From Fistulifera solaris (Eukaryota; Bacillariophyta; Bacillariophyceae; Naviculales; Stauroneidaceae), in contig AP026130.1 of the NCBI GenBank assembly GCA_030295235.1, positions 1,116,001-1,180,000 of the forward strand: 64,000 nt of DNA, written 5' to 3'. Below, piece by piece: positions 1 through 64,000 of this stretch. Under the pieces are notes generated by a model. It made no database searches. It was not told the origin of the DNA and worked only from the letters and a program-made list of their open reading frames with translations. Position 1 is the first letter of the stretch. Every line of letters begins with the position of its first letter. Both the position numbers and the translations under genes were made by a program.

Positions 1-263
1 ACTACGCGTAGACACTGGACGGTTCGTGAAAGATTTTTTTCTGTGTTGATGATTTGATCGATGGTCATCGAAACGCAACGCATCATTCGCTGCAGGGTCA
101 AACCTATAATCATTAAACCAGACCTTTGAGACAATACATTGGTTTAGAAACGAAATATTAGTTAAAGGTTCACTCTTGATCTATTGGCTTGAAGGTATTA
201 AGCCAGTAGAGTTCGCTTGCAACTTGCAACAATACATCGAGTCGGGTTTCAATAAAGTCAACA

Positions 264-1269
264 ATGTCTGCTTTGGCAAAGAGTCAAAAGGCCAAGGCGG
301 AAACCTTTGTGCAGCAAGCTGAGGCCACCTTGAACAAGAAAAGCTGGTTCAGCAGCAGTAAAGAGCGCAACCAGGAAGATGCCGCGGAGACGTACTTGCA
401 AGCGGCAAACGCCTACAAAGTAGGAGGCTGGCAACAAGAAGCCGGAGACATTTATTGCAAGGCGGGAGAAATTTATCGCGATCTGTTGAAAAATCCGAAC
501 GAAGCTGCTAAGGCTTACAGCAACGCGGGTGAGTAATGATCGGAAGTTTATTTCATTTGTGTGGTCGTGTCTCTAAACATTGCGTATCGAAGGGTCTTGC
601 TACAAAAAGAGCCACCCGGCGGATGCTGTCTCTGCGTATCAGTCGTCGATTTCCCTCCTCACGGATGCTGGTAGGTTGTCGCAAGCCGCCAAATTGTGCA
701 AAGAATGTGCGGAACTGTACGAATCGGAAGAAGTTGGAGGGGACGCGAACAAGTCATCTGTAGTTTATGCGATCGAAATGTACGAACAAGCCGCCGAGCT
801 GTTCACCTTGGAAGATGCGAAAAGCTCCGTCAATCAATGCAACGCTAAAATCGCCGAACTCTGCAGTGCCGCTTTGGACCCTCCCGATTTGCTGCGAGCA
901 TCCCAGTTATACGAAGACTTAGGTCGTAATTGCTTGGATTCCAATTTGCTCAAGTTCAATGCGAAAGGATACTTTTTGCAGGCGGTTTTGTGCCATCTTG
1001 CGAACAATGATGCCGTTGGCGGCCGTGAAGCGCTGTCCCGATTTGAAGGATTAGACTACACCTTTTCCGACTCGCGTGAGGGAAAGTTTGCCACGCAGTT
1101 GGTGGATTGTGTCGAGGGTATGGATGCCGAAACGCTTGCGACAGCCTGCTTTGAGTATGATCGCATATCCAAACTCGATCCATGGAAGACTTCGATGCTT
1201 GTGAAAGTCAAGCGTAGCATCGAAGGTGACGAGGGTGGCAACGACGAAGATGATTTTGATTTGACTTAA
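264..1269 (+). CDS. alpha-SNAP (soluble NSF attachment protein)
   Basis: Adaptor that links SNARE complexes to the NSF ATPase so that spent SNAREs are taken apart after membrane fusion; it acts at the cytosolic face of the secretory pathway. Two exons, 264-528 and 593-1269, joined across a 64-nt GT-AG intron that restores the reading frame, give about 313 residues, close to the family's usual 295. The sequence shows the all-helical TPR-like repeats typical of SNAPs: AAxxYxxAANAYK near residue 50, the CYKK segment right after the splice, and repeated A-x-x-Y/L-x-x-A-G/A pairs. The C-terminus is acidic (EGDEGGNDEDDFDL), and in the family this end stimulates NSF. It starts at the only good upstream ATG and is convergent with the next gene, about 280 bp away. 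Confidence 0.93.
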
Positions 1270-1546
1270 TGAATTAACCGGCGTTTGAGATTCATTCTAT
1301 AAAAAAGAACATTTTAATAATTGAATATTTATGTGCAAAAAGCTTTTATCGTTTGCGACGTAGGAACGGAGGCAAGCTTCTTACAATTTTCAAATCCCAA
1401 AGACGCCAATTATGGTCAAAGCAGCGTGCCAACTTCGGTGACGACAGTGTTCGAAAGAAACAGCAGGTTATAATTTATGCAAACTATCTAGAATCTTGAA
1501 AACGCAAATCAGCATTGACTACATATTATGATGAAAAGAATTTACT

Positions 1547-3272
1547 TTACTTCTTTGCCCGATAGAAGTTGAGATACGACATGTGCCAGTCTCCACCGCC
1601 CTTTAATTTCAATACATCCTCAGTCTTACACGGACTCACTTCATCGTCATCGTACACATACCAATCTTCATTGTCTACGTCCGTATCGGCGATCTTCTCA
1701 ACCTTCCCGCCGCTGGAATTGTTGTCGGCTTTGACCCAAGCCATGTAATGACCCCCGTCTGCATCACGCCCCTTGTGTGTAACAACGGCGAAAAGCTCGT
1801 AAATGCCTTGAAAGTTTTCAGGCAAACCAGGACCCACCGGTGCCAAGGATTCTTCCATACTCATGGCTAACGCAGACTTGAGCTCGTCATCCATCTCAAC
1901 TTCTTCTTCTTCTTTGGCTTTGTCCTCCACTTCCATTGCGTCGACATTACCATTCTCCAACTGGCCCTTTAACTTTCGGTTGATTCTATCTTCTTCCTCC
2001 GCCAACGCTTTGTCGCGAGAGACTTTCAAAACCTTTTGAATTTCTTCCGTGCAAAATTCATACACATCCAAGGTGGAAGAGAATGCCACCGGCTTCATGA
2101 TTTTGCACTTGACTGGAAAGGGAATGATTGTTAGCAAGACTATATCTATCGATGCAGTCAACAATACAAGTGTGTACGTACCACCAGCATGGTCTTGAGA
2201 ATCAGGCGTCGCCTTCCAATAAAAGCGACCAAATTGCACAGCAATCACGCGCGGAAGGCGAGCAATGCGCTGGCGCCGTGTCCACATAGCGTTACGGCCC
2301 AGGACATCCGAGTGTTTTTCAATCTTTCCTTCGAGCGCCAATTGAATCCCCTCCGCAATGTGTGATACATTCAAGTTTGACTGCATGTCGCTCCCACCTT
2401 GGATGTTACATACCAGCTTACGGTGCAAATCGTAAGAAATGACGGGTGGCTCGGCGTCGGAAGAAGGAAGCTCGTCGCACGTTAGCGTTTCCTTCATTTT
2501 CAAACCAAACAAGGCATCGATCAAGTTATCGGCACCGGATAGCTCGGATTCTGTGACTCCATTTTCGAATCCTGCCTTAATAATTTCTGGTTTGTTCAAC
2601 ACGGACGAAGCGGTTGTCAATACTCCCGAGAAGAATTCTTCGGCATCTTGTTGCATCGGCTGCCCGTGGGGACCTCGTTGCGCAAACTGAGGAAAGACGA
2701 CACGCGTCGCTTGCAGCAACGAGGCAGGATGAACCGCTGTAGCTTGTGAATCCAATTTTTGCAACGTTTCTCGCAACGACGTAACCATCAACGCACTTTG
2801 TGCCTGACCAGGATTCGAGCCGAGCGATGAGTTCACCTGGAATTGTTGCAACGATCGTCGAAGCGGGGGAAACCGCACGCAAGCATTGTACGACGGAGTT
2901 CAGGTAACATGTATTTCCCAAATTGACTAGACCCGAGGGATCTTCGACGGCTGCGGCTTGTTCTGGGGGAAGATCCTCAAGAAACACAGTTTTATTGGTG
3001 GGGGCAGCCACTTGCGTAGCACTCCCCATCAACAAAACTTGAATCGGAGGTTTTAGGCTTTTCCAGTCGACGCTTCCCAAATCGAAATCATCCTTTAGTA
3101 CACCCTTCCAGAGACCTTTGGTTTTCGCCATCAACTTGACGCGCTCAGCAGGGACGCCGGTAAGGTCTTGAATTTCTTGTTTCCAATGCTTCACTCCAGC
3201 GGCGGGGGCACCGCTGTACTCCAACGTTTCCTTGCCCCATTTAATTTCCAGCGTTACACTATCCGCAGACAT
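1547..3272 (-). CDS. UBP6: USP14/UBP6-type ubiquitin carboxyl-terminal hydrolase, frameshifted in this sequence
   Basis: Proteasome-associated deubiquitinase that trims ubiquitin from substrates. Residues 1-80 form a ubiquitin-like domain, and the USP catalytic domain follows. The Cys box is GLVNLGNTCYLNS (residues about 116-128) and the His box is GGHYMAWVK near the C-terminus. An in-frame 69-nt intron lies at 2113-2181; removing it joins HAG to VKCKIMKPV, the family's expected sequence. The frame breaks at 2865-2872 (AAA/GGGGG on the plus strand). Dropping one A restores CLRAVPPLRRSLQQF, which matches USP14 exactly where it should, and gives about 551 residues. A 37-nt intron could bridge the break, but that is too short to be credible here. 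A base-call error is most likely; a pseudogene allele is possible. Confidence 0.9.
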
Positions 3273-4721
3273 TCTTCGAAGCGATTATCACGAAGCAAAT
3301 CTTATGTATTGCTTCTTTACAATCCGTAATCCTTTATTGTTTCGTAAAGGATAAGATCATTGCCATCGTCGTCACAAACGGCCTGCTTCGGAAACTCATC
3401 GATGTGCTGAGAAAACGGGACTGGAAAACATTTCGGTGAAACACGAGCTGCCTACTTTTGGTGTCACTGTAGATCTTCAACTTATTTTGAAGGAGCGATC
3501 AGGTACGGTAGTCTAATCCATCGTGAAAGGTCAAAAACACCAATCGATCTCATTAATTATACGATAATGTTATTTTTAAAATAACATCCTTTCTAGAATT
3601 TGGTTTTAACCGGGCTTCGATGCATGGATGTTCATCCCATAGACAACAACCGAGACTCGATTCGGAAACGAATAAACCGTTGGTTTACCTTAATCAACTT
3701 TGGCCGATGTATCGTCTCGTCTAGATTCGTTCTCAAATGAATGAGTTATAACACTCGTGGGTCAAACATAAAGGTAGCGTTGTCAAGCCGTTCTCTTGTC
3801 TTAATCTTGGTAGCGTTCAATAACTTTCTTGTCCGTCATCGAATGAAACCGAGAGCAAGCGAGAAGACGACGGAAGTGAAAGTCCGATGAAGTGCGCAAT
3901 TAGAACTCCAGTCTAGAGTCTCTAGTTTAAGCCCAACTGGTTCAGCAACTGGTACAAATTTTTTAATCACAATAGGTACGAATTACGCATTCACTTCGTA
4001 AGAGGGAATGAAGGAAATGGAAGCGGTCAGAAGCCAGAATGGCGTTCAATGTAAGGACGTAAAAATCTAGTTCAAATAATGATCAAAAACTCGAGGCTCG
4101 AGGAGATACGGAGATGCAGATACAGTAGATGACGAATGTTGATTGATGGATCGCCCAACTGGGCAACTGGGCTCTTTCTATGATTCCGAATCTCCAAAGT
4201 CCGAAGGGCAAAGGGAGGGGCTATTAACATGAAACATGACTCCATAAATGCATAAGTGCCTACAGTAGGGAAAAACGGAAAACTTGGGAGAGAACGAGAA
4301 GGTTCATAGCAGCACGATTTATGCTCAACTTCAAGGGAACACGAGAGAATGATTGGCATTAATTGGCGTGTCCCATGATTTGAAATGAAAAGGAAATCGA
4401 CTTCTCACACCTTACACCTTACACCTTACTACTGTAGTTCGATAAGGATGACCTCATTCTTCATTCGGCGTTTCTGTGCTCTACCTCCTGTTACCTGTTA
4501 CGGAAGATTTTGATTAAAGTTCAACATAGCCACTGGGATAGGTACTTTTTATCGTATACTAGAGGTACTTTCGACTTGTCCGTGACTCTGACACTGACAG
4601 CTAGAAAAAATCATCGTCCTCTCCTCGAAAAAGAAAAAACGGCGCATGTGAAAAAATTGCGAGAGCGATTTATTAGAAGCATAAAATTTACCATCATCTC
4701 CAACAAATCGACATTGCAGGC
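3273..4721. other. intergenic, no gene seen
   Basis: About 1.4 kb between the deubiquitinase and the KIX gene, and the shared upstream region of both. The open frames here are short, AT-rich and without recognisable protein character. It holds low-complexity stretches (for example CACCTTACACCTTACACC near 4410) but no strong inverted repeat or array. Confidence 0.5.
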
Positions 4722-5392
4722 ATGTTTTCTCCTCAACGCGAGCTTCGTTCTCGTTCACAATGGCAAAGCGATGCAGATATTCATCATAGGCGACAGATGG
4801 TCAAATTCATGTAAGTACGATCGTCCTCTCGTCGCCTTGGTGAACCCCCGTACTAACGCGTTGTCTTCTTCTTCGGTCGTCTTCCCAACAGCCTCAGTAT
4901 TCTCGTATCCGGAACAGGGCCGCGTTCCGCGAACGATATCCGATCAGTTATTGCGGTGGCCAAAAAAGCGGAACTGGATATGTACAAGCATGCAAAAGAT
5001 TTTGATACTTACAGCGATGCATCGACGGTAAAGAAAAGAGTTTCGGAGTTTATACGTCGCTCAAGAAACTCGTCTTCGTGGCAATCCGATAAAAATTTTG
5101 CGGCCCGAAGACGAATGATTAAGTTGATGTAAGTCGATCTTGCAAAACTTTTCCATGTTTGAGTTTATCTCATGGAATTTCCGTCAATGTTTTGATCTAC
5201 AGAACCACGTTTCTGAAAAAAGAACTTCAAGTGCCAGACGACTTGCCAAATAACACGAAATTTATCTACATAGTTGCCAGGCATGTCGAGGCGTCCATGT
5301 ATAGAAACGCACCATGCTTCGAAATGTATGCCGACGACCGCACCGTTGAAAGCCGAATCCGCTCGATGCAAGTATCGCTCCTTGAAAGATAA
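4722..5392 (+). CDS. small KIX-domain protein
   Basis: Three exons (4722-4810, 4892-5128, 5203-5392), separated by GT-AG introns of 81 and 74 nt with GTAAGT-type donors, keep one frame and give about 171 residues. The last 80 residues resemble the KIX fold of CBP/p300 and MED15: an Arg-rich first helix (ARRRMIKLI), a linker with LPNN, a second helix VARHVEASMYRNA, then an aromatic, acidic stretch and a final helix RIRSMQVSLLE. The VExxMYxxA core is the family's hallmark. KIX domains bind short activation helices of transcription factors, so a nuclear coactivator or adaptor role is inferred. Nothing besides the KIX region is recognisable; the N-terminus is basic and Gln/His/Arg-rich. The ATG at 4722 is the first in the spliced frame. 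Confidence 0.75.
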
Positions 5393-6540
5393 TCTAGATT
5401 GTTTCATTTATTCCATGCTTTACTTTCCAATAAATTCTACTAAAAGCAAGTCATAATTTTGGAGTCTGGCCGTAGCTAGCACTATAAAACTACTGCCCCG
5501 TTCGTTCCGTGAGTTGATACCGTGGCTATTTGCATTCAATCCATCGTCGCAGTAGACTTTTCAGCTACGTATGGTCAATCGATGGGACGGGGGTGATTGG
5601 TAGTTGTGGTGGGGGAGGGTTGAAAGTGGGGTTTTAGTTTGGGGTTGTGTTGGGGGCCTGTTCCAATTGCTGGGCTGGGTATCAAAGTGGAATACTCTTC
5701 GACACAGCTCTTCGCCATGGTTGACAAAAGTCATCCAATCTTCTCGCGGAGTCCTGCCTAGCTTAGAAATGTCATCACAGGTGATATTGATTTCTTATTT
5801 GAGTTAGTCAAATAAGGACAGTACATATATAGAGATTCTATAAAAGTACAGTCATGCTTCCAATCACAGAGGCCAGACGCTTGACGAAACGAGGGCCATT
5901 CGATCAATCATGCGCAGCACGGAAAGTATGTAAATTTATTTTGTAAATCATACAAATTGCTTTAGACTTTTTTAATGCTTGGTTGCGCGAGCCGTATTTT
6001 TTCTAGGCGCGTCAACGGACGAGACGACGTTTCAACGGGCGATGCCAGACAGCTAGGTTCTTGTAACTTGTAACCTTGGTTCTAATAATGGCTGTCAGAT
6101 GACACTAGAAAAAATACTGCTATGACAGATGACCCATCGGTCCATCTCTCAATTCTCAACTCTCAACTCTTACTTCTAAAAAGTACGGAGTAGCACTTAC
6201 CCATTGACCAGGTGATCTATTTCATTGGTTCGACATCGACTATTAACATCCACGGATTTCCCTGTTCTAATCCGTCAAGTTGAATTTCACGCTGCTGTCA
6301 AATCAATAGTTTTATCTTTCCTTCCGATGAGTGGCGGCGAGCGGAGAGTCCGATGGATAGGTTCCGTGAAAAACCTAAACCTCGAGCTAGAGAGCTGCTT
6401 GTGCAATTAATGGACGGCATGGTATGGTAATGGCATTAAAGCTAGACAAATTTCTGTTCAATGATTCGACTATGCATATTTGCAGCTGACTTTTTATGAA
6501 ATAACCAAGTCTAGATTTTATTGTCTACGCTTCCAACTTA
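5393..6540. other. intergenic, no gene seen
   Basis: About 1.15 kb between the KIX gene and the 3' end of the next minus-strand gene. It contains a G/T-rich patch at 5590-5660 and the string TATAAAAGTACAG at 5838-5850, which recurs at about 46756. No open frame has protein-like composition. Confidence 0.5.
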
Positions 6541-8052
6541 TTAGCATGAACAGCACAGAAGCCAGTTCCAGGAATCATAGCTGTTACATGTAATCCCTCT
6601 ATCATCAACCAGATGCTCTGCACTTTCCTTCTCTTGCGCTGCCTTACGTGTCCGAAGTTCCTCTTGTAGCCAAGCTAAGGCATCCGACATGAAAATTGCT
6701 TCTAAATACACGACGGAATCGTGTGTCAACGCTAGAGGCATCCGCTTGTATTGGCGGGGTCCGCACGTGTACTGAGGCTGTAAACCGTCCAAAGGAATCC
6801 TTCGTGTTGTCACTAGTCTTCGTTGCTGGCGACGTCGTCTTTCATAGAGCTTGACTTCTAATGTTGTCGGCGCTTGAGTACCTCTCAAATTGCGCGTCAA
6901 GCGCAAACCACGTTCTGCCGGGACAAAGGCGTTTCCGGACGGTCTCAAAACAAAGTTTTCAAGACAATCCTCGTAGGCCAGTTGAATGATCCAAGTAGAG
7001 CGCGGATTCAAGCCAGATGCCGAAGCCACTCTCACCTCTATCGCGCTAGCCGCAAAGACTGCTGGAGTATGTACCAGAAATGGAGGTTGAAGAAGACTAG
7101 CTCTAATGCGGTCGCTTTGTCGCGAGCCGGTCGATGTTTCCGAGCTTGTAGGATAAGACCGCGGAGAAGAAAGGGCCACTGGCTTGCGAGGAAGGAACGA
7201 ATCGTGACACATCTTACGCAATACAACCATTGTTATTTTTGCTGTATTGGCTACGTCCCATCGTAAAAGGACGCCATATTGCATCGACAAGAATCCCATG
7301 CGCAACTCGACTAGTGAACGCGTTTCAACAAAGGTAGCGTTTCGCTCTGAAACTATAGCATTTTTGCGTTTCACGGAAGCCTTGCTTGTTTCACTAAGCG
7401 CGTGTTGAGCCAGTAATCGCATTTTGGCACGAAGCTTTTCCAGACAAGCCTCCCTCCCGAGTGCGCAAATTTTTGAACCAACAGGCTCGCCTAGCCCTTT
7501 GTCTTTTTGCATACGACACTGCGGGTGAAAATACATTGCAGGGTCATTGAGCTGTTTCGTATCCAGCTCAGCAAAAGACACTGTAAAAACCGAAGCTTCT
7601 GTGTTACAAGCCGATATCCGACTGACGCGTGGAGGAGTGCGCCGCCGTGAGAGTTTTATGGGTCTTCTCCGCTTGCGTGAATCCTCTTGGCTTTGATCGA
7701 AGCTCTCGACCGATTCAAATCCTAGACTTCCACTCGCATCATCCTGAAAATCTCGATCCTTTTGTTGCTGTTGTTGCTTCAGTAGTTGTGACTGTTCGTG
7801 AAGCAGCGACTCAATGCAAGCGTCATGCAATGATGAATAATCAACCGAATTTAAATCACCGTTTTGAAAATCACGATGAAGAGCCGAACTGAACGCATCC
7901 CGTGATCCTGTCGCGCAGCTGTCGTCACAGCCGAGCAGTTCCAAACCACAGCTGTTGTCGATCAAATCGGAGAATAACGAGTTGCAATTAGCCGCGCCTC
8001 CGCTGTCCCGTGTTGTCTTTGCCGGCCATATCCGCTTTTGCTTGATAGCCAT
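6541..8052 (-). CDS. conserved-looking protein of unknown function, possible C2-like region
   Basis: A single uninterrupted frame of 503 residues from the MAIKQKR start; an extra 20 residues are possible upstream from 8112. I do not recognise the family. The N-terminal half is polar and low-complexity, with a QQQQQ run (around residue 95) and a basic stretch RKRRRPIKLSRRRTPPR that could be a nuclear localisation signal. The second half alternates hydrophobic strands: an EVRVASASGL segment, then TLEVKLYERRRRQQ and RRIPLDGL. This has the rhythm of a C2-type beta sandwich but lacks its acidic calcium loops. The protein ends LLCCSC, a C-x-C end that could be lipidated; that is speculation. No frameshift is seen. 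Confidence 0.6.
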   Translation of the reverse strand: MAIKQKRIWPAKTTRDSGGAANCNSLFSDLIDNSCGLELLGCDDSCATGSRDAFSSALHRDFQNGDLNSVDYSSLHDACIESLLHEQSQLLKQQQQQKDRDFQDDASGSLGFESVESFDQSQEDSRKRRRPIKLSRRRTPPRVSRISACNTEASVFTVSFAELDTKQLNDPAMYFHPQCRMQKDKGLGEPVGSKICALGREACLEKLRAKMRLLAQHALSETSKASVKRKNAIVSERNATFVETRSLVELRMGFLSMQYGVLLRWDVANTAKITMVVLRKMCHDSFLPRKPVALSSPRSYPTSSETSTGSRQSDRIRASLLQPPFLVHTPAVFAASAIEVRVASASGLNPRSTWIIQLAYEDCLENFVLRPSGNAFVPAERGLRLTRNLRGTQAPTTLEVKLYERRRRQQRRLVTTRRIPLDGLQPQYTCGPRQYKRMPLALTHDSVVYLEAIFMSDALAWLQEELRTRKAAQEKESAEHLVDDRGITCNSYDSWNWLLCCSC

Positions 8053-8677
8053 TTTATCGTGAATGTTTATGCAAGATGGTTTATCAACAAAATATAATTG
8101 ACACAAATACAAGAAGGTTTAATGAATTGCTTCGGAATAAAAGTCATGTCGTTTGATGCTGGCATCTACTGCGTTTGAAGTCAAACAGCAACAACAACAA
8201 CGAAGCACAAAAACGAACGACTGCTCTGTTCAGGATCAGAGTGTGGCTTTTAGTGTAGGGACCTCTGGCGTCAAGAAAATGCACTTCTCCCCCTACTGCG
8301 TCTCTTGAAAAATTCATCCAACGCATTTGCTAAATAAATTTGAATTTCCACTAAGTGACAAACAAGATACTCGGTGTCATTATCCGTTGTAGAACTGTTC
8401 TTAGGGCCAAAGATTACTGCGTGACTTGAGGCTTATACTGTACAGTACGGCATACTGTAGTCGAGCGGCGGACTTAACCTTTAACCCTGATTATGTCCAA
8501 GGATCGTGACTGCGCTATAAAGCAAGGACCATGTGAACCTTGCCATGAACAGCTATGACTATGAAGCCCAATCAGTCATCGTGATCCCAAATCGCATCAA
8601 TTATCCTGATACACACATTTTCGTCTCGGCTGAATTTCAGATCTTTGAAACCTTATCACAAAATCTTTAATCATTTC
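8053..8677. other. upstream region of the 6541-8052 gene
   Basis: About 620 bp between two minus-strand genes. It holds a near-palindromic patch at 8438-8462 (ACTGTACAGTACGGCATACTGTAG split over neighbouring units); a related CTGTACAGTA lies at 14235-14244 downstream of the helicase. No gene is supported. Confidence 0.4.
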
Positions 8678-9516
8678 TCAAGACTCGGAAAGAGTAGTTT
8701 CGTCGGCCTTCTGTACTCGCATGCTCGTTATGTACGATAATTCAGGGAATTCCTGTTGTAGATAAATGTTTCCTTTGTTCACGATCTGCCCCTGATTTGG
8801 TCTCTCTCGATATTTCGAACTGATTTTATCGATATATTCCATTCCTTCTATGACTTCTCCGATGGGCGCAAAGCCCTGTTGGTCGAGGGCTGGGTTATCG
8901 TTGAGATTGATAAAAAGTTGTGTTGTTCGGGTGTTCTTCCCAGACGTAGCAAAAGTGAGCGTCCCTCGTTTATTCGATTCTTTTACTGGATCATCTTGTA
9001 AAACTTTTGTTTTCCATTCCGACTGTATACTGGGGTTGCCATTGATTCCAAATTGCACCACAAAATTCGGCAATACCCGAAAGAATCGGCACTCGTCATA
9101 AAATTGTGCCTCGACGAGTTCCAACAAGTGGGCTGCTCCGATCGGAGCCCAGTCGGGACGAACTTCAATTATCACATTATGCGCATCCGTTTCACCGGTC
9201 AGACCAGCTAAAGTCATAACGAGATGCGGGGGTGTTTGGTAACGACCGTGTCATCAGTTCCGCCCGCGTCGTCGGTCTTTTCAGAAGTGTGTCTCAAATG
9301 CTGCTCTTGTTGACGAAGTAATAGTTTCTCAGGCGTGCTGCCGCTTTTGATGCGGTATTGTCGTTTCGTACGAAAGTGATCCATTTCAAAGAGCAATGCA
9401 CAGAAAGCGAGCAGAGCCGTCATCCACGCAATGACTTTTAGCAATCGAACGTACGAGCCACCTGTCGCTCGGGAGCGCCTTATTCGTCGTTTCATCTGCT
9501 GAGGAGGCTTTTGCAT
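8678..9516 (-). CDS. membrane-anchored cyclophilin-type peptidyl-prolyl isomerase, frameshifted in this sequence
   Basis: Prolyl cis-trans isomerase, probably facing the lumen of the secretory pathway. The upstream frame gives a short basic cytosolic end (KRRIRRSR), one hydrophobic anchor (VIAWMTALLAFCALLFE) and a polar stem. The downstream frame gives a compact cyclophilin domain with RPDWAPIGAAHLLEL, FFRVLPNFVVQFG, TLTFATSG, TTQLFINL and QGFAPIGEVIEGME. The two frames overlap at TTATGA. Adding one base to the five-base run at 9228-9232 joins stem and domain into about 279 residues, and no GT-AG intron of sensible length does so. The gene shares a 405-bp divergent promoter, containing a minisatellite, with the DHX29 gene. 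The anchor could instead be a cleaved signal; the lack of small residues after it argues against that. Confidence 0.85.
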
Positions 9517-9620
9517 TGTCATTAAAATTAATTTACGAAAGGGCTGTGTAGTATAGAGACACACGTTTCAACGATAGAGGTCTTTTGCGAAGAAGACATG
9601 AAAATGAAAAAGGTCGAAAA

Positions 9621-9789
9621 TACCACACACCCACATTTTTTAGGAGACGTGAAAAACCACACTCCCATATTTTCTGGATACGTGAAAATACCACCCGCCC
9701 ACATTTTCTGGAGGCGTGAAAATACCACACCCCCACATTTTCTGGATACGTGGAAACCCACTCCCTCACATTTTCTGGAAACGTGAAAA
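9621..9789 (+). repeat. minisatellite array 1 (five ~34-bp units)
   Basis: Five imperfect tandem units of 33-35 bp, each with a core like CCCACATTTTCTGGATACGT followed by GAAAA and a TACCACAC spacer. It lies between the divergent cyclophilin and DHX29 genes, about 105 bp from one start codon and 132 bp from the other. The same unit forms arrays at 42160-42295 and 57939-58195 and a single copy at 23417-23450. Confidence 0.93.
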
Positions 9790-9921
9790 AATCAGATGCG
9801 GCCAGAGGCCAAGGCACAATGGGAAAAGAACCGTAAGGTTTACTGATATTCTTTTACTTTGCATGTTGAATTTGTTTACATCCTTTTTATAACCCCATGT
9901 AAAACACATTTTGCTGTCGTC

Positions 9922-12900
9922 ATGGCGCGCAAAAAGGCCAAGGCTAAAGGTTCTGACACGCGGGGATACAATCAACAAAACAACTCGCATCAACTTCCGC
10001 CCAAGCGAAACACACCGTCTCACGAAGCCAAATCATCGTATGATGTCTCGAAAACCCGAACGTGCACGCTCCGTCTTACTGAAGCCATGGAAACAGAATT
10101 GCGGGAATTTTTGGGTGAATTTCCTTTGCCACAAACGACGGCGCTCCCGTCGGATCGCTTTGGAAAACGGCTCACCAACATTTACGATCGACTGATCGAT
10201 CTAGGCTTTGCCTTCCAAGATATCCAACAAGCTGTGTCGCAGTTGCGCTATCACATCACTTTAGAGCTAGCGCTAGACTGGCTGTGCTGGCATGTTGATG
10301 TTTTACCTCCAAGATTCACGGACGAACGACTCGATGTGTCAACAAACTCGTCCTTGGTCTGGGTGGAGCCGATGACGAAAGCAGTAAGGACTTCAGAGAA
10401 CAAATCAACTGTGGAGAGAGATTTCGACACTACAGTCGAGTTCGCTAAGCCCGGCACTCTTTACCAGAAATTCCAAGGAGGAGATCAGTGTGATGAAAAA
10501 GATACTGCCATGTCGGATGCTCAAAAGCAGTGGCTTCTTTCGCAGTATCAATACGAGGAGGAGGAAGACGGAGAAAAAGAAGATGACCATGACTTAAGCA
10601 TGTCATTAGACGATTCTTCACCCGGCACTATACTACGCGAAGATGATGAATTGAACCGGGATAGATTGAGACTGAAGCAACTCAAGGTGGAATTGGAGCC
10701 CCTGGAATCGCAATTGAATGACGAGGCGTCGTGCTATATTATGAGTAAGCACGAGCTCAAGGCGATGCACAGTCGCGTGAAACCTCTCAAAGGTCAGATT
10801 AAAGTGCTAGAAGAAAAAATCGCTGGTCGAGAAAGGAAACTTGAGCTCCAAAGTCCCGTACATGAGCCTTTAGTAGACGGTGATAACGAAGAGGACAATT
10901 TTTGGATATTTTTAGCATGAGCAACGAAGATACCAATTCTAACGTTGATAAAGCAATGTCCTCACAAGTGAAAAAAGATGATGGAGACGAAATCCCGCTA
11001 ACTATCCCGAAAGATTCCGTGCCGAAATCGTGGACGGGGATGAAACCCAAAGCTCTTCTCGAAGATTACTGTCGACGACACAAGCTTCCTCAGCCATCAT
11101 TTCAGCGTACGACGAAAACCTCGTGTACACTAAGATTGAAGGGTTCGACGGGTGAAGCAGAAGTGGGAGTGATTTATCAGAATGGCCCAACGCTTGATGA
11201 TGCGCAGCATTTTGCTGCAACAAAAGCATTGTTTCAATTAGATTCGAAGGCAAACATTCAACACCTCCTACCTCCTTTTCATCGCCAAGTTTGGTCGGAA
11301 TGGAGGAGCACGGCAAAATTGATGGAAGATAGAATTAAAATAGATGAGGGGGCGAAACGTAAAAACGAAATTGATCAGCTTTTGAATCTGTTATCTAACG
11401 ATGACGAGGTGGGTCGCCAAAACAACAAAAGTAGAACACGGGCTAGAGGACATGATGGATATAAACGACCAAGCAGAATATCTATGGAAGGAAGTGAAAG
11501 AATTAAATTTGAGCAGTTCAGCTCGCTTATCTCAAGAGAGCATTCAGCTGAAGAACGAGTTCGAGACCATGGTAAAGTCTGAGCAATATCGAAGGCATTT
11601 AGAACTGAGAGAGAAACTTCCCGTTTACGGCTTTCGAGATTCAATCATAGAAGCTATCGATAATAATCCGGTCACGATCATATCCGCAGAGACAGGAGCA
11701 GGAAAAACTACTCAGGTTTGTTATTGAATTGTTTTCTGCCCAGCACGTGTTTAATTGAGTCTAACGTCTTTCGCAGGTACCACAGTTTCTTCTATCGACT
11801 GCTTTATTACAAGGAAAAGGAGGTCTCACATCAATAATATGCACACAGCCTCGAAGGGTTGCCGCTACATCTGTCGCTGAGCGTGTTGCGGAAGAGGTTG
11901 GAGAGCGGTCTGTTGGCGGTTTGGTCGGCTATCAGATTCGAATGGAAAGTTCCAAATCCAGTCGAACAAAGCTTCTCTTTTGTACAACAGGTGTCATCCT
12001 GCGTCGACTAATCGAAGACCCTATACTGAACGGTGTATCGCACGTGGTAGTTGATGAAGTTCACGAACGCCAGTGGCAAATCGATGTTCTCCTCATGTCA
12101 CTGAAAACACTCATGCAAGGGAGACGACCGGATTTGAAAGTAGTTTTGGTAAGTCATTCCAGGCTCCGTCCTTATTGATTATCAACTTAAAACTCACAAA
12201 AAGACACTAAGATGTCAGCCACACTTGATTCTGGTCTTTTCTCGTCCTACTTTTGGTCTGCCCCTGTGTTGAGCGTCCCAGGGCGGACCTTTCCAGTGAA
12301 GAATTACTTTCTGGAAGATTTGCTCGAAAAGACAGGGCACATCATCGAAGAAGATTCTCGATACGCACATAGAAGCTTTGTACGAATGGACAAGGTTGAT
12401 TTACAGATAACGGAACGCGGGGGACGAAAGAGACGCGATGTCGCCTACTTGCAATCGCAGACAGATGCAGAAGTCTCAAAAGAATTCATGGGTTACTCGA
12501 TGTCTACGCGAAGGTGAATACATTGAATATATTGCGCATTACTTTGTCGCTGTACTAACTCGTTTGTTTTCAAGATCGATGGACAGAGTTGATGAGACGA
12601 TCCTCAACTATGACCTGATTGAAGATGTCTTGGAGCTTCTCTTCTCTCATTCAAACACCTTCACAACAACGGACAATGTTGAAGTAAAGAATGGAGCTGT
12701 ACTAATTTTTCTTCCGGGCTTGCGAGAAATTCGAACATTGATGGATCGACTGTCAGGAAGAACGATCTTCCGCAATAACGATAAGTTAGAGGTGATACCG
12801 CTGCATTCATCATTGTCATCAAAAGATCAACGGCGAGCATTCAAGCCAGCAAACAAAGGGTGCCGAAAAATCATCATTTCAACGAATATTGCAGAAACTA

Positions 12901-14198
12901 GCGTTACAATTCCGGACGTAACATGTATCATTGATAGCGGGCTAGTACGAGAAATTCAGCGCGACCAACGGACTGGAACGCAAAAGCTCGTAACGACATG
13001 GTGTTCGAAGGCAAATACTAAGCAGAGGTGTGGACGAGCAGGCAGGGTACAACCAGGGATATCGTTAAGACTCTTTTCGTCAAAGACTGAAGCTCTGATG
13101 AAGAGCGTCACTGATCCAGAATTGAAGCGAATACCTTTGGAAGAAGTTTGTCTGACGATTTTAGCATCTGGCTTGTCAACTTCGTGCAAATCATTTCTTG
13201 CAAATGCTCCTGAACCTCCATTGGTATCCGCCATCGACGTTTCCTTAGAAGAGTTAAGATGCATTGGTGCTATATCGATTGAAAAACCTGACGGAATTAG
13301 CTCCGATGGTCCTCGCGAAGAGTTGACCGCGTTGGGTGAGCACCTTACAAAGATACCAATCGATGCAAGATTGGGGAAAATGCTTATATATGGCACTATG
13401 TTTCAGTGCCTCGATCCGGCCCTAACTCTAGCTGCGTGTCTCTCTGCATCCCAAACCCCTTTCGTTTTGTCAATTTTGGATGGCGAGGAGGTTAAGGCTG
13501 CGCATTCCTCATTTCTTGATACTTCATCGGACTTTGTTACTTTGCTCAATGTGTGGGAAGGATTTGTGTCTGCCGGGTCCGCAGCGCGCCGATTTTGCCG
13601 TGAAAAGTATTTAAATTACAATGCCTTTCTTGAAATTGCAGATGCACGTGACCAATTCTTATCTCATCTGTGCACCATTGGGTTCGTTGATCGAAAAGTG
13701 CTTCTTGACGGCCAAAGAAATTACAACTTTCAGAGCAAATCACCTGATGTGATTCATTTCGTCATATGTGCCGGACTTTATCCAAACGTGGCCAAGATGG
13801 AATCTGACTTGGGGCTTGTCCACAAGACGGAAAAGGTTTCTATACACAACAGTTCTGTTAACGCGAAATCACTGAAAGATCGTCCGTCAGACTGGGTAGC
13901 ATTCCATGAGAAACTAGGAACCGGGCGCCAGATCACAATTTCAACCACATGCTTTGTACATCCTTTCTCGTTGTTTCTACTTGGACCAATGATTCACATT
14001 GAACACATCTTACGAGAAGTCGAGATAGATAATTGGATCAAGCTTACTTTGTCTGGAAAAACGGCAGTGCTGCTAAAAGGACTCAAACATCGGCTGGAAC
14101 GATCGCTGAAAAATTACATCCAACAAGTGAACGATGATAGCAACGTTTTTGACGTAAAGGTGATTGATAAAATCATCTCTATTTTATGTCAAGTCTAG
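9922..14198 (+). CDS. DHX29: DHX29-type DExH-box RNA helicase, two compensating frameshifts in this sequence
   Basis: ATP-dependent helicase that binds the 40S subunit and helps scanning through structured 5' UTRs. The N-terminal region carries DHX29-specific segments: [12 protein letters not shown]...LALDWLC (residues 95-125), and later [16 protein letters not shown] and [14 protein letters not shown]. The helicase core has GAGKTT (motif I), DEVHE (II), SAT (III), STNIAETS (V) and QRCGRAGR (VI). HA2 and OB-fold regions follow. GT-AG introns are at 11716-11776, 12149-12211 and 12514-12574. The frame moves at 10899-10903 (T5, one base short) and back at 11411-11413 (one G too many). With both corrected the protein is about 1363 residues, near the length of animal DHX29. 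The segment between the breaks is clearly coding, so this is one gene. Confidence 0.92.
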
Positions 14199-14257
14199 AA
14201 AATCATTGTCCCAAAAGATCGTAGCTTCAAAGTACTGTACAGTAAGATCATTTGAAT

Positions 14258-17051
14258 TTACATCGCAGCATTCGGCAGATTACTACCTCTTTGAATTTCA
14301 ATAAGGCGAACAATATTGTCGTAGCCCGCTTCGGAAAGCGACTTCTCTACTTCGTCAAAGAAGTTCGATTCTGGCTTCTCTTGGATTCGTCCCTCATTGT
14401 ACATGGTCCAAAGATCAAGCAAGATGTGACCGGCTTGGGAAACAGCCCCATTCTTCATTTCTGCTCTCGCCCAGAATTCAAAAGAGGTGCAATTTGGAAA
14501 CACATTCTTAATACCCCTTGCGTCCAGCGCCTTCATCTCTTCGACAAGTCCTTGTATCCTAGCTGTTGTGCCCACTTTACCGGATGTTGAGCACGAATAA
14601 ATAAGACTGTTGAAAGCATCGGTATCTGGCACCAGCCCCATTTCTTGCATATTTCGTAGTAAGGTTTCAACTTTTTCTACTCGATATTCATCTTCTGAAT
14701 GAGCGATTTGCCTCATTACTGATTTATACCTTCCAATCCTTGGTACGACGGCAGAACGCTTTTTCAGAAAATCTTCGTGCAATATCAACAGCAGACCGTA
14801 AGCATAGTCAGAGCGATCCTGGCGTTGGAACAGGTTTAATACTCGATCACACAAAATAGCATATAAAGCAAGCGGTTTGCCTTGCTTTAGTCGATGGGTT
14901 CGCATGCTCGTCACCAGGGAATAAGCTCGTTTTGCTGCCGTAGGAAGGGACGATCTCGCCCAACAAGAAAGAAGGGCGTCATAAATCTGTGCATCTGGAG
15001 GAGGAGCAAGACCTGCTCTGTACAAATCTAGCAACGTCTGCACGAGTTCGTCAGCTTTCAGCGCAGCGTCGCGTGCATAGGATCTATCCCAAGCGGAGAA
15101 GACAAGTCCAAAAGGTCGATCCGAACTCTTCCTAATTGCTTTTCCTTGGCTAACGAACAAATTCTCATCAAGACAGCATGCGCAATCTGCGGATCGGCTT
15201 TAGCAAAAGCCAATAGAATAGCTTTCAGTTGCATATGCTCGGGTTGCTGCCCAAATGCATTCTCCCTACAAAGCTCCATTGCTTCCCATACGAGCTCTGT
15301 GGCTCGATGTAATCCATCGTTGTGCAGCAACAAAATCTGTATGAGCATTGTATAAGAGTAAAAATCTGGTGGGGACTTGGTGCTCCTCTTCATTTCTTGA
15401 AACAATGAATCGGCTTCCTCACTTGCATTGACTGCCCTGTTGTTTGCGAAAAACAAAGATGCCAACATAACGTTGTAGGTCGCCGTATCTGGACCCGAGT
15501 CCAGAAATCCGAAATGGTATAGATCTTTTATCCGTTGAAATAACAGGCGTGTTCGGTCTACATTTCCTGCCCTCGACCATGCGTCCATTAAAGTGGTCAG
15601 AAGTGTAAGAGACGGCTTCAAGTCTTTACGACCCTCCATAAACAAAGAGTACACCTCGTCAACTAGGTCTTGAGCCTTCTCAGGCTGTGATGCCTTTGCA
15701 AATGCGTTCGTGACAGTAGCATAAGAGAATAGATCAGGTGGAGACTCTAGCTGTCCTCTGCTATGTAGGTCCTTCATCTCTTGCAGCAAAGATAGACAAC
15801 GATCTGCTTGACCAGCTCGAGCCCAGCAAGATAGAACGGTGTTAAATGTTTTGACATCAGCTTGAACAGGCGGAAAGGTCTTTGGGTCATACATGCGTGC
15901 CAGGAGAGATTGAACGCGTTCGGCGGCATTACTGCCGTGCGACCTCGCCCAAGCCGAGATGACCGTATTCCAACTCACGACGTCCGGCTTGGGTGCACTT
16001 CCTTTCCAATCCAGTAGCGGATATCCTTCCTGAAGTTGCCACTGTTCGCACATGTCTTTCAGCAACTGTTCCGCAGCCTCGCCGTTTCCAACCTTGGCGT
16101 AAGCCGCCAACAAGCAGTTGTAAGACCGAATGTCCAACGGGATAACGTTTTGCGCTCGTTCCAGAGTGCCCGCGCCCGATCCGGTCGCGCACAAGCCGTC
16201 CAAGACGACAAAACCTTATTTAATGCCTTCGTTCGTGGATGAAACGACCCAAGAGACGATGCATTTGGCTGATTTAATTCGGTCATCCGATCTAGCACTG
16301 CCTCGGCAAAGGCAGCCTCTGTGACAGACTTTAATCGCTTCGCCCTTCTTGAAGCTACACCCAAGATGACTTGCAACGAAGAGCCCGAAAGTTCAAGTGA
16401 TGGACTTTCATTACATAACTGGTCGAGTTTTGCGAGGAGCTGTGCCGGCAAGATGACACTCTCGCCGTTATTTTCTTTAATTGAATCATGCACACATTCC
16501 CAGTTTTCCACAAGACGATCAATGATTTGCCAATCCAGAAAATCTGAGGAAATGCTTGCGTTTCCTAGCTTTTGTTCATGTACCAGTCTCGAAAGGAGAA
16601 GTATTGACATCTGTACAGATAATGGTGTCTTTTGATAGGTCCACCATTCGAGTTGGTCTTCAGCGCTATTCCAGATGCTAGAATCGTTCGTACCCGGAGG
16701 AGTCTCTTGCAAAAATCGTTTTGTTCTTTCGAAAATATCGCGATCTTCCGTATAGGTTTGTGAGCTGTATAAACGATAACTCTTCCAAGGCAATGTAGAA
16801 GATATTTTCTGCTGCCATTGACACCTCTGTGCGGATGGAACTGCGAAAGTATTATAATGCGCGCATATCTTCTTAACAACATTCGACGGCAGTCCTTGTC
16901 GAAGCATCTTCTTGTATTCTCTACTTGTAACGGAGCTGATAGGTGTTATTACTACGTATAATCCGTTCTCTCTCTTGCAAATGCGCTTGCTCGATGCGAT
17001 GAAAATCAATGTATATCGGAGGTGCGCAGTACATCCGCATCCGGTTATCAT
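14258..17051 (-). CDS. pentatricopeptide repeat (PPR) protein, two frameshifts in this sequence
   Basis: Organellar RNA-binding protein built from repeated helix pairs of about 35 residues. Typical units are SYNCLLAAYAKVGNGEAAEQLL, SWNTVISAWARS, TFNTVLSCWARAGQADRCLSLL, SYATVTNAFAKASQPEKAQDLV and IYDALLSCWARS. The start is either 17051 or, more likely, the Met at 16907, which opens a basic, Ser/Arg-rich presequence (MLRQGLPSNVVKK) suited to mitochondrial import. The frame breaks at about 16169-16171 (C run) and 15140-15143 (T run). One added base at each joins three frames into about 931 residues (883 from the inner Met) with unbroken PPR periodicity. Such proteins bind specific organellar transcripts; the target cannot be told from sequence. 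It is convergent with DHX29. Confidence 0.9.
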
Positions 17052-17349
17052 GATGGATTTTATATATGCATCAACATTGTGACTATCATATCAACAAATC
17101 AAATATTTGTCGTAGCATGTCTGAACGCCAGACGAGCCTGAGGTGCACCAAAACATCGCGCAAAACATTTTTCGCAGCAACGTTCGACCGTTGAGAAAGA
17201 AAAACAAAATGAAACTGTTTCCATTATGATTTGTATAAGAAATTGTTTTGCACTTCACCAAAATACTTTTCAAGCTGCAACGCACCATCCGCGTCATTTC
17301 GCAGGAACTCGTATCATTGACGAAGCAGTCGAAATTGTTTACAACAAAC

Positions 17350-17859
17350 ATGACCTATCGTGCCACATCGCCACGAAGGGGGTACAACCCCGAAGTGATC
17401 GATGTCAGTGCCCGCGAGGAAAACGCTCGCCTGCATTATCAGGAACATAACCGGGGATACTCTCCTCGAAGAGATCGCCTTGTCGACAGCGCATCGTCGG
17501 TCTCTGTGGCGAACTTCGTTGCCAGAGTTCGAAATGATATTCACTCGGAGAAAGTTCGCGTTCGAAGCAAGATTCAAGACATTCGTTACAATCGACTGGT
17601 TTATGACAAAACCCAAAATGACATTCACAGAACTGTCTTCGAACAGCACGATGAAATGCTAGCTAGACTCAGAACACTTGAGGACGAGTTGGAGTTTAAC
17701 GTCAACGAATGCATTCGCCTTCAGACCGAATTGGATCGCATTCACCGAAAGGAAGAATGGAACAGCCTGCAGTCCGAATCTCGAAGGTCTGTGTCCAACA
17801 ACAGGTCCAAACGCTCACGTATGAGACGCGGCACTCGTAAACTTCCGATCAGTGTTTGA
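17350..17859 (+). CDS. small basic coiled-coil protein, unknown function
   Basis: A 169-residue frame starting at MTYRATSPRRGYNP; an in-frame upstream extension to 17248 is possible but looks untranslated. The N-terminal 60 residues hold two SPRR-type sites (TSPRRGY, YSPRRDR) that would suit proline-directed kinases. Residues 70-140 form a heptad-rich coiled coil (RVRNDIHSEKVRVRSKIQ, ARLRTLEDELEFN). The C-terminus is very basic (NNRSKRSRMRRGTRK). I do not recognise the family. The gene is convergent with the 17980-19176 gene, and the two stops are only about 120 bp apart. Confidence 0.65.
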   Translation: MTYRATSPRRGYNPEVIDVSAREENARLHYQEHNRGYSPRRDRLVDSASSVSVANFVARVRNDIHSEKVRVRSKIQDIRYNRLVYDKTQNDIHRTVFEQHDEMLARLRTLEDELEFNVNECIRLQTELDRIHRKEEWNSLQSESRRSVSNNRSKRSRMRRGTRKLPISV

Positions 17860-17979
17860 AGTGCAGGCTTCTGTTCATTCTAACTAACTACTACCTTTGT
17901 TGTTTTACACAAAATACTTAACAAGAATAACGTAACTCATCAGGTATCCATGTTCAACATAGATTTAGTCGTTAATGAG

Positions 17980-19176
17980 CTAGTAACTGGCGGATTTCAC
18001 TCCAGCTGACATCGACGGTCTCCTCCTTTTGTTTTCTTTCACCGTTTCTTCTAGATCGGTCATCGAGCCCATGTTTCTGATCGTCTGTTCCAAAGCTTTT
18101 AAAATTTCCTCATCAGCTTTCGTTCGTTTTCCCTTTCCTCGTTTCTTTTTCGGCTTGTCACTTTCCTCTTTTTCTTTTGTTTCGACAACTGGTTGTTCCG
18201 ATGTGTCGCTGCTTTGATTGTCAGTTTCGGTCTTTTCCGAGATTTCGGACACAGCGCTTGTTTCGTTGGCGCTAGACATCTTCTCTGAAGTAGAGCAACT
18301 CTTATCATCGACGACCACCATTTCGGAGGATTCACTTACTGTTGTTTTTGTCACGCTGACGGGCTTTTCCGATGTATTACTGTCTTCTAACGTTTCTTCC
18401 GTGATTTCTGTCACCAGAGTTGCTCCATCTTGCTCGTATTCTTCAAGGATGTTGCACACCTCTTGATTATTCAGAAATACCGATGCATATTCGCGCAAAC
18501 AAGCCAGTTTTTCGCATCGCTCAATTTCCTTTGTTAGCATTTGTACGTGTGCCGTCATGATAGCATGATCCATCCTGTAGGCACGGAGTTCCTCGACATG
18601 TATCGGTTCCTCATTTCCTTTGCTATGCGATAAGAGGAAGCCTCTTTTGCTTGGACGAATTGCGTTTTCAACGTCTTCGTTAGAAGGCAAATCTTCATAT
18701 TGATCGACTGTGTCGTTCAACTGCTCCAAGAAATGAAACCAAGGGAGAGTTTCTTTTTGAAGTGTGTGCACTTTGTCGGCGTACTCTATCTGCTGGGAAA
18801 GTTCTACATGAGTAGCCCTCTGTGCCCGCTTTTCCGCTCGAACGTTTCTTTGAAATGACTCTTCCGATTTTACCAACGACGAGCGAATAAAGTCTCGTTG
18901 CTCTCTCAACTCTCCCTCCAGGTTATCTTTGTACGCCACAATTTCCTTCGCTTCCGCTTGCAACTTCTCGATACGGCATTCTCTCTCTCCTTTCGGTAGC
19001 TTTTCCATTGATTGTTTGAATACGAAGTCTTTCCATGCTTCTTCGAATTTCTTCAGAAAAACAATGTTCTCGTCGTTGCCCTTGAAGGACTCATCCAAGC
19101 CATCAACCGTTACTGGAGCTGCAATCAGATCGTAAAGCATCGATGGATGCGCTGATGGAGCACGCAGCTGCTGCAT
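17980..19176 (-). CDS. coiled-coil protein with acidic Ser/Thr-rich tail, unknown function
   Basis: An intact 398-residue frame. Residues 40-160 and 200-240 are strongly helical and charged (IEKLQAEAKEIVAYKDNLEG, EKRAQRATHVELSQQ), giving a predicted coiled coil. Residues 250-330 are disordered and rich in Ser, Thr and Glu with repeated TSE/SEK/SET steps, likely phosphorylation sites. A Lys/Arg cluster (KPKKKRGKGKRTK) resembles a nuclear localisation signal, and a short helix follows. No family is recognised. The start could be 19176 or the Met at residue 13. Confidence 0.65.
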   Translation of the reverse strand: MQQLRAPSAHPSMLYDLIAAPVTVDGLDESFKGNDENIVFLKKFEEAWKDFVFKQSMEKLPKGERECRIEKLQAEAKEIVAYKDNLEGELREQRDFIRSSLVKSEESFQRNVRAEKRAQRATHVELSQQIEYADKVHTLQKETLPWFHFLEQLNDTVDQYEDLPSNEDVENAIRPSKRGFLLSHSKGNEEPIHVEELRAYRMDHAIMTAHVQMLTKEIERCEKLACLREYASVFLNNQEVCNILEEYEQDGATLVTEITEETLEDSNTSEKPVSVTKTTVSESSEMVVVDDKSCSTSEKMSSANETSAVSEISEKTETDNQSSDTSEQPVVETKEKEESDKPKKKRGKGKRTKADEEILKALEQTIRNMGSMTDLEETVKENKRRRPSMSAGVKSASY

Positions 19177-19637
19177 GCTATCTCGAATGGATGGATAGAG
19201 TAAATGTGTTAATAAAGCCTCAGTGGATGATCAAAATGGATTTTGTACTTCTCGATGGTCTCGTAATTCTTGTTTGGTTTTTGTTCTTTGTGGCATCGTC
19301 GCGCCTCGCGCCGCATCGTCGCCAACAGAAAGTTACACTATGACGACCTTGTCATTTCGGTATTGACGAATAGGCACAGAATGTCTTATGACAGGTGGAT
19401 GTATATAGACTTCAACTATACTGAAAGACTGAACCTTAACAAAATCAAGGATAGAAAAGGGCCAATATAAGCATTTGAGTACTTTCTGGCGAGACGTGCC
19501 TCACTTTTTTTGTCGCCAAACAAGGCAAAGTTTGAAAACGAGGAGAACGAAATTGTAATTACCAGGTATTCTTGCCCGGTGGAAGCTGAAGGTGCACATT
19601 ACATTCTTTGCCCCGTCTATGCTTCAAAAGACACAGG

Positions 19638-22078
19638 ATGGGAAACTCACAATCATTTGACGATGAAACAACGTACGGAAAGGATAGCCTTTTGCCGAGA
19701 CCGACGATAGTTCCTTGCTTGTGAACGAACACGGCAGTAAAGCACAGCGCTTTCGGAAGAACAAGAACAGTCCGGCTGCTTCGAGAGCACAGTTTGTCCC
19801 AGAAGAGTTTCGGAGTCGTCACCAACGCGACTTCGGTCGAGGTTATGATTACGAGCGAAGAGAAGACCCGATTAGTGATCAAGTTGAAGTGTATTCCCCT
19901 GATGAGTTAACGGATCGCGACGAGCTAAGCGCAATGACGGATATGGCATGGAAGCACCTGTCAAAGCACATGCGATCACCATCCGATACTATTGAGTTGA
20001 TTAACGCTGACGAAGAATTCTCGCTTCGACAGAGCAGAGACGATGATGGTGGCGACAGAAAAAGCGGATTCACCTCTAGAGTTCGATCACCGATGATTTC
20101 GTCGTCGTTGAGAGAAACGGTAGTCAATGAAAAAGTCCTCGGATACACGTCGCACCTTGCAAGAAAAAGTCAACAATCTGGTAGTGTTAGAAAGAAATCT
20201 GATCAGGACAAATACAACGTACGCACGTATAGCGCTGAAGAGACCTGTACGAGATCATACAGCAAAGATTTCATGATGGAACCACCACCATCACCAGAGA
20301 GTTTCTTCGGGCTTGGCGACATATGGAAAAATGATAGCCTGCAATCAACTAAATCCGATCAAAGCCCAGTTTATTCTCCTCGATCCCCTGTTTCTCCCAC
20401 ATCGCCTCGGAGAAACGAGGGCAAGCAGGATATTGCGATCAGAATGGAAAATATAACGTCGCGTCTTGACGCAATGACAGAAAGTCAGAAATCACCGTCA
20501 ATCCAGCATGAGAAAGTTTGGGAGCACGACACTATTCAAGAAAGTCTGAATTCATTGCTGTTGCAATCTCCTCGATCTCTTCAGCAAGCCAGTGAAGATT
20601 GGAATCTCGATGAAATTTACGCTCGTTTAGATGAACTGAGTAAGAAGGAGCTGGCGGATCATGACGAGACCACCAAAAGTCTCACAGAAGCAACAATTCA
20701 AGAAACTACTCTTCACGACGACGAAATAAATATTGAAAGTGAAAGTGTCATTGAGGTCCAGCAAGTCGACAGAAATGCTTTCCCAATCCGACAGGAAGCG
20801 ATTGAAAGCGAATCCACGCTAAGCTTGATGCAACTCAGCAGTAAGAACGAGGCGCTGGTTGTTGAGATCAGTACCAACGATCAGGAGAAGATTACCTACT
20901 CTCAAAAACAAAGCGACTTCTGTATCGAGACATCTGTTGCGTCACACCATGTCGTACAAAAGCCGGTAGATGATGACTACGTAGCAGCGGACAAGAGAGT
21001 TAGCGCACCTACTACCGACGTCAATATGGTACTTCTTGCCCCCAAAACTGCAGTGGGTGTACTGGTATCCCCCGAGGTGCCCAGCAACGCGGTCGACCTT
21101 CTTATTACGGAGCACTTTCTTGATCAATGCGGAAATTTTGTTACAAAGTTAGTTGAGAATCCTTTGACTAGTCCTTGTAATCGAGACGCTATTCAAGCAC
21201 ATGAAGCCAAGCTCATCGCGGACCACAATGGTCGTGACACATCTCAGCACATACAGAATACAGCAGCCGAAGACAGTCATCAGAAGGAGGCAGAAGGGCT
21301 CAATGTAACGAGCAGAGCTCAAGATGAGTCCTTTCAAGAGATGCCAACTTCACCGGTCATTTCTGCTGATTCACAGTCAGCCGTTTCAGATGAAGTGGAC
21401 GTCGAATTCGTACAAAAGTATGCTAGTTTGTTTGAAGCCTTCCTAACGGAAAACATGGACCTGATGGATCAGAATGCTGATATGATATCTTTCTTGTACG
21501 TTGCCAAACTCACCAAGATAATGGAGGCGTCAGAGAAACTGGAGTCCGCTTTCAAGCAGCGTATCGTAAAACTACGGAGCGACAAGGAATCAGTTCTATC
21601 AAAGTACAGAGAGGACTTGATCAAAGATGCAAAAGAGAAAGTGGTAAAAGGTATTCAGCACGAGCAAGAGTTGAAGACTCTTCAAGAAACAGGTCAAGTT
21701 ATGGAGGGAAAATTGAAATGGAAGCTTCTTATGGAAAATGCAAGCCGAGCTCGAGGCGAATCAATGCTATTACAGACTTTGTGGAAGACAACAATGGACA
21801 TCGATGCACCGTTGGAGTCGCTTCCTGCTGGTCACGAAATGGAAGCTATACGACAAGCCGCTATCGGCGCCCCGTCGTCCACCACTTGTCCAGAACCGGA
21901 TGACGTTCTGCTGAAAGACATACGACGATTCCAAATGGAAAACAACTTTTTAAACGCTGAAATATCTGTTTTGGAGGGCAAATTGAATCAGCGCAAGCAA
22001 ACCGCCAACACTCATTTGTGGGTAGACTCAGTCTTTCGCCGTCTGGGAGCCAAACCAAAGAAGGCCTTGAAAGATTAG
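19638..22078 (+). CDS. large coiled-coil protein with N-myristoylation signal, frameshifted in this sequence
   Basis: A long frame from 19715 has no ATG at its head. Just upstream, an ATG at 19638 opens MGNSQSFDDETTYGKDSL, a textbook N-myristoylation start (Gly2, Ser6). Adding one T to the T4 run at 19690-19693 joins the two as SLFAETDDSSLLVNEHG and gives about 813 residues. The body is disordered and rich in Ser-Pro (YSPRSPVSPTSPRR around residue 245), then charged. A helical region with EFVQKYASLFEAFLTENMDL and a coiled coil lies in the last 200 residues. A membrane-tethered scaffold is a reasonable inference; I recognise no enzyme domain. Confidence 0.7.
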
Positions 22079-22183
22079 AAGTCACCGTGAATACTACTGT
22101 TTTACTAAGCACAAAACAAAGTAATGATTGTGTATCGAAAGGATAAGAAACATAACACTTTAACGTAAAAATGTATTTGTATT

Positions 22184-23351
22184 CTAAATAATACTCTTTC
22201 CCATCAACGATGTGATGATTTGAAGAGTCAATTCCGCTGTTTCATCCGCACCTGCGTCATTCGTAAGAGTCGGATTAAATTCCACGATATCCGCACTGGC
22301 TAGATTTCCAGTCTGTGCGATCGCCTCCGCAACAAAGTGGGCTTCACGGAATGTCAACCCACCGCGAACGGTTGTACCGGTCGCCGGAGCCAGCACCGGA
22401 TCTACAGCATCAATATCGTAGCTCAAGTGCAAGGGTCGATTTGGGTCTTTCTCTAGTAAGTGACCGATGGCCATCTCCATAACATTGCCGATGCCATACC
22501 GATCGATTTCATGCATAGTGAATGCCGAAATTCCCAAATCTCGAATGAGCTCTCGTTCAGCAGGGTCGACATCACGAAGACCAACATAAACGATGGAATC
22601 TGGGGGAAGACGGTTACGAAAGGTCTGATACAGCCAATCAAAACCCGGAACAGGTTCCGAGGGCGCGACCCCTTCCATGAGCAAGCCAACCGGCATTCCA
22701 TGCATATTTCCAGACTCTGACATGGCTGGAGTATTCAAATCAGCATGTGCGTCAACCCATATAACACCGGTGTGTGGTCGAGCACTCAGCACACCTGCTA
22801 AACTGCCGATTCCGATGGAATGATCACCTCCAAGAATCAAGGGAAACCTTCCTTTTTGATGGTATCTGAAACGAGCTTGGCTAGTTTCTCCGTTCCTTAC
22901 CAACAAGCCACGGGTTTCGTACGTTACCGATTCCAGCGGTCGGCTTGTGAGTTGTTGCATCATCGAAATCAAGATCCGGCAAATCTTCGACTCTCCAACC
23001 CAGAGCCGTCAACATGGATCGCAAACCACGTTGACGAAGAATCTCGGGTCCATGATCGGTCCCTACAAACGGCTGACCGTACGTCATGGGAGCTCCAATC
23101 ACAGTGCAAGTATGAGGATGAGCCACAGGACGATACAACTCTTCCCGTTTGACTGTAGGTAATATGCGGTTTCGAACAATACCGGGCCCTGTTGTCTTGA
23201 TGGCCTGGTCGGTGGAGAAGAAACGCAACGATCGGCAGCCGACGCGGTTTTGACGCCAACAAGAGATGGCCGATGAAATCATCCTTTGCTTTACAAGTGA
23301 AAGGAAAGCACGGAACGCACTTTGGGAAAAGGTGAAAACTGATAAAGACAC
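22184..23351 (-). CDS. arginase, mitochondrial type, two frameshifts in this sequence
   Basis: Hydrolyses arginine to ornithine and urea, closing the ornithine-urea cycle known in diatoms. The Mn-binding motifs are all present: GGDHSIG, DAHADLNTP and SYDIDAVDP, along with YVGLRDVDPAE and ATGTTVRGGLTFRE. The N-terminus (CWRQNRVGCRSLRFFSTD) looks like a mitochondrial presequence with an Arg-based cleavage site. Between the N-terminal and catalytic parts the frame moves twice, at 22895-22896 and at the T5 run 22853-22857. With one base added at each, the middle reads TEKLAKLVSDTIKKGRFP, exactly the arginase linker, and the protein is about 389 residues. One copy of the minisatellite unit sits 66 bp upstream of the start. 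Confidence 0.93.
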
Positions 23352-23416
23352 TTGGCCTTGATTGTGTAATAGGTGTTATGGGGATGGAGGATGGATGACG
23401 ATTGACGCAGGTTGTG

Positions 23417-23450
23417 ACACCAGGTACCCAGATTTTCTGGGAATGTGAAA
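23417..23450 (+). repeat. single copy of the promoter minisatellite unit
   Basis: Reads CAGATTTTCTGGGAATGTGA within a unit otherwise like the arrays. Positions 23427-23441 form a perfect inverted repeat, CCCAGA-TTT-TCTGGG. It lies 66 bp upstream of the arginase start. Confidence 0.7.
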
Positions 23451-23544
23451 TCTTTGATCTTTTTGACGCATCACACCAGAATTTCCGTCTGCCTCGAAAG
23501 AACGGCAACCGTATCGACTATAGTTGAAAGTGCAGTATCAACTT

Positions 23545-23567
23545 CCAAGACTGCACTTCAGTCATGA
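23545..23567 (+). repeat. dispersed inverted-repeat element, copy 1
   Basis: Matches GACTGYRNTTYAGTCATGA, preceded by CCAA. Its arms GACTG and CAGTC pair around a five-base loop. Copy 2 lies 195 bp downstream in the same orientation, and more copies are near 46.1-47.0 kb. Confidence 0.6.
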
Positions 23568-23761
23568 ATCAAAATTCTTTCGACGACAATACTGCCAACA
23601 ATTTGTTCATTCTGCGAAATATTTTGAACTCCATTTCTCGCTGTTGGAATGCAAACGGCTTAAACAGCGTTCAGTACACGGCATTATATCTTACGTCAAA
23701 GAGTTTTGCAAAACTTTGCCTTCTGCAATTACTATGGACACAAAGTGTTGGTTCTACGAGG

Positions 23762-23784
23762 CCACGACTGCGATTCAGTCATGA
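23762..23784 (+). repeat. dispersed inverted-repeat element, copy 2
   Basis: CCAC then GACTGCGATTCAGTCATGA, with perfect GACTG/CAGTC arms. Same orientation as copy 1 at 23545. Confidence 0.65.
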
Positions 23785-24025
23785 GGTTTGCGTCTGTCCG
23801 TCGCCTTATGATGAAAAATGGAAGCGGAACCTGTACATATTAGGAGATAGTAGACAAAAAAAGTCCCAGCAAAAAGTCGTCCAGGGGCTGAGGTCGCGTT
23901 GTCCTTCCGATCTTTTATGCCAGCAAAAACACAAGAATCAATCCAGAAGCATCTACAAACACAAAACGAATCATTAAATCAACAACAAGCAATCAGCAAA
24001 GTGTTGCTGATTCGACTTGAAAACG

Positions 24026-24852
24026 ATGTCCGGTAATAGGGAACGCATCAACACGGGCGGAAGCATGACTTCCCCACATCGGCGTACGCACCGAGAACGT
24101 CGGCCTCGAACGTTTTCGAACAGCAGCGTCGACAGTGGCATATCCAAGCCACACGCACCCAGCACAACCGACACGAGTTTCTCTTTGAGAGAACGAACAA
24201 ATACGATCGAAGCTATTGCACTCACGGCGGATCATGAAAACGAACACGAATTGGATTTGCACATTGGACAAAAACACAACCATCACCTCACGACTCGGCG
24301 GCGAAAAATCGTCAAGTGGATCGAACGTCAAACGGTCCCGATACCGCGACGTCTCAAGAAAAATGCAGAACCTGTCCATTTCATATCGGGACTTGAAATG
24401 GTTCTTTACGGCCCGTCTGCGGCGGCAGACACCGTGCTTCTCATGGGGTTGAAGCCGCCGCGCTATTTGTGGTACATGTGGAGTGGATCGTTTTGCGATG
24501 TCATTCAGCTCGGTTTCGATTACATGCTGCACAAAGTTATGAACGTGCAGGATCCGACGATCTGTTGGACTGTAAGCTTCATTATGAGCGTTGTTTTTCG
24601 ACACACATCGCATCGATACATGGTGTTTGGTGACTATGTGGGAGGATACTGGGTCAGTTTACTTCGAATGTATGCTGGCTATTCGTTCATTATTGTTTTG
24701 AGTACCGTGGTTAACCTTTGTCTTACTCGATTGACCGAACTGAGCCATTATTTGGCTTGGTTCATCACGATCTTTGGAGTGGCATTGCGAATTACTTCAT
24801 TCTAAAGCGCCTTTGGGGACTGGGAGGTCCGTCGGTGAACACCGCTTCATAA
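24026..24852 (+). CDS. GtrA-like multispanning membrane protein, frameshifted near its end
   Basis: The N-terminal 90 residues are polar and basic with His-rich and Arg-rich runs. About four hydrophobic helices follow (AADTVLLMGL, TICWTVSFIMSVVF, MYAGYSFIIVLSTVV, LAWFITIFGVALR), with HTSHRYMVFGDYVGGY between them. This layout, four helices with an aromatic R-Y-x-V-F-G step, resembles the GtrA family, which is linked to polyprenyl-sugar transfer or flipping. The frame stops early at 24805. One base added at the AA of 24790-24791 continues as LRNYFILKRLWGLGGPSVNT to a stop at 24852, the family's usual N-Y-F ending, giving about 275 residues. Substrate unknown. Confidence 0.7.
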
Positions 24853-25398
24853 TGATTTAACTTTATCAAAGAACACTGGTTCATTGTTTTCAATTATTTG
24901 CTAGATGGCTTAGTGATGCTCTTCCATGATGCCTATTTTGTTTGTTTCGTTGAATACACGACGCAAAGTGGCTTGTGCATTGCGAGACCAAAGAAAAGTC
25001 GCTTACTTTAAAAGAGACGACACACTAAATGTACAGTTCTATTGAATCATTCCATATTTTCCAGGGCCTCCTTCGTCCTCCTTAGTTTTTCTAGGGGTAA
25101 CAAAACACACATGGAGAAGTCTTGCGTGATTTTCGTTTGCCGTCATTGAAAAAGGAACTTGGGTCACATTCACATAGGGCGAAAAATTTAACTTTTCTAA
25201 GTACACTAAACCCTCCAATCAATTAGCGTGACATAAAAAAGTTTTGGCGCGAAGTGGTTTTGTCACCTAAGTAATCTTATTTGATGGTTCGTTACTTAAG
25301 CCACTCAATGGCGCGAAGAAAAATATTGTATAAAATGACGATTATACATATGAAGTTTCGAGCGCGCCGCGCCATTCGCTAATATTTGCTCACAAGAC
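24853..25398. other. intergenic, promoter of the basic-region gene
   Basis: About 545 bp between two plus-strand genes. Its 3' half carries two E2F-like sites and a TATA-like TATAAAA at 25329, about 70 bp before the ATG. The 5' half shows nothing distinctive. Confidence 0.5.
25242..25317. promoter_or_regulatory. two E2F-like sites (GGCGCGAA)
   Basis: TTTTGGCGCGAAG at 25242-25254 and AATGGCGCGAAGAAAA starting at 25307. Both contain the E2F/DP core GGCGCGAA in the same orientation, 64 bp apart. They stand just upstream of a TATA-like box and the 25399 ATG. E2F sites mark cell-cycle genes in animals and plants; use here is inferred from sequence only. Confidence 0.45.
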
Positions 25399-26242
25399 AT
25401 GAGTTCACCACCAAAGACGATCATTAATCATTATCGACGGAAAAATCACAACAAATCCAAAGTCAACATGAGCCGTGGAAGACCCCGTCAACCCGTATCT
25501 GAGGACAAGCTGATTCGCAAACGATTGGCTGCGAAGCTGCGCCAACGACGATGCCGCGAACGGAAGAAAGGGATTGTAAAGATGGAGACCAACTCAAAGA
25601 ATGTTTCTCATACTATCGCAGATGATTCGGTCACAAAGAACAACCATTCAGTTCCTCCTTCACCTCCTTGCAAATTGAAGATAGTTCATGTTCCTGTGCC
25701 AACATATTTCGGTCTTCCCCCGTACCAAAGTCACCCCATGTATATGCCTCATCCCATCAGCGCCCCAGGGAGTCATCATCCCCATCATCGCCCCCCTGGA
25801 CCCACGAGCTCATCCCGGATACGCCGTGCATGCTCCTTATTACCACCCAATCTATCCGATGATGCCATATCCTAACCGTTCGACCGTTCGTAGTGGTCCG
25901 TATACTGCAGCGACTACTTCAGCGCAGTCCGACAATATTCCACGAACAGTCTCAAGATCTTCATCTGACGCTTCGACCGACGATTCTGTTATTACTTCTG
26001 ATATGCGTCTGAGTAAGCACGAGCCAAAGAAGCAGAAGAAGTCTCTTGCATCTGAGGAGAAAACAGCCGTTGATGCCATCTTATCGCTGAAATCGAATAG
26101 CTCCGATGACGAATCATCCGACGAGACGATATCTACCATAGATGAGGGCCTTTCACTCGCATCGAATAGTATGGAGGAGCATTCAACCATCATTCAATGC
26201 GTTGATAATGCACAGTCAGTATTTCGAGCGGTCTCCGTTTGA
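25399..26242 (+). CDS. AT-hook/basic-region putative DNA-binding protein, frameshifted in this sequence
   Basis: Residues 25-60 carry an AT-hook-like RGRPRQPV followed by a dense basic helix, RKRLAAKLRQRRCRERKK. It looks like the DNA-contacting part of a bZIP-like factor, but no convincing leucine zipper follows. The middle is Pro/His/Tyr-rich (PTYFGLPPYQSHPMYMPHP, HAPYYHPIYPMMPYP), typical of an activation region, and the tail is Ser/Asp/Glu-rich. The frame breaks in the C6 run at 25791-25796; removing one C joins the parts into about 280 residues. Two E2F-like sites lie upstream. A transcription factor is the best reading, with family uncertain. Confidence 0.65.
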
Positions 26243-27269
26243 AGTGACCCCATTTGCAATATAATCTAACGAGGAGATTGATGATGGCCGAAGGCGCGGT
26301 GCTATTTCCTACATTAATTTGGCATGTAACTAACTAAAACCTGTTTTAACGCAACAAAAAAAGATGAACACGTCTCCTCATCGTGTCAACTTTTGTATAA
26401 CACGTATGGCGAGGCACGGTGTGTGTTTCTTGTGAACTTGTCCGTTGACTGACCATTCAATAAATCGTCGATTAAAGCTATTATTGCGACTGACTATCAG
26501 AAATTGAGGTAGACTATGGAGGGTCTCATCTCGGACGACCGGATTACTGCACTGACACTCCCCTTCGTTAGAGTTTTAAGGCTCACTAGTTGTGTTGGTG
26601 TCCGCACTCATCGCCCTAGTTTTCCAATCCTACCAACGGGAACGGTAGGCGACTTATGACTTGACTCACAAGGAGATTAGAGGAATAATAAAGGATATCA
26701 TGGTAATGATGGATATTAATAGATAATAGCATATTGGACTGATGGGTATATTGTGAGATGAGATGTAATGAAGATAGGATCGAATGATAATGAGATCCGT
26801 TCGCATAATATGAGAACCGTTCGGATAATAAAGATACCGACGACGACAGACCGTAGGTCACTGCATTCTGCCTCCAAAAGTTTATGTCGAAGATGAAGGC
26901 GGAGAGATGAACTTTTGAAATAATGAAGTCGTCGGATTTTTAGAGCAACGGAAAATGAGGGTCCGAGATTCTTCTCTCCGGGTGACACAGAACGTTCGTC
27001 TTCTCGATACGATGTCGTCATCATTCGCGGGCTGCGCGTCGTCGCGCTATGACAAATTATTGTGTTCGAACGAACGACGATTATGATTGGTAGCTTCAAG
27101 CAAAGACTCTTGAAGTAGTTGATGTTAATGAAAACGTATTGAAGCACTCAATACTCGCACTAGAGATCTCAAAGCCAGTTTACAAGTTAAGGGACGCGTT
27201 TGCGGCAACTGAAAGTCGTTTGCATTTGTCATAATCTCGTCGACGACTCTGTCTTTCAAACTTTTCAGC
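26243..27269. other. intergenic, AT-rich, no gene seen
   Basis: About 1 kb. It contains low-complexity ATGATGGATATTAATAGATA-like sequence around 26700 and a short repeated phrase with CCGTTCG followed by ATAATA at 26795-26830. Open frames on the minus strand lack protein-like composition. Confidence 0.4.
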
Positions 27270-28765
27270 ATGCGGAAAGCTTTCTTGGCGGCTGCCTTGC
27301 TTCTCCGATGGTCTTCTGCCTTTTATCCTTGTCACATTATTTATCGGGACGTAACATCGACAATAAGGTTGTCTACAGCTGCGTCTGATGAAGGAACCGG
27401 AGATCTGGAGAAGGAAAACGAAACGTCGTCGCGACGAAGCAACGGCAAAAAAGCCATCGAAGCGCAATCGAAATGTGTTATCGCCCGCCAACAATACTGA
27501 TTCAGAAGCATCGGCGGACTTGGTGAATGCTGATATGCTTAGGAGAATAACACAGCTGGAAGAATTAGTCGCTCGGCAAGCCGTTCGCATAAAGAAATTA
27601 GAGAAAGAATGCATCGATCTGACTCTTGCTGCCGAGTCGTTTGCAAAGGTGATTGAACTGCTCCGACAAGCTGGCTTGCAGACTGATACCGGGGACGCGA
27701 TAAAACTCATGGGGAAGAATTCTTCAAAGGAGGAGGTCTACGAAGTTGTCGTCGAATCGTCCGATGTCGCAGATATTTTTGGCTCGGCTCCGGCAAATGT
27801 AATCGAAGCAGCGGACGCCGCTGGTGCCAGCATTCTAGCCGGACTGCTGGGCGGAAAACAGCGAATGATAGTTGACGTACGTGATGCAGATTTGGCGAAC
27901 GATGTCAATACGCTGGTTCAGTTTCTGGAATTGGCTGTTTTGCCGGTGGCAGCCGGTCTCGAAGGATTGAAGAGCAAACGAAATCGTTTGAAGCTAGTCT
28001 TTCCAACAGTAGGGCAATTACTCCACTACCGAAAGACTATGGCCTTGGCAGCGCCTGAAGTTGTCGCTCTTTCAACACTTGGCTTAGACCCGGTCGAAGA
28101 CCGAGACAATTCTGATAGTCATTATTGCACCCAGTCCTGACGACATTGAAGGGTTAGAAGCCATGAATAATCTCTTGGAGGGTAAAAATTCCCCGCCCAT
28201 ACCGAAGCCGGTGGTAGTAATCAATCATCACATGATTCCAATTTCAGGACCCGCTGCTAAATATGAAGTGGCGTACCACCTGCGGCTGCTTTCCGTTCAG
28301 TATGTATCGGGTGACTTACCCCAGGAGTTTCTGCCCTCACTAAATACTACGGCTAGTGCTCAAGGTAACACATCCGACGATGATCTACTCGAAGCCGCAG
28401 TAAAACACGCACTCGGGCGGGCAACGCACAGCGGAATGACTCGGGCTATGGTGGTTAGAGCATACCCTAGACCATGGCATATTTTCGTTGATACATCCCC
28501 TGATACTGACGCTGACTTTGAAGTGGCCGCCACGTTCGACACAGAACCCGCAATGGATGAAATCAATAAGGCTATAATAGAATGTCTGGAAGGCAGTGAA
28601 CAAGAAGACGAGCTTGTGGCAAAGCAGATGCAAGAAGCTCTCGAAGCAGGTCAGCTGGATAGGGTGAATGAAATGCTAGCGAGAATGGGGATCGATATAA
28701 CTGACGATGATGACGATGAAGACGAAGACGACGAGTGGAGAATATTCCGAACGGATAGTGTGTAA
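27270..28765 (+). CDS. plastid-targeted DUF1995 protein, two frameshifts in this sequence
   Basis: The N-terminus (MRKAFLAAALLLRWSSAFYP) is a signal peptide ending in SSA|FYP, the diatom plastid-import signature with Phe after the cleavage point. A coiled-coil helix follows (LVNADMLRRITQLEELVARQ). A DUF1995 domain comes next: IVDVRDADLANDVNTLVQFLEL, then an ILIVIIAPSPDDIEGLEAMN strand-loop, then VVVINHHM. Arabidopsis LPA3, needed for photosystem II assembly, has this domain, so a thylakoid role is plausible but unproven. The C-terminus is very acidic (DDDDDEDEDDEW). The frame breaks in the A6 run 27447-27452 and at CC 28101-28102, each one base too long. Corrected length is about 497 residues. 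Confidence 0.83.
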
Positions 28766-28967
28766 TAGTGTTTTGAAGGGCAGTAAGTGGCTAAACTAGC
28801 TCCCGAATTAACGGTCAGCAGTAGCGGGCCACATGGTCACTCGTGGTCAACTATTCCACCTATGTTGATATCTAATTACGAAGGTCATTTCAAAGAATAT
28901 TTCGCGGCTTGACTGACATCCTAGAAGATGTAAAGCGTTATCTATGGTAGCTAAACGTTATTTAACG

Positions 28968-31014
28968 CTAATGTTTTTGATTTTTTCGTTCAAGCTCAGC
29001 AACTTGTTGCTTTGCCTGATCTCGTTCCTCCTCGAGCGTTTTCTGACGCTCAAGTGCTTTCTGTAGTGCCATCATCGTCTGGGCTTCTAGCATAACGATT
29101 CCTTCCGTTATCTCTTTATTCTGCGACTGCAGAATGTTGTTTTCAGCTTTTAACAAAAGCAGCTTCTTGTTTTCTTCTTTGAGCTTTGCATTCTGCTCGA
29201 ACACGTCCCGAAAAGGCGTGATGCGCTCCTCGTAATCATGTCGAAACTTGTGCCATTTTGCTTTCAATGATTTGTTTTCCACGGATAGCTGCTCCACTTG
29301 ATCCCTTAGACGGTTGACTTCGTCAAGATTCTGTGGTTCTTCGTGGATTGAGTGTAGGATCGTCCTGCCATTCAACTTCACTGGTTCACGATAGGCTTCA
29401 GCCAACGGTCGATTCAATGAATGTTCTTTAGGTTCATCGCTTTCTGACATATTTGATTCATCACACAAATCTCGGAGCGCGCTGTGCTCAGCTTTGATTC
29501 CATGTTCAACATCGACTTCTCCATGCTCAATAGAGACAGCACCGCTTGGCCAGCCGTCTGTTATATGAAACTTGACGTGCTCTATGAGCGCAATATCCTC
29601 TTCGACAACTAGGGAAGCTTCTGACTTTGGAGAAGGACGAACAGCTGAACCAGATGGTTGACCGTCTATCGGAGGAGACAGTTCGCTCTCGGAAAAGGGG
29701 GAATTTTCAAGCGGGGTCGATTGTTCAGTCTCTGAATCCTCGTAAGCAGGCGTTGATTGATCGTTCATGGTCGAAACTTCCTCGTTTATAGTAATCTCCT
29801 CACGAAGCGACGGAATAGGCAAAAGAAGGGTGGGGGAACTATATCTTCTGCCGCCTTTCATATCTCCTGTAAATCGTCTGGATCTATCGCGCCGTCTCCG
29901 CCGACTGATACATTCTTCAGGGGGAGTACGATGGCGTCGCCGTTGGCGCCGGACCATCCGATTTTCCACTATCATGAGTTGACGCCAGCATGTCGCACGC
30001 TGGGGAAGTGTTATGATCGGGTGGCGTTAGCGTATTGCGGAGTGAAGGAATCGGAAGTAGCAAGCTAACTGAATCAGTTCTTCGTCGTGCGCGAGGAATA
30101 GGAGGTGATACTTCGCGGTCCGGCCATTCTGTGATACAATTGTCCTCGTCGATATTCATGAGTCGATCAGTATTGGATTTCGTTGCGCTGTTATGAGACA
30201 CGGCATTGTCGCTTTCTGGAGTCGCCCGTGTATCGAGTGGACCCGTTCTGGTATCCGTTGCACTGTTTCCAGAGACAGTGTTTTCACTTTCGGGAGTAGT
30301 TAGCGTATTGAGTCGATCACTGATGAAATCCGTCGAGGTTTTTGTAGAAAGATTATTGTTGCTTCCTGGAGTCGTCAATGGTTGGAGTTTTCGATCCAAC
30401 TGCGTTTCGTGAAAACTCTTCCCCGTAGGCGCCACTTCTTGTGCACAAGTGGAGTTCGCAGGCGATACATTTTCCTGGTCGTGTTCGATAGCGGGTGACC
30501 TAGTGGATTGGGTCATGTGCTCTCGTAACGATGGGATTGGCAGCAGGAGAGTCGACGAATCGGTACGTCGACGACGCATGAACTTCGAGTTGTCGCGCGT
30601 CTCGACGCCGCGTAAGTGAGCAGAACCTCGAACAGAACCCTCATCGTAGGGTGAACTTTTGAAAATGGAGGCAAGAGGAGACACGTTGACAAAAGGAGAA
30701 TCAGCGCTTGTCGATGTTGGGACTTCAATTTCTTTGACCGACAAAGTACGAGTGTGCACCCCTTGACGTGATTTAGAGGGTTTTGAGTCAATTGTCCGCG
30801 GGGCATTCAAGTTTCGTGTCATAAAAGGAGCCTTTTGTGCACTCTGTGACCGCGTTGCAGGACCGGCGGCTATCGACGATTTTCCAGAGGAGGATGAAAA
30901 ACAAGGAGACTTTCGTTGAGACTCCATTTTGGCTTTTCTTTTCTCCTCCAGTTTCTTTTCCTTCCACAGCTTAAGTTGCTCTTCGCGCGATAGATTAGAC
31001 ACGTTACGAGACAT
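28968..31014 (-). CDS. disordered/coiled-coil protein with three LLLPIPSLR motifs, frameshifted
   Basis: About 681 residues after removing one base from the five-base run at 29920-29924, where two frames overlap. The N-terminus has SREEQLKLWKEKKLEEKRK, a charged helix. A Ser/Thr/Pro-rich disordered region follows. It contains three copies of R-R-x-S-x-x-LLLPIPSLR (coded near 30540, 30050 and 29815) and TPxSxN/D-type internal repeats of about 27 residues. The last 130 residues are a strong coiled coil (QVEQLSVENKSLKAKWHKF, ALERQKTLEEERDQAKQQVA). The family is not recognised. The Arg-Arg-x-Ser step before each motif suits basophilic kinases, so regulated docking of a partner on the LLLPIPSLR helix is a fair guess. 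The promoter region is shared with the divergent 31478 gene. Confidence 0.65.
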
Positions 31015-31477
31015 CTTCGTTACTTTATAATGTAAGGGTAATAGACAAGTAATGTAATGAATGAACAGTCAACATAAAGTGGATCTCCTCGCATCATTAT
31101 TTGCGTGATGCATGCTCGATGCTCGCGATGATCATCGCTAAAAATCACACGTTTCTTACATAAGCACGTTTATACCGCAAACCTAATTCGTTACAAAATA
31201 ATAGATATAAAAACTATTAAGCGGCATTCACAGAATTCACTATAAGAAAAAGTGTGATCCGGATATTTTTACGACTGGATAATCAATCATGAATGAGTCA
31301 CAACCGCAAGTTCATCGCGAATGAATAATTGCGATCGATAGCATGCGTTTATTATCTCGCTTCCCACAATATTATTATCACCGCAATTACACAAATCGTT
31401 CAAAAGTAGAATTGAGACGCATTTGTTTGGCTAGTTGAGAGAAAGACATCCCCATAAAGCCGTATTTTCCCTCCAAG
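31015..31477. other. divergent promoter region
   Basis: About 460 bp, AT-rich, between the LLLPIPSLR protein (minus) and the amidase-like gene (plus). It includes a GATGCATGCTCGATGCTCGC patch near 31110 and AT-rich runs. No gene is seen. Confidence 0.4.
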
Positions 31478-32394
31478 ATGGCCGCATCCGCACAGCAAAT
31501 TCGACGCCAAGTGCTACAAACAATGGCCGGCGGTGCCGCCGTCATGTCCCTTCCCATCGGCGGATGGTGGTACTGGGCCAGCAAGGAACGAAGTCGCGTT
31601 GCTGAAGCACACCGGACGAAGATTCGGTTGCCCAATACACAAGATACGTATGATTATTTGATTGCTGAGAAGTGTCAACCAGGGGATGTTTTGCTCTTCG
31701 ATCGACGATGTGAGCATTGTGCGTCGGGACCTTGGGCGGCTTTGGCTTGTCTGGCGAGTAAATTCTTTTTAACAGGAAGCGAAAGTAGTTTCGATCATGC
31801 TGGATTGATCGTCCCGGGCTATGTGAAATCTAAAGCTGATTTATACGAAACGACGAATCTACTGCTGCTCGAAGCGACACCTCAAGGAATTGTCGCGCGA
31901 CCTTTGAAAGATCGTTTGGAGCAATCCTTTTCGAAAACTATAGTGCTTCTCCAGCTCAATTGTCCGGGTGAACGGCGAAACGAAGAGAGTGATCCGGATG
32001 GCGCGCAGCGAGCGAGTGTCGAGCGAACGCGCAAACACGTGGAACGAGAGCTACGTCTCTTCCGAGACCAATGGGTAGCACTCGGAAGTGGAGATGGTCA
32101 AAAGAAGTCCTATTATCCTTGGATACATTCTACTATCAGTCTAGGAGGCGCTTTGCTGTACGGAATGGGATTGCAGGATTATTCGTCGGGGCCCGTATCG
32201 CCTTCGGCATATCTTGTACTGATGGGACTGATCAAGGCATCTGCCGCACAGAGTATTGATGACAAGAGAACCGCAGCATCAAGCCCGAAGATCTGATGCG
32301 AAATTATCAGCTTCTAAACAAAGATGCTGTTCGACTGAGACCGGGATGGAGGTTCCTATCACCCATTACGATCAAAGAGGGACCAAGATTGTAG
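31478..32394 (+). CDS. membrane-anchored permuted papain-fold (NlpC/P60-like) protein, frameshifted near its end
   Basis: After a short N-terminal hydrophobic segment (MAGGAAVMSLPIGGWWYWAS), the sequence has the hallmarks of the circularly permuted NlpC/P60 (YiiX/LRAT-like) fold. These are QPGDVLLFDRRC, then SSFDHAGLIV with the catalytic-type His, then LLLEATPQGIVARPLKDRLEQS and IVLLQL. In bacteria and eukaryotes such enzymes cleave amide or ester bonds in lipids or peptides; the substrate here is unknown. The frame ends early at 32296. One A added at 32264-32265 continues it as DKENRSIKPEDLMRNYQLL to a stop at 32394, about 305 residues, matching the conserved C-terminal part of the fold. Confidence 0.72.
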
Positions 32395-32736
32395 AATTAA
32401 TTAATCAGTTAAACGTAAAAGCGCACTTGTAAAGTAATAGTATTGATGATTCATGACTTACAGCAACACTTTTGATTTATTTTTGTAAAGACTCTAGAAG
32501 ATAAACGATGACTTTAATCAATTACCGTTACGACAGGGATCTTTCCGCTGCGCACGTCCGTTCGAAAATAAACGAAACGGACGCGAAAACGGCGGCACAT
32601 TGCTACATTGCTTTTATTACGTCGTAATTACGTAGTATTACTAATTCTTTGTCTTTTGCAGCAACACACATATAACCGCAAACGCCAGTAAAGGAACTAA
32701 GAAGTGACATCATCTGTATCGGTGGAGCGAACGAAC

Positions 32737-33499
32737 ATGGATATCAAGAAACTGAAAGGTATGCGGAGACGGAAAACGTCGCACATTTTGTCCCTGAATA
32801 CAGCACGAGAGATATCTTCACTGACCACCTCCTTTGATGATCGAAAATAATAGTCGCTGAACTGCAGAATGAACTGAAACGAAGAGGGTTAGCCACAGAT
32901 GGTCTTAAGGCGGATTTAGTTAACCGGTTACAGACGCGCCTCGATGAGGAAGAATTCGGAATGGTAGATCCTCCGCCGGACGAGCCTCCTGTAGCAAGCG
33001 CTACAACAGCGGCTGCAACAACGACAACGACTACCGCTCCTTCACCTCCCAAATCTGCCGCTAAAAGTACCCAGCAAAAAGCCGAGCCGAAAGTGGAAGA
33101 GAAGAAAGAAAAACCAGCCCCTGCATCCAAAGTAGAAACCCTAGTGATTGAGGCGAAGCCAGTCCCCGCGAAACCCATGCCTTCCGGCCTTTCTTTCGAA
33201 GAGCAAAAGAAGCTACGAGCTGCTAGATTCAACATCCCAGTTGTAGAAGTGAAAAAGAAAAGCCAAAGGAGAAAGGTGGTAAACGAGAGCCAAAAGAAAA
33301 ACGGGGCAAGCGAGACAAGAAGAGTGATGCACCGAAGAATAACAAGCGCGCCAAGACAGAGCCAGCAAAGAGCGAAAAAGAGATCTTACCTAAGGAAGAG
33401 ATCGAAAAGTTACTTGCGCGAGCTGAAAAGTATGGCGGCGACCCCAAGCGGACGGAAGAACTCAGGGTTATGCTTCGTCACTACCGATTTAATCCCTAA
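32737..33499 (+). CDS. SAP-domain protein, SARNP/Tho1-like, frameshifted in this sequence
   Basis: RNA/DNA-binding protein of the TREX mRNA-export pathway. Exon 1 (32737-32758) and exon 2 (from 32854) join across a 95-nt GT-AG intron to give an N-terminal SAP domain: MDIKKLKVAELQNELKRRGL, then ATDGLKADLVNRLQTRL. A Thr/Ala/Pro-rich linker follows. The Tho1-type motif LRAARFNIPVVEV comes next (compare ERFNVPV in human SARNP). A lysine-rich tail follows, ending EEIEKLLARAEKYG and LRVMLRHYRFNP. Adding one A to the A5 run at 33252-33256 keeps the tail in frame; without it the reading becomes non-homologous. Total about 222 residues. Confidence 0.85.
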
Positions 33500-33662
33500 G
33501 GCAACGTAGGATCGAAGGCGCAGCCGACTTATATTTTGCATTCTAAAGAGCAGTAGAAATCGAATTGAAACGGCACTAGGACAACAAACATACGAGCAGA
33601 TCTCTCTCATTTCTTCAAAATGTATCTTTCTATCTATCTTATTTCCAGCATGTCGAATTGAA

Positions 33663-36082
33663 CTACAAGGGACCGTCGACGATAGCAGAATACTTTTCAA
33701 AAAGACGATCCAAGTCATCTCCGCTGGGTCCGAAATCCAAAGCGCGTAAGCTAGTCGCTTTTCGTAGGGTAGCGGAACGACGATAAGAATCTGCTGCTCG
33801 GAAGACTCCAGGGAGTGGCTCGATCACAGGGAGTGCCACCCCTGGTAAAGAAATCTCTTTCGACGATTTTCGTACCGACATAAACGCCTTCCCAGCAAAG
33901 TGTAGTGACTGCGTTCTTTGAGGAGAGTTTCTTGCTCTCCGTTTGTTCAGCACTGGAGAGCAATCGACTCGAGGACTGACTTTGCTTGGGCTTTTGTGAC
34001 TTACGTGTTCTTCATCGCGGCGAGTTACAGGCAGAGCAGCTTCACCATCGCCTTGAGTGGAAATGGAGGACTCCTCAGTGTTAGCGATCGAAGTTATGGG
34101 TACAGCTGAGCTCACAAGAGGTAGCGGTCTCATTAGTGCGAGGCTAGAGTTTCTCCGAGTTGGAGGAATCTTCTTCCAAGAAGACAAGAGGGAGCTGGTG
34201 CGGGTTGGGGACGCGAAGGTATCAGTTCGTCGCTCCGTAGCACTTCCAAATTTCTTGCTATTGTTCTTTTGAAAGGCGAATGAAATTTGTCTGAAAGAAG
34301 AGATCTGGAACGGTTCGGCGAAACAAAACAATCTCCCTGGTTGGAGCTTCGCTCTTTTGGCCTCGCCGCCGAACTCCTTCCATCTTGGGCAGACGTGGGG
34401 TATCGAGCACTTTGAGCTTTTTGTAAGCCTAAACCGGGACGGACGGAAGATGAAAGGGTTCTCGTTGACGCTGCTGTCAAGACTTGCGGCCTTGCTTCTC
34501 CTCCGGTATCTTCCGCTGCGATGATTTTCTCGTACACAGCTAGAAGATCCTCGTGCTTAGTAAACATTTCACGTGCACTTTCAGCCTTGAGCATGGAAGG
34601 ACGTGAAGCTGTCAAATGCTCAGATCTTGATAGAGCGCCCATACTAGTCCGTCGTTTCTGATAAATGTGCTCCGAGCGTGACAACGAATCATGACATGCG
34701 GATCCGACAGCAGACGGATTCTTCTTCTTCTGGCTCATCAAACTTCTTTCGGAGCTCGTACCTTGAAGCTGCGTTTCCTCTTGATGCACGAAGAAGCCGC
34801 TGTTGCCTCTCACCACGCGTCGAGGACTCCGTGGACTCACATCCTCGCCGAGAGAATCTTTCAGGCCAAGTAACATCATAGCTTCTGCAAGTCTGCTTGT
34901 CATCTCTGCTTCTTGTTGCTTTCCTAGATCTCCGCTTCCTGTCCGCACTACACGCCTTGGGTTTGTCGGGCTATTGTATGTCCTGGAGGAGGACTTCGAG
35001 TCGGGATGCTCATCCGCATTATGAGACTGCTGACCAAAGACCAGATCTTGACCGTGCGAGCGTTCGGATACATCAGTTGACCATACACCCCGCTCCTCTG
35101 CTTCTATCGATATATCATCGTCGCTATCATCGTCCGAGTCGTCAAACGAAATGCACCCAAAGCTGTTTGTACTATTCGAACCCAGCAAAATTGCACCACT
35201 GGATGCTACCTTTTCGACGAGTAACTGGTGCTCGAAAGAAGCACCTGCTTGTGTATTGTCACCGCTTTCGGAATTGGGATCAAGATTAATGGGAGCAACA
35301 AACTCGTTTATCGGATGATTCTCAATGACTCGGGCAAGGGGCTTGGTCACGTGTTTCGGAGACAGCGGCCGCCGCGGAGAGCTAGCACCGCTAAAGAGAG
35401 AGCTGATAGGGGGCTGTCGAGTACCGTGCGACAAGGACGAAGCACGTGCTCTACGCATACGAGGCGCACCAAACGTTCCTCCTCCAACGAGATCTTTCAT
35501 CGATCTTTGTTTGTGCGATAAGGAAGTCACACGGCCCGGTTTGATTTCCGATGTCAGAAGGCTATGCGAATCAGAGCTCGTTATTTTGTCGAAAGGCATA
35601 GAAGAAGATCGTGTGCGTGCTTTCGTTCCATTTTCCGCCTCGGGCATCGCGTCGCCGTATCCGTAGACCGCACGGTCGCTGGGAGACGCTTCGTCTACGA
35701 CCTTCAAATTGCTGATGGACACGTCGCTCTCGGATGCGTCAATTGCGTACTCCACCGTAGTCTGCTTTGTCGCTGTGATCGACTGCGAACTCAACTGCGG
35801 GTCTTGATTGAGCGCTAGAGCAACGGGATCTCGTAGCTTAGTCGACCCAGAGGAGCACCCGTCGACCTCGCTTTTCCCCTTCTTCATTATTGTATAAGAA
35901 CTTATGTCAGCAAGCAGTACAAAGTCTTGCTCGTCAGTCCTCGAAGAACATGTTTGATGATCCGTTTCGCTGTTCCCATCCTCCATTTCGGTGTATGTCG
36001 TTTTCGCTGTTCCGCCTCGCTTCGTCGATCTCTTATTCTTCGAAATGAGAGTACTCAAAAAAGTCATCTTGTTCATCTGCAA
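33663..36082 (-). CDS. disordered phospho-motif protein A of a three-gene cluster, frameshifted
   Basis: About 806 residues (801 from the ATG at 36067) after adding one base to the T4 run at 34267-34270, which joins SPFKKNNSKKFGSATERR. The protein is mostly disordered and rich in Ser, Arg and Pro. It has repeated short motifs: NPRRVVRTGSG and SPRRVVRGNSG; SRSEH three times; RARASSLSHG. An acidic patch SFDDSDDDSDDDISIE lies mid-protein. Short helices occur (MTSRLAEAMMLLGLKDSLG, HEDLLAVYEKIIAAED). It ends GDDLDRLFEKYSAIVDGPL, a helix shared in pattern with the next two minus-strand genes. The family is unknown; it may be a phosphorylation-controlled scaffold. Confidence 0.62.
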
Positions 36083-36906
36083 TCGATACCCAACAGCGTC
36101 GAGCCAGTGCCCAAGTGAACTTGCAATGCGACTAAGTTTTGTTTAATCTGTTACGCCACAGTCTCCTTCATTGCATTCCTCTCGAAAACTGCAGACACTT
36201 CACAGTTGCCTTCATCTGTTTTGTTTTTTCTTTTGTTCATGCGAGGCAGAGGCGAAATTGATCCTTGCGGTCGAGTTCCCAACGGGTCACTAACGATAAC
36301 TAATAATCTTCGTATAGTGTAAAGTGTAGTCTCGCGTCCGTTTTTCAGTATAAAAATCAGTCATTTTCGATATCTCGTTCACGATGCAATGAGAATTAGT
36401 ACTGGAAATGACCGCTCGTTCTGCCTCATCCTTCTTCAACGAGTACATTCACTGTATAGTCGAAAAAGATGGCCGTTGTCAATGAGTTTTTGTCAGTATG
36501 CCGTGGTCACGGATCGCATTTTTGGTACTCAATTGCGCGTGAAAAGCTCCGTATGACGTCACCCATTTTCTCGCGTAAATCCGTCCTGTTCCGTCCAAAG
36601 TAACGTGTCGTACTGGTTGAGACTTTACTTGAACAGAAAAAAAATAATAAAATTGGCTAGGTCTAGAGAGAAACTGTGTGTTTCTGACTAAATGTTCCAG
36701 CATTAAGAATACATTTTGCTTGCGTTTTTGCTTGCTTATAAGCAACCTTTGCTGAATTCAGCTTTGGGGACCAAAAGAATTCGAAATAATGTGAACTGGT
36801 CAGCAATTTTACCAGTTTTGGGTGCCAGAAGCAACTTAGTCTATCAAATATCGTAATTACATTATTAAGCTGAGTCGCAAAACTGTTGTGAACGTACTGC
36901 TGAGGT
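36083..36906. other. intergenic, no gene seen
   Basis: About 820 bp between two minus-strand genes. AT-rich, with several short open frames that lack protein character. No repeat or element is recognised. Confidence 0.4.
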
Positions 36907-37977
36907 CTACTCGTTTGTATCAAACATGAGCTTCTCATATTTTTGCAAAAGTTGGTTGAGCGTATCGTGACATGTGTAGCTTCTTGCGACAGGACTGCAA
37001 ACATCCAATTCGTGTACCGTTTTTCGTGCTGCTTGTTGTTTTTGAACGGATGATCCAGATCCCAAAGCAGAGGTACACCGAGTGCTTCTTGGCCCGGCGG
37101 AAGTCGAATTGGGTTGAAATAACGAAGTGGCCCCCGCCTCCGATATCGCACGTCGGGGTGAACGACGATCACAGCCAATCGCCATCACAGCTTGTTGCGA
37201 TGCTTGTCTCGTGATTACAGGTCCACGCAAAACGGTATTTTCCTTAAGGGGGGATTTTCTTGGAGATTTCCGACTCGGATTACTAACTACTAGGGGCGAC
37301 TGTGCTTGGACCTGTGGCTGAAATGGGTATCTCTGGACTGCGTGGTCACTTTTTGATAAGAAGAGCGCCCTATCACTTTGTTGCTGACGAGATGACGTTG
37401 CGTTATGTGCATGTGCTGGGCTCGTTCGTTCGGAGGTGTATCGCCGTGCGCCTCGAGTATTTGGCATTGATCGGAAATCCGGTGGAAGATAGCCAGTATT
37501 TTCCCTTGCAATACCTCTTCGTGATTGGAGTTGGAATATAGAAAAGGCCGTAGGATTCTTTACGGCAACAAGGGCCATGTCTTGCTCAACGTTCGCTTCG
37601 AGCCCCGTAACGCTCGTAGAGGATGTCAACCTGCTCTCAGTATTTTTGCCGTTCACATTTGACTTTCTTAACACCGCATTGGCTTGATTTTGGCCGATTT
37701 GCGAGTTGTGCGTGTTGACTGTTTTCCGAACTGACTTGAAGTGCCTTCCAGTAAAATTTTTGCCTTTTCTTGCAGATGTAGAAGGACTATCTACAGCAAA
37801 CATCGATCGGCATTCCGATGCCAGTGACTTTCCACTGAGAGAATTCCATGACTCATCACATTTGGTGGTAGACTCAGTGATGTCATCGTCGATATGAACT
37901 TTGTTACCTTTGCCAATCTGAACGGCAGACACACGGAGCGAGGGCGGCTTCAAGATCAAAGTTGGTGACGTCTTCAT
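36907..37977 (-). CDS. disordered phospho-motif protein B of a three-gene cluster
   Basis: Intact frame of 356 residues from the ATG at 37977; the frame stays open upstream to about 38046, where a 5' exon could join. The start MKTSPTLILKPPSLR recalls the SPTLLLPIPSLR motif of the 28968-31014 protein. The body is disordered and rich in Ser, Arg and Gln, with SRKSPRKSPLKEN and DRRSPRRAISEAG, likely kinase sites. It ends DTLNQLLQKYEKLMFDTNE, similar in pattern to the C-termini of the flanking minus-strand genes. No enzyme domain is seen. Confidence 0.6.
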   Translation of the reverse strand: MKTSPTLILKPPSLRVSAVQIGKGNKVHIDDDITESTTKCDESWNSLSGKSLASECRSMFAVDSPSTSARKGKNFTGRHFKSVRKTVNTHNSQIGQNQANAVLRKSNVNGKNTESRLTSSTSVTGLEANVEQDMALVAVKNPTAFSIFQLQSRRGIARENTGYLPPDFRSMPNTRGARRYTSERTSPAHAHNATSSRQQQSDRALFLSKSDHAVQRYPFQPQVQAQSPLVVSNPSRKSPRKSPLKENTVLRGPVITRQASQQAVMAIGCDRRSPRRAISEAGATSLFQPNSTSAGPRSTRCTSALGSGSSVQKQQAARKTVHELDVCSPVARSYTCHDTLNQLLQKYEKLMFDTNE

Positions 37978-38787
37978 TGATGTGATTGTCGACTTAGCTC
38001 TGTGCCGGTTGCCGAGAACTTTATCTAACCACGTTGAATGTTGCAAATGAATTTATTTTTGCTTTTCTTTGCAGGACAGCGTAAACCGAAAGCACTTGTA
38101 AATGATAAAAGGATTGAAAGATTGAAATGGGGGCAAAAAGCGGCTCGTTTTGCCACCGCAAACGCGACAAATGAGAAACAGCATTGAAGAAAGCAGAACC
38201 GCGAGACGTCATTATAGAGCTTTGTGTTGTATCGCACGCATCAAATTCGTCGAATGTTCACAGGAACAATTAAGCCAGACATCATAAGCCCTACAATTTT
38301 TGTGCTTGAAGGAAATGGCTTTAATGATTAAGTACTTTCTTTCTACAAGACATCTCCAAAGATCAAGGCGGAATGGATGCTCGGGATAGGGATAGGATCA
38401 CTATGGATCATGGATTACTGTAGGGATTAGGGATCGTGGATATTGGTTTTAAGTCGTCATTCAATCGTCATCACCTGTCTGGCGTTCAGCTAAGGATTAC
38501 AACCGGAATGGTGTAGTCTATGTTCCGAGCTCCTTCGAAGATCTACGAACAAAGGCATCCACAAGTCGTTATTGAAGCTATCAATTCAACAAAAGGGAAC
38601 ACAAAGGCGCATGCCAATAGCAGATAAACAACTTCCTTCGACTAATGAACGAAGGCACACAAAACATTAGATTGTGACTATGAACCTATAATATTGTGAA
38701 TTTTACAACACCTTAAGGCAGCTTCATTTACGGACAGGTGGTACTTGAGAGCAAGCCATAGGCCGTGAATGTACTTCCTGCGTTTCT
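37978..38787. other. intergenic, no gene seen
   Basis: About 810 bp upstream of protein B and downstream of protein C. It contains a GGATAGGGATAGGATCACTA-type patch around 38388 and otherwise AT-rich sequence without a supported gene. Confidence 0.4.
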
Positions 38788-39533
38788 TCATCTAATGTCG
38801 AGCTCTTCGCCAGATATTTTATTGTATTCATCGATGATGTCCTGCACAGAAAGATCTCTCTGGCTACATTGCATGAAATCAGGGGCAACACGAGAAACTA
38901 CTCGTCGCGGTTGTGAGACACCGGGAAGATTGATCTCTAACTGGAGTGAGCGGCCGCTGTTATGAAGTAGACTGATTTTTTTCGACGGAGTTTGGTTGCA
39001 GGCTTTGCTTTGTAAAGATATGCGAGAACTGGACTTTTTAACTGGAGTAACTGGAGGTTTTCATATCCGCTCTCTCCATTCCGTCGAGATCGGCTCGGCG
39101 TCGCTGCTCTTTGTTTCAGAGGTTGATTTGGTTCATCATCCGGCAGTGCAGGAGAGGAGTCAACGCCCCCAGTCATCCCGAAAAAGGACTTCCTACGAAC
39201 TACCATTCTGCGGCTTCCCTTTGACGGGGTCAGTGGTTGAGATCGTCCTTCTGACTTCTTTTTGATTACCAACCGGGCACGGACAGTCTTGGATTCATTC
39301 TTGTCACGCCCCTCTTGCTTGTCGTCCAATGAACAAGCTTTGATGGCGTCCGCAATCTGTCCAGCCTGAACTCTGAGTGAGCGCAATTTTTGCACGCGAA
39401 CGGCCTGTTGTTGTTCTTGCTCCTGTTCAGTCGAATCAAGGGTTGAACAACTGCCGTGGAGGCAAAGAATTTTCTTTGAAGAGTCGCAGTTCGCCGTCGA
39501 CGAAGGTCGGTTAGATGCTTGCATCAGTCGCAT
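38788..39533 (-). CDS. disordered phospho-motif protein C of a three-gene cluster, frameshifted
   Basis: About 248 residues from the ATG at 39533 once one base is added to the T7 run at 38976-38982. Without it the frame stops at 38937. With it the protein continues KKISLLHNSGRSLQLEINLP, then QPRRVVSRVAP, and ends LSVQDIIDEYNKISGEELDI. That end matches the C-terminal helix pattern of proteins A and B, and PRRVV is also shared with protein A. A helix VRVQKLRSLRVQAGQIADAI and an Arg/Lys-rich middle (RRMVVRRKSFFG) are the other features. Function unknown. The shared ending supports both the frame correction and the grouping. Confidence 0.58.
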
Positions 39534-40283
39534 TAAAAAAGAAGCAATGAAAGTAACAGAGTTCACAGCAACATGCACAGTTACTTGATGAATTGAAGGC
39601 GAGAGTCGAGATGAATGCTTTTTGTTTTCGTGTGTTCACTGGTTCGATGAATGAGAGAAGAGCTGAATCTACTCGTAATTCTTATTGGGAGTGATAAATA
39701 GCCGGGGTAATTTTGTTGGAGACATCTTCTTTTGAATTTGACAAGTCCTTTCGAAGATGGCGGAGTGGCGGAGTAACTTTGACAAAATCACTATTCACTA
39801 TTGATTTTTTAATAAATGACGATTTTAATTCTTTCTTATGCCCTTGTTCGAAAGAGTCATTGGTCATTGTCCGATGTCCGATGTCCGATAGCACGATGGT
39901 ATTCTTTATTTCAATCTGTATAGCTCGGTTTTGGTCTTCTTCGCAGTAGGTAAAATTTGTGGTTTTCAAGTAGTACCTGGTAATGAGTCATACTTCTGCT
40001 CCTTACTTATCTTTGAAAATAATTGAATATCGAATATGTACAGGTGATACGTGATACAGTGCTGTAGTCCCTGTGACTGTAACGCGAAACGCGAGACGCG
40101 AGTGACGATGATGAACCTGTAACCTTAACCTTGAATCGAACGTGACTGATGATTAGTGACTGACTAAAAAGCGTCCGGCATTTATTCGATCTTGCCAAAA
40201 AATGCTTGTCACTGTGTTGGAAGCCAAAGAGCTGTTACAGCTCTTTGTTCGAAGTTTATAATTTTTGATTCACTACTAAGAAA
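39534..40283. other. divergent promoter region with short tandem words
   Basis: About 750 bp. It contains three copies of GTCCGAT at 39869-39890 and an ACGCGAAACGCGAGACGCGA run at 40081-40100. No gene is supported. Confidence 0.4.
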
Positions 40284-42010
40284 ATGCAACAAGTTCGATC
40301 AAGGCATCGATTTCAATTTGAACAACTGCCCCAGACAGTGTCACCCGCGTCAACGAAACAGCCAACCCGAAGGAGGAAACAGGCGGTTTCGTACCGACCA
40401 TGGCTTCTGGTGCGACGCGACGGCACAGTGCCGTACTTGCAATGCTTGGGGCCTTCTTTTCGCGTTATCTATGCTTTCAATGACCAGGGTATTGTCAATC
40501 AGAAGACAATTGGGCGACGCTAATTATCAATCACGAACGACTATCATGTTCCCTCTCCTGCAAAATGAAAGGGAATTTCACAAGCCCACTTCTGTCATTG
40601 ATGCTCATCGTTCACCTAATTTCGGCGATGTAAATGTCAATCTATTTACAATCGACGGCATGGAAAAAGATCCGTCGGATTTACAGGGATACGAGAGCAG
40701 AAAGAGGAGAATCGGCCGACAGTAAGCACCCAGAAAGTGAGCGCTCCTTCTTCGATTATATTTACAACTTCGATGACGACTATCTCCGAAATCCATTGTG
40801 GACATGGGAGGATGATAAGATTCAGGATGAAAAGACATGTCGTCGAAATGCTTGGCATCGGAGAAGTCCCATGGATTGCAACTCGATGCACGAACTGGAC
40901 TTGCAAGGATTACTGACCGAAGGAAAAATGAATGCGTTGGGGTAAGCAGCTATTGTGTTAACTTGTTCACAACTCTTTCCATTCGTCACTGATGACTCGC
41001 ATTTCCAGTAAAGGAGGTTTTCGTGACGTCTTTTTAGTTCGTCACGGTGATGGCAGAAACTTCGAAGAAGTCGTTTTCAAACAATACCATTTTGACTCGA
41101 ATTACGATCATGAAGACTTTGAATACATGCGAGTTGACTCATTAGTGACCGAACTCTTCACGAGCAGCCCCCTCTTTCTCAATATTTATAGGTACGTATC
41201 ATAGGATGACAAAAGATTGGCCGCTTCTCAACGGCAACTCACTTTTGTTGCAGCAACTGCGGTTTATCCACCATGGCAGAAGCTATGGGCGACGGTTGCG
41301 TCGAAGATTACGCAGTGCCATTACAAAAGGAACGAGGCTATATTGAACTAAACGACAAGGATGATGTGGATCCGAAAAACAATCTGACCATCACGCAAAA
41401 GGTCAACTTTGCGCTGGACATGGCCGAATCGCTCGCTATGATGCACAATTATCCGGGTGGGGTGATCGTTCATGATGACGTGCATCTGGAACAGTTCCTC
41501 TTAACAAAAGATCATATGCATGTCAGAATTCAAGATTTCAATCGAGCCGAAATCATGCTGTGGAACAGTGACGATGAGGAATACTGTCGCTATCGAAATG
41601 GACCCGGACACGGCACCGTAAGTGAAACAGACGAGTATCCTGAGTTATTGCTAGTGAAGCGTTCTCAAACATTCACAATTTAGTGGAGATCACCTGAGGA
41701 GTATAGAGACTTGCCATTGAACGAGAAAATTGACGTGTGGAGTTTAGGATCCAATTTATATGCTATGCTAACAGGTCTAAATCCATTTTACGAGATCGAG
41801 TCCGAAAAAGCCGTCAAGCAGAAAATAAAGGAAGGCAAGATACCTTCAATCGATCCTCGGTATCGCAAGCGAAGCCTTGGAGAGCAAAAGTTGGTGGAAG
41901 CTATAGAACACTGCTGGGTAGTGGACCCCAACAAGAGGGGCAACATTTACGACGTAGTGAAAATTCTTCGCGAAGCCGCAAAGAATCCGACTGGCAAAGC
42001 GACATTATAA
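40284..42010 (+). CDS. membrane-anchored atypical protein kinase of a diatom family, N-terminal half frame-broken
   Basis: The last exons are secure: ...40941, 41009-41191, 41254-41617 and 41684-42010, with GT-AG introns of 67, 62 and 66 nt. They encode a kinase fold: GKGGFRDVFLV (loop), EEVVFKQYHF (the lysine), MRVDSLVTELFTSSP, VIVHDDVHLEQFLL (catalytic loop), VRIQDFNRAE (DFG position), SPEEY (APE position) and KIDVWSLGSNLYAMLTG. The catalytic Asp is kept, but the usual Asn is Gln and DFG is DFN. Upstream, three frames must be combined between 40284 and 40720. They give a basic N-terminus, one membrane helix (HSAVLAMLGAFF...ALSMLSM) and a polar stem ending CNSMHELDLQ. The exact start is uncertain. 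Related kinases are, to my knowledge, numerous in diatoms. Confidence 0.82.
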
Positions 42011-42159
42011 AAAAATCATACTACGTCGATAATTACGCTTTCATTCAATCACCGAAACGCTTGAACGACGCTGTCTATTAGTTTGAGAATTATTCGTCGT
42101 CAGGCACAGAACTGAAGACTCCGACGAGATTCTAGATGTGATACTGTATCAGTAATGTG

Positions 42160-42295
42160 ATTTTTCGCGTTTCCAGAATATATGGGAATGTGTTTTCACG
42201 TGCCCAGAAAATGTGGGGGTGTGTTTTTCACGTCTCCAGAAAATGTGGGCGAGTGATTTTACACGTTTCCAGAAAATCTGGGATTGCGTACCTGG
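42160..42295 (-). repeat. minisatellite array 2 (four units, inverted)
   Basis: Four tandem units of the same minisatellite as at 9621-9789, here read on the minus strand (plus strand CACGTCTCCAGAAAATGTGG). The last unit contains the inverted repeat CCAGA-AAA-TCTGG. It lies about 177 bp upstream of the EME1 start codon, in a 460-bp gap after the kinase gene. Confidence 0.9.
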
Positions 42296-42471
42296 TAGTG
42301 TTACCTCGTCGCTCGTCGCAGCATTGCAAATTTGATCTTTTTACATTCTCTTGTTGATGATGATTCATTCAAATGCATCTTGTTCATAACAATTAACTAT
42401 CCAACTCAATACAATAATATACAGGCAATTTGAATCATTATGCATGCACTTTGGTGTCAAGCGTAGCAAAA

Positions 42472-44337
42472 ATGAGTTCTGATGACGATAGCAACGATGA
42501 TCGGTACCTCGTTTCCGGCGGACTGTCGAAGCCTTTGAGAGAAAACCAAAATGAAACGATAATCAAACAGCCACCAATACGATCCAAAATAGCGTATGAT
42601 TCCAGTGACAGCGACGACGAAATTGTGGTAATGCCACCCGTGAAAGGTGCGAAATCGTCAGCATTGCCTTTGGGTCCCAAACTCACTGCTACCGGCTCCA
42701 ATGCGCGCGATCCTGTCAACATGGCAGATGATGAATCGGCGTCGTCTGATGACAGAACTTCTCCGCTCCAATTTACTTTAGCTCAGCGTCTAGCCCGTCG
42801 CAACGAAACAGAGAAACTCACATCGAATGCTATGCAAAATCATGTGAAGCGCAAGGATTCTTCAGAAAAGTCAAACACCTCGAACACAAGCAGTAACCCA
42901 GTGCGAAAAGAAAGTGCCCATTTGTCACAAGAAACAACCTACTCTATCGAAAACAAAGTTGGTCGCCTCAAGATGGCTACCAGTCAACCCGAAAGCTTGC
43001 CATCGCCCGCAAGTCGTAGCGATGAAAGCGTTCGTTTGATGACGAAAGGTATTAGCCAGCGAGCCAGTGAAAACACCACAAGATACGCCTCACTCGAAAG
43101 TGACAGTGACAGCGACGACTCATTGCTGGCGTGCTCGCAATTGAGTAATACTAGACCAGCTTCACAAACAGCACCAAGAATGAATCCCATCTTTGCCAAG
43201 AAACCATCAGCGAAAGCCCAACAAAAGGAATTAGCGAAAGAGATGAGAGAACAAGCCCGTCGGGACAAACAGTTGGCGAAAGAAATGGAAAAGGATATGC
43301 GACAACAGCAACGATTAGCGAAACAAGCTGCGGCTCAGGCGGAGAAAGACGATCGGAAGCGTCGGCGCATCGAATCCGATCAGACACGTGGAAAACGCGC
43401 GATTGACGAACTGGCCGTTCTCATGGAACATTCACTCTGCTATCACGAAGAGCTTACGCTTCGGAACGATTTGCAGGAAACAGGCTTTCTTGTAGATAGT
43501 TATCCTAGCGGTCTGGGGTGTGATGTAGTTCAGTTCATTCGATATGATTATGTCAATGGCGGAGGAACACGAGCGGTCGAAATGCTCAAGCAAAGCAAAC
43601 GAGAAGAGTATCAGCATCTTCCTATTGTTGGCGTTGTATTTCACGATCCGATGGATTTCATTTCGAAGATAGAACGGGATGCACATGACGAAGACGATGA
43701 TTATCCAAAGCTGGAATCTTTTTTGAAAGGTCTCGAAGTCGGATGGCGAGCAGCATGGCGACTTGGTGCAGAACAACGCCCACGATTCATTTTCTATCTG
43801 AATAACGTACACGCGACGCTGGACCAACTTTGGGTGAAATCTCGGAGAAAAGACCAGTCCATGAAAGCTCCTCCAACTGGCGAAGAGCTGCAAGATGCCT
43901 TAATCTGGTTGTCCATTCAATTCTGTGTCGATTGTATTCATTATCTTTGCCCCGAAGACCTGTCGACACAAATAAACAAAATGGCTGTGTGGCTAGCACG
44001 AGAACCTTACCAACGACAAATGACGGACCTGGAATGCGCCAAGAAGACAAAAATGCAGTGTTCCGACATGGATCCGCCTCTGGTTCGGTCGCAAGACTGC
44101 TGGAGACGCCAACTCTGTCAAGTTCCTGGAATTAGCGAAACCATGGCATCATCAGTAGTTAGCTATTTCCCTACCATGCGTTCTTTGTATCTCCGTTACC
44201 AAGACAAAAGTCTGACGGAAGATCAGAAGATTCTTCTTCTTGCCGACTGTTTTGGACGTGAAGGACGGCGAGATGTAAAATGTTCAGATGCTGTTTATCG
44301 AATACTAACTAGCAAAAACCCGAACGAGCTGATCTGA
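42472..44337 (+). CDS. EME1: EME1/MMS4-like subunit of the MUS81 structure-specific endonuclease
   Basis: Non-catalytic partner of MUS81, which cuts branched DNA at stalled forks and in recombination. Intact frame of 621 residues from MSSDDDSNDDRY. The first 260 residues are disordered with acidic-Ser clusters (YDSSDSDDEIV, LESDSDSDDSLL), typical of MMS4 regulation by CDK/Plk. A long basic helix follows (KEMREQARRDKQLAKEMEKD). The ERCC4-like fold comes next without the metal-binding nuclease motif. The C-terminal helix-hairpin-helix region is CWRRQLCQVPGISETMASSV, then SYFPTMRSLYLRYQ. Its ATG follows a minisatellite array by about 180 bp. Confidence 0.82.
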   Translation: MSSDDDSNDDRYLVSGGLSKPLRENQNETIIKQPPIRSKIAYDSSDSDDEIVVMPPVKGAKSSALPLGPKLTATGSNARDPVNMADDESASSDDRTSPLQFTLAQRLARRNETEKLTSNAMQNHVKRKDSSEKSNTSNTSSNPVRKESAHLSQETTYSIENKVGRLKMATSQPESLPSPASRSDESVRLMTKGISQRASENTTRYASLESDSDSDDSLLACSQLSNTRPASQTAPRMNPIFAKKPSAKAQQKELAKEMREQARRDKQLAKEMEKDMRQQQRLAKQAAAQAEKDDRKRRRIESDQTRGKRAIDELAVLMEHSLCYHEELTLRNDLQETGFLVDSYPSGLGCDVVQFIRYDYVNGGGTRAVEMLKQSKREEYQHLPIVGVVFHDPMDFISKIERDAHDEDDDYPKLESFLKGLEVGWRAAWRLGAEQRPRFIFYLNNVHATLDQLWVKSRRKDQSMKAPPTGEELQDALIWLSIQFCVDCIHYLCPEDLSTQINKMAVWLAREPYQRQMTDLECAKKTKMQCSDMDPPLVRSQDCWRRQLCQVPGISETMASSVVSYFPTMRSLYLRYQDKSLTEDQKILLLADCFGREGRRDVKCSDAVYRILTSKNPNELI

Positions 44338-44465
44338 TTCAACAACTAAATATTCCTTTCAAGAATGCGCGAGGATGGAGCCGATGATGCCCCTGGTATC
44401 GTACACGATTACATTCTGTTCCCAATATTCTAAAACTAGTAAACGCGATGTTGACAAATTGCGAT

Positions 44466-45817
44466 TTATCTATTATTTATGTCAGTAGAAACTTCTCCGT
44501 TGTCGTCTTCTCGCTCATGGTGCGAGGATGCCTCAACATCCTCCTGCCTTTGTGGCGGCTCTTCGTCATCACTTTCGTGAATTCCTAATCGCTCCTGCTC
44601 TCTTTCCACAAACTTGGCCAACCTTGGAGATAGGGCAGTCCCTATGAGGAGCTGTGTCGGATGCCAAATGAGCAACGGCAGCGTATACAAGCCGACCGAG
44701 GGATTATCTCCGTATATCGAGTTGATCAATGGTATTCCAATCGCTACAGTTTTATGCGTGCATCCAAACAGTCCGAAGACACGCAATTTTGGCTGATTTG
44801 GAAAAGCAAATGAGAGAAGTAACCAGGCGCCCGTCATGAGTGTAACGAGCGAAATGAACTGGAAAGTAACTGAAAAGAGGAATAAGATGTCAATGCGGCG
44901 GAGCTTGAAACTAAGACAAGAAAGCCCAGGCACTTACTCATCAGAAAGATATCGCCGATCGAGCTTTGGGATTCTTTATCAAAGGTTTTGCAAAAGACAG
45001 TGTAGACAATAAACACGAGACCGAATTGTTGTAATTTCGCAAAGAACTTCTTGTGTTTTTTGTAAAACTCCACGACGGGTGGGGCCGTCTTTTGCAACAA
45101 CTGACCAAAGAGGACGGGCACAACAACTCTCAGCGTCAGTTCATAAAAGACTTTTACTAGATCAACATCACCCGACACTCCCAAGTATCCCAATATCAAT
45201 AGAGGAGAGAGAAACACTCCAATTAAATTGCCGAACGCCGAATTGAATACAGCAGAGGCCTCATCGCCGTTCGACGCCTTTGTTAAAATCTGACACCTGG
45301 ATAAGAAAGCAGCTCGTCAGCGACGCTAAAGTGATCAACGAAAACAAACTTGTACGTACATGTTGATTGTCATGGGTAAACTGGCACAAATAACCATCCC
45401 ATTCGCTAAATCCTCGGAGAGAATCGAAGCAGCCTCTAACCCTCGAGAAAGACCATACACCAAGGCAGAGCAGACGCCAAAGCTATACACCTGAACCAGC
45501 ACATTAAATCGAATTTGTTTGAATGCATTCGAAAATTCACTCGTCTTGAGACCCAATCCTGCCATGACAAAAATGAAAATGACGACGAGCCATGTCGCGG
45601 TAATATCGGGGGCCAAATACGTCGCCCCGATGGGCGGATACGCCCGCGCCAACAAAATAGCGATCAGAATGTGTATCAGAAATTCATTTTCCCAGTAAAA
45701 GGCCACAATGCGGTTCCACAATGTAGGTTTAGGTTCATTTTGTTGTTCGTCATGCGAGGCATTCTTATTCGAATCGGCGGAGACATCCAGCGAAGAGGGT
45801 GTCTCTTGAGGGCTCAT
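44466..45817 (-). CDS. SLC10A7: SLC10A7-like sodium/bile-acid-type membrane carrier
   Basis: Three exons (45360-45817, 44938-45296, 44466-44869) with GT-AG introns of 63 and 68 nt give about 406 residues and need no frame repair. About ten membrane helices follow a short polar N-terminus. Family signatures are [43 protein letters not shown] (crossing the first splice), [20 protein letters not shown] and [18 protein letters not shown]. The cytosolic C-terminus is acidic. SLC10A7 members sit in the Golgi or plasma membrane and influence calcium entry and glycosylation; the transported substrate is unsettled. Convergent with EME1. Confidence 0.9.
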
Positions 45818-46122
45818 TATTAGGAAGCGGTTGTTTGATGCACAAACGGAGTTGACGAGGACTTGTTCTTAATCGTCAATACTTCTCGCAATGTCGATGC
45901 TACTTCGCTAAAGAGCTGGGCTCTTGGTTTAATTATGCTTTCTTCGCAGAAACAAGAAGATAAATGAAACGATTGAAAACGAAAACGGTCATGTTTTTTG
46001 CAAAGCAAGAAGCTGACCACGGAATGAATTGGACGTCATTCCGGCAACGGTACTCCAGAGTACTATTTGTTGGACTGCTCAAAAGAATTTTCAGTCCCAC
46101 GTCAGACGTGAGGCCAATATTC

Positions 46123-46144
46123 AAGACTGCATTTCAAGTCACGA
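46123..46144 (+). repeat. dispersed inverted-repeat element, degenerate copy
   Basis: AAGACTGCATTTCAAGTCAC: the same element as at 23545 with one inserted A and CATGA changed to CACGA. Confidence 0.4.
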
Positions 46145-46352
46145 ATAAATTCAGTTCATTCTGGACCACCTATCCATGCTCGCTTACTTTTGTATGTTAT
46201 ACTAGTTTATTCACCTTAACGCACAGAACAATTTGTCATTATCATTGGGAACTCCTTCATTCCATGTTTTGAATCAAAATGTTTTTGCGTTTTGTTCCCT
46301 TCCCTATCGAGTACAGTCCCAAAATAATAATGTTGTAGGCTCAACTTTACCA

Positions 46353-46372
46353 CCACCGCATTTCAGTCATGA
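46353..46372 (+). repeat. dispersed inverted-repeat element, truncated copy
   Basis: CCACCGCATTTCAGTCATGA: the right arm and tail are intact, but the left arm GACTG is missing. Confidence 0.45.
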
Positions 46373-46656
46373 GTCATAATAAAGTGCATACATTTCGTTT
46401 TATAATTCCACGCATCGACTGTATTCGTCAAAACATCTTGCTGATCTGCATACCAGGTATTCCGTACAAAGTAAGGCTTACCTCTCACTCTCATGTCTCA
46501 TGTTAAATGTCAGTCCCGGGTTGTTGGGTCACGGGTGTGACGCTTTCTCCAGGGAAAATCCCGCAGGCCGCAGGCCGCAGGGGGCTCACGCCTTGAGCGG
46601 CTCTCTACGATGAATTCTCAGTCTTATTCAAATATCGGAATCCGAAATACATTTCT

Positions 46657-46738
46657 AGGTAGATGTACCCACCGGGAGATATACCAAGGTAGATATATCC
46701 CCCGGGGAGATATACCTAGGTAGATGTACCCCCTGGTA
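46657..46738. repeat. short tandem repeat, about 2.7 units of 30 bp, self-complementary
   Basis: Units start AGGTAGATGTACCC or AGGTAGATATATCCCC and continue with GGGAGATATACC. Because GGTAGATATA and TATATCTACC-like halves face each other, each unit is a near palindrome around CCCCCGGGG. A GCAGGCC tandem lies 80 bp upstream. Confidence 0.7.
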
Positions 46739-46942
46739 GCCGCCTCCCATTGTTATAAAAGTACAGCAGGAGCTAAATTATTGAGGAATCTTACTTTGAG
46801 TTCCCTCATATAACATTGCTACCTATCGCCTTTGAAAAATTTGATAAAGCAACTTCGGTAGCTCGTCTAGTATTCAGCTTTCAGAGCCAGTCTCGAACTG
46901 TCAGCTGACTATAAACCAAGATGTAGGTTATCCGAGACAGTA

Positions 46943-46965
46943 CCACGACTGTAGTTTAGTCATGA
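46943..46965 (+). repeat. dispersed inverted-repeat element, copy
   Basis: CCAC then GACTGTAGTTTAGTCATGA: GACT/AGTC arms, with one substitution relative to the copies near 23.6 kb. Confidence 0.55.
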
Positions 46966-47158
46966 AACGTCGTAATTGCGTCGACGATGCTATACGATGA
47001 TGATCGCGAGGCGACGAGGCAATCACAATACCGGTAAAAAATGATTTCAATTGCTTCTTGAGTGACGATTAAGTTGAACCCGCTATTATCAACCGTATTG
47101 AATCAATCCACTGCATACTGCGTTGCTGTTTGCTTTACAGGCATCCTTGGGCTACACG

Positions 47159-48486
47159 ATGATAAAAAGCTTTCTTCGAACGTCGGCTTTTGCGCTGATG
47201 GTGTTACTCATTCGTCCATCGGCACATGCATTTCTTTCTCCCATCCGCATTCATCTGAAGCAAATTTCTACGATTTCACGGTCTAAACAGTCACAGGTAC
47301 TTTTTTCCGCCAGCGAATGGCAGGAAAAGGCTTCTTCTCCGATCTTGTTGTCTTCCGTCAATCCATCAATTGCCACGCCATCGCTCACCAGAAAGACGTT
47401 TACCGATCGACGAGGATCTCAAATGAAGACACTACTTCGTGTCGGCGCTCCGAGTCTCATTATTGGCGCTGTCGCCTGTCTGACCTTTCCCGCACTTTCC
47501 ATGATGATTGCTTCGCTCATACACGACGCGGGTGCCTTCACTGTCCTTTCACAAGATTCCAGTCAGTTTGTGCAAAACTTTCTCAATGTAGCTGGTTTGC
47601 TTTTTAGCATTCTAGTCGGTCAAACGTGTAAGTCTTCATTGTGAAGTCAATTGATCTCAGAAAAAGAATCTCAACTTTTGTCTCGCTTCTAGACTACTTC
47701 CTATACACACAGCAGGAAAGCATCTTCTACGCTTTGTTTGAAGAAGTGACGGAAGCGAAATCGTTGCTCGAACAAGTAGCACTGGTATGTCAAGGACGGT
47801 CCATGTACAATCGCTGTTTAGAAGCGATTTCGCGCTATGTTCAACACGACTTGAAAAAGATTCAATCGGATCCAGCGGTATTGTTGTCCGCGCGACCGGT
47901 GGACGACCCGCTTGAAGCCATCATGTACATGACCTCGGTAGGAGTTCCCGGTTCCGTCTATGATACCGTCAAGTCGCTCCGCGAGGCACGTGCGCGGCGT
48001 TTGGGTGCCCTGCAACGAAAACTCCCTCCCATTCATATGCTCTTGCTGTGGGTATTGGCGGGTGTTCTTTTGGTGAGTTTCCCACTGCTGGGAGCTGGGA
48101 CGCAAACGATCGGGGGATTCAAGCTATTGACGGTGGAAGGTACCCTGTTTGGTGTAATGACATCTGGGATTATTTTGACATTACGAATCATTGGAGAGCT
48201 TTGGAGACCCGCCGGTGGAGCGTACAATGTGGATTCGGTCTTATCCGTCATGGTCAGTGGATTAGAGCAAGAACTCAAGGCACGCCGGGATGGACAGAAG
48301 CTGTTCAAATCAAATCGTTTAGCACCATCAGGACCGAACGAAGACTGGAGACAAGCTAGTACTAGTAAGAAAACGGACGACACGCCGGGTGAAGATTCGA
48401 GCAAACCTTCCGTGCAGCAACAAGGGGCAGACGTTGCGGTGGCGTTCAAACGAGTGAAAGGATGGATCAAACGCTGGACGCGCTAA
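47159..48486 (+). CDS. plastid-type multispanning membrane protein, DUF4239/bestrophin-like
   Basis: Exons 47159-47627 and 47693-48486 join across a 65-nt GT-AG intron, giving VGQTYYFLYTQQESI and about 420 residues. The N-terminus (MIKSFLRTSAFALMVLLIRP) is a signal peptide ending SAHA|FLSP, a diatom plastid-import site. Two helices follow (LIIGAVACLTFPALSMMIA, FLNVAGLLFSILVG), then a conserved soluble segment (YALFEEVTEAKSLLEQVAL), then two more helices (MLLLWVLAGVLLVSF, VEGTLFGVMTSGIILTL). This two-plus-two layout resembles DUF4239/bestrophin-like proteins, some of which are anion channels; function here is not proven. An upstream exon ending at 47139 (TTTACAG) is possible. Confidence 0.65.
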
Positions 48487-48624
48487 TTGTAAATTGCTAA
48501 ATTAATTGCTGTAAAGCTGATGCATTGCGAGATCGACAGTTCTTTTCACGATAACCTACCGACATGAGTACTTCGTAAACACTGGGAACAAAACAAAACT
48601 AGCAATGGTTAACATTCGATTCTT

Positions 48625-50204
48625 TTAGTTTCGCATTATCTTCCGTACCAATTCGTCTGGTAAGCGGTTGTCTTGCATGAATGATCTCATGTAAAGAATA
48701 GACTCGGTTCCCCAATCAATGGCTGGCCGCCCTTGTATAGACTTGCCCTGTAATCTGGCAGGTGGCAAATGTTGCTGTAGTTGTGATTGCACCGACGACG
48801 ATGTGGGCGCTTGCAAAACCATTTCGGCAACTTGCATCAGAGAATCTAAACTGTTCATCTTCATGAAAGGACAAGTCGCGCAACCACCAGATGTACTGCA
48901 ACCCTCGCCTCCTGAGACACCAGGGACGAGCGGCATGTCAATATCACCAGTACCAGTCATAGCCTCGGACGCTACCGGGAAAATGATTTCTGCTTCAATG
49001 CTTGGATTAGGGGCATCGGCCAAGATGTTCTGTACGGATTGTACGATGGATGTGACCATGCCGGCTTCTGTTCCCAATATAAATTTTAATCGTTTCGGAT
49101 CAGGCTTCATCGAAGCGTCCTTCACCTTGCGCGAAACAAATTTCAGTATATCAGAAGTAGAACCAACCACACCTTCATCAGACAGTGACTTTTCCATAGC
49201 CATCTGGAACATTTCTCCAGGGACTTCGAGGTGCGCTGTGATAAAGCAGTCATCGTAATACTTCGATCGAACAGTGTCCACAACTGCATCGCCAAACATG
49301 TGATGAACAATGCAGTTACCGGAGGGGAATACTGCGATAGAGTCTCGTAAGCCCCGTAGCGTTTCGCGATTGTGATTTGGATGTAAATCTTTGGCAATCT
49401 TCTGATCGTTCCACGCCGGATCTTGTAGCAGTGCCGTCAGCAGAATAACCAGATTCTCTCCCATGTAAGTGTCCGGTCCGTACAATATTTTGATATCCGG
49501 AACTTGCGCGTATGCTTGCAAGATGGTAGCGAGAACATTGGATGATGTGCACGTAATAGTAGGTACCAGACTACTGCTGATCGCCTTTGTTTCCAAGCTT
49601 GTGTTAATGTACACAACATGCAGTGAATTGGCGGCTGCCGACTCTTTTCCAACCAAGCTCGATAAACGGCACGTTCCGCTGATTCAGCAAGCGAACATCC
49701 GATTTTGTTAGCAGTAGCTCGATAGACAGGCACCTGTTCAAATCCGTTCTTATGCAATATCGACTGCACCGATTCTGACATGAAATCAACGCCGAGACAA
49801 GCAATTTGTTCTACCCTTCCACTTTGCATCATTTCTACCGCCATATCTCCCATTTTTAGAGAATCAGCAATCCCAACAGCTGGATGACTCCTTTGAACGG
49901 CTTGTAACACTCCTTGTAATTCCACATCCATGTAATAATGAGCGACGACTCCCAATTTGGCCTTTTCTAAAAGTTCCGCCAATTCTTTGACGGCCACTGG
50001 ATCCGGATCAAGATAGAGAGCCTGTGCCTCTGCAAAGGATCCCACCGGCTGTATCGAGCGACCAATTATAAGCGACGGAAACTGATCGACGGACTGCTCA
50101 AAGGCTGTCGTCACGGAAGCAAAACATCGAAAAGGGAAAGTAGTCAGCGTTCTGGATAGCTTAGAAAACAGTGTTCGATGCATTTTAAAAGGGGGAGACT
50201 TCAA
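48625..50204 (-). CDS. nadA: quinolinate synthase, plant-type without SufE domain, frameshifted
   Basis: Condenses iminoaspartate with dihydroxyacetone phosphate to quinolinate in de novo NAD synthesis, using a [4Fe-4S] cluster. Motifs match plant enzymes: GVVAHYYMDVELQGVLQA, CLGVDFMSESVQSIL, NKIGCSLAE, YINTSLETKA, TITCTSSNV, YGPDTYMGEN, and the cysteine-rich end GGEGCSTSGGCATCPFMKMN. The frame breaks in the T4 run at 49645-49648; one added base gives WLEKESAAANSLHVVYINT and about 526 residues. The N-terminus (MHRTLFSKLSRTLTTFPFR from 50183) looks like an organelle presequence. Plant homologues carry a SufE domain in front; none is present here. Confidence 0.93.
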
Positions 50205-50863
50205 GCACTCTCGTTGATGTTACAAGCCAGCGTCTCTAGTTGCTAAATAGGTATAGGCTGTGGCTTTTTTCTTCGGTAAAGGTAAAAGCTGTTGCTTTTG
50301 TTTCTGGATCCGATGCGATGATGATGAAGCAACGGCATTCGTGCGGCGAACATGGTGAGTGGTGTGAAAGTTGTTTGGCAAGCCCTTCGTCCGCTTCTGT
50401 TGCTTGCCAGACGGCCAGACAGAAACAGATGTCACATGTTGTGGGTCATCCGGTCATTTCAATAAACATCCTATTACTTCACTCTGATTCTTGAAGTGCA
50501 GAATGCGGCATTTCTTTTGTCAAGAGTCTTTAGATAGTGTTCCTGTAGGGCCATAATTTGAGTAATGACTATCCTACTACTGCGTTATGTACGAGAAGCT
50601 GACACTGGAAAAGAAAGAAGGAAGAGGACTGGCTTTTCGTTTTCTGGAGGATCTGTATAGCCCCTTTCTGTAAAGGGTAAGACTGCTCGCCTTAACGAGT
50701 TTCGCGGAAACGGCCCATTCCGGCACGCAGTCTCGGCACTGGCACACGGATGAATTTACATAATAGGCGAGAGGTCGCTTATTGGGTGTTGCTCTTTGTG
50801 CTTGCTTCCATTTTGTTCAAAGCACGACCATCCGTGCCAACACAAAAGATATTGATAGAGATC
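50205..50863. other. divergent promoter region
   Basis: Between quinolinate synthase (minus) and the 50864 gene (plus). No repeat or element is recognised. Open frames here, including the upstream extension of the next gene from 50750, look doubtful as coding. Confidence 0.4.
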
Positions 50864-51670
50864 ATGACAGTAGCAATCTGCATTCAACAGGAGCCGGAAC
50901 TGGAGACGATCAAGAGTTCTTCCTCGGTAGGCGGAAGCGAGTGTAGCAAAAGCCTAAGCCTTGGAGGGAGAAAATCGGTCCGGTTTTCTTTGAAACGAAA
51001 CGAAATATTCATTCTAAGTGATGACTATGAGGGAGTAGAAATCAGCGAAATTTGGTTTGGTGGCGACGAGTTCATCCGAATCAAAGCGAAATCGCGGGAA
51101 GAATCGAGGCAATGGAGACGTCTGGGTTATAGCGTCCTCCTCAAAGAGTGCTTTCACCGAAGAGATCCGGATGTGCAGCATCAGCTGAATGCCTTTTGTC
51201 AGCTAGAAGATGAACTATGCCGTCGAGGACTCGAGCGGCATTTATCAAAACAGCATGCCGAAGAGCGATCTGACTGCAAAGATATTTCGAGACAGGCTGT
51301 GCTTTCTACTCAAAAGCGAATGAGAAATAAAGATGCTAACAGCGATGAAACAATCAGAATGGTGTCAGAAGCCTATGAACAGCAAACACGAAGCTCCAAG
51401 ATGTTCGCACATCGTATGGGACTTGCTGATGAATATACAGTCAAGAAAGGGTGCAATTCGAGCGCGGCAAGCAAATATCTCGAAGAGGAAGAATACGAAG
51501 GCGGGGGAAGGCGAAGAATGCAGCGACGTCTGAGTAATTACTCGGTGGTGTCGACAAATTCAATGGATTCACGCCGAAGGTGGCTTGCGACAACAGAGCG
51601 GCAAAAACGCCGACCCACACCCGCTTCACCGGCTTCCGTATCCGATGATTTCTACGCAGCGATTGCGTAG
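50864..51670 (+). CDS. conserved-looking basic protein of unknown function (RGLE motif)
   Basis: 268 residues from MTVAICIQQEPELE; the frame is open from 50750, which would add a hydrophobic stretch (VAYWVLLFVLASILF) and could make a signal anchor. The sequence has KSVRFSLKRNEIFIL, then SEIWFGGDEFIRIKAK, then CRRGLERHLSKQHAEE, then AVLSTQKRM and IRMVSEAYEQQTRSS. To my memory this order (VRFS, WF/WY, RGLE, AVL..Q) recurs in many diatom proteins of unknown role. The C-terminus is Arg/Ser-rich. No catalytic motif is seen. Confidence 0.6.
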   Translation: MTVAICIQQEPELETIKSSSSVGGSECSKSLSLGGRKSVRFSLKRNEIFILSDDYEGVEISEIWFGGDEFIRIKAKSREESRQWRRLGYSVLLKECFHRRDPDVQHQLNAFCQLEDELCRRGLERHLSKQHAEERSDCKDISRQAVLSTQKRMRNKDANSDETIRMVSEAYEQQTRSSKMFAHRMGLADEYTVKKGCNSSAASKYLEEEEYEGGGRRRMQRRLSNYSVVSTNSMDSRRRWLATTERQKRRPTPASPASVSDDFYAAIA

Positions 51671-51939
51671 TTTGCATGACTTCTTATATTTCATATTAAG
51701 ACTAATGGTGCTTTTTCATAGAGGGGACAATCAAAGGATAATGATAATGATCATTTGCGCTAGACTATTACTATATCCACGCTCATATGATTATAATGGA
51801 GGGTAGAAAGTAACGACGATCAAATACTGGCTTTAATAACTTACATAATTCTACACGAGATCATGAACGAGTTATCTCCACGTTCAGCCACTATGTTCTT
51901 GGCCGGGGCTACTATTTACAGTGAAGGAGTTCGACAACT

Positions 51940-53160
51940 CTACCGTCTTTTGCGCCGATTTCGAATAGCACAAAATGCGATTACTATCCCAAGGATACCA
52001 AATGCAAGGAGTACCCACGCCCATGGCTCCATTTTCTTCTCTTCCGATATACCCTTCACTTCTACGACAGGGGGGTTTGTTGCTGTCAAATTGGTTTCAG
52101 GGCCTTCATCATCTCCAAAGTCTACGACGTATGACACGTCCACGACGTCGGGGTGAACCGCGTTGAGCAGTCCTTTTTCCATCATCTCTTTTGCCGAGAC
52201 GAATACAAAAGGTTCAGTCCAGTTCAAAGGTAGCGTGTCATCTTGCGACAATATCGTCAAGGCACCAGATACTACAAAACAACGTCTCGCGTTTCCCAGC
52301 AATGACGTTCTGCATCTCACTTGTAAAGGAAGGAAAATGTGAGCCGCAAAGACCTCCATACGTTTCACCACATTGTACAGGATGCTTATCTCACCTCCGT
52401 CTACTCCCGGAAGGACTGTATCCTTTGGTTCAGATAGGAGACCTGATACAGTCGCCCCATCGATTGGTTGATCCACAGAAATGCGTGTCTCTGAAACGGT
52501 GATACTTGTGTCCGAGCAGAGTGAATCGGCAAAGACGTTTGTTATCAAATGCCGAGCGAGAGCTTTTTCCAGAAAAAACAAAACCTCTTCTTCCATTCTC
52601 ACGACGGTTTGATTCAATGTGGTTTGGACCTGATAAAGAAAGGAAATCTGATGTGTCTGCGTCCCTGTTCCGAAGTCACCGTCGGTATTGGTTTCGCACG
52701 ATGGATTTGACGTCGTAGTGGGTGGACTCGTTGCTTCATTTTCCGGAGCAGGATCTTTTGTTGTCGAGGTTTCGTTACCAATTGACGGCGTAGTGGGTGC
52801 GTCAGTTCCTTCACCCTCCGCACTTGGCTCATTAGTTGGAGGGGTTTCGTTACCAGTTGGCGGCGTTGTGGGCGCAGTAGTAGCTTCCTCTTCCGGAGCA
52901 GGTTCACTGGTTGCAGCGGTTTCGTTACCAAGCACATCTTGCTCACCTGGCGTGGAGCAATATCGAGAATCTAAACACAAGGCGTCCAAATTGAGTTGAC
53001 GTGTGGGGTTCTGACGAAGCGATCTTCGCTCATATTTTGTGCCGTCCATGACAGTTCCTGGAGCGATTGCTTGCGTTTCAATAAACTCTTTCTTGACGAC
53101 TGCGTTGCTCTGATTGGGGGAAAGGTGAGTATGCCGAGTCAGTAAGGGACGGGCAAGCAT
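51940..53160 (-). CDS. single-pass membrane protein with three 25-residue Thr/Pro repeats
   Basis: An intact 406-residue frame. Residues 75-155 hold three tandem repeats of about 25 residues, each starting GNET (an N-glycosylation sequon) and continuing with EP/DP-A-P/E and TTxPTTP, a mucin-like stalk. A mixed alpha/beta region of about 200 residues follows with several Cys and Asn-x-Thr sequons. A membrane helix (WAWVLLAFGILGIVIAFCAI) and RNRRKRR end it, placing the bulk outside. No N-terminal signal peptide is visible, so a 5' exon may be missing. Adding one base in the AAAA before the stop would extend the tail to 51884; this is uncertain. The family is unknown. Confidence 0.62.
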   Translation of the reverse strand: MLARPLLTRHTHLSPNQSNAVVKKEFIETQAIAPGTVMDGTKYERRSLRQNPTRQLNLDALCLDSRYCSTPGEQDVLGNETAATSEPAPEEEATTAPTTPPTGNETPPTNEPSAEGEGTDAPTTPSIGNETSTTKDPAPENEATSPPTTTSNPSCETNTDGDFGTGTQTHQISFLYQVQTTLNQTVVRMEEEVLFFLEKALARHLITNVFADSLCSDTSITVSETRISVDQPIDGATVSGLLSEPKDTVLPGVDGGEISILYNVVKRMEVFAAHIFLPLQVRCRTSLLGNARRCFVVSGALTILSQDDTLPLNWTEPFVFVSAKEMMEKGLLNAVHPDVVDVSYVVDFGDDEGPETNLTATNPPVVEVKGISEEKKMEPWAWVLLAFGILGIVIAFCAIRNRRKRR

Positions 53161-53660
53161 TCATTATTGGTTATTGGTTGTTTGTCGTCAGTTATTGTCA
53201 CGTTTTGCCGTGAAAGTCCAAGTGCCAATAGAGGCGAGCAGAAAGAGAAAAGAGGTGCGAAAAAATGGAACCCGTGTTGTGCCACAAGCCACAAGCCACA
53301 AGTGTGCCATAAGCCATAAGCCATAAGTATCCGAGAAAGGCCCTTTACGATACGTCCATTCTCCAGTCCGTCATAAATCGTCAACTACTATGAATCACGA
53401 AGTATACACTCGATCAAAATTCAAAATGACCCGATAGTCTGTCCCACTGTCCGACTCACGCTATGCACCGTTGCCAGTTGCCATGACCCATGACCCATGA
53501 CCATGACGCGTTTTACAAACTACCAGTATCTTTGACGCTAATGAGGCAAAGGGCTCATTCTTTCGACAATAAAAGTATCAATAAAAACAGTTCGAGTTCT
53601 GCGTAACGTCTTATCCCCTCTTGATATCAAAGTAACTAAGATATTTTCTTTTACTGATTA
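53161..53660. other. divergent promoter region with short tandem words
   Basis: About 500 bp. CCACAAG three times then CCATAAG three times at 53281-53329, and repeated CATGACC at 53482-53503. No gene is supported. Confidence 0.45.
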
Positions 53661-54782
53661 ATGAAGGCAATGTCCGTATTCTTCGCGACCGCGATCGTGG
53701 CCGCCTCAAAGGCATTTTCTTTTCGTTCTTTGAGAACATCATCCACTCGGTTGTTTTCGTCCGTCAGCAAGTCCAGCGCTCCTCCAAGATATAATGAAAA
53801 GGATGTTCAATTGATGAAAAACATCTTATACCGCGTCCGAGCAGTGAATCAAATGCCGGAAGAAGTGCGATCTAGCTTGATAGAATTTCATATTGACGGC
53901 GTTTGTGTCGGAAAGGTCGACCCATCTATTGCGGATCTAGTTTGTTCGGCGGACACTGTTTTTACCATAAATCAAGACAACATGTTGACGCTGACAGCAG
54001 ATGCAGGAACAACATTTGACTCTCGTACACGAGCGGTGGCTAGGGTCATGGAGAAATTACGAGACGATGGAATTGTGCAAGGATGGCGCAATGAGGATTA
54101 TCCGGTGAGCACGGGTTTTTACGATGAACCCTTTTTCGTAATTGAGCGAGCTGCCGCTGCCTTTCTTGGGATACTGGAATATGTAGGTAGACGCTGAATG
54201 GGCTAGTGTTTGTGAATTTCAAGGCGTTCCCACTCATCATTAGTCTTGCTACAGGGAGTGCATATTAATGGCTTAGTCAGCAGCGATGACGGATCACAAC
54301 CTCGTATGTGGATAGGTCGACGATCACCTACCAAATCGAAGTACCCTGGCATGCTAGATCACATTGTTGCCGGTGGGCAACCCGCAGGGCTTTCGTTGAT
54401 GGAAAATGTGGTCAAAGAGTGCACGGAGGAAGCGGGCATTCCGGAGCACCTGACTTTGGCCGGGGTTCGACCAGCCGGAGCTATCAGCTACGAGACCTAT
54501 TCGACAAAGCATAAAGCAGTCTCTCGTGTCGTACTTTTCAATTATGATCTCTATCTTCCAGCTGATTTTGTTCCAAAGCCGGTCGATGGTGAAGTGGACG
54601 AGTTCTTTCTCTGGACTATAGATCAAGTTCTTGAATCGATGGATCCCGACTACCCAGATCCAATCAAGCCGAATTGCTACAGCGTGATCATTGATTATTT
54701 GCTACGTGAAGGTCATATATCTCCAGAAGTCCCTGGCTATCTCGATGTGTTGAAAGAACTTAGGAGCGGAGATTGTAGATAG
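53661..54782 (+). CDS. plastid-targeted TNR3-type Nudix hydrolase (DUF4743 + Nudix)
   Basis: Exons 53661-54182 and 54255-54782 with a 72-nt GT-AG intron give about 349 residues with no repair; the splice creates LEYGVHINGLV, as in TNR3 homologues. The N-terminus (MKAMSVFFATAIVAASKAFSF) is a signal peptide ending ASKA|FSF, a diatom plastid signature. A DUF4743 region follows, then a Nudix box: GGQPAGLSLMENVVKECTEE. Plant and yeast relatives hydrolyse damaged thiamin diphosphates or show thiamin pyrophosphokinase links. Cleaning up damaged thiamin diphosphate in the plastid is therefore a reasonable inference. Confidence 0.88.
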
Positions 54783-55072
54783 GGGATAGCGAGCTAGAGG
54801 GGAATCTTAGAGATTAGAGACTCTAAAAGGACTTCTTGGGTTCGCATGCTCGCAAGGCTAGATCTAGAACCACAAGAATTTGAAATAGTAAACAAAGAAT
54901 TTACTGTTATTAATGGTCAGAAAGGAAGATTTGACTTTATCCACCCCATTTATTAAAATATCATTTTACCATACAACAGTAAATGACAACAACCAGATGA
55001 AAAAAGAGACTTGATGAGATAATAGAACGCCGACTACTTCACAGAGATGTAGTGGCCAGTTAGAGCAGAGAT

Positions 55073-55553
55073 TTATTCTCCCTTTTCATCCGCTGGCTCG
55101 GCATCATCACCTTCGGCTTGATCACTGGTCCACAGCGTCAAGTTATCTCGAAGAAGCTGCATGATCAGTGTTGAATCCTTGTATGACTCCTCGTTGAGGG
55201 TATCGAGCTCAGCGATGGCATCGTCGAACGCTTGCTTGGCAATCTGGCAAGCCTTGTCGGGGGAATTCAGAATCTCGTAGTAGAATACGGAGAAGTTGAG
55301 GGCAAGACCCAACCGAATGGGGTGTGTTGGCGGGAGATCGGAGCTCGCGATGCCACTGGCGGCTTGGTAGGCATCAAGAGCCGCGCTGGCACTCTCCTTT
55401 CGGGTGTCACCGACCTGGAACTCGGAAAGGTAGCGGTGATAGTCTCCCTTCATCTTGTAGTAGAAAACCTTGGCCTCCTCCGAAGTAGAGTTGGGGATCA
55501 AAGAGTCTTCGATGATGCTGAGAATGTCGTTGCAGATCTCAACAAGCTCGGTT

Positions 55554-55584
<31 letters not shown>

Positions 55585-55807
55585 TCATCTTGTCCGGGTC
55601 TCCTTTTTGCTCAATGCTGGTGACAACACGCCACGAGGCACGACGAGAGCCAATCACGTTCTTGTAGGCAACCGAAAGCAAGTTGCGCTCTTCGACGGTG
55701 AGTTCTTGCGGTTGACGAGCAACGTCCTTCATGTCGGAGACCATCTCGTCGAAACGCTCGGCTTGCTCAGCGAGCTTGGCCTTGTAAACTAGAGCTTCAC
55801 GATCCAT
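55073..55807 (-). CDS. 14-3-3 protein
   Basis: Dimeric adaptor that binds phosphoserine/phosphothreonine motifs. 244 residues, the family's usual length, in one intact frame. Signatures are [16 protein letters not shown] (dimer helix), [20 protein letters not shown] (ligand groove), [15 protein letters not shown] with the phosphate-binding Arg-Tyr pair, [14 protein letters not shown] and [12 protein letters not shown]. The tail is acidic. Codon usage looks strongly biased and the frame is clean, consistent with high expression. Confidence 0.97.
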
Positions 55808-56691
55808 TGTTATCCTATTTTATTATTGCCGAAGTAAGTTGATTCGAACGCAAGTTTTTTATGATCCAAAATGGCTCTGCACGGCGATGGCACTGCGAGC
55901 AGACCGCACACCGCACACGGCTGCCTCACAGCGAATTACTACTTCCGTTGCGACAGTGTTTCCGAATTCCTACACAGTTATTCATAGTTACGTGTCCGAT
56001 GACTGCGGCAATTGTAAGGTGACCCTCTTCAAAACACTATAGTCATTAGAGTCGGCTACTTTCTGAAGGATACACGTCGCACACCGCTCCGCGCGCCTCC
56101 GCAATCGGAAGTCGTCGAATTTTGGAAGGCGGAAGACGAACCTTCGACAAAAAAAAGAGAAAGAGAAGGATCTGGAACAAACAATCGCATCGACAGCCAG
56201 ACGCCAATCGTCGGGTCGTCGACCGTCAATGCGAATTACGTCCACACGCCATACACTTCCTTCCAAACTGCGAGGTCGAAATGCATCCAAGACTGGTCAT
56301 TGTTCCTGTATAGCTCAATGTGTTCTATTTATTCTTGATCTCGCTTGCTGGTTGGCGTGAAAAGTCCGTCCGCTCCGAGTTTCGAGTTGGAGTGGAAAGA
56401 GAGGGGCAAAGATCGGACGGTTCAAGTAATCGCGGAAGGTGTTCTTGCTTCTTGTTGCACTGTACCCTGTCCGACTAATAAACGGGATAGAAGAGCAAGT
56501 GATCCTGTTGGCACTTAACATCCTTTCACGGAATCCAGCTGGAAAATGGGTGCAAGATGCCAAATCTCCACCCACCTTACGCGCGCCTTTATTTTCTACA
56601 ATCTCCCGAAGCGAAAAAACATACACAACTTAAAACGTTTCTTTATCAAAGCTATCTATCTTGCGTAATAATTCATCGAACAAACAAAGGA
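55808..56691. other. intergenic, no confident gene
   Basis: About 880 bp upstream of the 14-3-3 gene and of the 56692 frame. Open frames on both strands here (for example 56122-56313) are Arg-rich and lack conserved character. No repeat is recognised. Confidence 0.4.
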
Positions 56692-57099
56692 ATGTCATCA
56701 ACAATAATGAATTTCACCGCCGATACTTTCACAGTCGAACAATTGTCATCGACAAGGCGATCAAAAATTCTCGACGACCACAGCTCCGCAACAAGTGTCA
56801 CAGAAATGGAAAACTCCACCAGCCAAAGTGAAGAATTGGGATCATCGTTAGATCTGGGGACTGACGCTCGACATTGTAGGGGGTTGGCGGATTCAAGTGA
56901 ATGGGATGACTCGTTTGCCGGGGAAGATTCATTCGCCGTACACGAAGGGACTGGACCCTATCGACCGGTGGCATTTCGCGAGCTGGTGACCGTTGGTGAA
57001 CACGGAGAAGAGGAAGACGAGGAAGAAGAAGACGACGACGAGAAAAGCAACGGCGACAACAAGTCGAGTCCATTACATTCAGAAAGAAAAACGAATTGA
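56692..57099 (+). CDS. small acidic hypothetical protein
   Basis: 135 residues from MSSTIMNFTADTFTVEQL. Ser/Thr-rich, then a WDDSF/EDSF pair, a short FRELVTVGE segment and an EEEDEEEEDDDEK acidic run. No family is recognised. Composition is consistent with a real disordered protein, but it could also be a chance frame. It is convergent with the MOSC gene, with stops 40 bp apart. Confidence 0.4.
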   Translation: MSSTIMNFTADTFTVEQLSSTRRSKILDDHSSATSVTEMENSTSQSEELGSSLDLGTDARHCRGLADSSEWDDSFAGEDSFAVHEGTGPYRPVAFRELVTVGEHGEEEDEEEEDDDEKSNGDNKSSPLHSERKTN

Positions 57100-57138
57100 A
57101 TTACTTACAGCTAGCGAACGGCTTTACCAGCCGATACC

Positions 57139-57828
57139 TTACAATACTTGCGTCAGAACCGACTCTGGAACAATTGCACCTTCTTTAATAACTTTTGCAT
57201 ACCATCCGCGAAGCCCGGGCTTTGAATCTAATAAACTTATAAATTCTTGACAGTCTTTGATACGCTCTTTGGGTGTCTTCGAATCATTATTGATGTACGG
57301 TAATTTGCATAGATTAGCGCAAGGAATAACGGGTTCGGTAATCTCTAAAACAACCTCGTTTTCACTGCATTTGAAACGATATTGCTTCCCAGGCTCAAAG
57401 AAAGAATAACAGACTTTATCCAACAACATGTTTTCTCCTAGATCACCGTCCGCCACCGGATACTCATATGATCTCAAAAGTTCCATTGTATCGGTGGTAA
57501 GCAAAGAAACCGCCCGATCGGGTGTTCCCTTCAAGGCAATGCTTCTGTAATGGTTGTAGTCCCCTCGAACGCCTGCCTTGCTAACCCAGATTTCCTCTTT
57601 CTGTTCGTCCTTTCGTGTCGTGTAAAACCGACTCGATGGCCTGGAACTCTCGTCATCGTATTTCCGTGCAGCTAGTCGACAAACGTAGCCAATTGGCAAT
57701 GAATTATCACCGTTAAGTATGGATTTGGACGCCAATAATTTGCGATCGTCCTTTACCCCCATTGAAGCGCAATCGGTCCACTCTCCGACGAACATTACGA
57801 GAGGAACGAAGACTCGCAGGGAAACCAT
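57139..57828 (-). CDS. MOSC-domain protein
   Basis: MOSC domains bind sulfur or molybdenum cofactor through a conserved Cys; bacterial YiiM relatives detoxify N-hydroxylated compounds. 229 residues in one intact frame, with a hydrophobic N-terminus (MVSLRVFVPLVMFVGEW) that may be a signal peptide. The domain shows WVSKAGVRGDYNHYR, YPVADGDLGENMLLD, FEPGKQYRF, VVLEITEPVIPCANLCKLPY with the key Cys, and GLRGWYAKVIKEG. It shares a 560-bp divergent promoter, including a minisatellite array, with the SET gene. Confidence 0.85.
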   Translation of the reverse strand: MVSLRVFVPLVMFVGEWTDCASMGVKDDRKLLASKSILNGDNSLPIGYVCRLAARKYDDESSRPSSRFYTTRKDEQKEEIWVSKAGVRGDYNHYRSIALKGTPDRAVSLLTTDTMELLRSYEYPVADGDLGENMLLDKVCYSFFEPGKQYRFKCSENEVVLEITEPVIPCANLCKLPYINNDSKTPKERIKDCQEFISLLDSKPGLRGWYAKVIKEGAIVPESVLTQVL

Positions 57829-57938
57829 AATAATAGAAAAAAATCTTCAGGTAGTCATGTAGCTTCCATTTCAAGCATGCCCTCGAACATAAACAGGTGA
57901 TCGATAGAGACGCTCCGAATTTGTGAGAGAGTTCAGTG

Positions 57939-58195
57939 GACGTGAAAACACCACACCCCCCGCTTTTTCTGGGTACGTGAAAACATTACACCCCCACATT
58001 TTCTGGGTACGTCTAACACCACGCGCCCACATTTTCTGGCTACGTGAAAACATTACACCCCCACATTTTCTGGGTACGTCTAACACCACACACCCACATT
58101 TTCTGGGTACGTCTAACACCACTCACCCACATTTTCTGGGTACGTGTATAAACACCGCACTCCAACATTTTCTGGGTACGTGGAAAACACACGCG
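57939..58195 (+). repeat. minisatellite array 3 (seven units)
   Basis: Seven tandem units with core CCCACATTTTCTGGGTACGT. Unit ends partly alternate between GTGAAAACATTACAC and GTCTAACACCAC, suggesting a two-unit higher-order period. It lies about 110 bp from the MOSC start and about 195 bp from the SET start. Confidence 0.94.
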
Positions 58196-58391
58196 CACAT
58201 CATACATTTTGTTTGCACGTGCAAAGTATCACATTTGGGCGTTGCTTTACTTCGTTCTTCCCTTTACTTTAAGATTGAGGCCTAAGTTTCATCGCATTTG
58301 ACCCGCAACGAAGGAATTTGTGTTACTGGGTCCTCGCCGAATTGCTGGGTTGCGGCGAACGCAAAATTTCATGTTCTTCCCCTCCAAATTA

Positions 58392-58978
58392 ATGCCGATG
58401 GTCAGTAGTATAATAATTATCTGGTTGCTGGACAGAGCGTTTAGTTGGAGCATTCCTTTCCCCGGAGGAGGAAAGGTTTCTTTCAAGATGGTATACTTCG
58501 AATTCAGACTCGAGCAGCTCCGAACGCGACAATTCCTCCGCCAGGTTCTTGCGCGTCGTCACAGACGCTTCACTCAATTGAGATCCGAGATACAGGGACC
58601 GTGAAAGGATATGGAGCCTACTGCATAAGCGATTTACCGCAATGCACATTTTTAGGGTTCTATCCAGATGATTGTGTCATCACAGATCTCAAAGAAAGTG
58701 CCAGCAGCGATTACGTCTTGTCCTTGGACGGGGGTGCCACTTTCTTGGATGGGTATGCCAGAGCACAAAATCGAACCGTTTTTTCGCCCGCCCATCTGAA
58801 TCATGCTGATTCAGATACTTTCGAATGCAACTGTTTCCGATTACTTCAGAATAGAACGGTAGCCTTTTTTACGTCTCGTGACATAAGACAAGGTGAAGAA
58901 CTGTGCTTTGATTACGGTCCTAATTATTGGCGAGGACGGAGAATGAGAAAATATAACCGAAAGTTGCTCCGTGGATAG
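58392..58978 (+). CDS. SET-domain protein with N-terminal signal, frameshifted in this sequence
   Basis: Probable lysine methyltransferase. The N-terminal frame gives a hydrophobic signal (MVSSIIIIWLLDRAFSWSIP) whose RA|FSW fits plastid or secretory import. One added base near 58472-58476 joins it to the SET frame, giving about 195 residues. SET motifs are KGYGAYCISDLPQ, LNHADSDTFECNCF (the NH.C-type core) and GEELCFDYGPNYWRGR (ELxFDYG). No pre-SET zinc cluster is present. The signal is unusual for a histone methyltransferase and points to a non-nuclear substrate, as with plastid Rubisco-type methyltransferases; this is inference. Confidence 0.78.
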
Positions 58979-59266
58979 CTCTACCGTGCTTGCTCGTCCA
59001 GTGCTTTCCAGGTCCCAGTCAAATTAGGACGATGCGACAAGAAAAGACTATGTATTAAATTCTAAGCTTGCTTCGGCGCTTTGAATCGCCCCTAGTGTTT
59101 GACATGTCGGAGATATGCCAAATGATAAAAGTTCATCGGTGTACTTTTCAAGCGTAAAAGGAAAACATAAGTCAAACTCGCTTACCCAATCCTTTATCCA
59201 CCTGACCTGTTTCGAAGTCTAAAAGGTCGACCGAACACTGACCATTTGCAAGCATAGGAATAAGCC

Positions 59267-60334
59267 TTAAGATTCTTTGTCGTTAAGCGTTGCGTCTAAT
59301 TCAGCAAAGATAGCTGAAGCTCGTGTCATCATGTTCTTTTGCTTGCTTTCTGGTAGCTTTAAGAGTATATCCTGTTTCATCAACCAGATATCTCGTAAGA
59401 TCAAAGTCTCATACTGACCCGTCAACGGGACAAGCACGCGGCGAAAAATGACCTCTGCTCCATCAAACATGGGAAGTGCTAAGTAAAGCGTAGCAAAGAC
59501 GCAAAGACTGTAGAACCCGCGAATATGACCGACAAAGTTTTCCACGTAGTCCATCGCAACAAAGAGTAACATGTAGGTTGCCCAATACGTCAACCATTTT
59601 GTTACCATCAAACTCTCAGTAGTGACGTTTGCCTGCTTTCGAGTTTTACTAGCGGTATTATTCGTTTGCACGCCCAAGGCCACAATGGAGGCAGCCATAG
59701 GATATGCTGTACCGATGGCAATCACAATGAATCTTCGCTGCTCTTCGGGTAGCCATGTAAACAAATACCAAACGGTCCAAAGATAGGATGTATTGACTAA
59801 TGACAGAAGTAGCTGAATCCAACCTTCCATTTTTATGGCCAGTCTTTGGGCAATGGGTGTCAAATACGGCTTGGTGATCGAGTCATACACGACAGCTGCT
59901 CCATTGGTAAACGGCAAAACAAGCCAGAGTACCGTGAATAGTTCAAATTCATACCAGTGCTCTCCAGCTTGAGGGAGATACGCCGTAATATTGTCCATGA
60001 ACTCGGTCAGGAAGGAAAGACTACCCCAAGTGATCCAATATTGCAACCACACCTCGTCGTCTCTAGAACTGACTGTGCAGAGAGCCACAATACTATTGTA
60101 TACGGGAAGGAAAGTACCAACAAGTAGAACCCCACCAGGAGAGAACAACTCATTTTGCACCCAGTCGGGAATCAGTAAACGACAAATAACGGCAGTAACA
60201 GCTGCGTACAAGGGATGCACCCAAAGAGCTGGCTTTCTCCATCGAGGGATGCGCTGTAGAACGACGCTCAATAGCCCAACCGCCACGAGCGCCGCGCCGT
60301 AGAGAGCCCATTTTTCGGCAGATACTTCCTTCAT
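59267..60334 (-). CDS. TB2/DP1/HVA22 (REEP) family protein with two HVA22 domains
   Basis: ER membrane-shaping protein family. 355 residues in one intact frame. The first HVA22 domain is WLQYWITWGSLSFLTEFMDN, then FELFTVLWLVLPFTNGAAVV and YLTPI. The second is KWLTYWATYMLLFVAMDYVE, then LCVFATLYLALPMFDGAEVI and VLVPLTGQYE. Most family members have a single copy. An extra N-terminal pair of hydrophobic helices precedes them (YGAALVAVGLLSVVL, LYAAVTAVICRLLI). It shares a 400-bp divergent promoter with the LRR gene. Confidence 0.88.
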   Translation of the reverse strand: MKEVSAEKWALYGAALVAVGLLSVVLQRIPRWRKPALWVHPLYAAVTAVICRLLIPDWVQNELFSPGGVLLVGTFLPVYNSIVALCTVSSRDDEVWLQYWITWGSLSFLTEFMDNITAYLPQAGEHWYEFELFTVLWLVLPFTNGAAVVYDSITKPYLTPIAQRLAIKMEGWIQLLLSLVNTSYLWTVWYLFTWLPEEQRRFIVIAIGTAYPMAASIVALGVQTNNTASKTRKQANVTTESLMVTKWLTYWATYMLLFVAMDYVENFVGHIRGFYSLCVFATLYLALPMFDGAEVIFRRVLVPLTGQYETLILRDIWLMKQDILLKLPESKQKNMMTRASAIFAELDATLNDKES

Positions 60335-60734
60335 TGTACGCAGTTACTGATAGATTGAATAGCAACCAAATGGGACTTTATTGGTGTAGATAAGTTGCTG
60401 CTGAGAAAAAAGATCTGCGATCGCAAGAAGAGTTCAAAAAATCATCTTTGAATAACACGTTTTGGATTGCAGATCCCACTGGTATTCATCACGATCTTCA
60501 CATGGCGACACGATCGTTGAGTTTCCTTCCAAATTTTCTTCTACAACGCTCATCGGTTTCCGTTGGCAGGGACACTATCTCATAATCAGCAGAGGGGCGT
60601 TCCGCACCTTTTTTTGAAAACAAGAACTGCACCGACTCACATTTCTGTGCATTCCTTCGGTCAAAGCAGACCATTGTACACCCCAAACGGTGAACCAAAG
60701 CAACAAACCTACCACTTTGTAAACGAAAGACACC
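60335..60734. other. divergent promoter region
   Basis: 400 bp between the HVA22 (minus) and LRR (plus) genes. No repeat unit or known element is recognised. Confidence 0.4.
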
Positions 60735-62300
60735 ATGAGACAGTCTTGGTCAGAACAGCAGTCTTATTACGACGATCAAGATGGTCTTCATCGAACCGAT
60801 GGCGGACTAGGACATCCTCCGTCGCCTTTTTCGGACATTCCCTCGCACATGAGCCAAGAGTTTGACCCAGCGTCCTATGATCCCTATATGATGACTTCAA
60901 CGAGCGGTCGGCCTTTGCGCAGTAGACGAAGCATGTTGTTGGCAGTCGGTGGAATCCTTCTTGTCGCCATTGTGATTATTATCGGCGTCAGCGCAGCTGG
61001 ACACGGACCAGGGGCACTCGCTCCTTTGAAAAGACATCACGAGAAGTCGGGTATGGAGGATCCAGATCAACCGGTTTATGGAACAACAAAGAATGGCCCA
61101 AAACCTCCCAAGGTAGAAGTTACGACGGAGGTCGTCAATGATAACCGTGACGAATTCGGAACGACGCTTGTTTCTCTCTACGACAAGTACGACTTGGATT
61201 GGGCTACTCTTTCCGATGCTGAATCCCCTCAAAGCAAATCGCTACTTTCTGTGACTGGTGCAGCGGCATACGAAGGTATGGCGACCGCCAAGAAGGTTCA
61301 GCGATACGCTCTAGGTGTTTTCTACTATTCGACTTTCATGCGCGCACATGCCGAGTGGACCGACCCTACCGATTGGGTGTCTTCTCATGGCTGGTTGACC
61401 TCTGCCGATGAGTGCGAATGGGAGGGTATTGTTTGCGATAGTGCAACTGGAAAAGTTACCGGTATCCTGCTGTCCAAACATGCACTCTCTGGTTATCTTC
61501 CTCTCGAGCTTGCTCTCTTGGACCAATTGCAAGAGCTCGATCTCGCAAGTAACTTTATTCATATGACTGAAAGTGAGCACCATGGACTCCGTGTCTTTGG
61601 CATGCTGCCGAAGCTTGTCAAACTTCAAATGGACGACAACTACGTCATGACGGAAGGAACTGGACTCCCTTCTAGCTTTTCGAAATTGACTAATCTGGAG
61701 CGTCTGTCTATGTCTTACAATCTTCTGCAGGGAAACATTGATGGTGCTGTCGTGTCTCAGATGCAAAAGTTGACTCATTTAGAGATTGAATCGAACTATC
61801 TTTCGGGAGAAATCCCCGTCGAGCTTGGCCAGCTTCCCAATCTTTTCTACCTTTACTTGCGCCGCAACGCACTCACGATCGACCTGACTGAACTTTTTGT
61901 GAATCAGGTCGGATCTTACAAGGAGATCTTCTCTCTCTGGCTTGATGACAACATCATAACTGGTACTATTCCACCGGCCATCGGTCGCTTGACCGGACTA
62001 GCAAGTTTAAGCATTACGAACACCACACTTGGGGGTTCTATCCCTTCCGAGATCGGTAACCTCTTTGACTTGCAAAGGCTCTGGCTTTATTCGAATGATC
62101 TTACAGGCAAGCTTCCTGATACATTTTCAAGCTTGGTGAACCTGCAAGTCCTCGAGATCTATAACAATGAAATTACGGGAAAAGTACCAGAAGCAGTCTG
62201 CAATGCCGTTCAAAACGCCGATTACGATTTCCGTTCCATGATGGTGGACTGCAGCATGATCGAGTGCCCCGTCGGTACCTGCTGTACAGAGTGTTATTAA
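60735..62300 (+). CDS. membrane-anchored leucine-rich repeat protein
   Basis: 521 residues in one intact frame. A 65-residue polar cytosolic end comes first, then RSRR and one membrane helix (SMLLAVGGILLVAIVIIIGV). The outside part starts with a plant-LRR-type cap (WTDPTDWVSSHGWLTSADEC, EWEGIVCD) followed by about eight LRRs of the LxxLxxLxLxxNxLxGxIP class: LTHLEIESNYLSGEIPVELG, LQRLWLYSNDLTGKLPD, LQVLEIYNNEITGKVPEAVC. It closes with a Cys-rich cap (CSMIECPVGTCCTECY). There is no kinase domain. Such type II LRR proteins are numerous in diatoms; ligands are unknown. Confidence 0.9.
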   Translation: MRQSWSEQQSYYDDQDGLHRTDGGLGHPPSPFSDIPSHMSQEFDPASYDPYMMTSTSGRPLRSRRSMLLAVGGILLVAIVIIIGVSAAGHGPGALAPLKRHHEKSGMEDPDQPVYGTTKNGPKPPKVEVTTEVVNDNRDEFGTTLVSLYDKYDLDWATLSDAESPQSKSLLSVTGAAAYEGMATAKKVQRYALGVFYYSTFMRAHAEWTDPTDWVSSHGWLTSADECEWEGIVCDSATGKVTGILLSKHALSGYLPLELALLDQLQELDLASNFIHMTESEHHGLRVFGMLPKLVKLQMDDNYVMTEGTGLPSSFSKLTNLERLSMSYNLLQGNIDGAVVSQMQKLTHLEIESNYLSGEIPVELGQLPNLFYLYLRRNALTIDLTELFVNQVGSYKEIFSLWLDDNIITGTIPPAIGRLTGLASLSITNTTLGGSIPSEIGNLFDLQRLWLYSNDLTGKLPDTFSSLVNLQVLEIYNNEITGKVPEAVCNAVQNADYDFRSMMVDCSMIECPVGTCCTECY

Positions 62301-62455
62301 GCTGGCTCTGTTTTGCAATTGATTTACATGAAAGTTATGTACTTATGAACGATAAACTAAACATTATGAAACAACTGCTGCTTTGTTAGCTAGCATGCAC
62401 AGCTGCTTCTTTTTTGCGGGCTAAGAAGCGACTTTTTCTAACAGGGAAGCAAGTT

Positions 62456-63784
62456 TTACAGCCATGACGCATCTGGTACTGCTTCCTCTGGTGGAATCTC
62501 ACCACGCCGCTGACTCTGTCCTCCCTTTTGACGCCGAACAATAGGATACAAAATGTCCTTTGCAAATCGTTGTAAAATATACCCGGAAAGGCCCCAAACA
62601 ACATCCGGACCACCCGTAAAAATAGGGGCAAATCCATCGCGATGGATCCACAAAGATCGATCTAATAAATTTGAAAGAGGCACAGTGAATACCTGCGCTA
62701 CTTCCTCTGCATTCGGCAACAAATGCTCGGGCAACTCACCCCAATAGCATACCACGGGAGTAACCTTTAGGTACCAATGAGGTGTGAGAATCACCTTTTC
62801 ACACGTTGTAGTGTAGTATGGTTAATATAAAAAATAAGCACTCACCGCAATGTTCACAAGATGTTGTATATCGCCCCAGTTACACCGTAAAACGCCCAAT
62901 ACATCCACAGGTTCATCCGGCAATCCATTGATTTCTTCTTTCATCTCCCGCAGGCACGTACTCACAATACTCGGATCTTGGACATCACACACCATTCCAC
63001 CCGGTAGAGCGACTTCATCGGGATACGATCGTAAATGCGACGCCCGTTTCTCTAATAGAATACAAGGAACACCATCAACTGTACATAGCGCAATAACAAC
63101 ACCTGCTCGTTTGTCATGCGCTTGTGTAACAGTACGCGGCATTCGCATGAGCGCCTTCCTTATCAACTCCAAGTTGTTCCGATGCAGCGATTGGGTAAGG
63201 TCGAGAATCGGCGGTGCTGGTGCCCCTTTGGATGGCGTTTTCGGTCCATATCTTCGCTCGAGAACATACCTCGGATGATAGACGCGTAAAAAGTCACGCA
63301 AAGCATCCCACTTTTCTTCTTCGCAAAGCATAGCGGCGTATTGAAGGGCATCTTCTCTATCACGGAGCGCCGAAGCAATCGCCTTGACGGTATAGTTTTC
63401 ACACAAAATGAGCATATCCGTAGCGGGATCGGCATGTAGCACCCCCAACCGTTGTTGCGGCATACTTCCTTGCAATTCCTGAGCCTCCATTCGTTTAAAC
63501 AGTCGCGGCAGCTCGTCGCCGTCCATATTGACATTATCAACAACTCGTTCCTTCCAAAACTCGTAATTTCTTTCTTCCGTAGAAGGATGCAACAGTTGAT
63601 CCGGCCAGACTCCTTTCCATAATCTTTGCGCGGTGGGAGTAGTGTTAGAAACTCCCGGAGATTCGTCGAGAGGGTGTGGAGTGTAACTGTTCGAAGAAAA
63701 ACACCGGACGACGATTCTTGCGACATTTCGTTCCGGCAAAGCAAGTCGCCTCATCGCGTGCGAACGTCGCATGAAGGGCATCAT
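62456..63784 (-). CDS. CoA-type Nudix hydrolase (NUDT7/NUDT8-like)
   Basis: Exons 62846-63784 and 62456-62794, with a 51-nt GT-AG intron, give about 425 residues. The N-terminal 200 residues are family-variable. A presequence (MRRSHAMRRLALPERNVARI) suggests mitochondrial import. The Nudix domain follows: RAGVVIALCTVDGVPCILLEKRASHLRSYPDEVALPGGMV in pieces, REMKEEING as the Nudix box core, then VDVLGVLRCNWGD. After the splice comes VILTPHWYLKVTPVVCYWGE, then PDVVWGLSGYILQRFA, the latter a CoA-pyrophosphatase signature. It probably hydrolyses CoA or acyl-CoA to phosphopantetheine products. Confidence 0.85.
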
Positions 63785-63854
63785 GGTGTCTCAAGCTATA
63801 TAATTGTGTTTTTATCTTGTTCCTGAAGAACGAATCTCTATACAATGTATTCGT

Positions 63855-63985
63855 ACCTGGTATGACAAACAACAACGCAGCAGCAATAACAACAAAAAGC
63901 GCGACGAGCACAATAAAACGCTGTAAAAGAAGCCGTTGCGAAAAGACACGTCGATGACGTCATCAACCATAATGTCGATACTCAT
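63855..63985 (-). CDS. possible 5' exon of a small membrane protein (partial)
   Basis: An ATG at 63985 opens MSIDIMVDDVIDVSFRNG. One base further in frame, the sequence reads LLLQRFIVLVALFVVIAAAL, then LFVIPG, and a GTACGA donor-like site follows near 63858. This would be a short soluble end plus one membrane helix, with the rest either in later exons overlapping the Nudix 5' end or absent. It needs one added base near 63935. Weak evidence; reported because the hydrophobic run is unusually clean. Confidence 0.3.
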
Positions 63986-64000
63986 GACAGAAATACGGAC

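What the first reader, a model, noticed from the sequence alone, without database searches (positions are those of the whole stretch)
9621..58195. A minisatellite family found only upstream of start codons
The same ~34-bp unit forms arrays at 9621-9789, 42160-42295 and 57939-58195, plus a single copy at 23417-23450. Every one lies 65-200 bp upstream of a start codon, two of them in divergent promoters (cyclophilin/DHX29 and MOSC/SET) and the others before EME1 and arginase. None is at a convergent 3' gap, although several exist in the window. That placement suggests a mobile or amplifying promoter element, or a nucleosome-free insertion preference.
Basis: seen in the sequence. Interest (0 to 1): 0.75.

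Follow-up and report, generated by a model that had tools for sequence, protein, structure and literature searches.

The report
Palindrome arrays upstream of diatom genes

Summary
The three arrays and the single copy are where stated, each upstream of a gene. The genome is a diatom with paired chromosomes. In 46 array or cluster sites with both neighbours predicted, 27 are divergent, 19 tandem, 0 convergent, none coding; 40 of 46 are nearer a gene start than a gene end. Convergent gaps here are short, so their avoidance alone is weak evidence.

The 34-bp unit is one branch of something larger. A common form of its core is a palindrome, CCAGA-NNN-TCTGG: 4,309 copies genome-wide against 30 for the reversed control, with a strict gap of 3. 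Other arrays, with very different spacers, alternate it with a related weaker site at about 20 and 32 bp. Flanking arm bases covary, and the core is the least variable part of most arrays tested. This fits a dimeric protein's binding sites (inferred, about even odds) better than neutral minisatellites.

The arrays also turn over. All three window arrays are absent from the homeologous gaps on C12, and the commonest unit variant has 23 clusters on C1 but 2 on C2. So 'mobile or amplifying promoter element' is partly supported; an insertion preference is not shown.

The parts
9616..9789 (+). Array 1: five ~34-bp units, core CCCACATTTTCTGG; gap between cyclophilin (-) and DHX29 (+)
   Evidence: TRF; cores; absent from homeologous gap L057 on C12
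42156..42295 (-). Array 2: four ~33-bp units in reverse orientation, upstream of EME1, between two + genes
   Evidence: TRF; cores; absent from homeologous gap L058
57939..58195 (+). Array 3: seven ~33-bp units between the MOSC gene (-) and a + coding segment
   Evidence: TRF; cores; absent from homeologous gap L056
23427..23441 (.). Single full palindrome CCCAGATTTTCTGGG in the divergent arginase gap, preceded by ACCAGGTA
   Evidence: sequence
8678..9217 (-). Cyclophilin gene (left neighbour of array 1)
   Evidence: PF00160 E 9e-25
9922..10920 (+). DHX29 N-terminal part (right neighbour of array 1)
   Evidence: PF24899 E 2.2e-8
42472..44337 (+). EME1-like gene downstream of array 2
   Evidence: PF21292 E 5.1e-7
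57139..57828 (-). MOSC-domain gene (left neighbour of array 3)
   Evidence: PF03473 E 2e-8
22184..22963 (-). Arginase, main ORF (left neighbour of the single copy)
   Evidence: PF00491 E 4.5e-61

Best explanation
The 34-bp minisatellite is one branch of a genome-wide family of arrays whose common element is a 3-bp-spaced palindrome, NNNCAGA-NNN-TCTGNNN, or a one-step variant of it. I think the palindromes are binding sites of a dimeric (or paired) DNA-binding protein, set in clusters at preferred spacings (about 20, 31-35 and 50-53 bp) in the upstream intergenic space of many genes of a diatom, where they act in cis on one or both flanking genes. Arrays grow by tandem duplication, spread between promoters, are gained and lost quickly, and while they persist selection keeps the core and lets the spacers drift. 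Shown on samples: palindrome, strict gap, spacings, non-coding mostly upstream placement, lower diversity of the core within arrays, arm covariation, absence from three homeologous gaps. Inferred: that a protein binds, that it is a dimer, that transcription is affected, that selection is the cause of the low core diversity, and how units spread.
For: CCAGANNNTCTGG: 4,309 against 30 for the reversed pattern genome-wide. Gap exactly 3: 213 in 355 kb of held sequence, the other gaps from 0 to 12 give 0-3. Of 30 permutations of the half-site CCAGA with the same gap, CCAGA gives 199 and the next best 2 (a slightly different set of loci). 0 coding, 78 non-coding in 262 kb. Arrays with very different spacers share palindrome and geometry; spacing peaks at 19-20, 31-35 and 50-53. 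The core is the low-diversity part: in 31 array alignments with units set by TRF, its mean rank among all rotations of the same mask is 0.12, and 22 of 31 are in the lowest tenth. Outer arm positions 1-4 are complementary more often than permuted (189 vs 142, 167 vs 114, 133 vs 68, 82 vs 61 of 245 unique contexts); with one palindrome per cluster (43 clusters) positions 2 and 3 still exceed permutation (0.58 vs 0.38; 0.50 vs 0.26).
Against: No binding, expression or chromatin data. All three window arrays are missing from the homeologous gaps, so they are dispensable there or new. Covariation of arm bases is not what a simple additive binding site predicts; it suits a hairpin or a palindrome-perfecting mutation process as well. 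The commonest 34-bp core on C1, CCCACATTTTCTGG, breaks the palindrome at one position, and the second site in several 52-bp arrays is asymmetric (ACAGAAAATCTGG in L050). Nine of 31 arrays are not in the lowest tenth for core diversity, among them window arrays 1 and 3 (0.24, 0.25) and L002, L003, L004, L005 (0.36-0.67). Spacings are not strictly whole helical turns (34 bp is 3.2 turns). Arrays were found by the core, which favours some core conservation.
Confidence: 0.5

Rival explanations
1. Self-propagating palindromic minisatellite without host function: hairpins of the palindrome promote template switching and tandem duplication, perfect the arms, and seed new loci; purifying selection removes copies from genes, leaving those in roomy upstream gaps.
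For: Arm covariation; three perfect forms fold as 8-9 bp stems with 3-nt loops, -6.3 to -8.5 kcal/mol as single-stranded DNA; absence from three homeologous gaps; the same unit variants on several chromosomes.
Against: Does not explain why only CCAGA-NNN-TCTGG is used (29 other half-sites give 0-2 copies), nor the recurring spacings in arrays with very different spacers. The 34-bp core common on C1 folds poorly (-2.9) and so does the second site ACAGAATTTCTGT (-2.4 kcal/mol).
Confidence: 0.25
2. Mobile element remnant: units are the repeats of a non-autonomous transposon (MITE or Helitron type) that inserts near promoters.
For: Dispersed over many contigs in both orientations; absent at 3 of 3 homeologous gaps; a few loci share 38-127 bp of flank (L002/L005, L004/L005, L002/L007); an ~84-bp near-palindromic element is shared by L015, L019, L023, L025 and L038 and in four of these lies within about 105 bp of an array or palindrome cluster, though these loci were fetched for their arrays.
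Against: With arrays masked, no body, terminal repeat or flank is common to the array loci at large; shared pieces link only subsets, some of them gene duplicates (flanks listed). Array 1 begins where homology to the homeolog stops, but the homeolog carries a different stretch of similar length there instead of an empty site (about 243 vs 263 bp).
Confidence: 0.12
3. Ordinary promoter minisatellite, placed by available room only: intergenic space is mostly upstream space, so any tolerated repeat ends up there.
For: In length-matched random non-coding placements 61-67% are nearest a 5' gene end and only 6-12% convergent; P of 0 of 27 convergent is 0.03-0.16.
Against: 25 of 27 arrays nearest a 5' end, P 0.0003-0.002; the core's low diversity and the shared geometry of different arrays are not explained by room.
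Confidence: 0.1

Closest known systems
Bacterial REP/BIME palindromic units (recalled)
   Same: Short imperfect palindromes, many copies, extragenic, in clusters that alternate with short and long spacers, arms that vary in a paired way
   Different: Eukaryotic nuclear genome; upstream rather than 3' gaps; arrays up to 31 units; association with a RAYT transposase not tested
Homotypic clusters of transcription factor sites formed by local duplication (PMC3188502, abstract and outline seen)
   Same: Neighbouring sites related by local duplication, then diverging
   Different: One palindrome used at many loci (extrapolated to over a thousand), with long regular arrays that turn over between loci; factor unknown
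Heat shock elements, nGAAnnTTCn (recalled; HSF genes are expanded in diatoms, recalled)
   Same: Inverted GAA/TTC-like half-sites near gene starts
   Different: Dyad centre is odd: gap 3 between CCAGA and TCTGG; the gap 4 that canonical HSE phasing needs occurs 0 times in 355 kb
Euchromatic satellites dispersed without a transposon, by eccDNA or gene conversion (Drosophila 1.688 type; recalled)
   Same: Tandem units shared across chromosomes with lineage-specific variants and locus turnover
   Different: Much shorter units with a constrained palindrome; found here in non-coding, mostly upstream gaps

Membership tests
Heat shock element arrays | GAA and TTC half-sites separated by two bases (CCAGA..TCTGG gap of 4) | tested here: not met
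   gap 4: 0 copies; gap 3: 213 copies
REP/BIME | Palindromic unit repeated in intergenic clusters | tested here: met
REP/BIME | Alternating units with short and long spacers | tested here: met
   20/32 bp alternation in L018, 34/19 in L050, 31/22 in L053; not in the 34-bp branch, which has one spacing; second site often asymmetric
REP/BIME | Bacterial genome | tested here: not met
   genome is a diatom (silicon transporter family)
REP/BIME | Associated RAYT (TnpA-REP) transposase | not tested
   no search for such a gene was made
MITE or Helitron | Common element body or termini at each insertion | tested here: not met
   no flank common to the array loci with arrays masked; shared pieces link subsets only, including an ~84-bp near-palindromic element in five loci
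MITE or Helitron | Target-site duplication against an empty site | tested here: inconclusive
   three homeologous gaps read; none gives a clean empty site
Homotypic TF site cluster | Motif more conserved than spacer within clusters | tested here: met
   22 of 31 arrays in lowest tenth, mean rank 0.12; 9 of 31 not
Homotypic TF site cluster | A protein binds the motif and changes transcription | not testable with these tools
   needs EMSA, DAP-seq or reporter

The most novel reading that the evidence does not exclude
A diatom lineage has evolved a genome-wide regulatory or genome-organising layer made of one palindrome (CAGA-NNN-TCTG), set in arrays whose spacer sequences are free but whose geometry is kept, on the order of one cluster per 37 kb; the arrays spread from promoter to promoter and differ between the two parental chromosome sets of an allodiploid, so they rewire homeologous promoters: a eukaryotic counterpart of BIMEs acting on gene starts.
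Probability: 0.3. Interest if true: 0.85.

Novelty: new variant of a known kind. Interest (0 to 1): 0.7.

Why it matters
If the palindromes bind a protein, one factor could touch a thousand or more diatom gene starts, and the homeolog pairs (array present against absent, matched stretches 85-90% identical) form a ready natural experiment on how promoter repeats change expression after hybridisation. It would also show how a binding site can spread through promoters as a moving tandem repeat while its own core stays fixed.

Tried and rejected

Literature: searches (open-licence PMC texts only) gave no paper on this palindrome or on a promoter minisatellite in a diatom, judged from the listings; the core strings themselves hit eight papers on other subjects. 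In PMC5935921 (passages seen) promoter motifs of Fistulifera solaris were sought and the short motif TABASTA is named; palindrome arrays are not mentioned in those passages. Its supplementary tables were not read.

Organism: 18S was sought by family (all failed) and by pattern (one search failed, one search gave 0 hits). The silicon transporter family settled 'diatom'. Species not fixed: paired contigs resemble allodiploid Fistulifera, but 61 contigs do not obviously match the 42 pairs in PMC5935921.

Helical phasing: rejected as a strict rule; 20 and 31-32 bp fit 10.5-bp turns, 34 does not, and in L047 gaps of 59 and 155 occur.

Viral or prokaryotic origin: a 21-base pattern gives 0 hits in viral contigs and genome contigs; the A-20-B pattern 0 in viral contigs; two close palindromes gave 4 viral contigs, holding two to four palindromes each in the stretches read and no regular array, taken as chance.

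Convergent avoidance as proof of promoter targeting: dropped, because convergent gaps are short (median 161 bp) and the null gives P 0.03-0.16.

Full report
WHAT IS THERE. The three arrays and the single copy are real and at the stated places. Window genes beside them are cyclophilin, DHX29, arginase, EME1 and MOSC by Pfam; the SET gene was not tested. The window lies on contig C11 of a 51.7-Mb genome in 61 contigs. That genome holds a strong silicon transporter family (PF03842, E 3.5e-222), with copies on C15 and C16 and on C23 and C24 in matching arrangement, and further ones on C27 and C29. It is therefore a diatom with, it seems, paired and diverged chromosomes. C11 pairs with C12: three window stretches match C12 at 85-90%. 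C1/C2 and C3/C4 look paired from one locus each (L027/L031 and L036/L004). This resembles allodiploid Fistulifera (PMC5935921, passages), but the species is not fixed.

HOW COMMON. The 14-mer CCCACATTTTCTGG has 513 exact copies and its reversed control 0. CCCAGATTTTCTGG has 441 against 0 and CCCATATTTTCTGG 169 against 0. On C1 the first forms 23 clusters; in the 22 of these read the units of an array all point one way.

PLACEMENT. I wrote a simple coding HMM trained on long ORFs and used it on 262 kb (window plus L009-L028). It is not a full gene annotation. All arrays of at least two units in that set were classed: 27, of which 16 divergent, 11 tandem, 0 convergent, 0 coding. Two of the 27 are nearer a 3' than a 5' gene end (L018 at 5645 and window array 2). 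Single matches (up to 2 mismatches) were left out of this count; three of them lie in predicted coding sequence (L021 4198, L024 5920, window 16535). Further sites with both neighbours predicted: 8 of the 10 loci L029-L038 and 4 of the 8 loci L039-L046, and 7 of the 9 palindrome loci L047-L055. The other 8 loci had a neighbour off the end or unpredicted and were dropped. L002-L008, chosen by similarity to array 3, were not counted; none of them is convergent. Total 46: 27 divergent, 19 tandem, 0 convergent. Among the added 19, four are nearer a 3' end (L035, L044, L047, L050), so 40 of 46 are nearest a gene start. The sites are not all independent (L027/L031, L012/L013 and L033/L034 are related).

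Null for placement: length-matched random positions overlap coding in 69-78% of draws, and of non-coding draws 61-67% are nearest a 5' end and 6-12% convergent. Against this, 25 of 27 nearest a 5' end has P 0.0003-0.002, divergent excess P 0.009-0.02, and 0 of 27 convergent only P 0.03-0.16. With the wider core definition 29 of 33 are nearest a 5' end, P 0.0007-0.007. So exclusion from genes is very strong, nearness to starts is supported, and convergent avoidance alone is not.

THE PALINDROME. Position 5 of the core varies between C, G and T, and the G form is a palindrome, CCAGA-TTT-TCTGG. Searching CCAGANNNTCTGG genome-wide gives 4,309 against 30 for the reversed pattern. The first 100 listed sites, on C1 up to 560 kb, form about 15 clusters, one per 37 kb. 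Extrapolated that is some 1,400 clusters, from part of one chromosome only. In held sequence the gap of 3 is strict (213 copies; the other gaps from 0 to 12 give 0-3), and of 30 permutations of the half-site only CCAGA is frequent (199 against at most 2). In the 262-kb set 78 are non-coding and 0 coding. The shorter core CAGA-NNN-TCTG is 115 non-coding and 4 coding. With arrays masked by 100 bp either side, few single palindromes remain: 4 in 36 kb of upstream, 0 in 16 kb of downstream and 0 in 153 kb of coding sequence (both strands counted, so 2 sites).

OTHER ARRAYS WITH THE SAME PALINDROME. L018, L025, L027, L047, L050, L051, L053 and L055 carry arrays whose spacers differ from the 34-bp unit and strongly from each other, though BLAST still aligns some pairs at 66-77%. 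They repeat CCAGAnnnTCTGG and, between these, a second weaker site: ACAGAnnnTCTGT itself in L018, L025, L027, L053 and L055, asymmetric forms such as ACAGAAAATCTGG in L047, L050 and L051. Examples: 20 then 32 bp in L018, 34 then 19 in L050, 31 and 22 in L053. Over the held loci, distances between neighbouring palindromes (one mismatch allowed) peak at 19-20 (79 cases), 31-35 (319) and 50-53 (53); L047 has gaps of 59 and 155 as well. In L018, L025 and L027 34-bp arrays stand beside such arrays.

ARM COVARIATION. Outside CAGA/TCTG, 245 unique contexts were tested. Positions 1 to 4 out are complementary in 189, 167, 133 and 82 cases against permuted means 142, 114, 68 and 61; positions 5 and 6 are not raised. 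Drawing one palindrome per cluster (43 clusters) keeps the effect at positions 2 and 3 (0.58 vs 0.38, 0.50 vs 0.26), weakens it at 1 (0.66 vs 0.53) and nearly removes it at 4 (0.31 vs 0.26). This treats clusters as independent, which is only partly true.

CORE CONSTRAINT. For 32 arrays picked by me from those held, I let TRF set the units, aligned each array to its consensus by wrap-around dynamic programming, and compared diversity of the ten core columns with every other rotation of the same mask. One array (L014) gave no TRF result. Of the other 31, the core is in the lowest tenth in 22, with mean rank 0.12. The nine others are L002, L003, L004, L005, L011 (first array), L018, L024 and the window arrays 1 and 3. 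A first version on 21 arrays gave lower core than spacer diversity in 21 of 21 (means 0.070 against 0.237). Arrays were chosen because they contain the core, which biases somewhat in this direction.

TURNOVER. The C12 counterparts of all three window gaps lack the array and any exact CAGANNNTCTG palindrome. For array 1 homology stops at the array's left edge and resumes past it, but C12 has a different stretch of similar length, not an empty site. Which side changed cannot be told. Two other pairs that look homeologous both carry arrays: L027 with 3 units and L031 with 15; L004 with 31 and L036 with 7 in the opposite orientation. These were found through their arrays and cannot be used as a rate. 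CCCACATTTTCTGG has 68 sites in 23 clusters on C1 but 2 in 2 on C2. CCCATATTTTCTGG has 6, 38, 4, 36 and 2 sites on C1 to C5, but this is dominated by a few long arrays; by clusters it is 6 against 5 on C1 and C2. CCCAGATTTTCTGG has 31 sites on C1 and 48 on C2, no contrast. So only the first variant is a firm sign that unit variants are shared across loci within one parental set.

HOW IT WORKS. I favour binding sites of a dimeric protein (0.5): strict gap, fixed half-site, free spacers, preferred spacings, constrained core, upstream placement. Against it: no binding data, absence from the homeologs of the three loci tested, and arm covariation, which a hairpin or palindrome-perfecting mutation explains at least as well. 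Perfect forms fold well as single strands (-6.3 to -8.5 kcal/mol); the common 34-bp core (-2.9) and the second site (-2.4) do not. A mobile element with a body is unlikely, though five loci share an ~84-bp near-palindromic element, four times close to an array. Placement by room alone does not explain the palindrome.

NOVELTY. Promoter tandem repeats, homotypic site clusters and bacterial palindromic arrays are known kinds; I found no description of this combination in the searches named in Tried and rejected, which cover open-licence texts only. I call it a new variant of a known kind.

Noticed in passing
L015 4712-4794, L019 9364-9450, L023 5110-5179, L025 8079-8158, L038 1302-1384: An ~84-bp near-palindromic element, 88-99% alike between these loci in its best orientation and matching itself in the other; looks like a small foldback element. 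Four of the five copies lie within about 105 bp of an array or palindrome cluster; the one in L019 is over 4 kb away.
   Followed up: no
window 23419-23426 and 42289-42297; L031, L012, L023, L028: Short symmetric motif TACC-A/T-GGTA (or part of it), often near the arrays: 19 non-coding against 1 coding in 262 kb.
   Followed up: partly
L056 about 186-205 and 742-760; window 23549-23566: Another symmetric motif around GACTG..CAGTC (13 non-coding, 1 coding in 262 kb), present in the C12 gap that lacks array 3.
   Followed up: partly
G000 C4 1067355-1075146: A ~3.3-kb unit repeated three times; the two copies read (L004, L006) each have a divergent gap with a 31-unit array, and the C3 counterpart L036 has 7 units in the opposite orientation.
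   Followed up: partly
window 52707-52931: 75-bp tandem repeat inside a coding ORF (51940-53160, minus strand), so in-frame protein repeats.
   Followed up: no
L010 674-2030, L014 399-1273, L018 34-1142, L038 423-1299: Longer tandem repeats (about 200-430 bp) in four array loci; L010 and L038 are related to each other.
   Followed up: no
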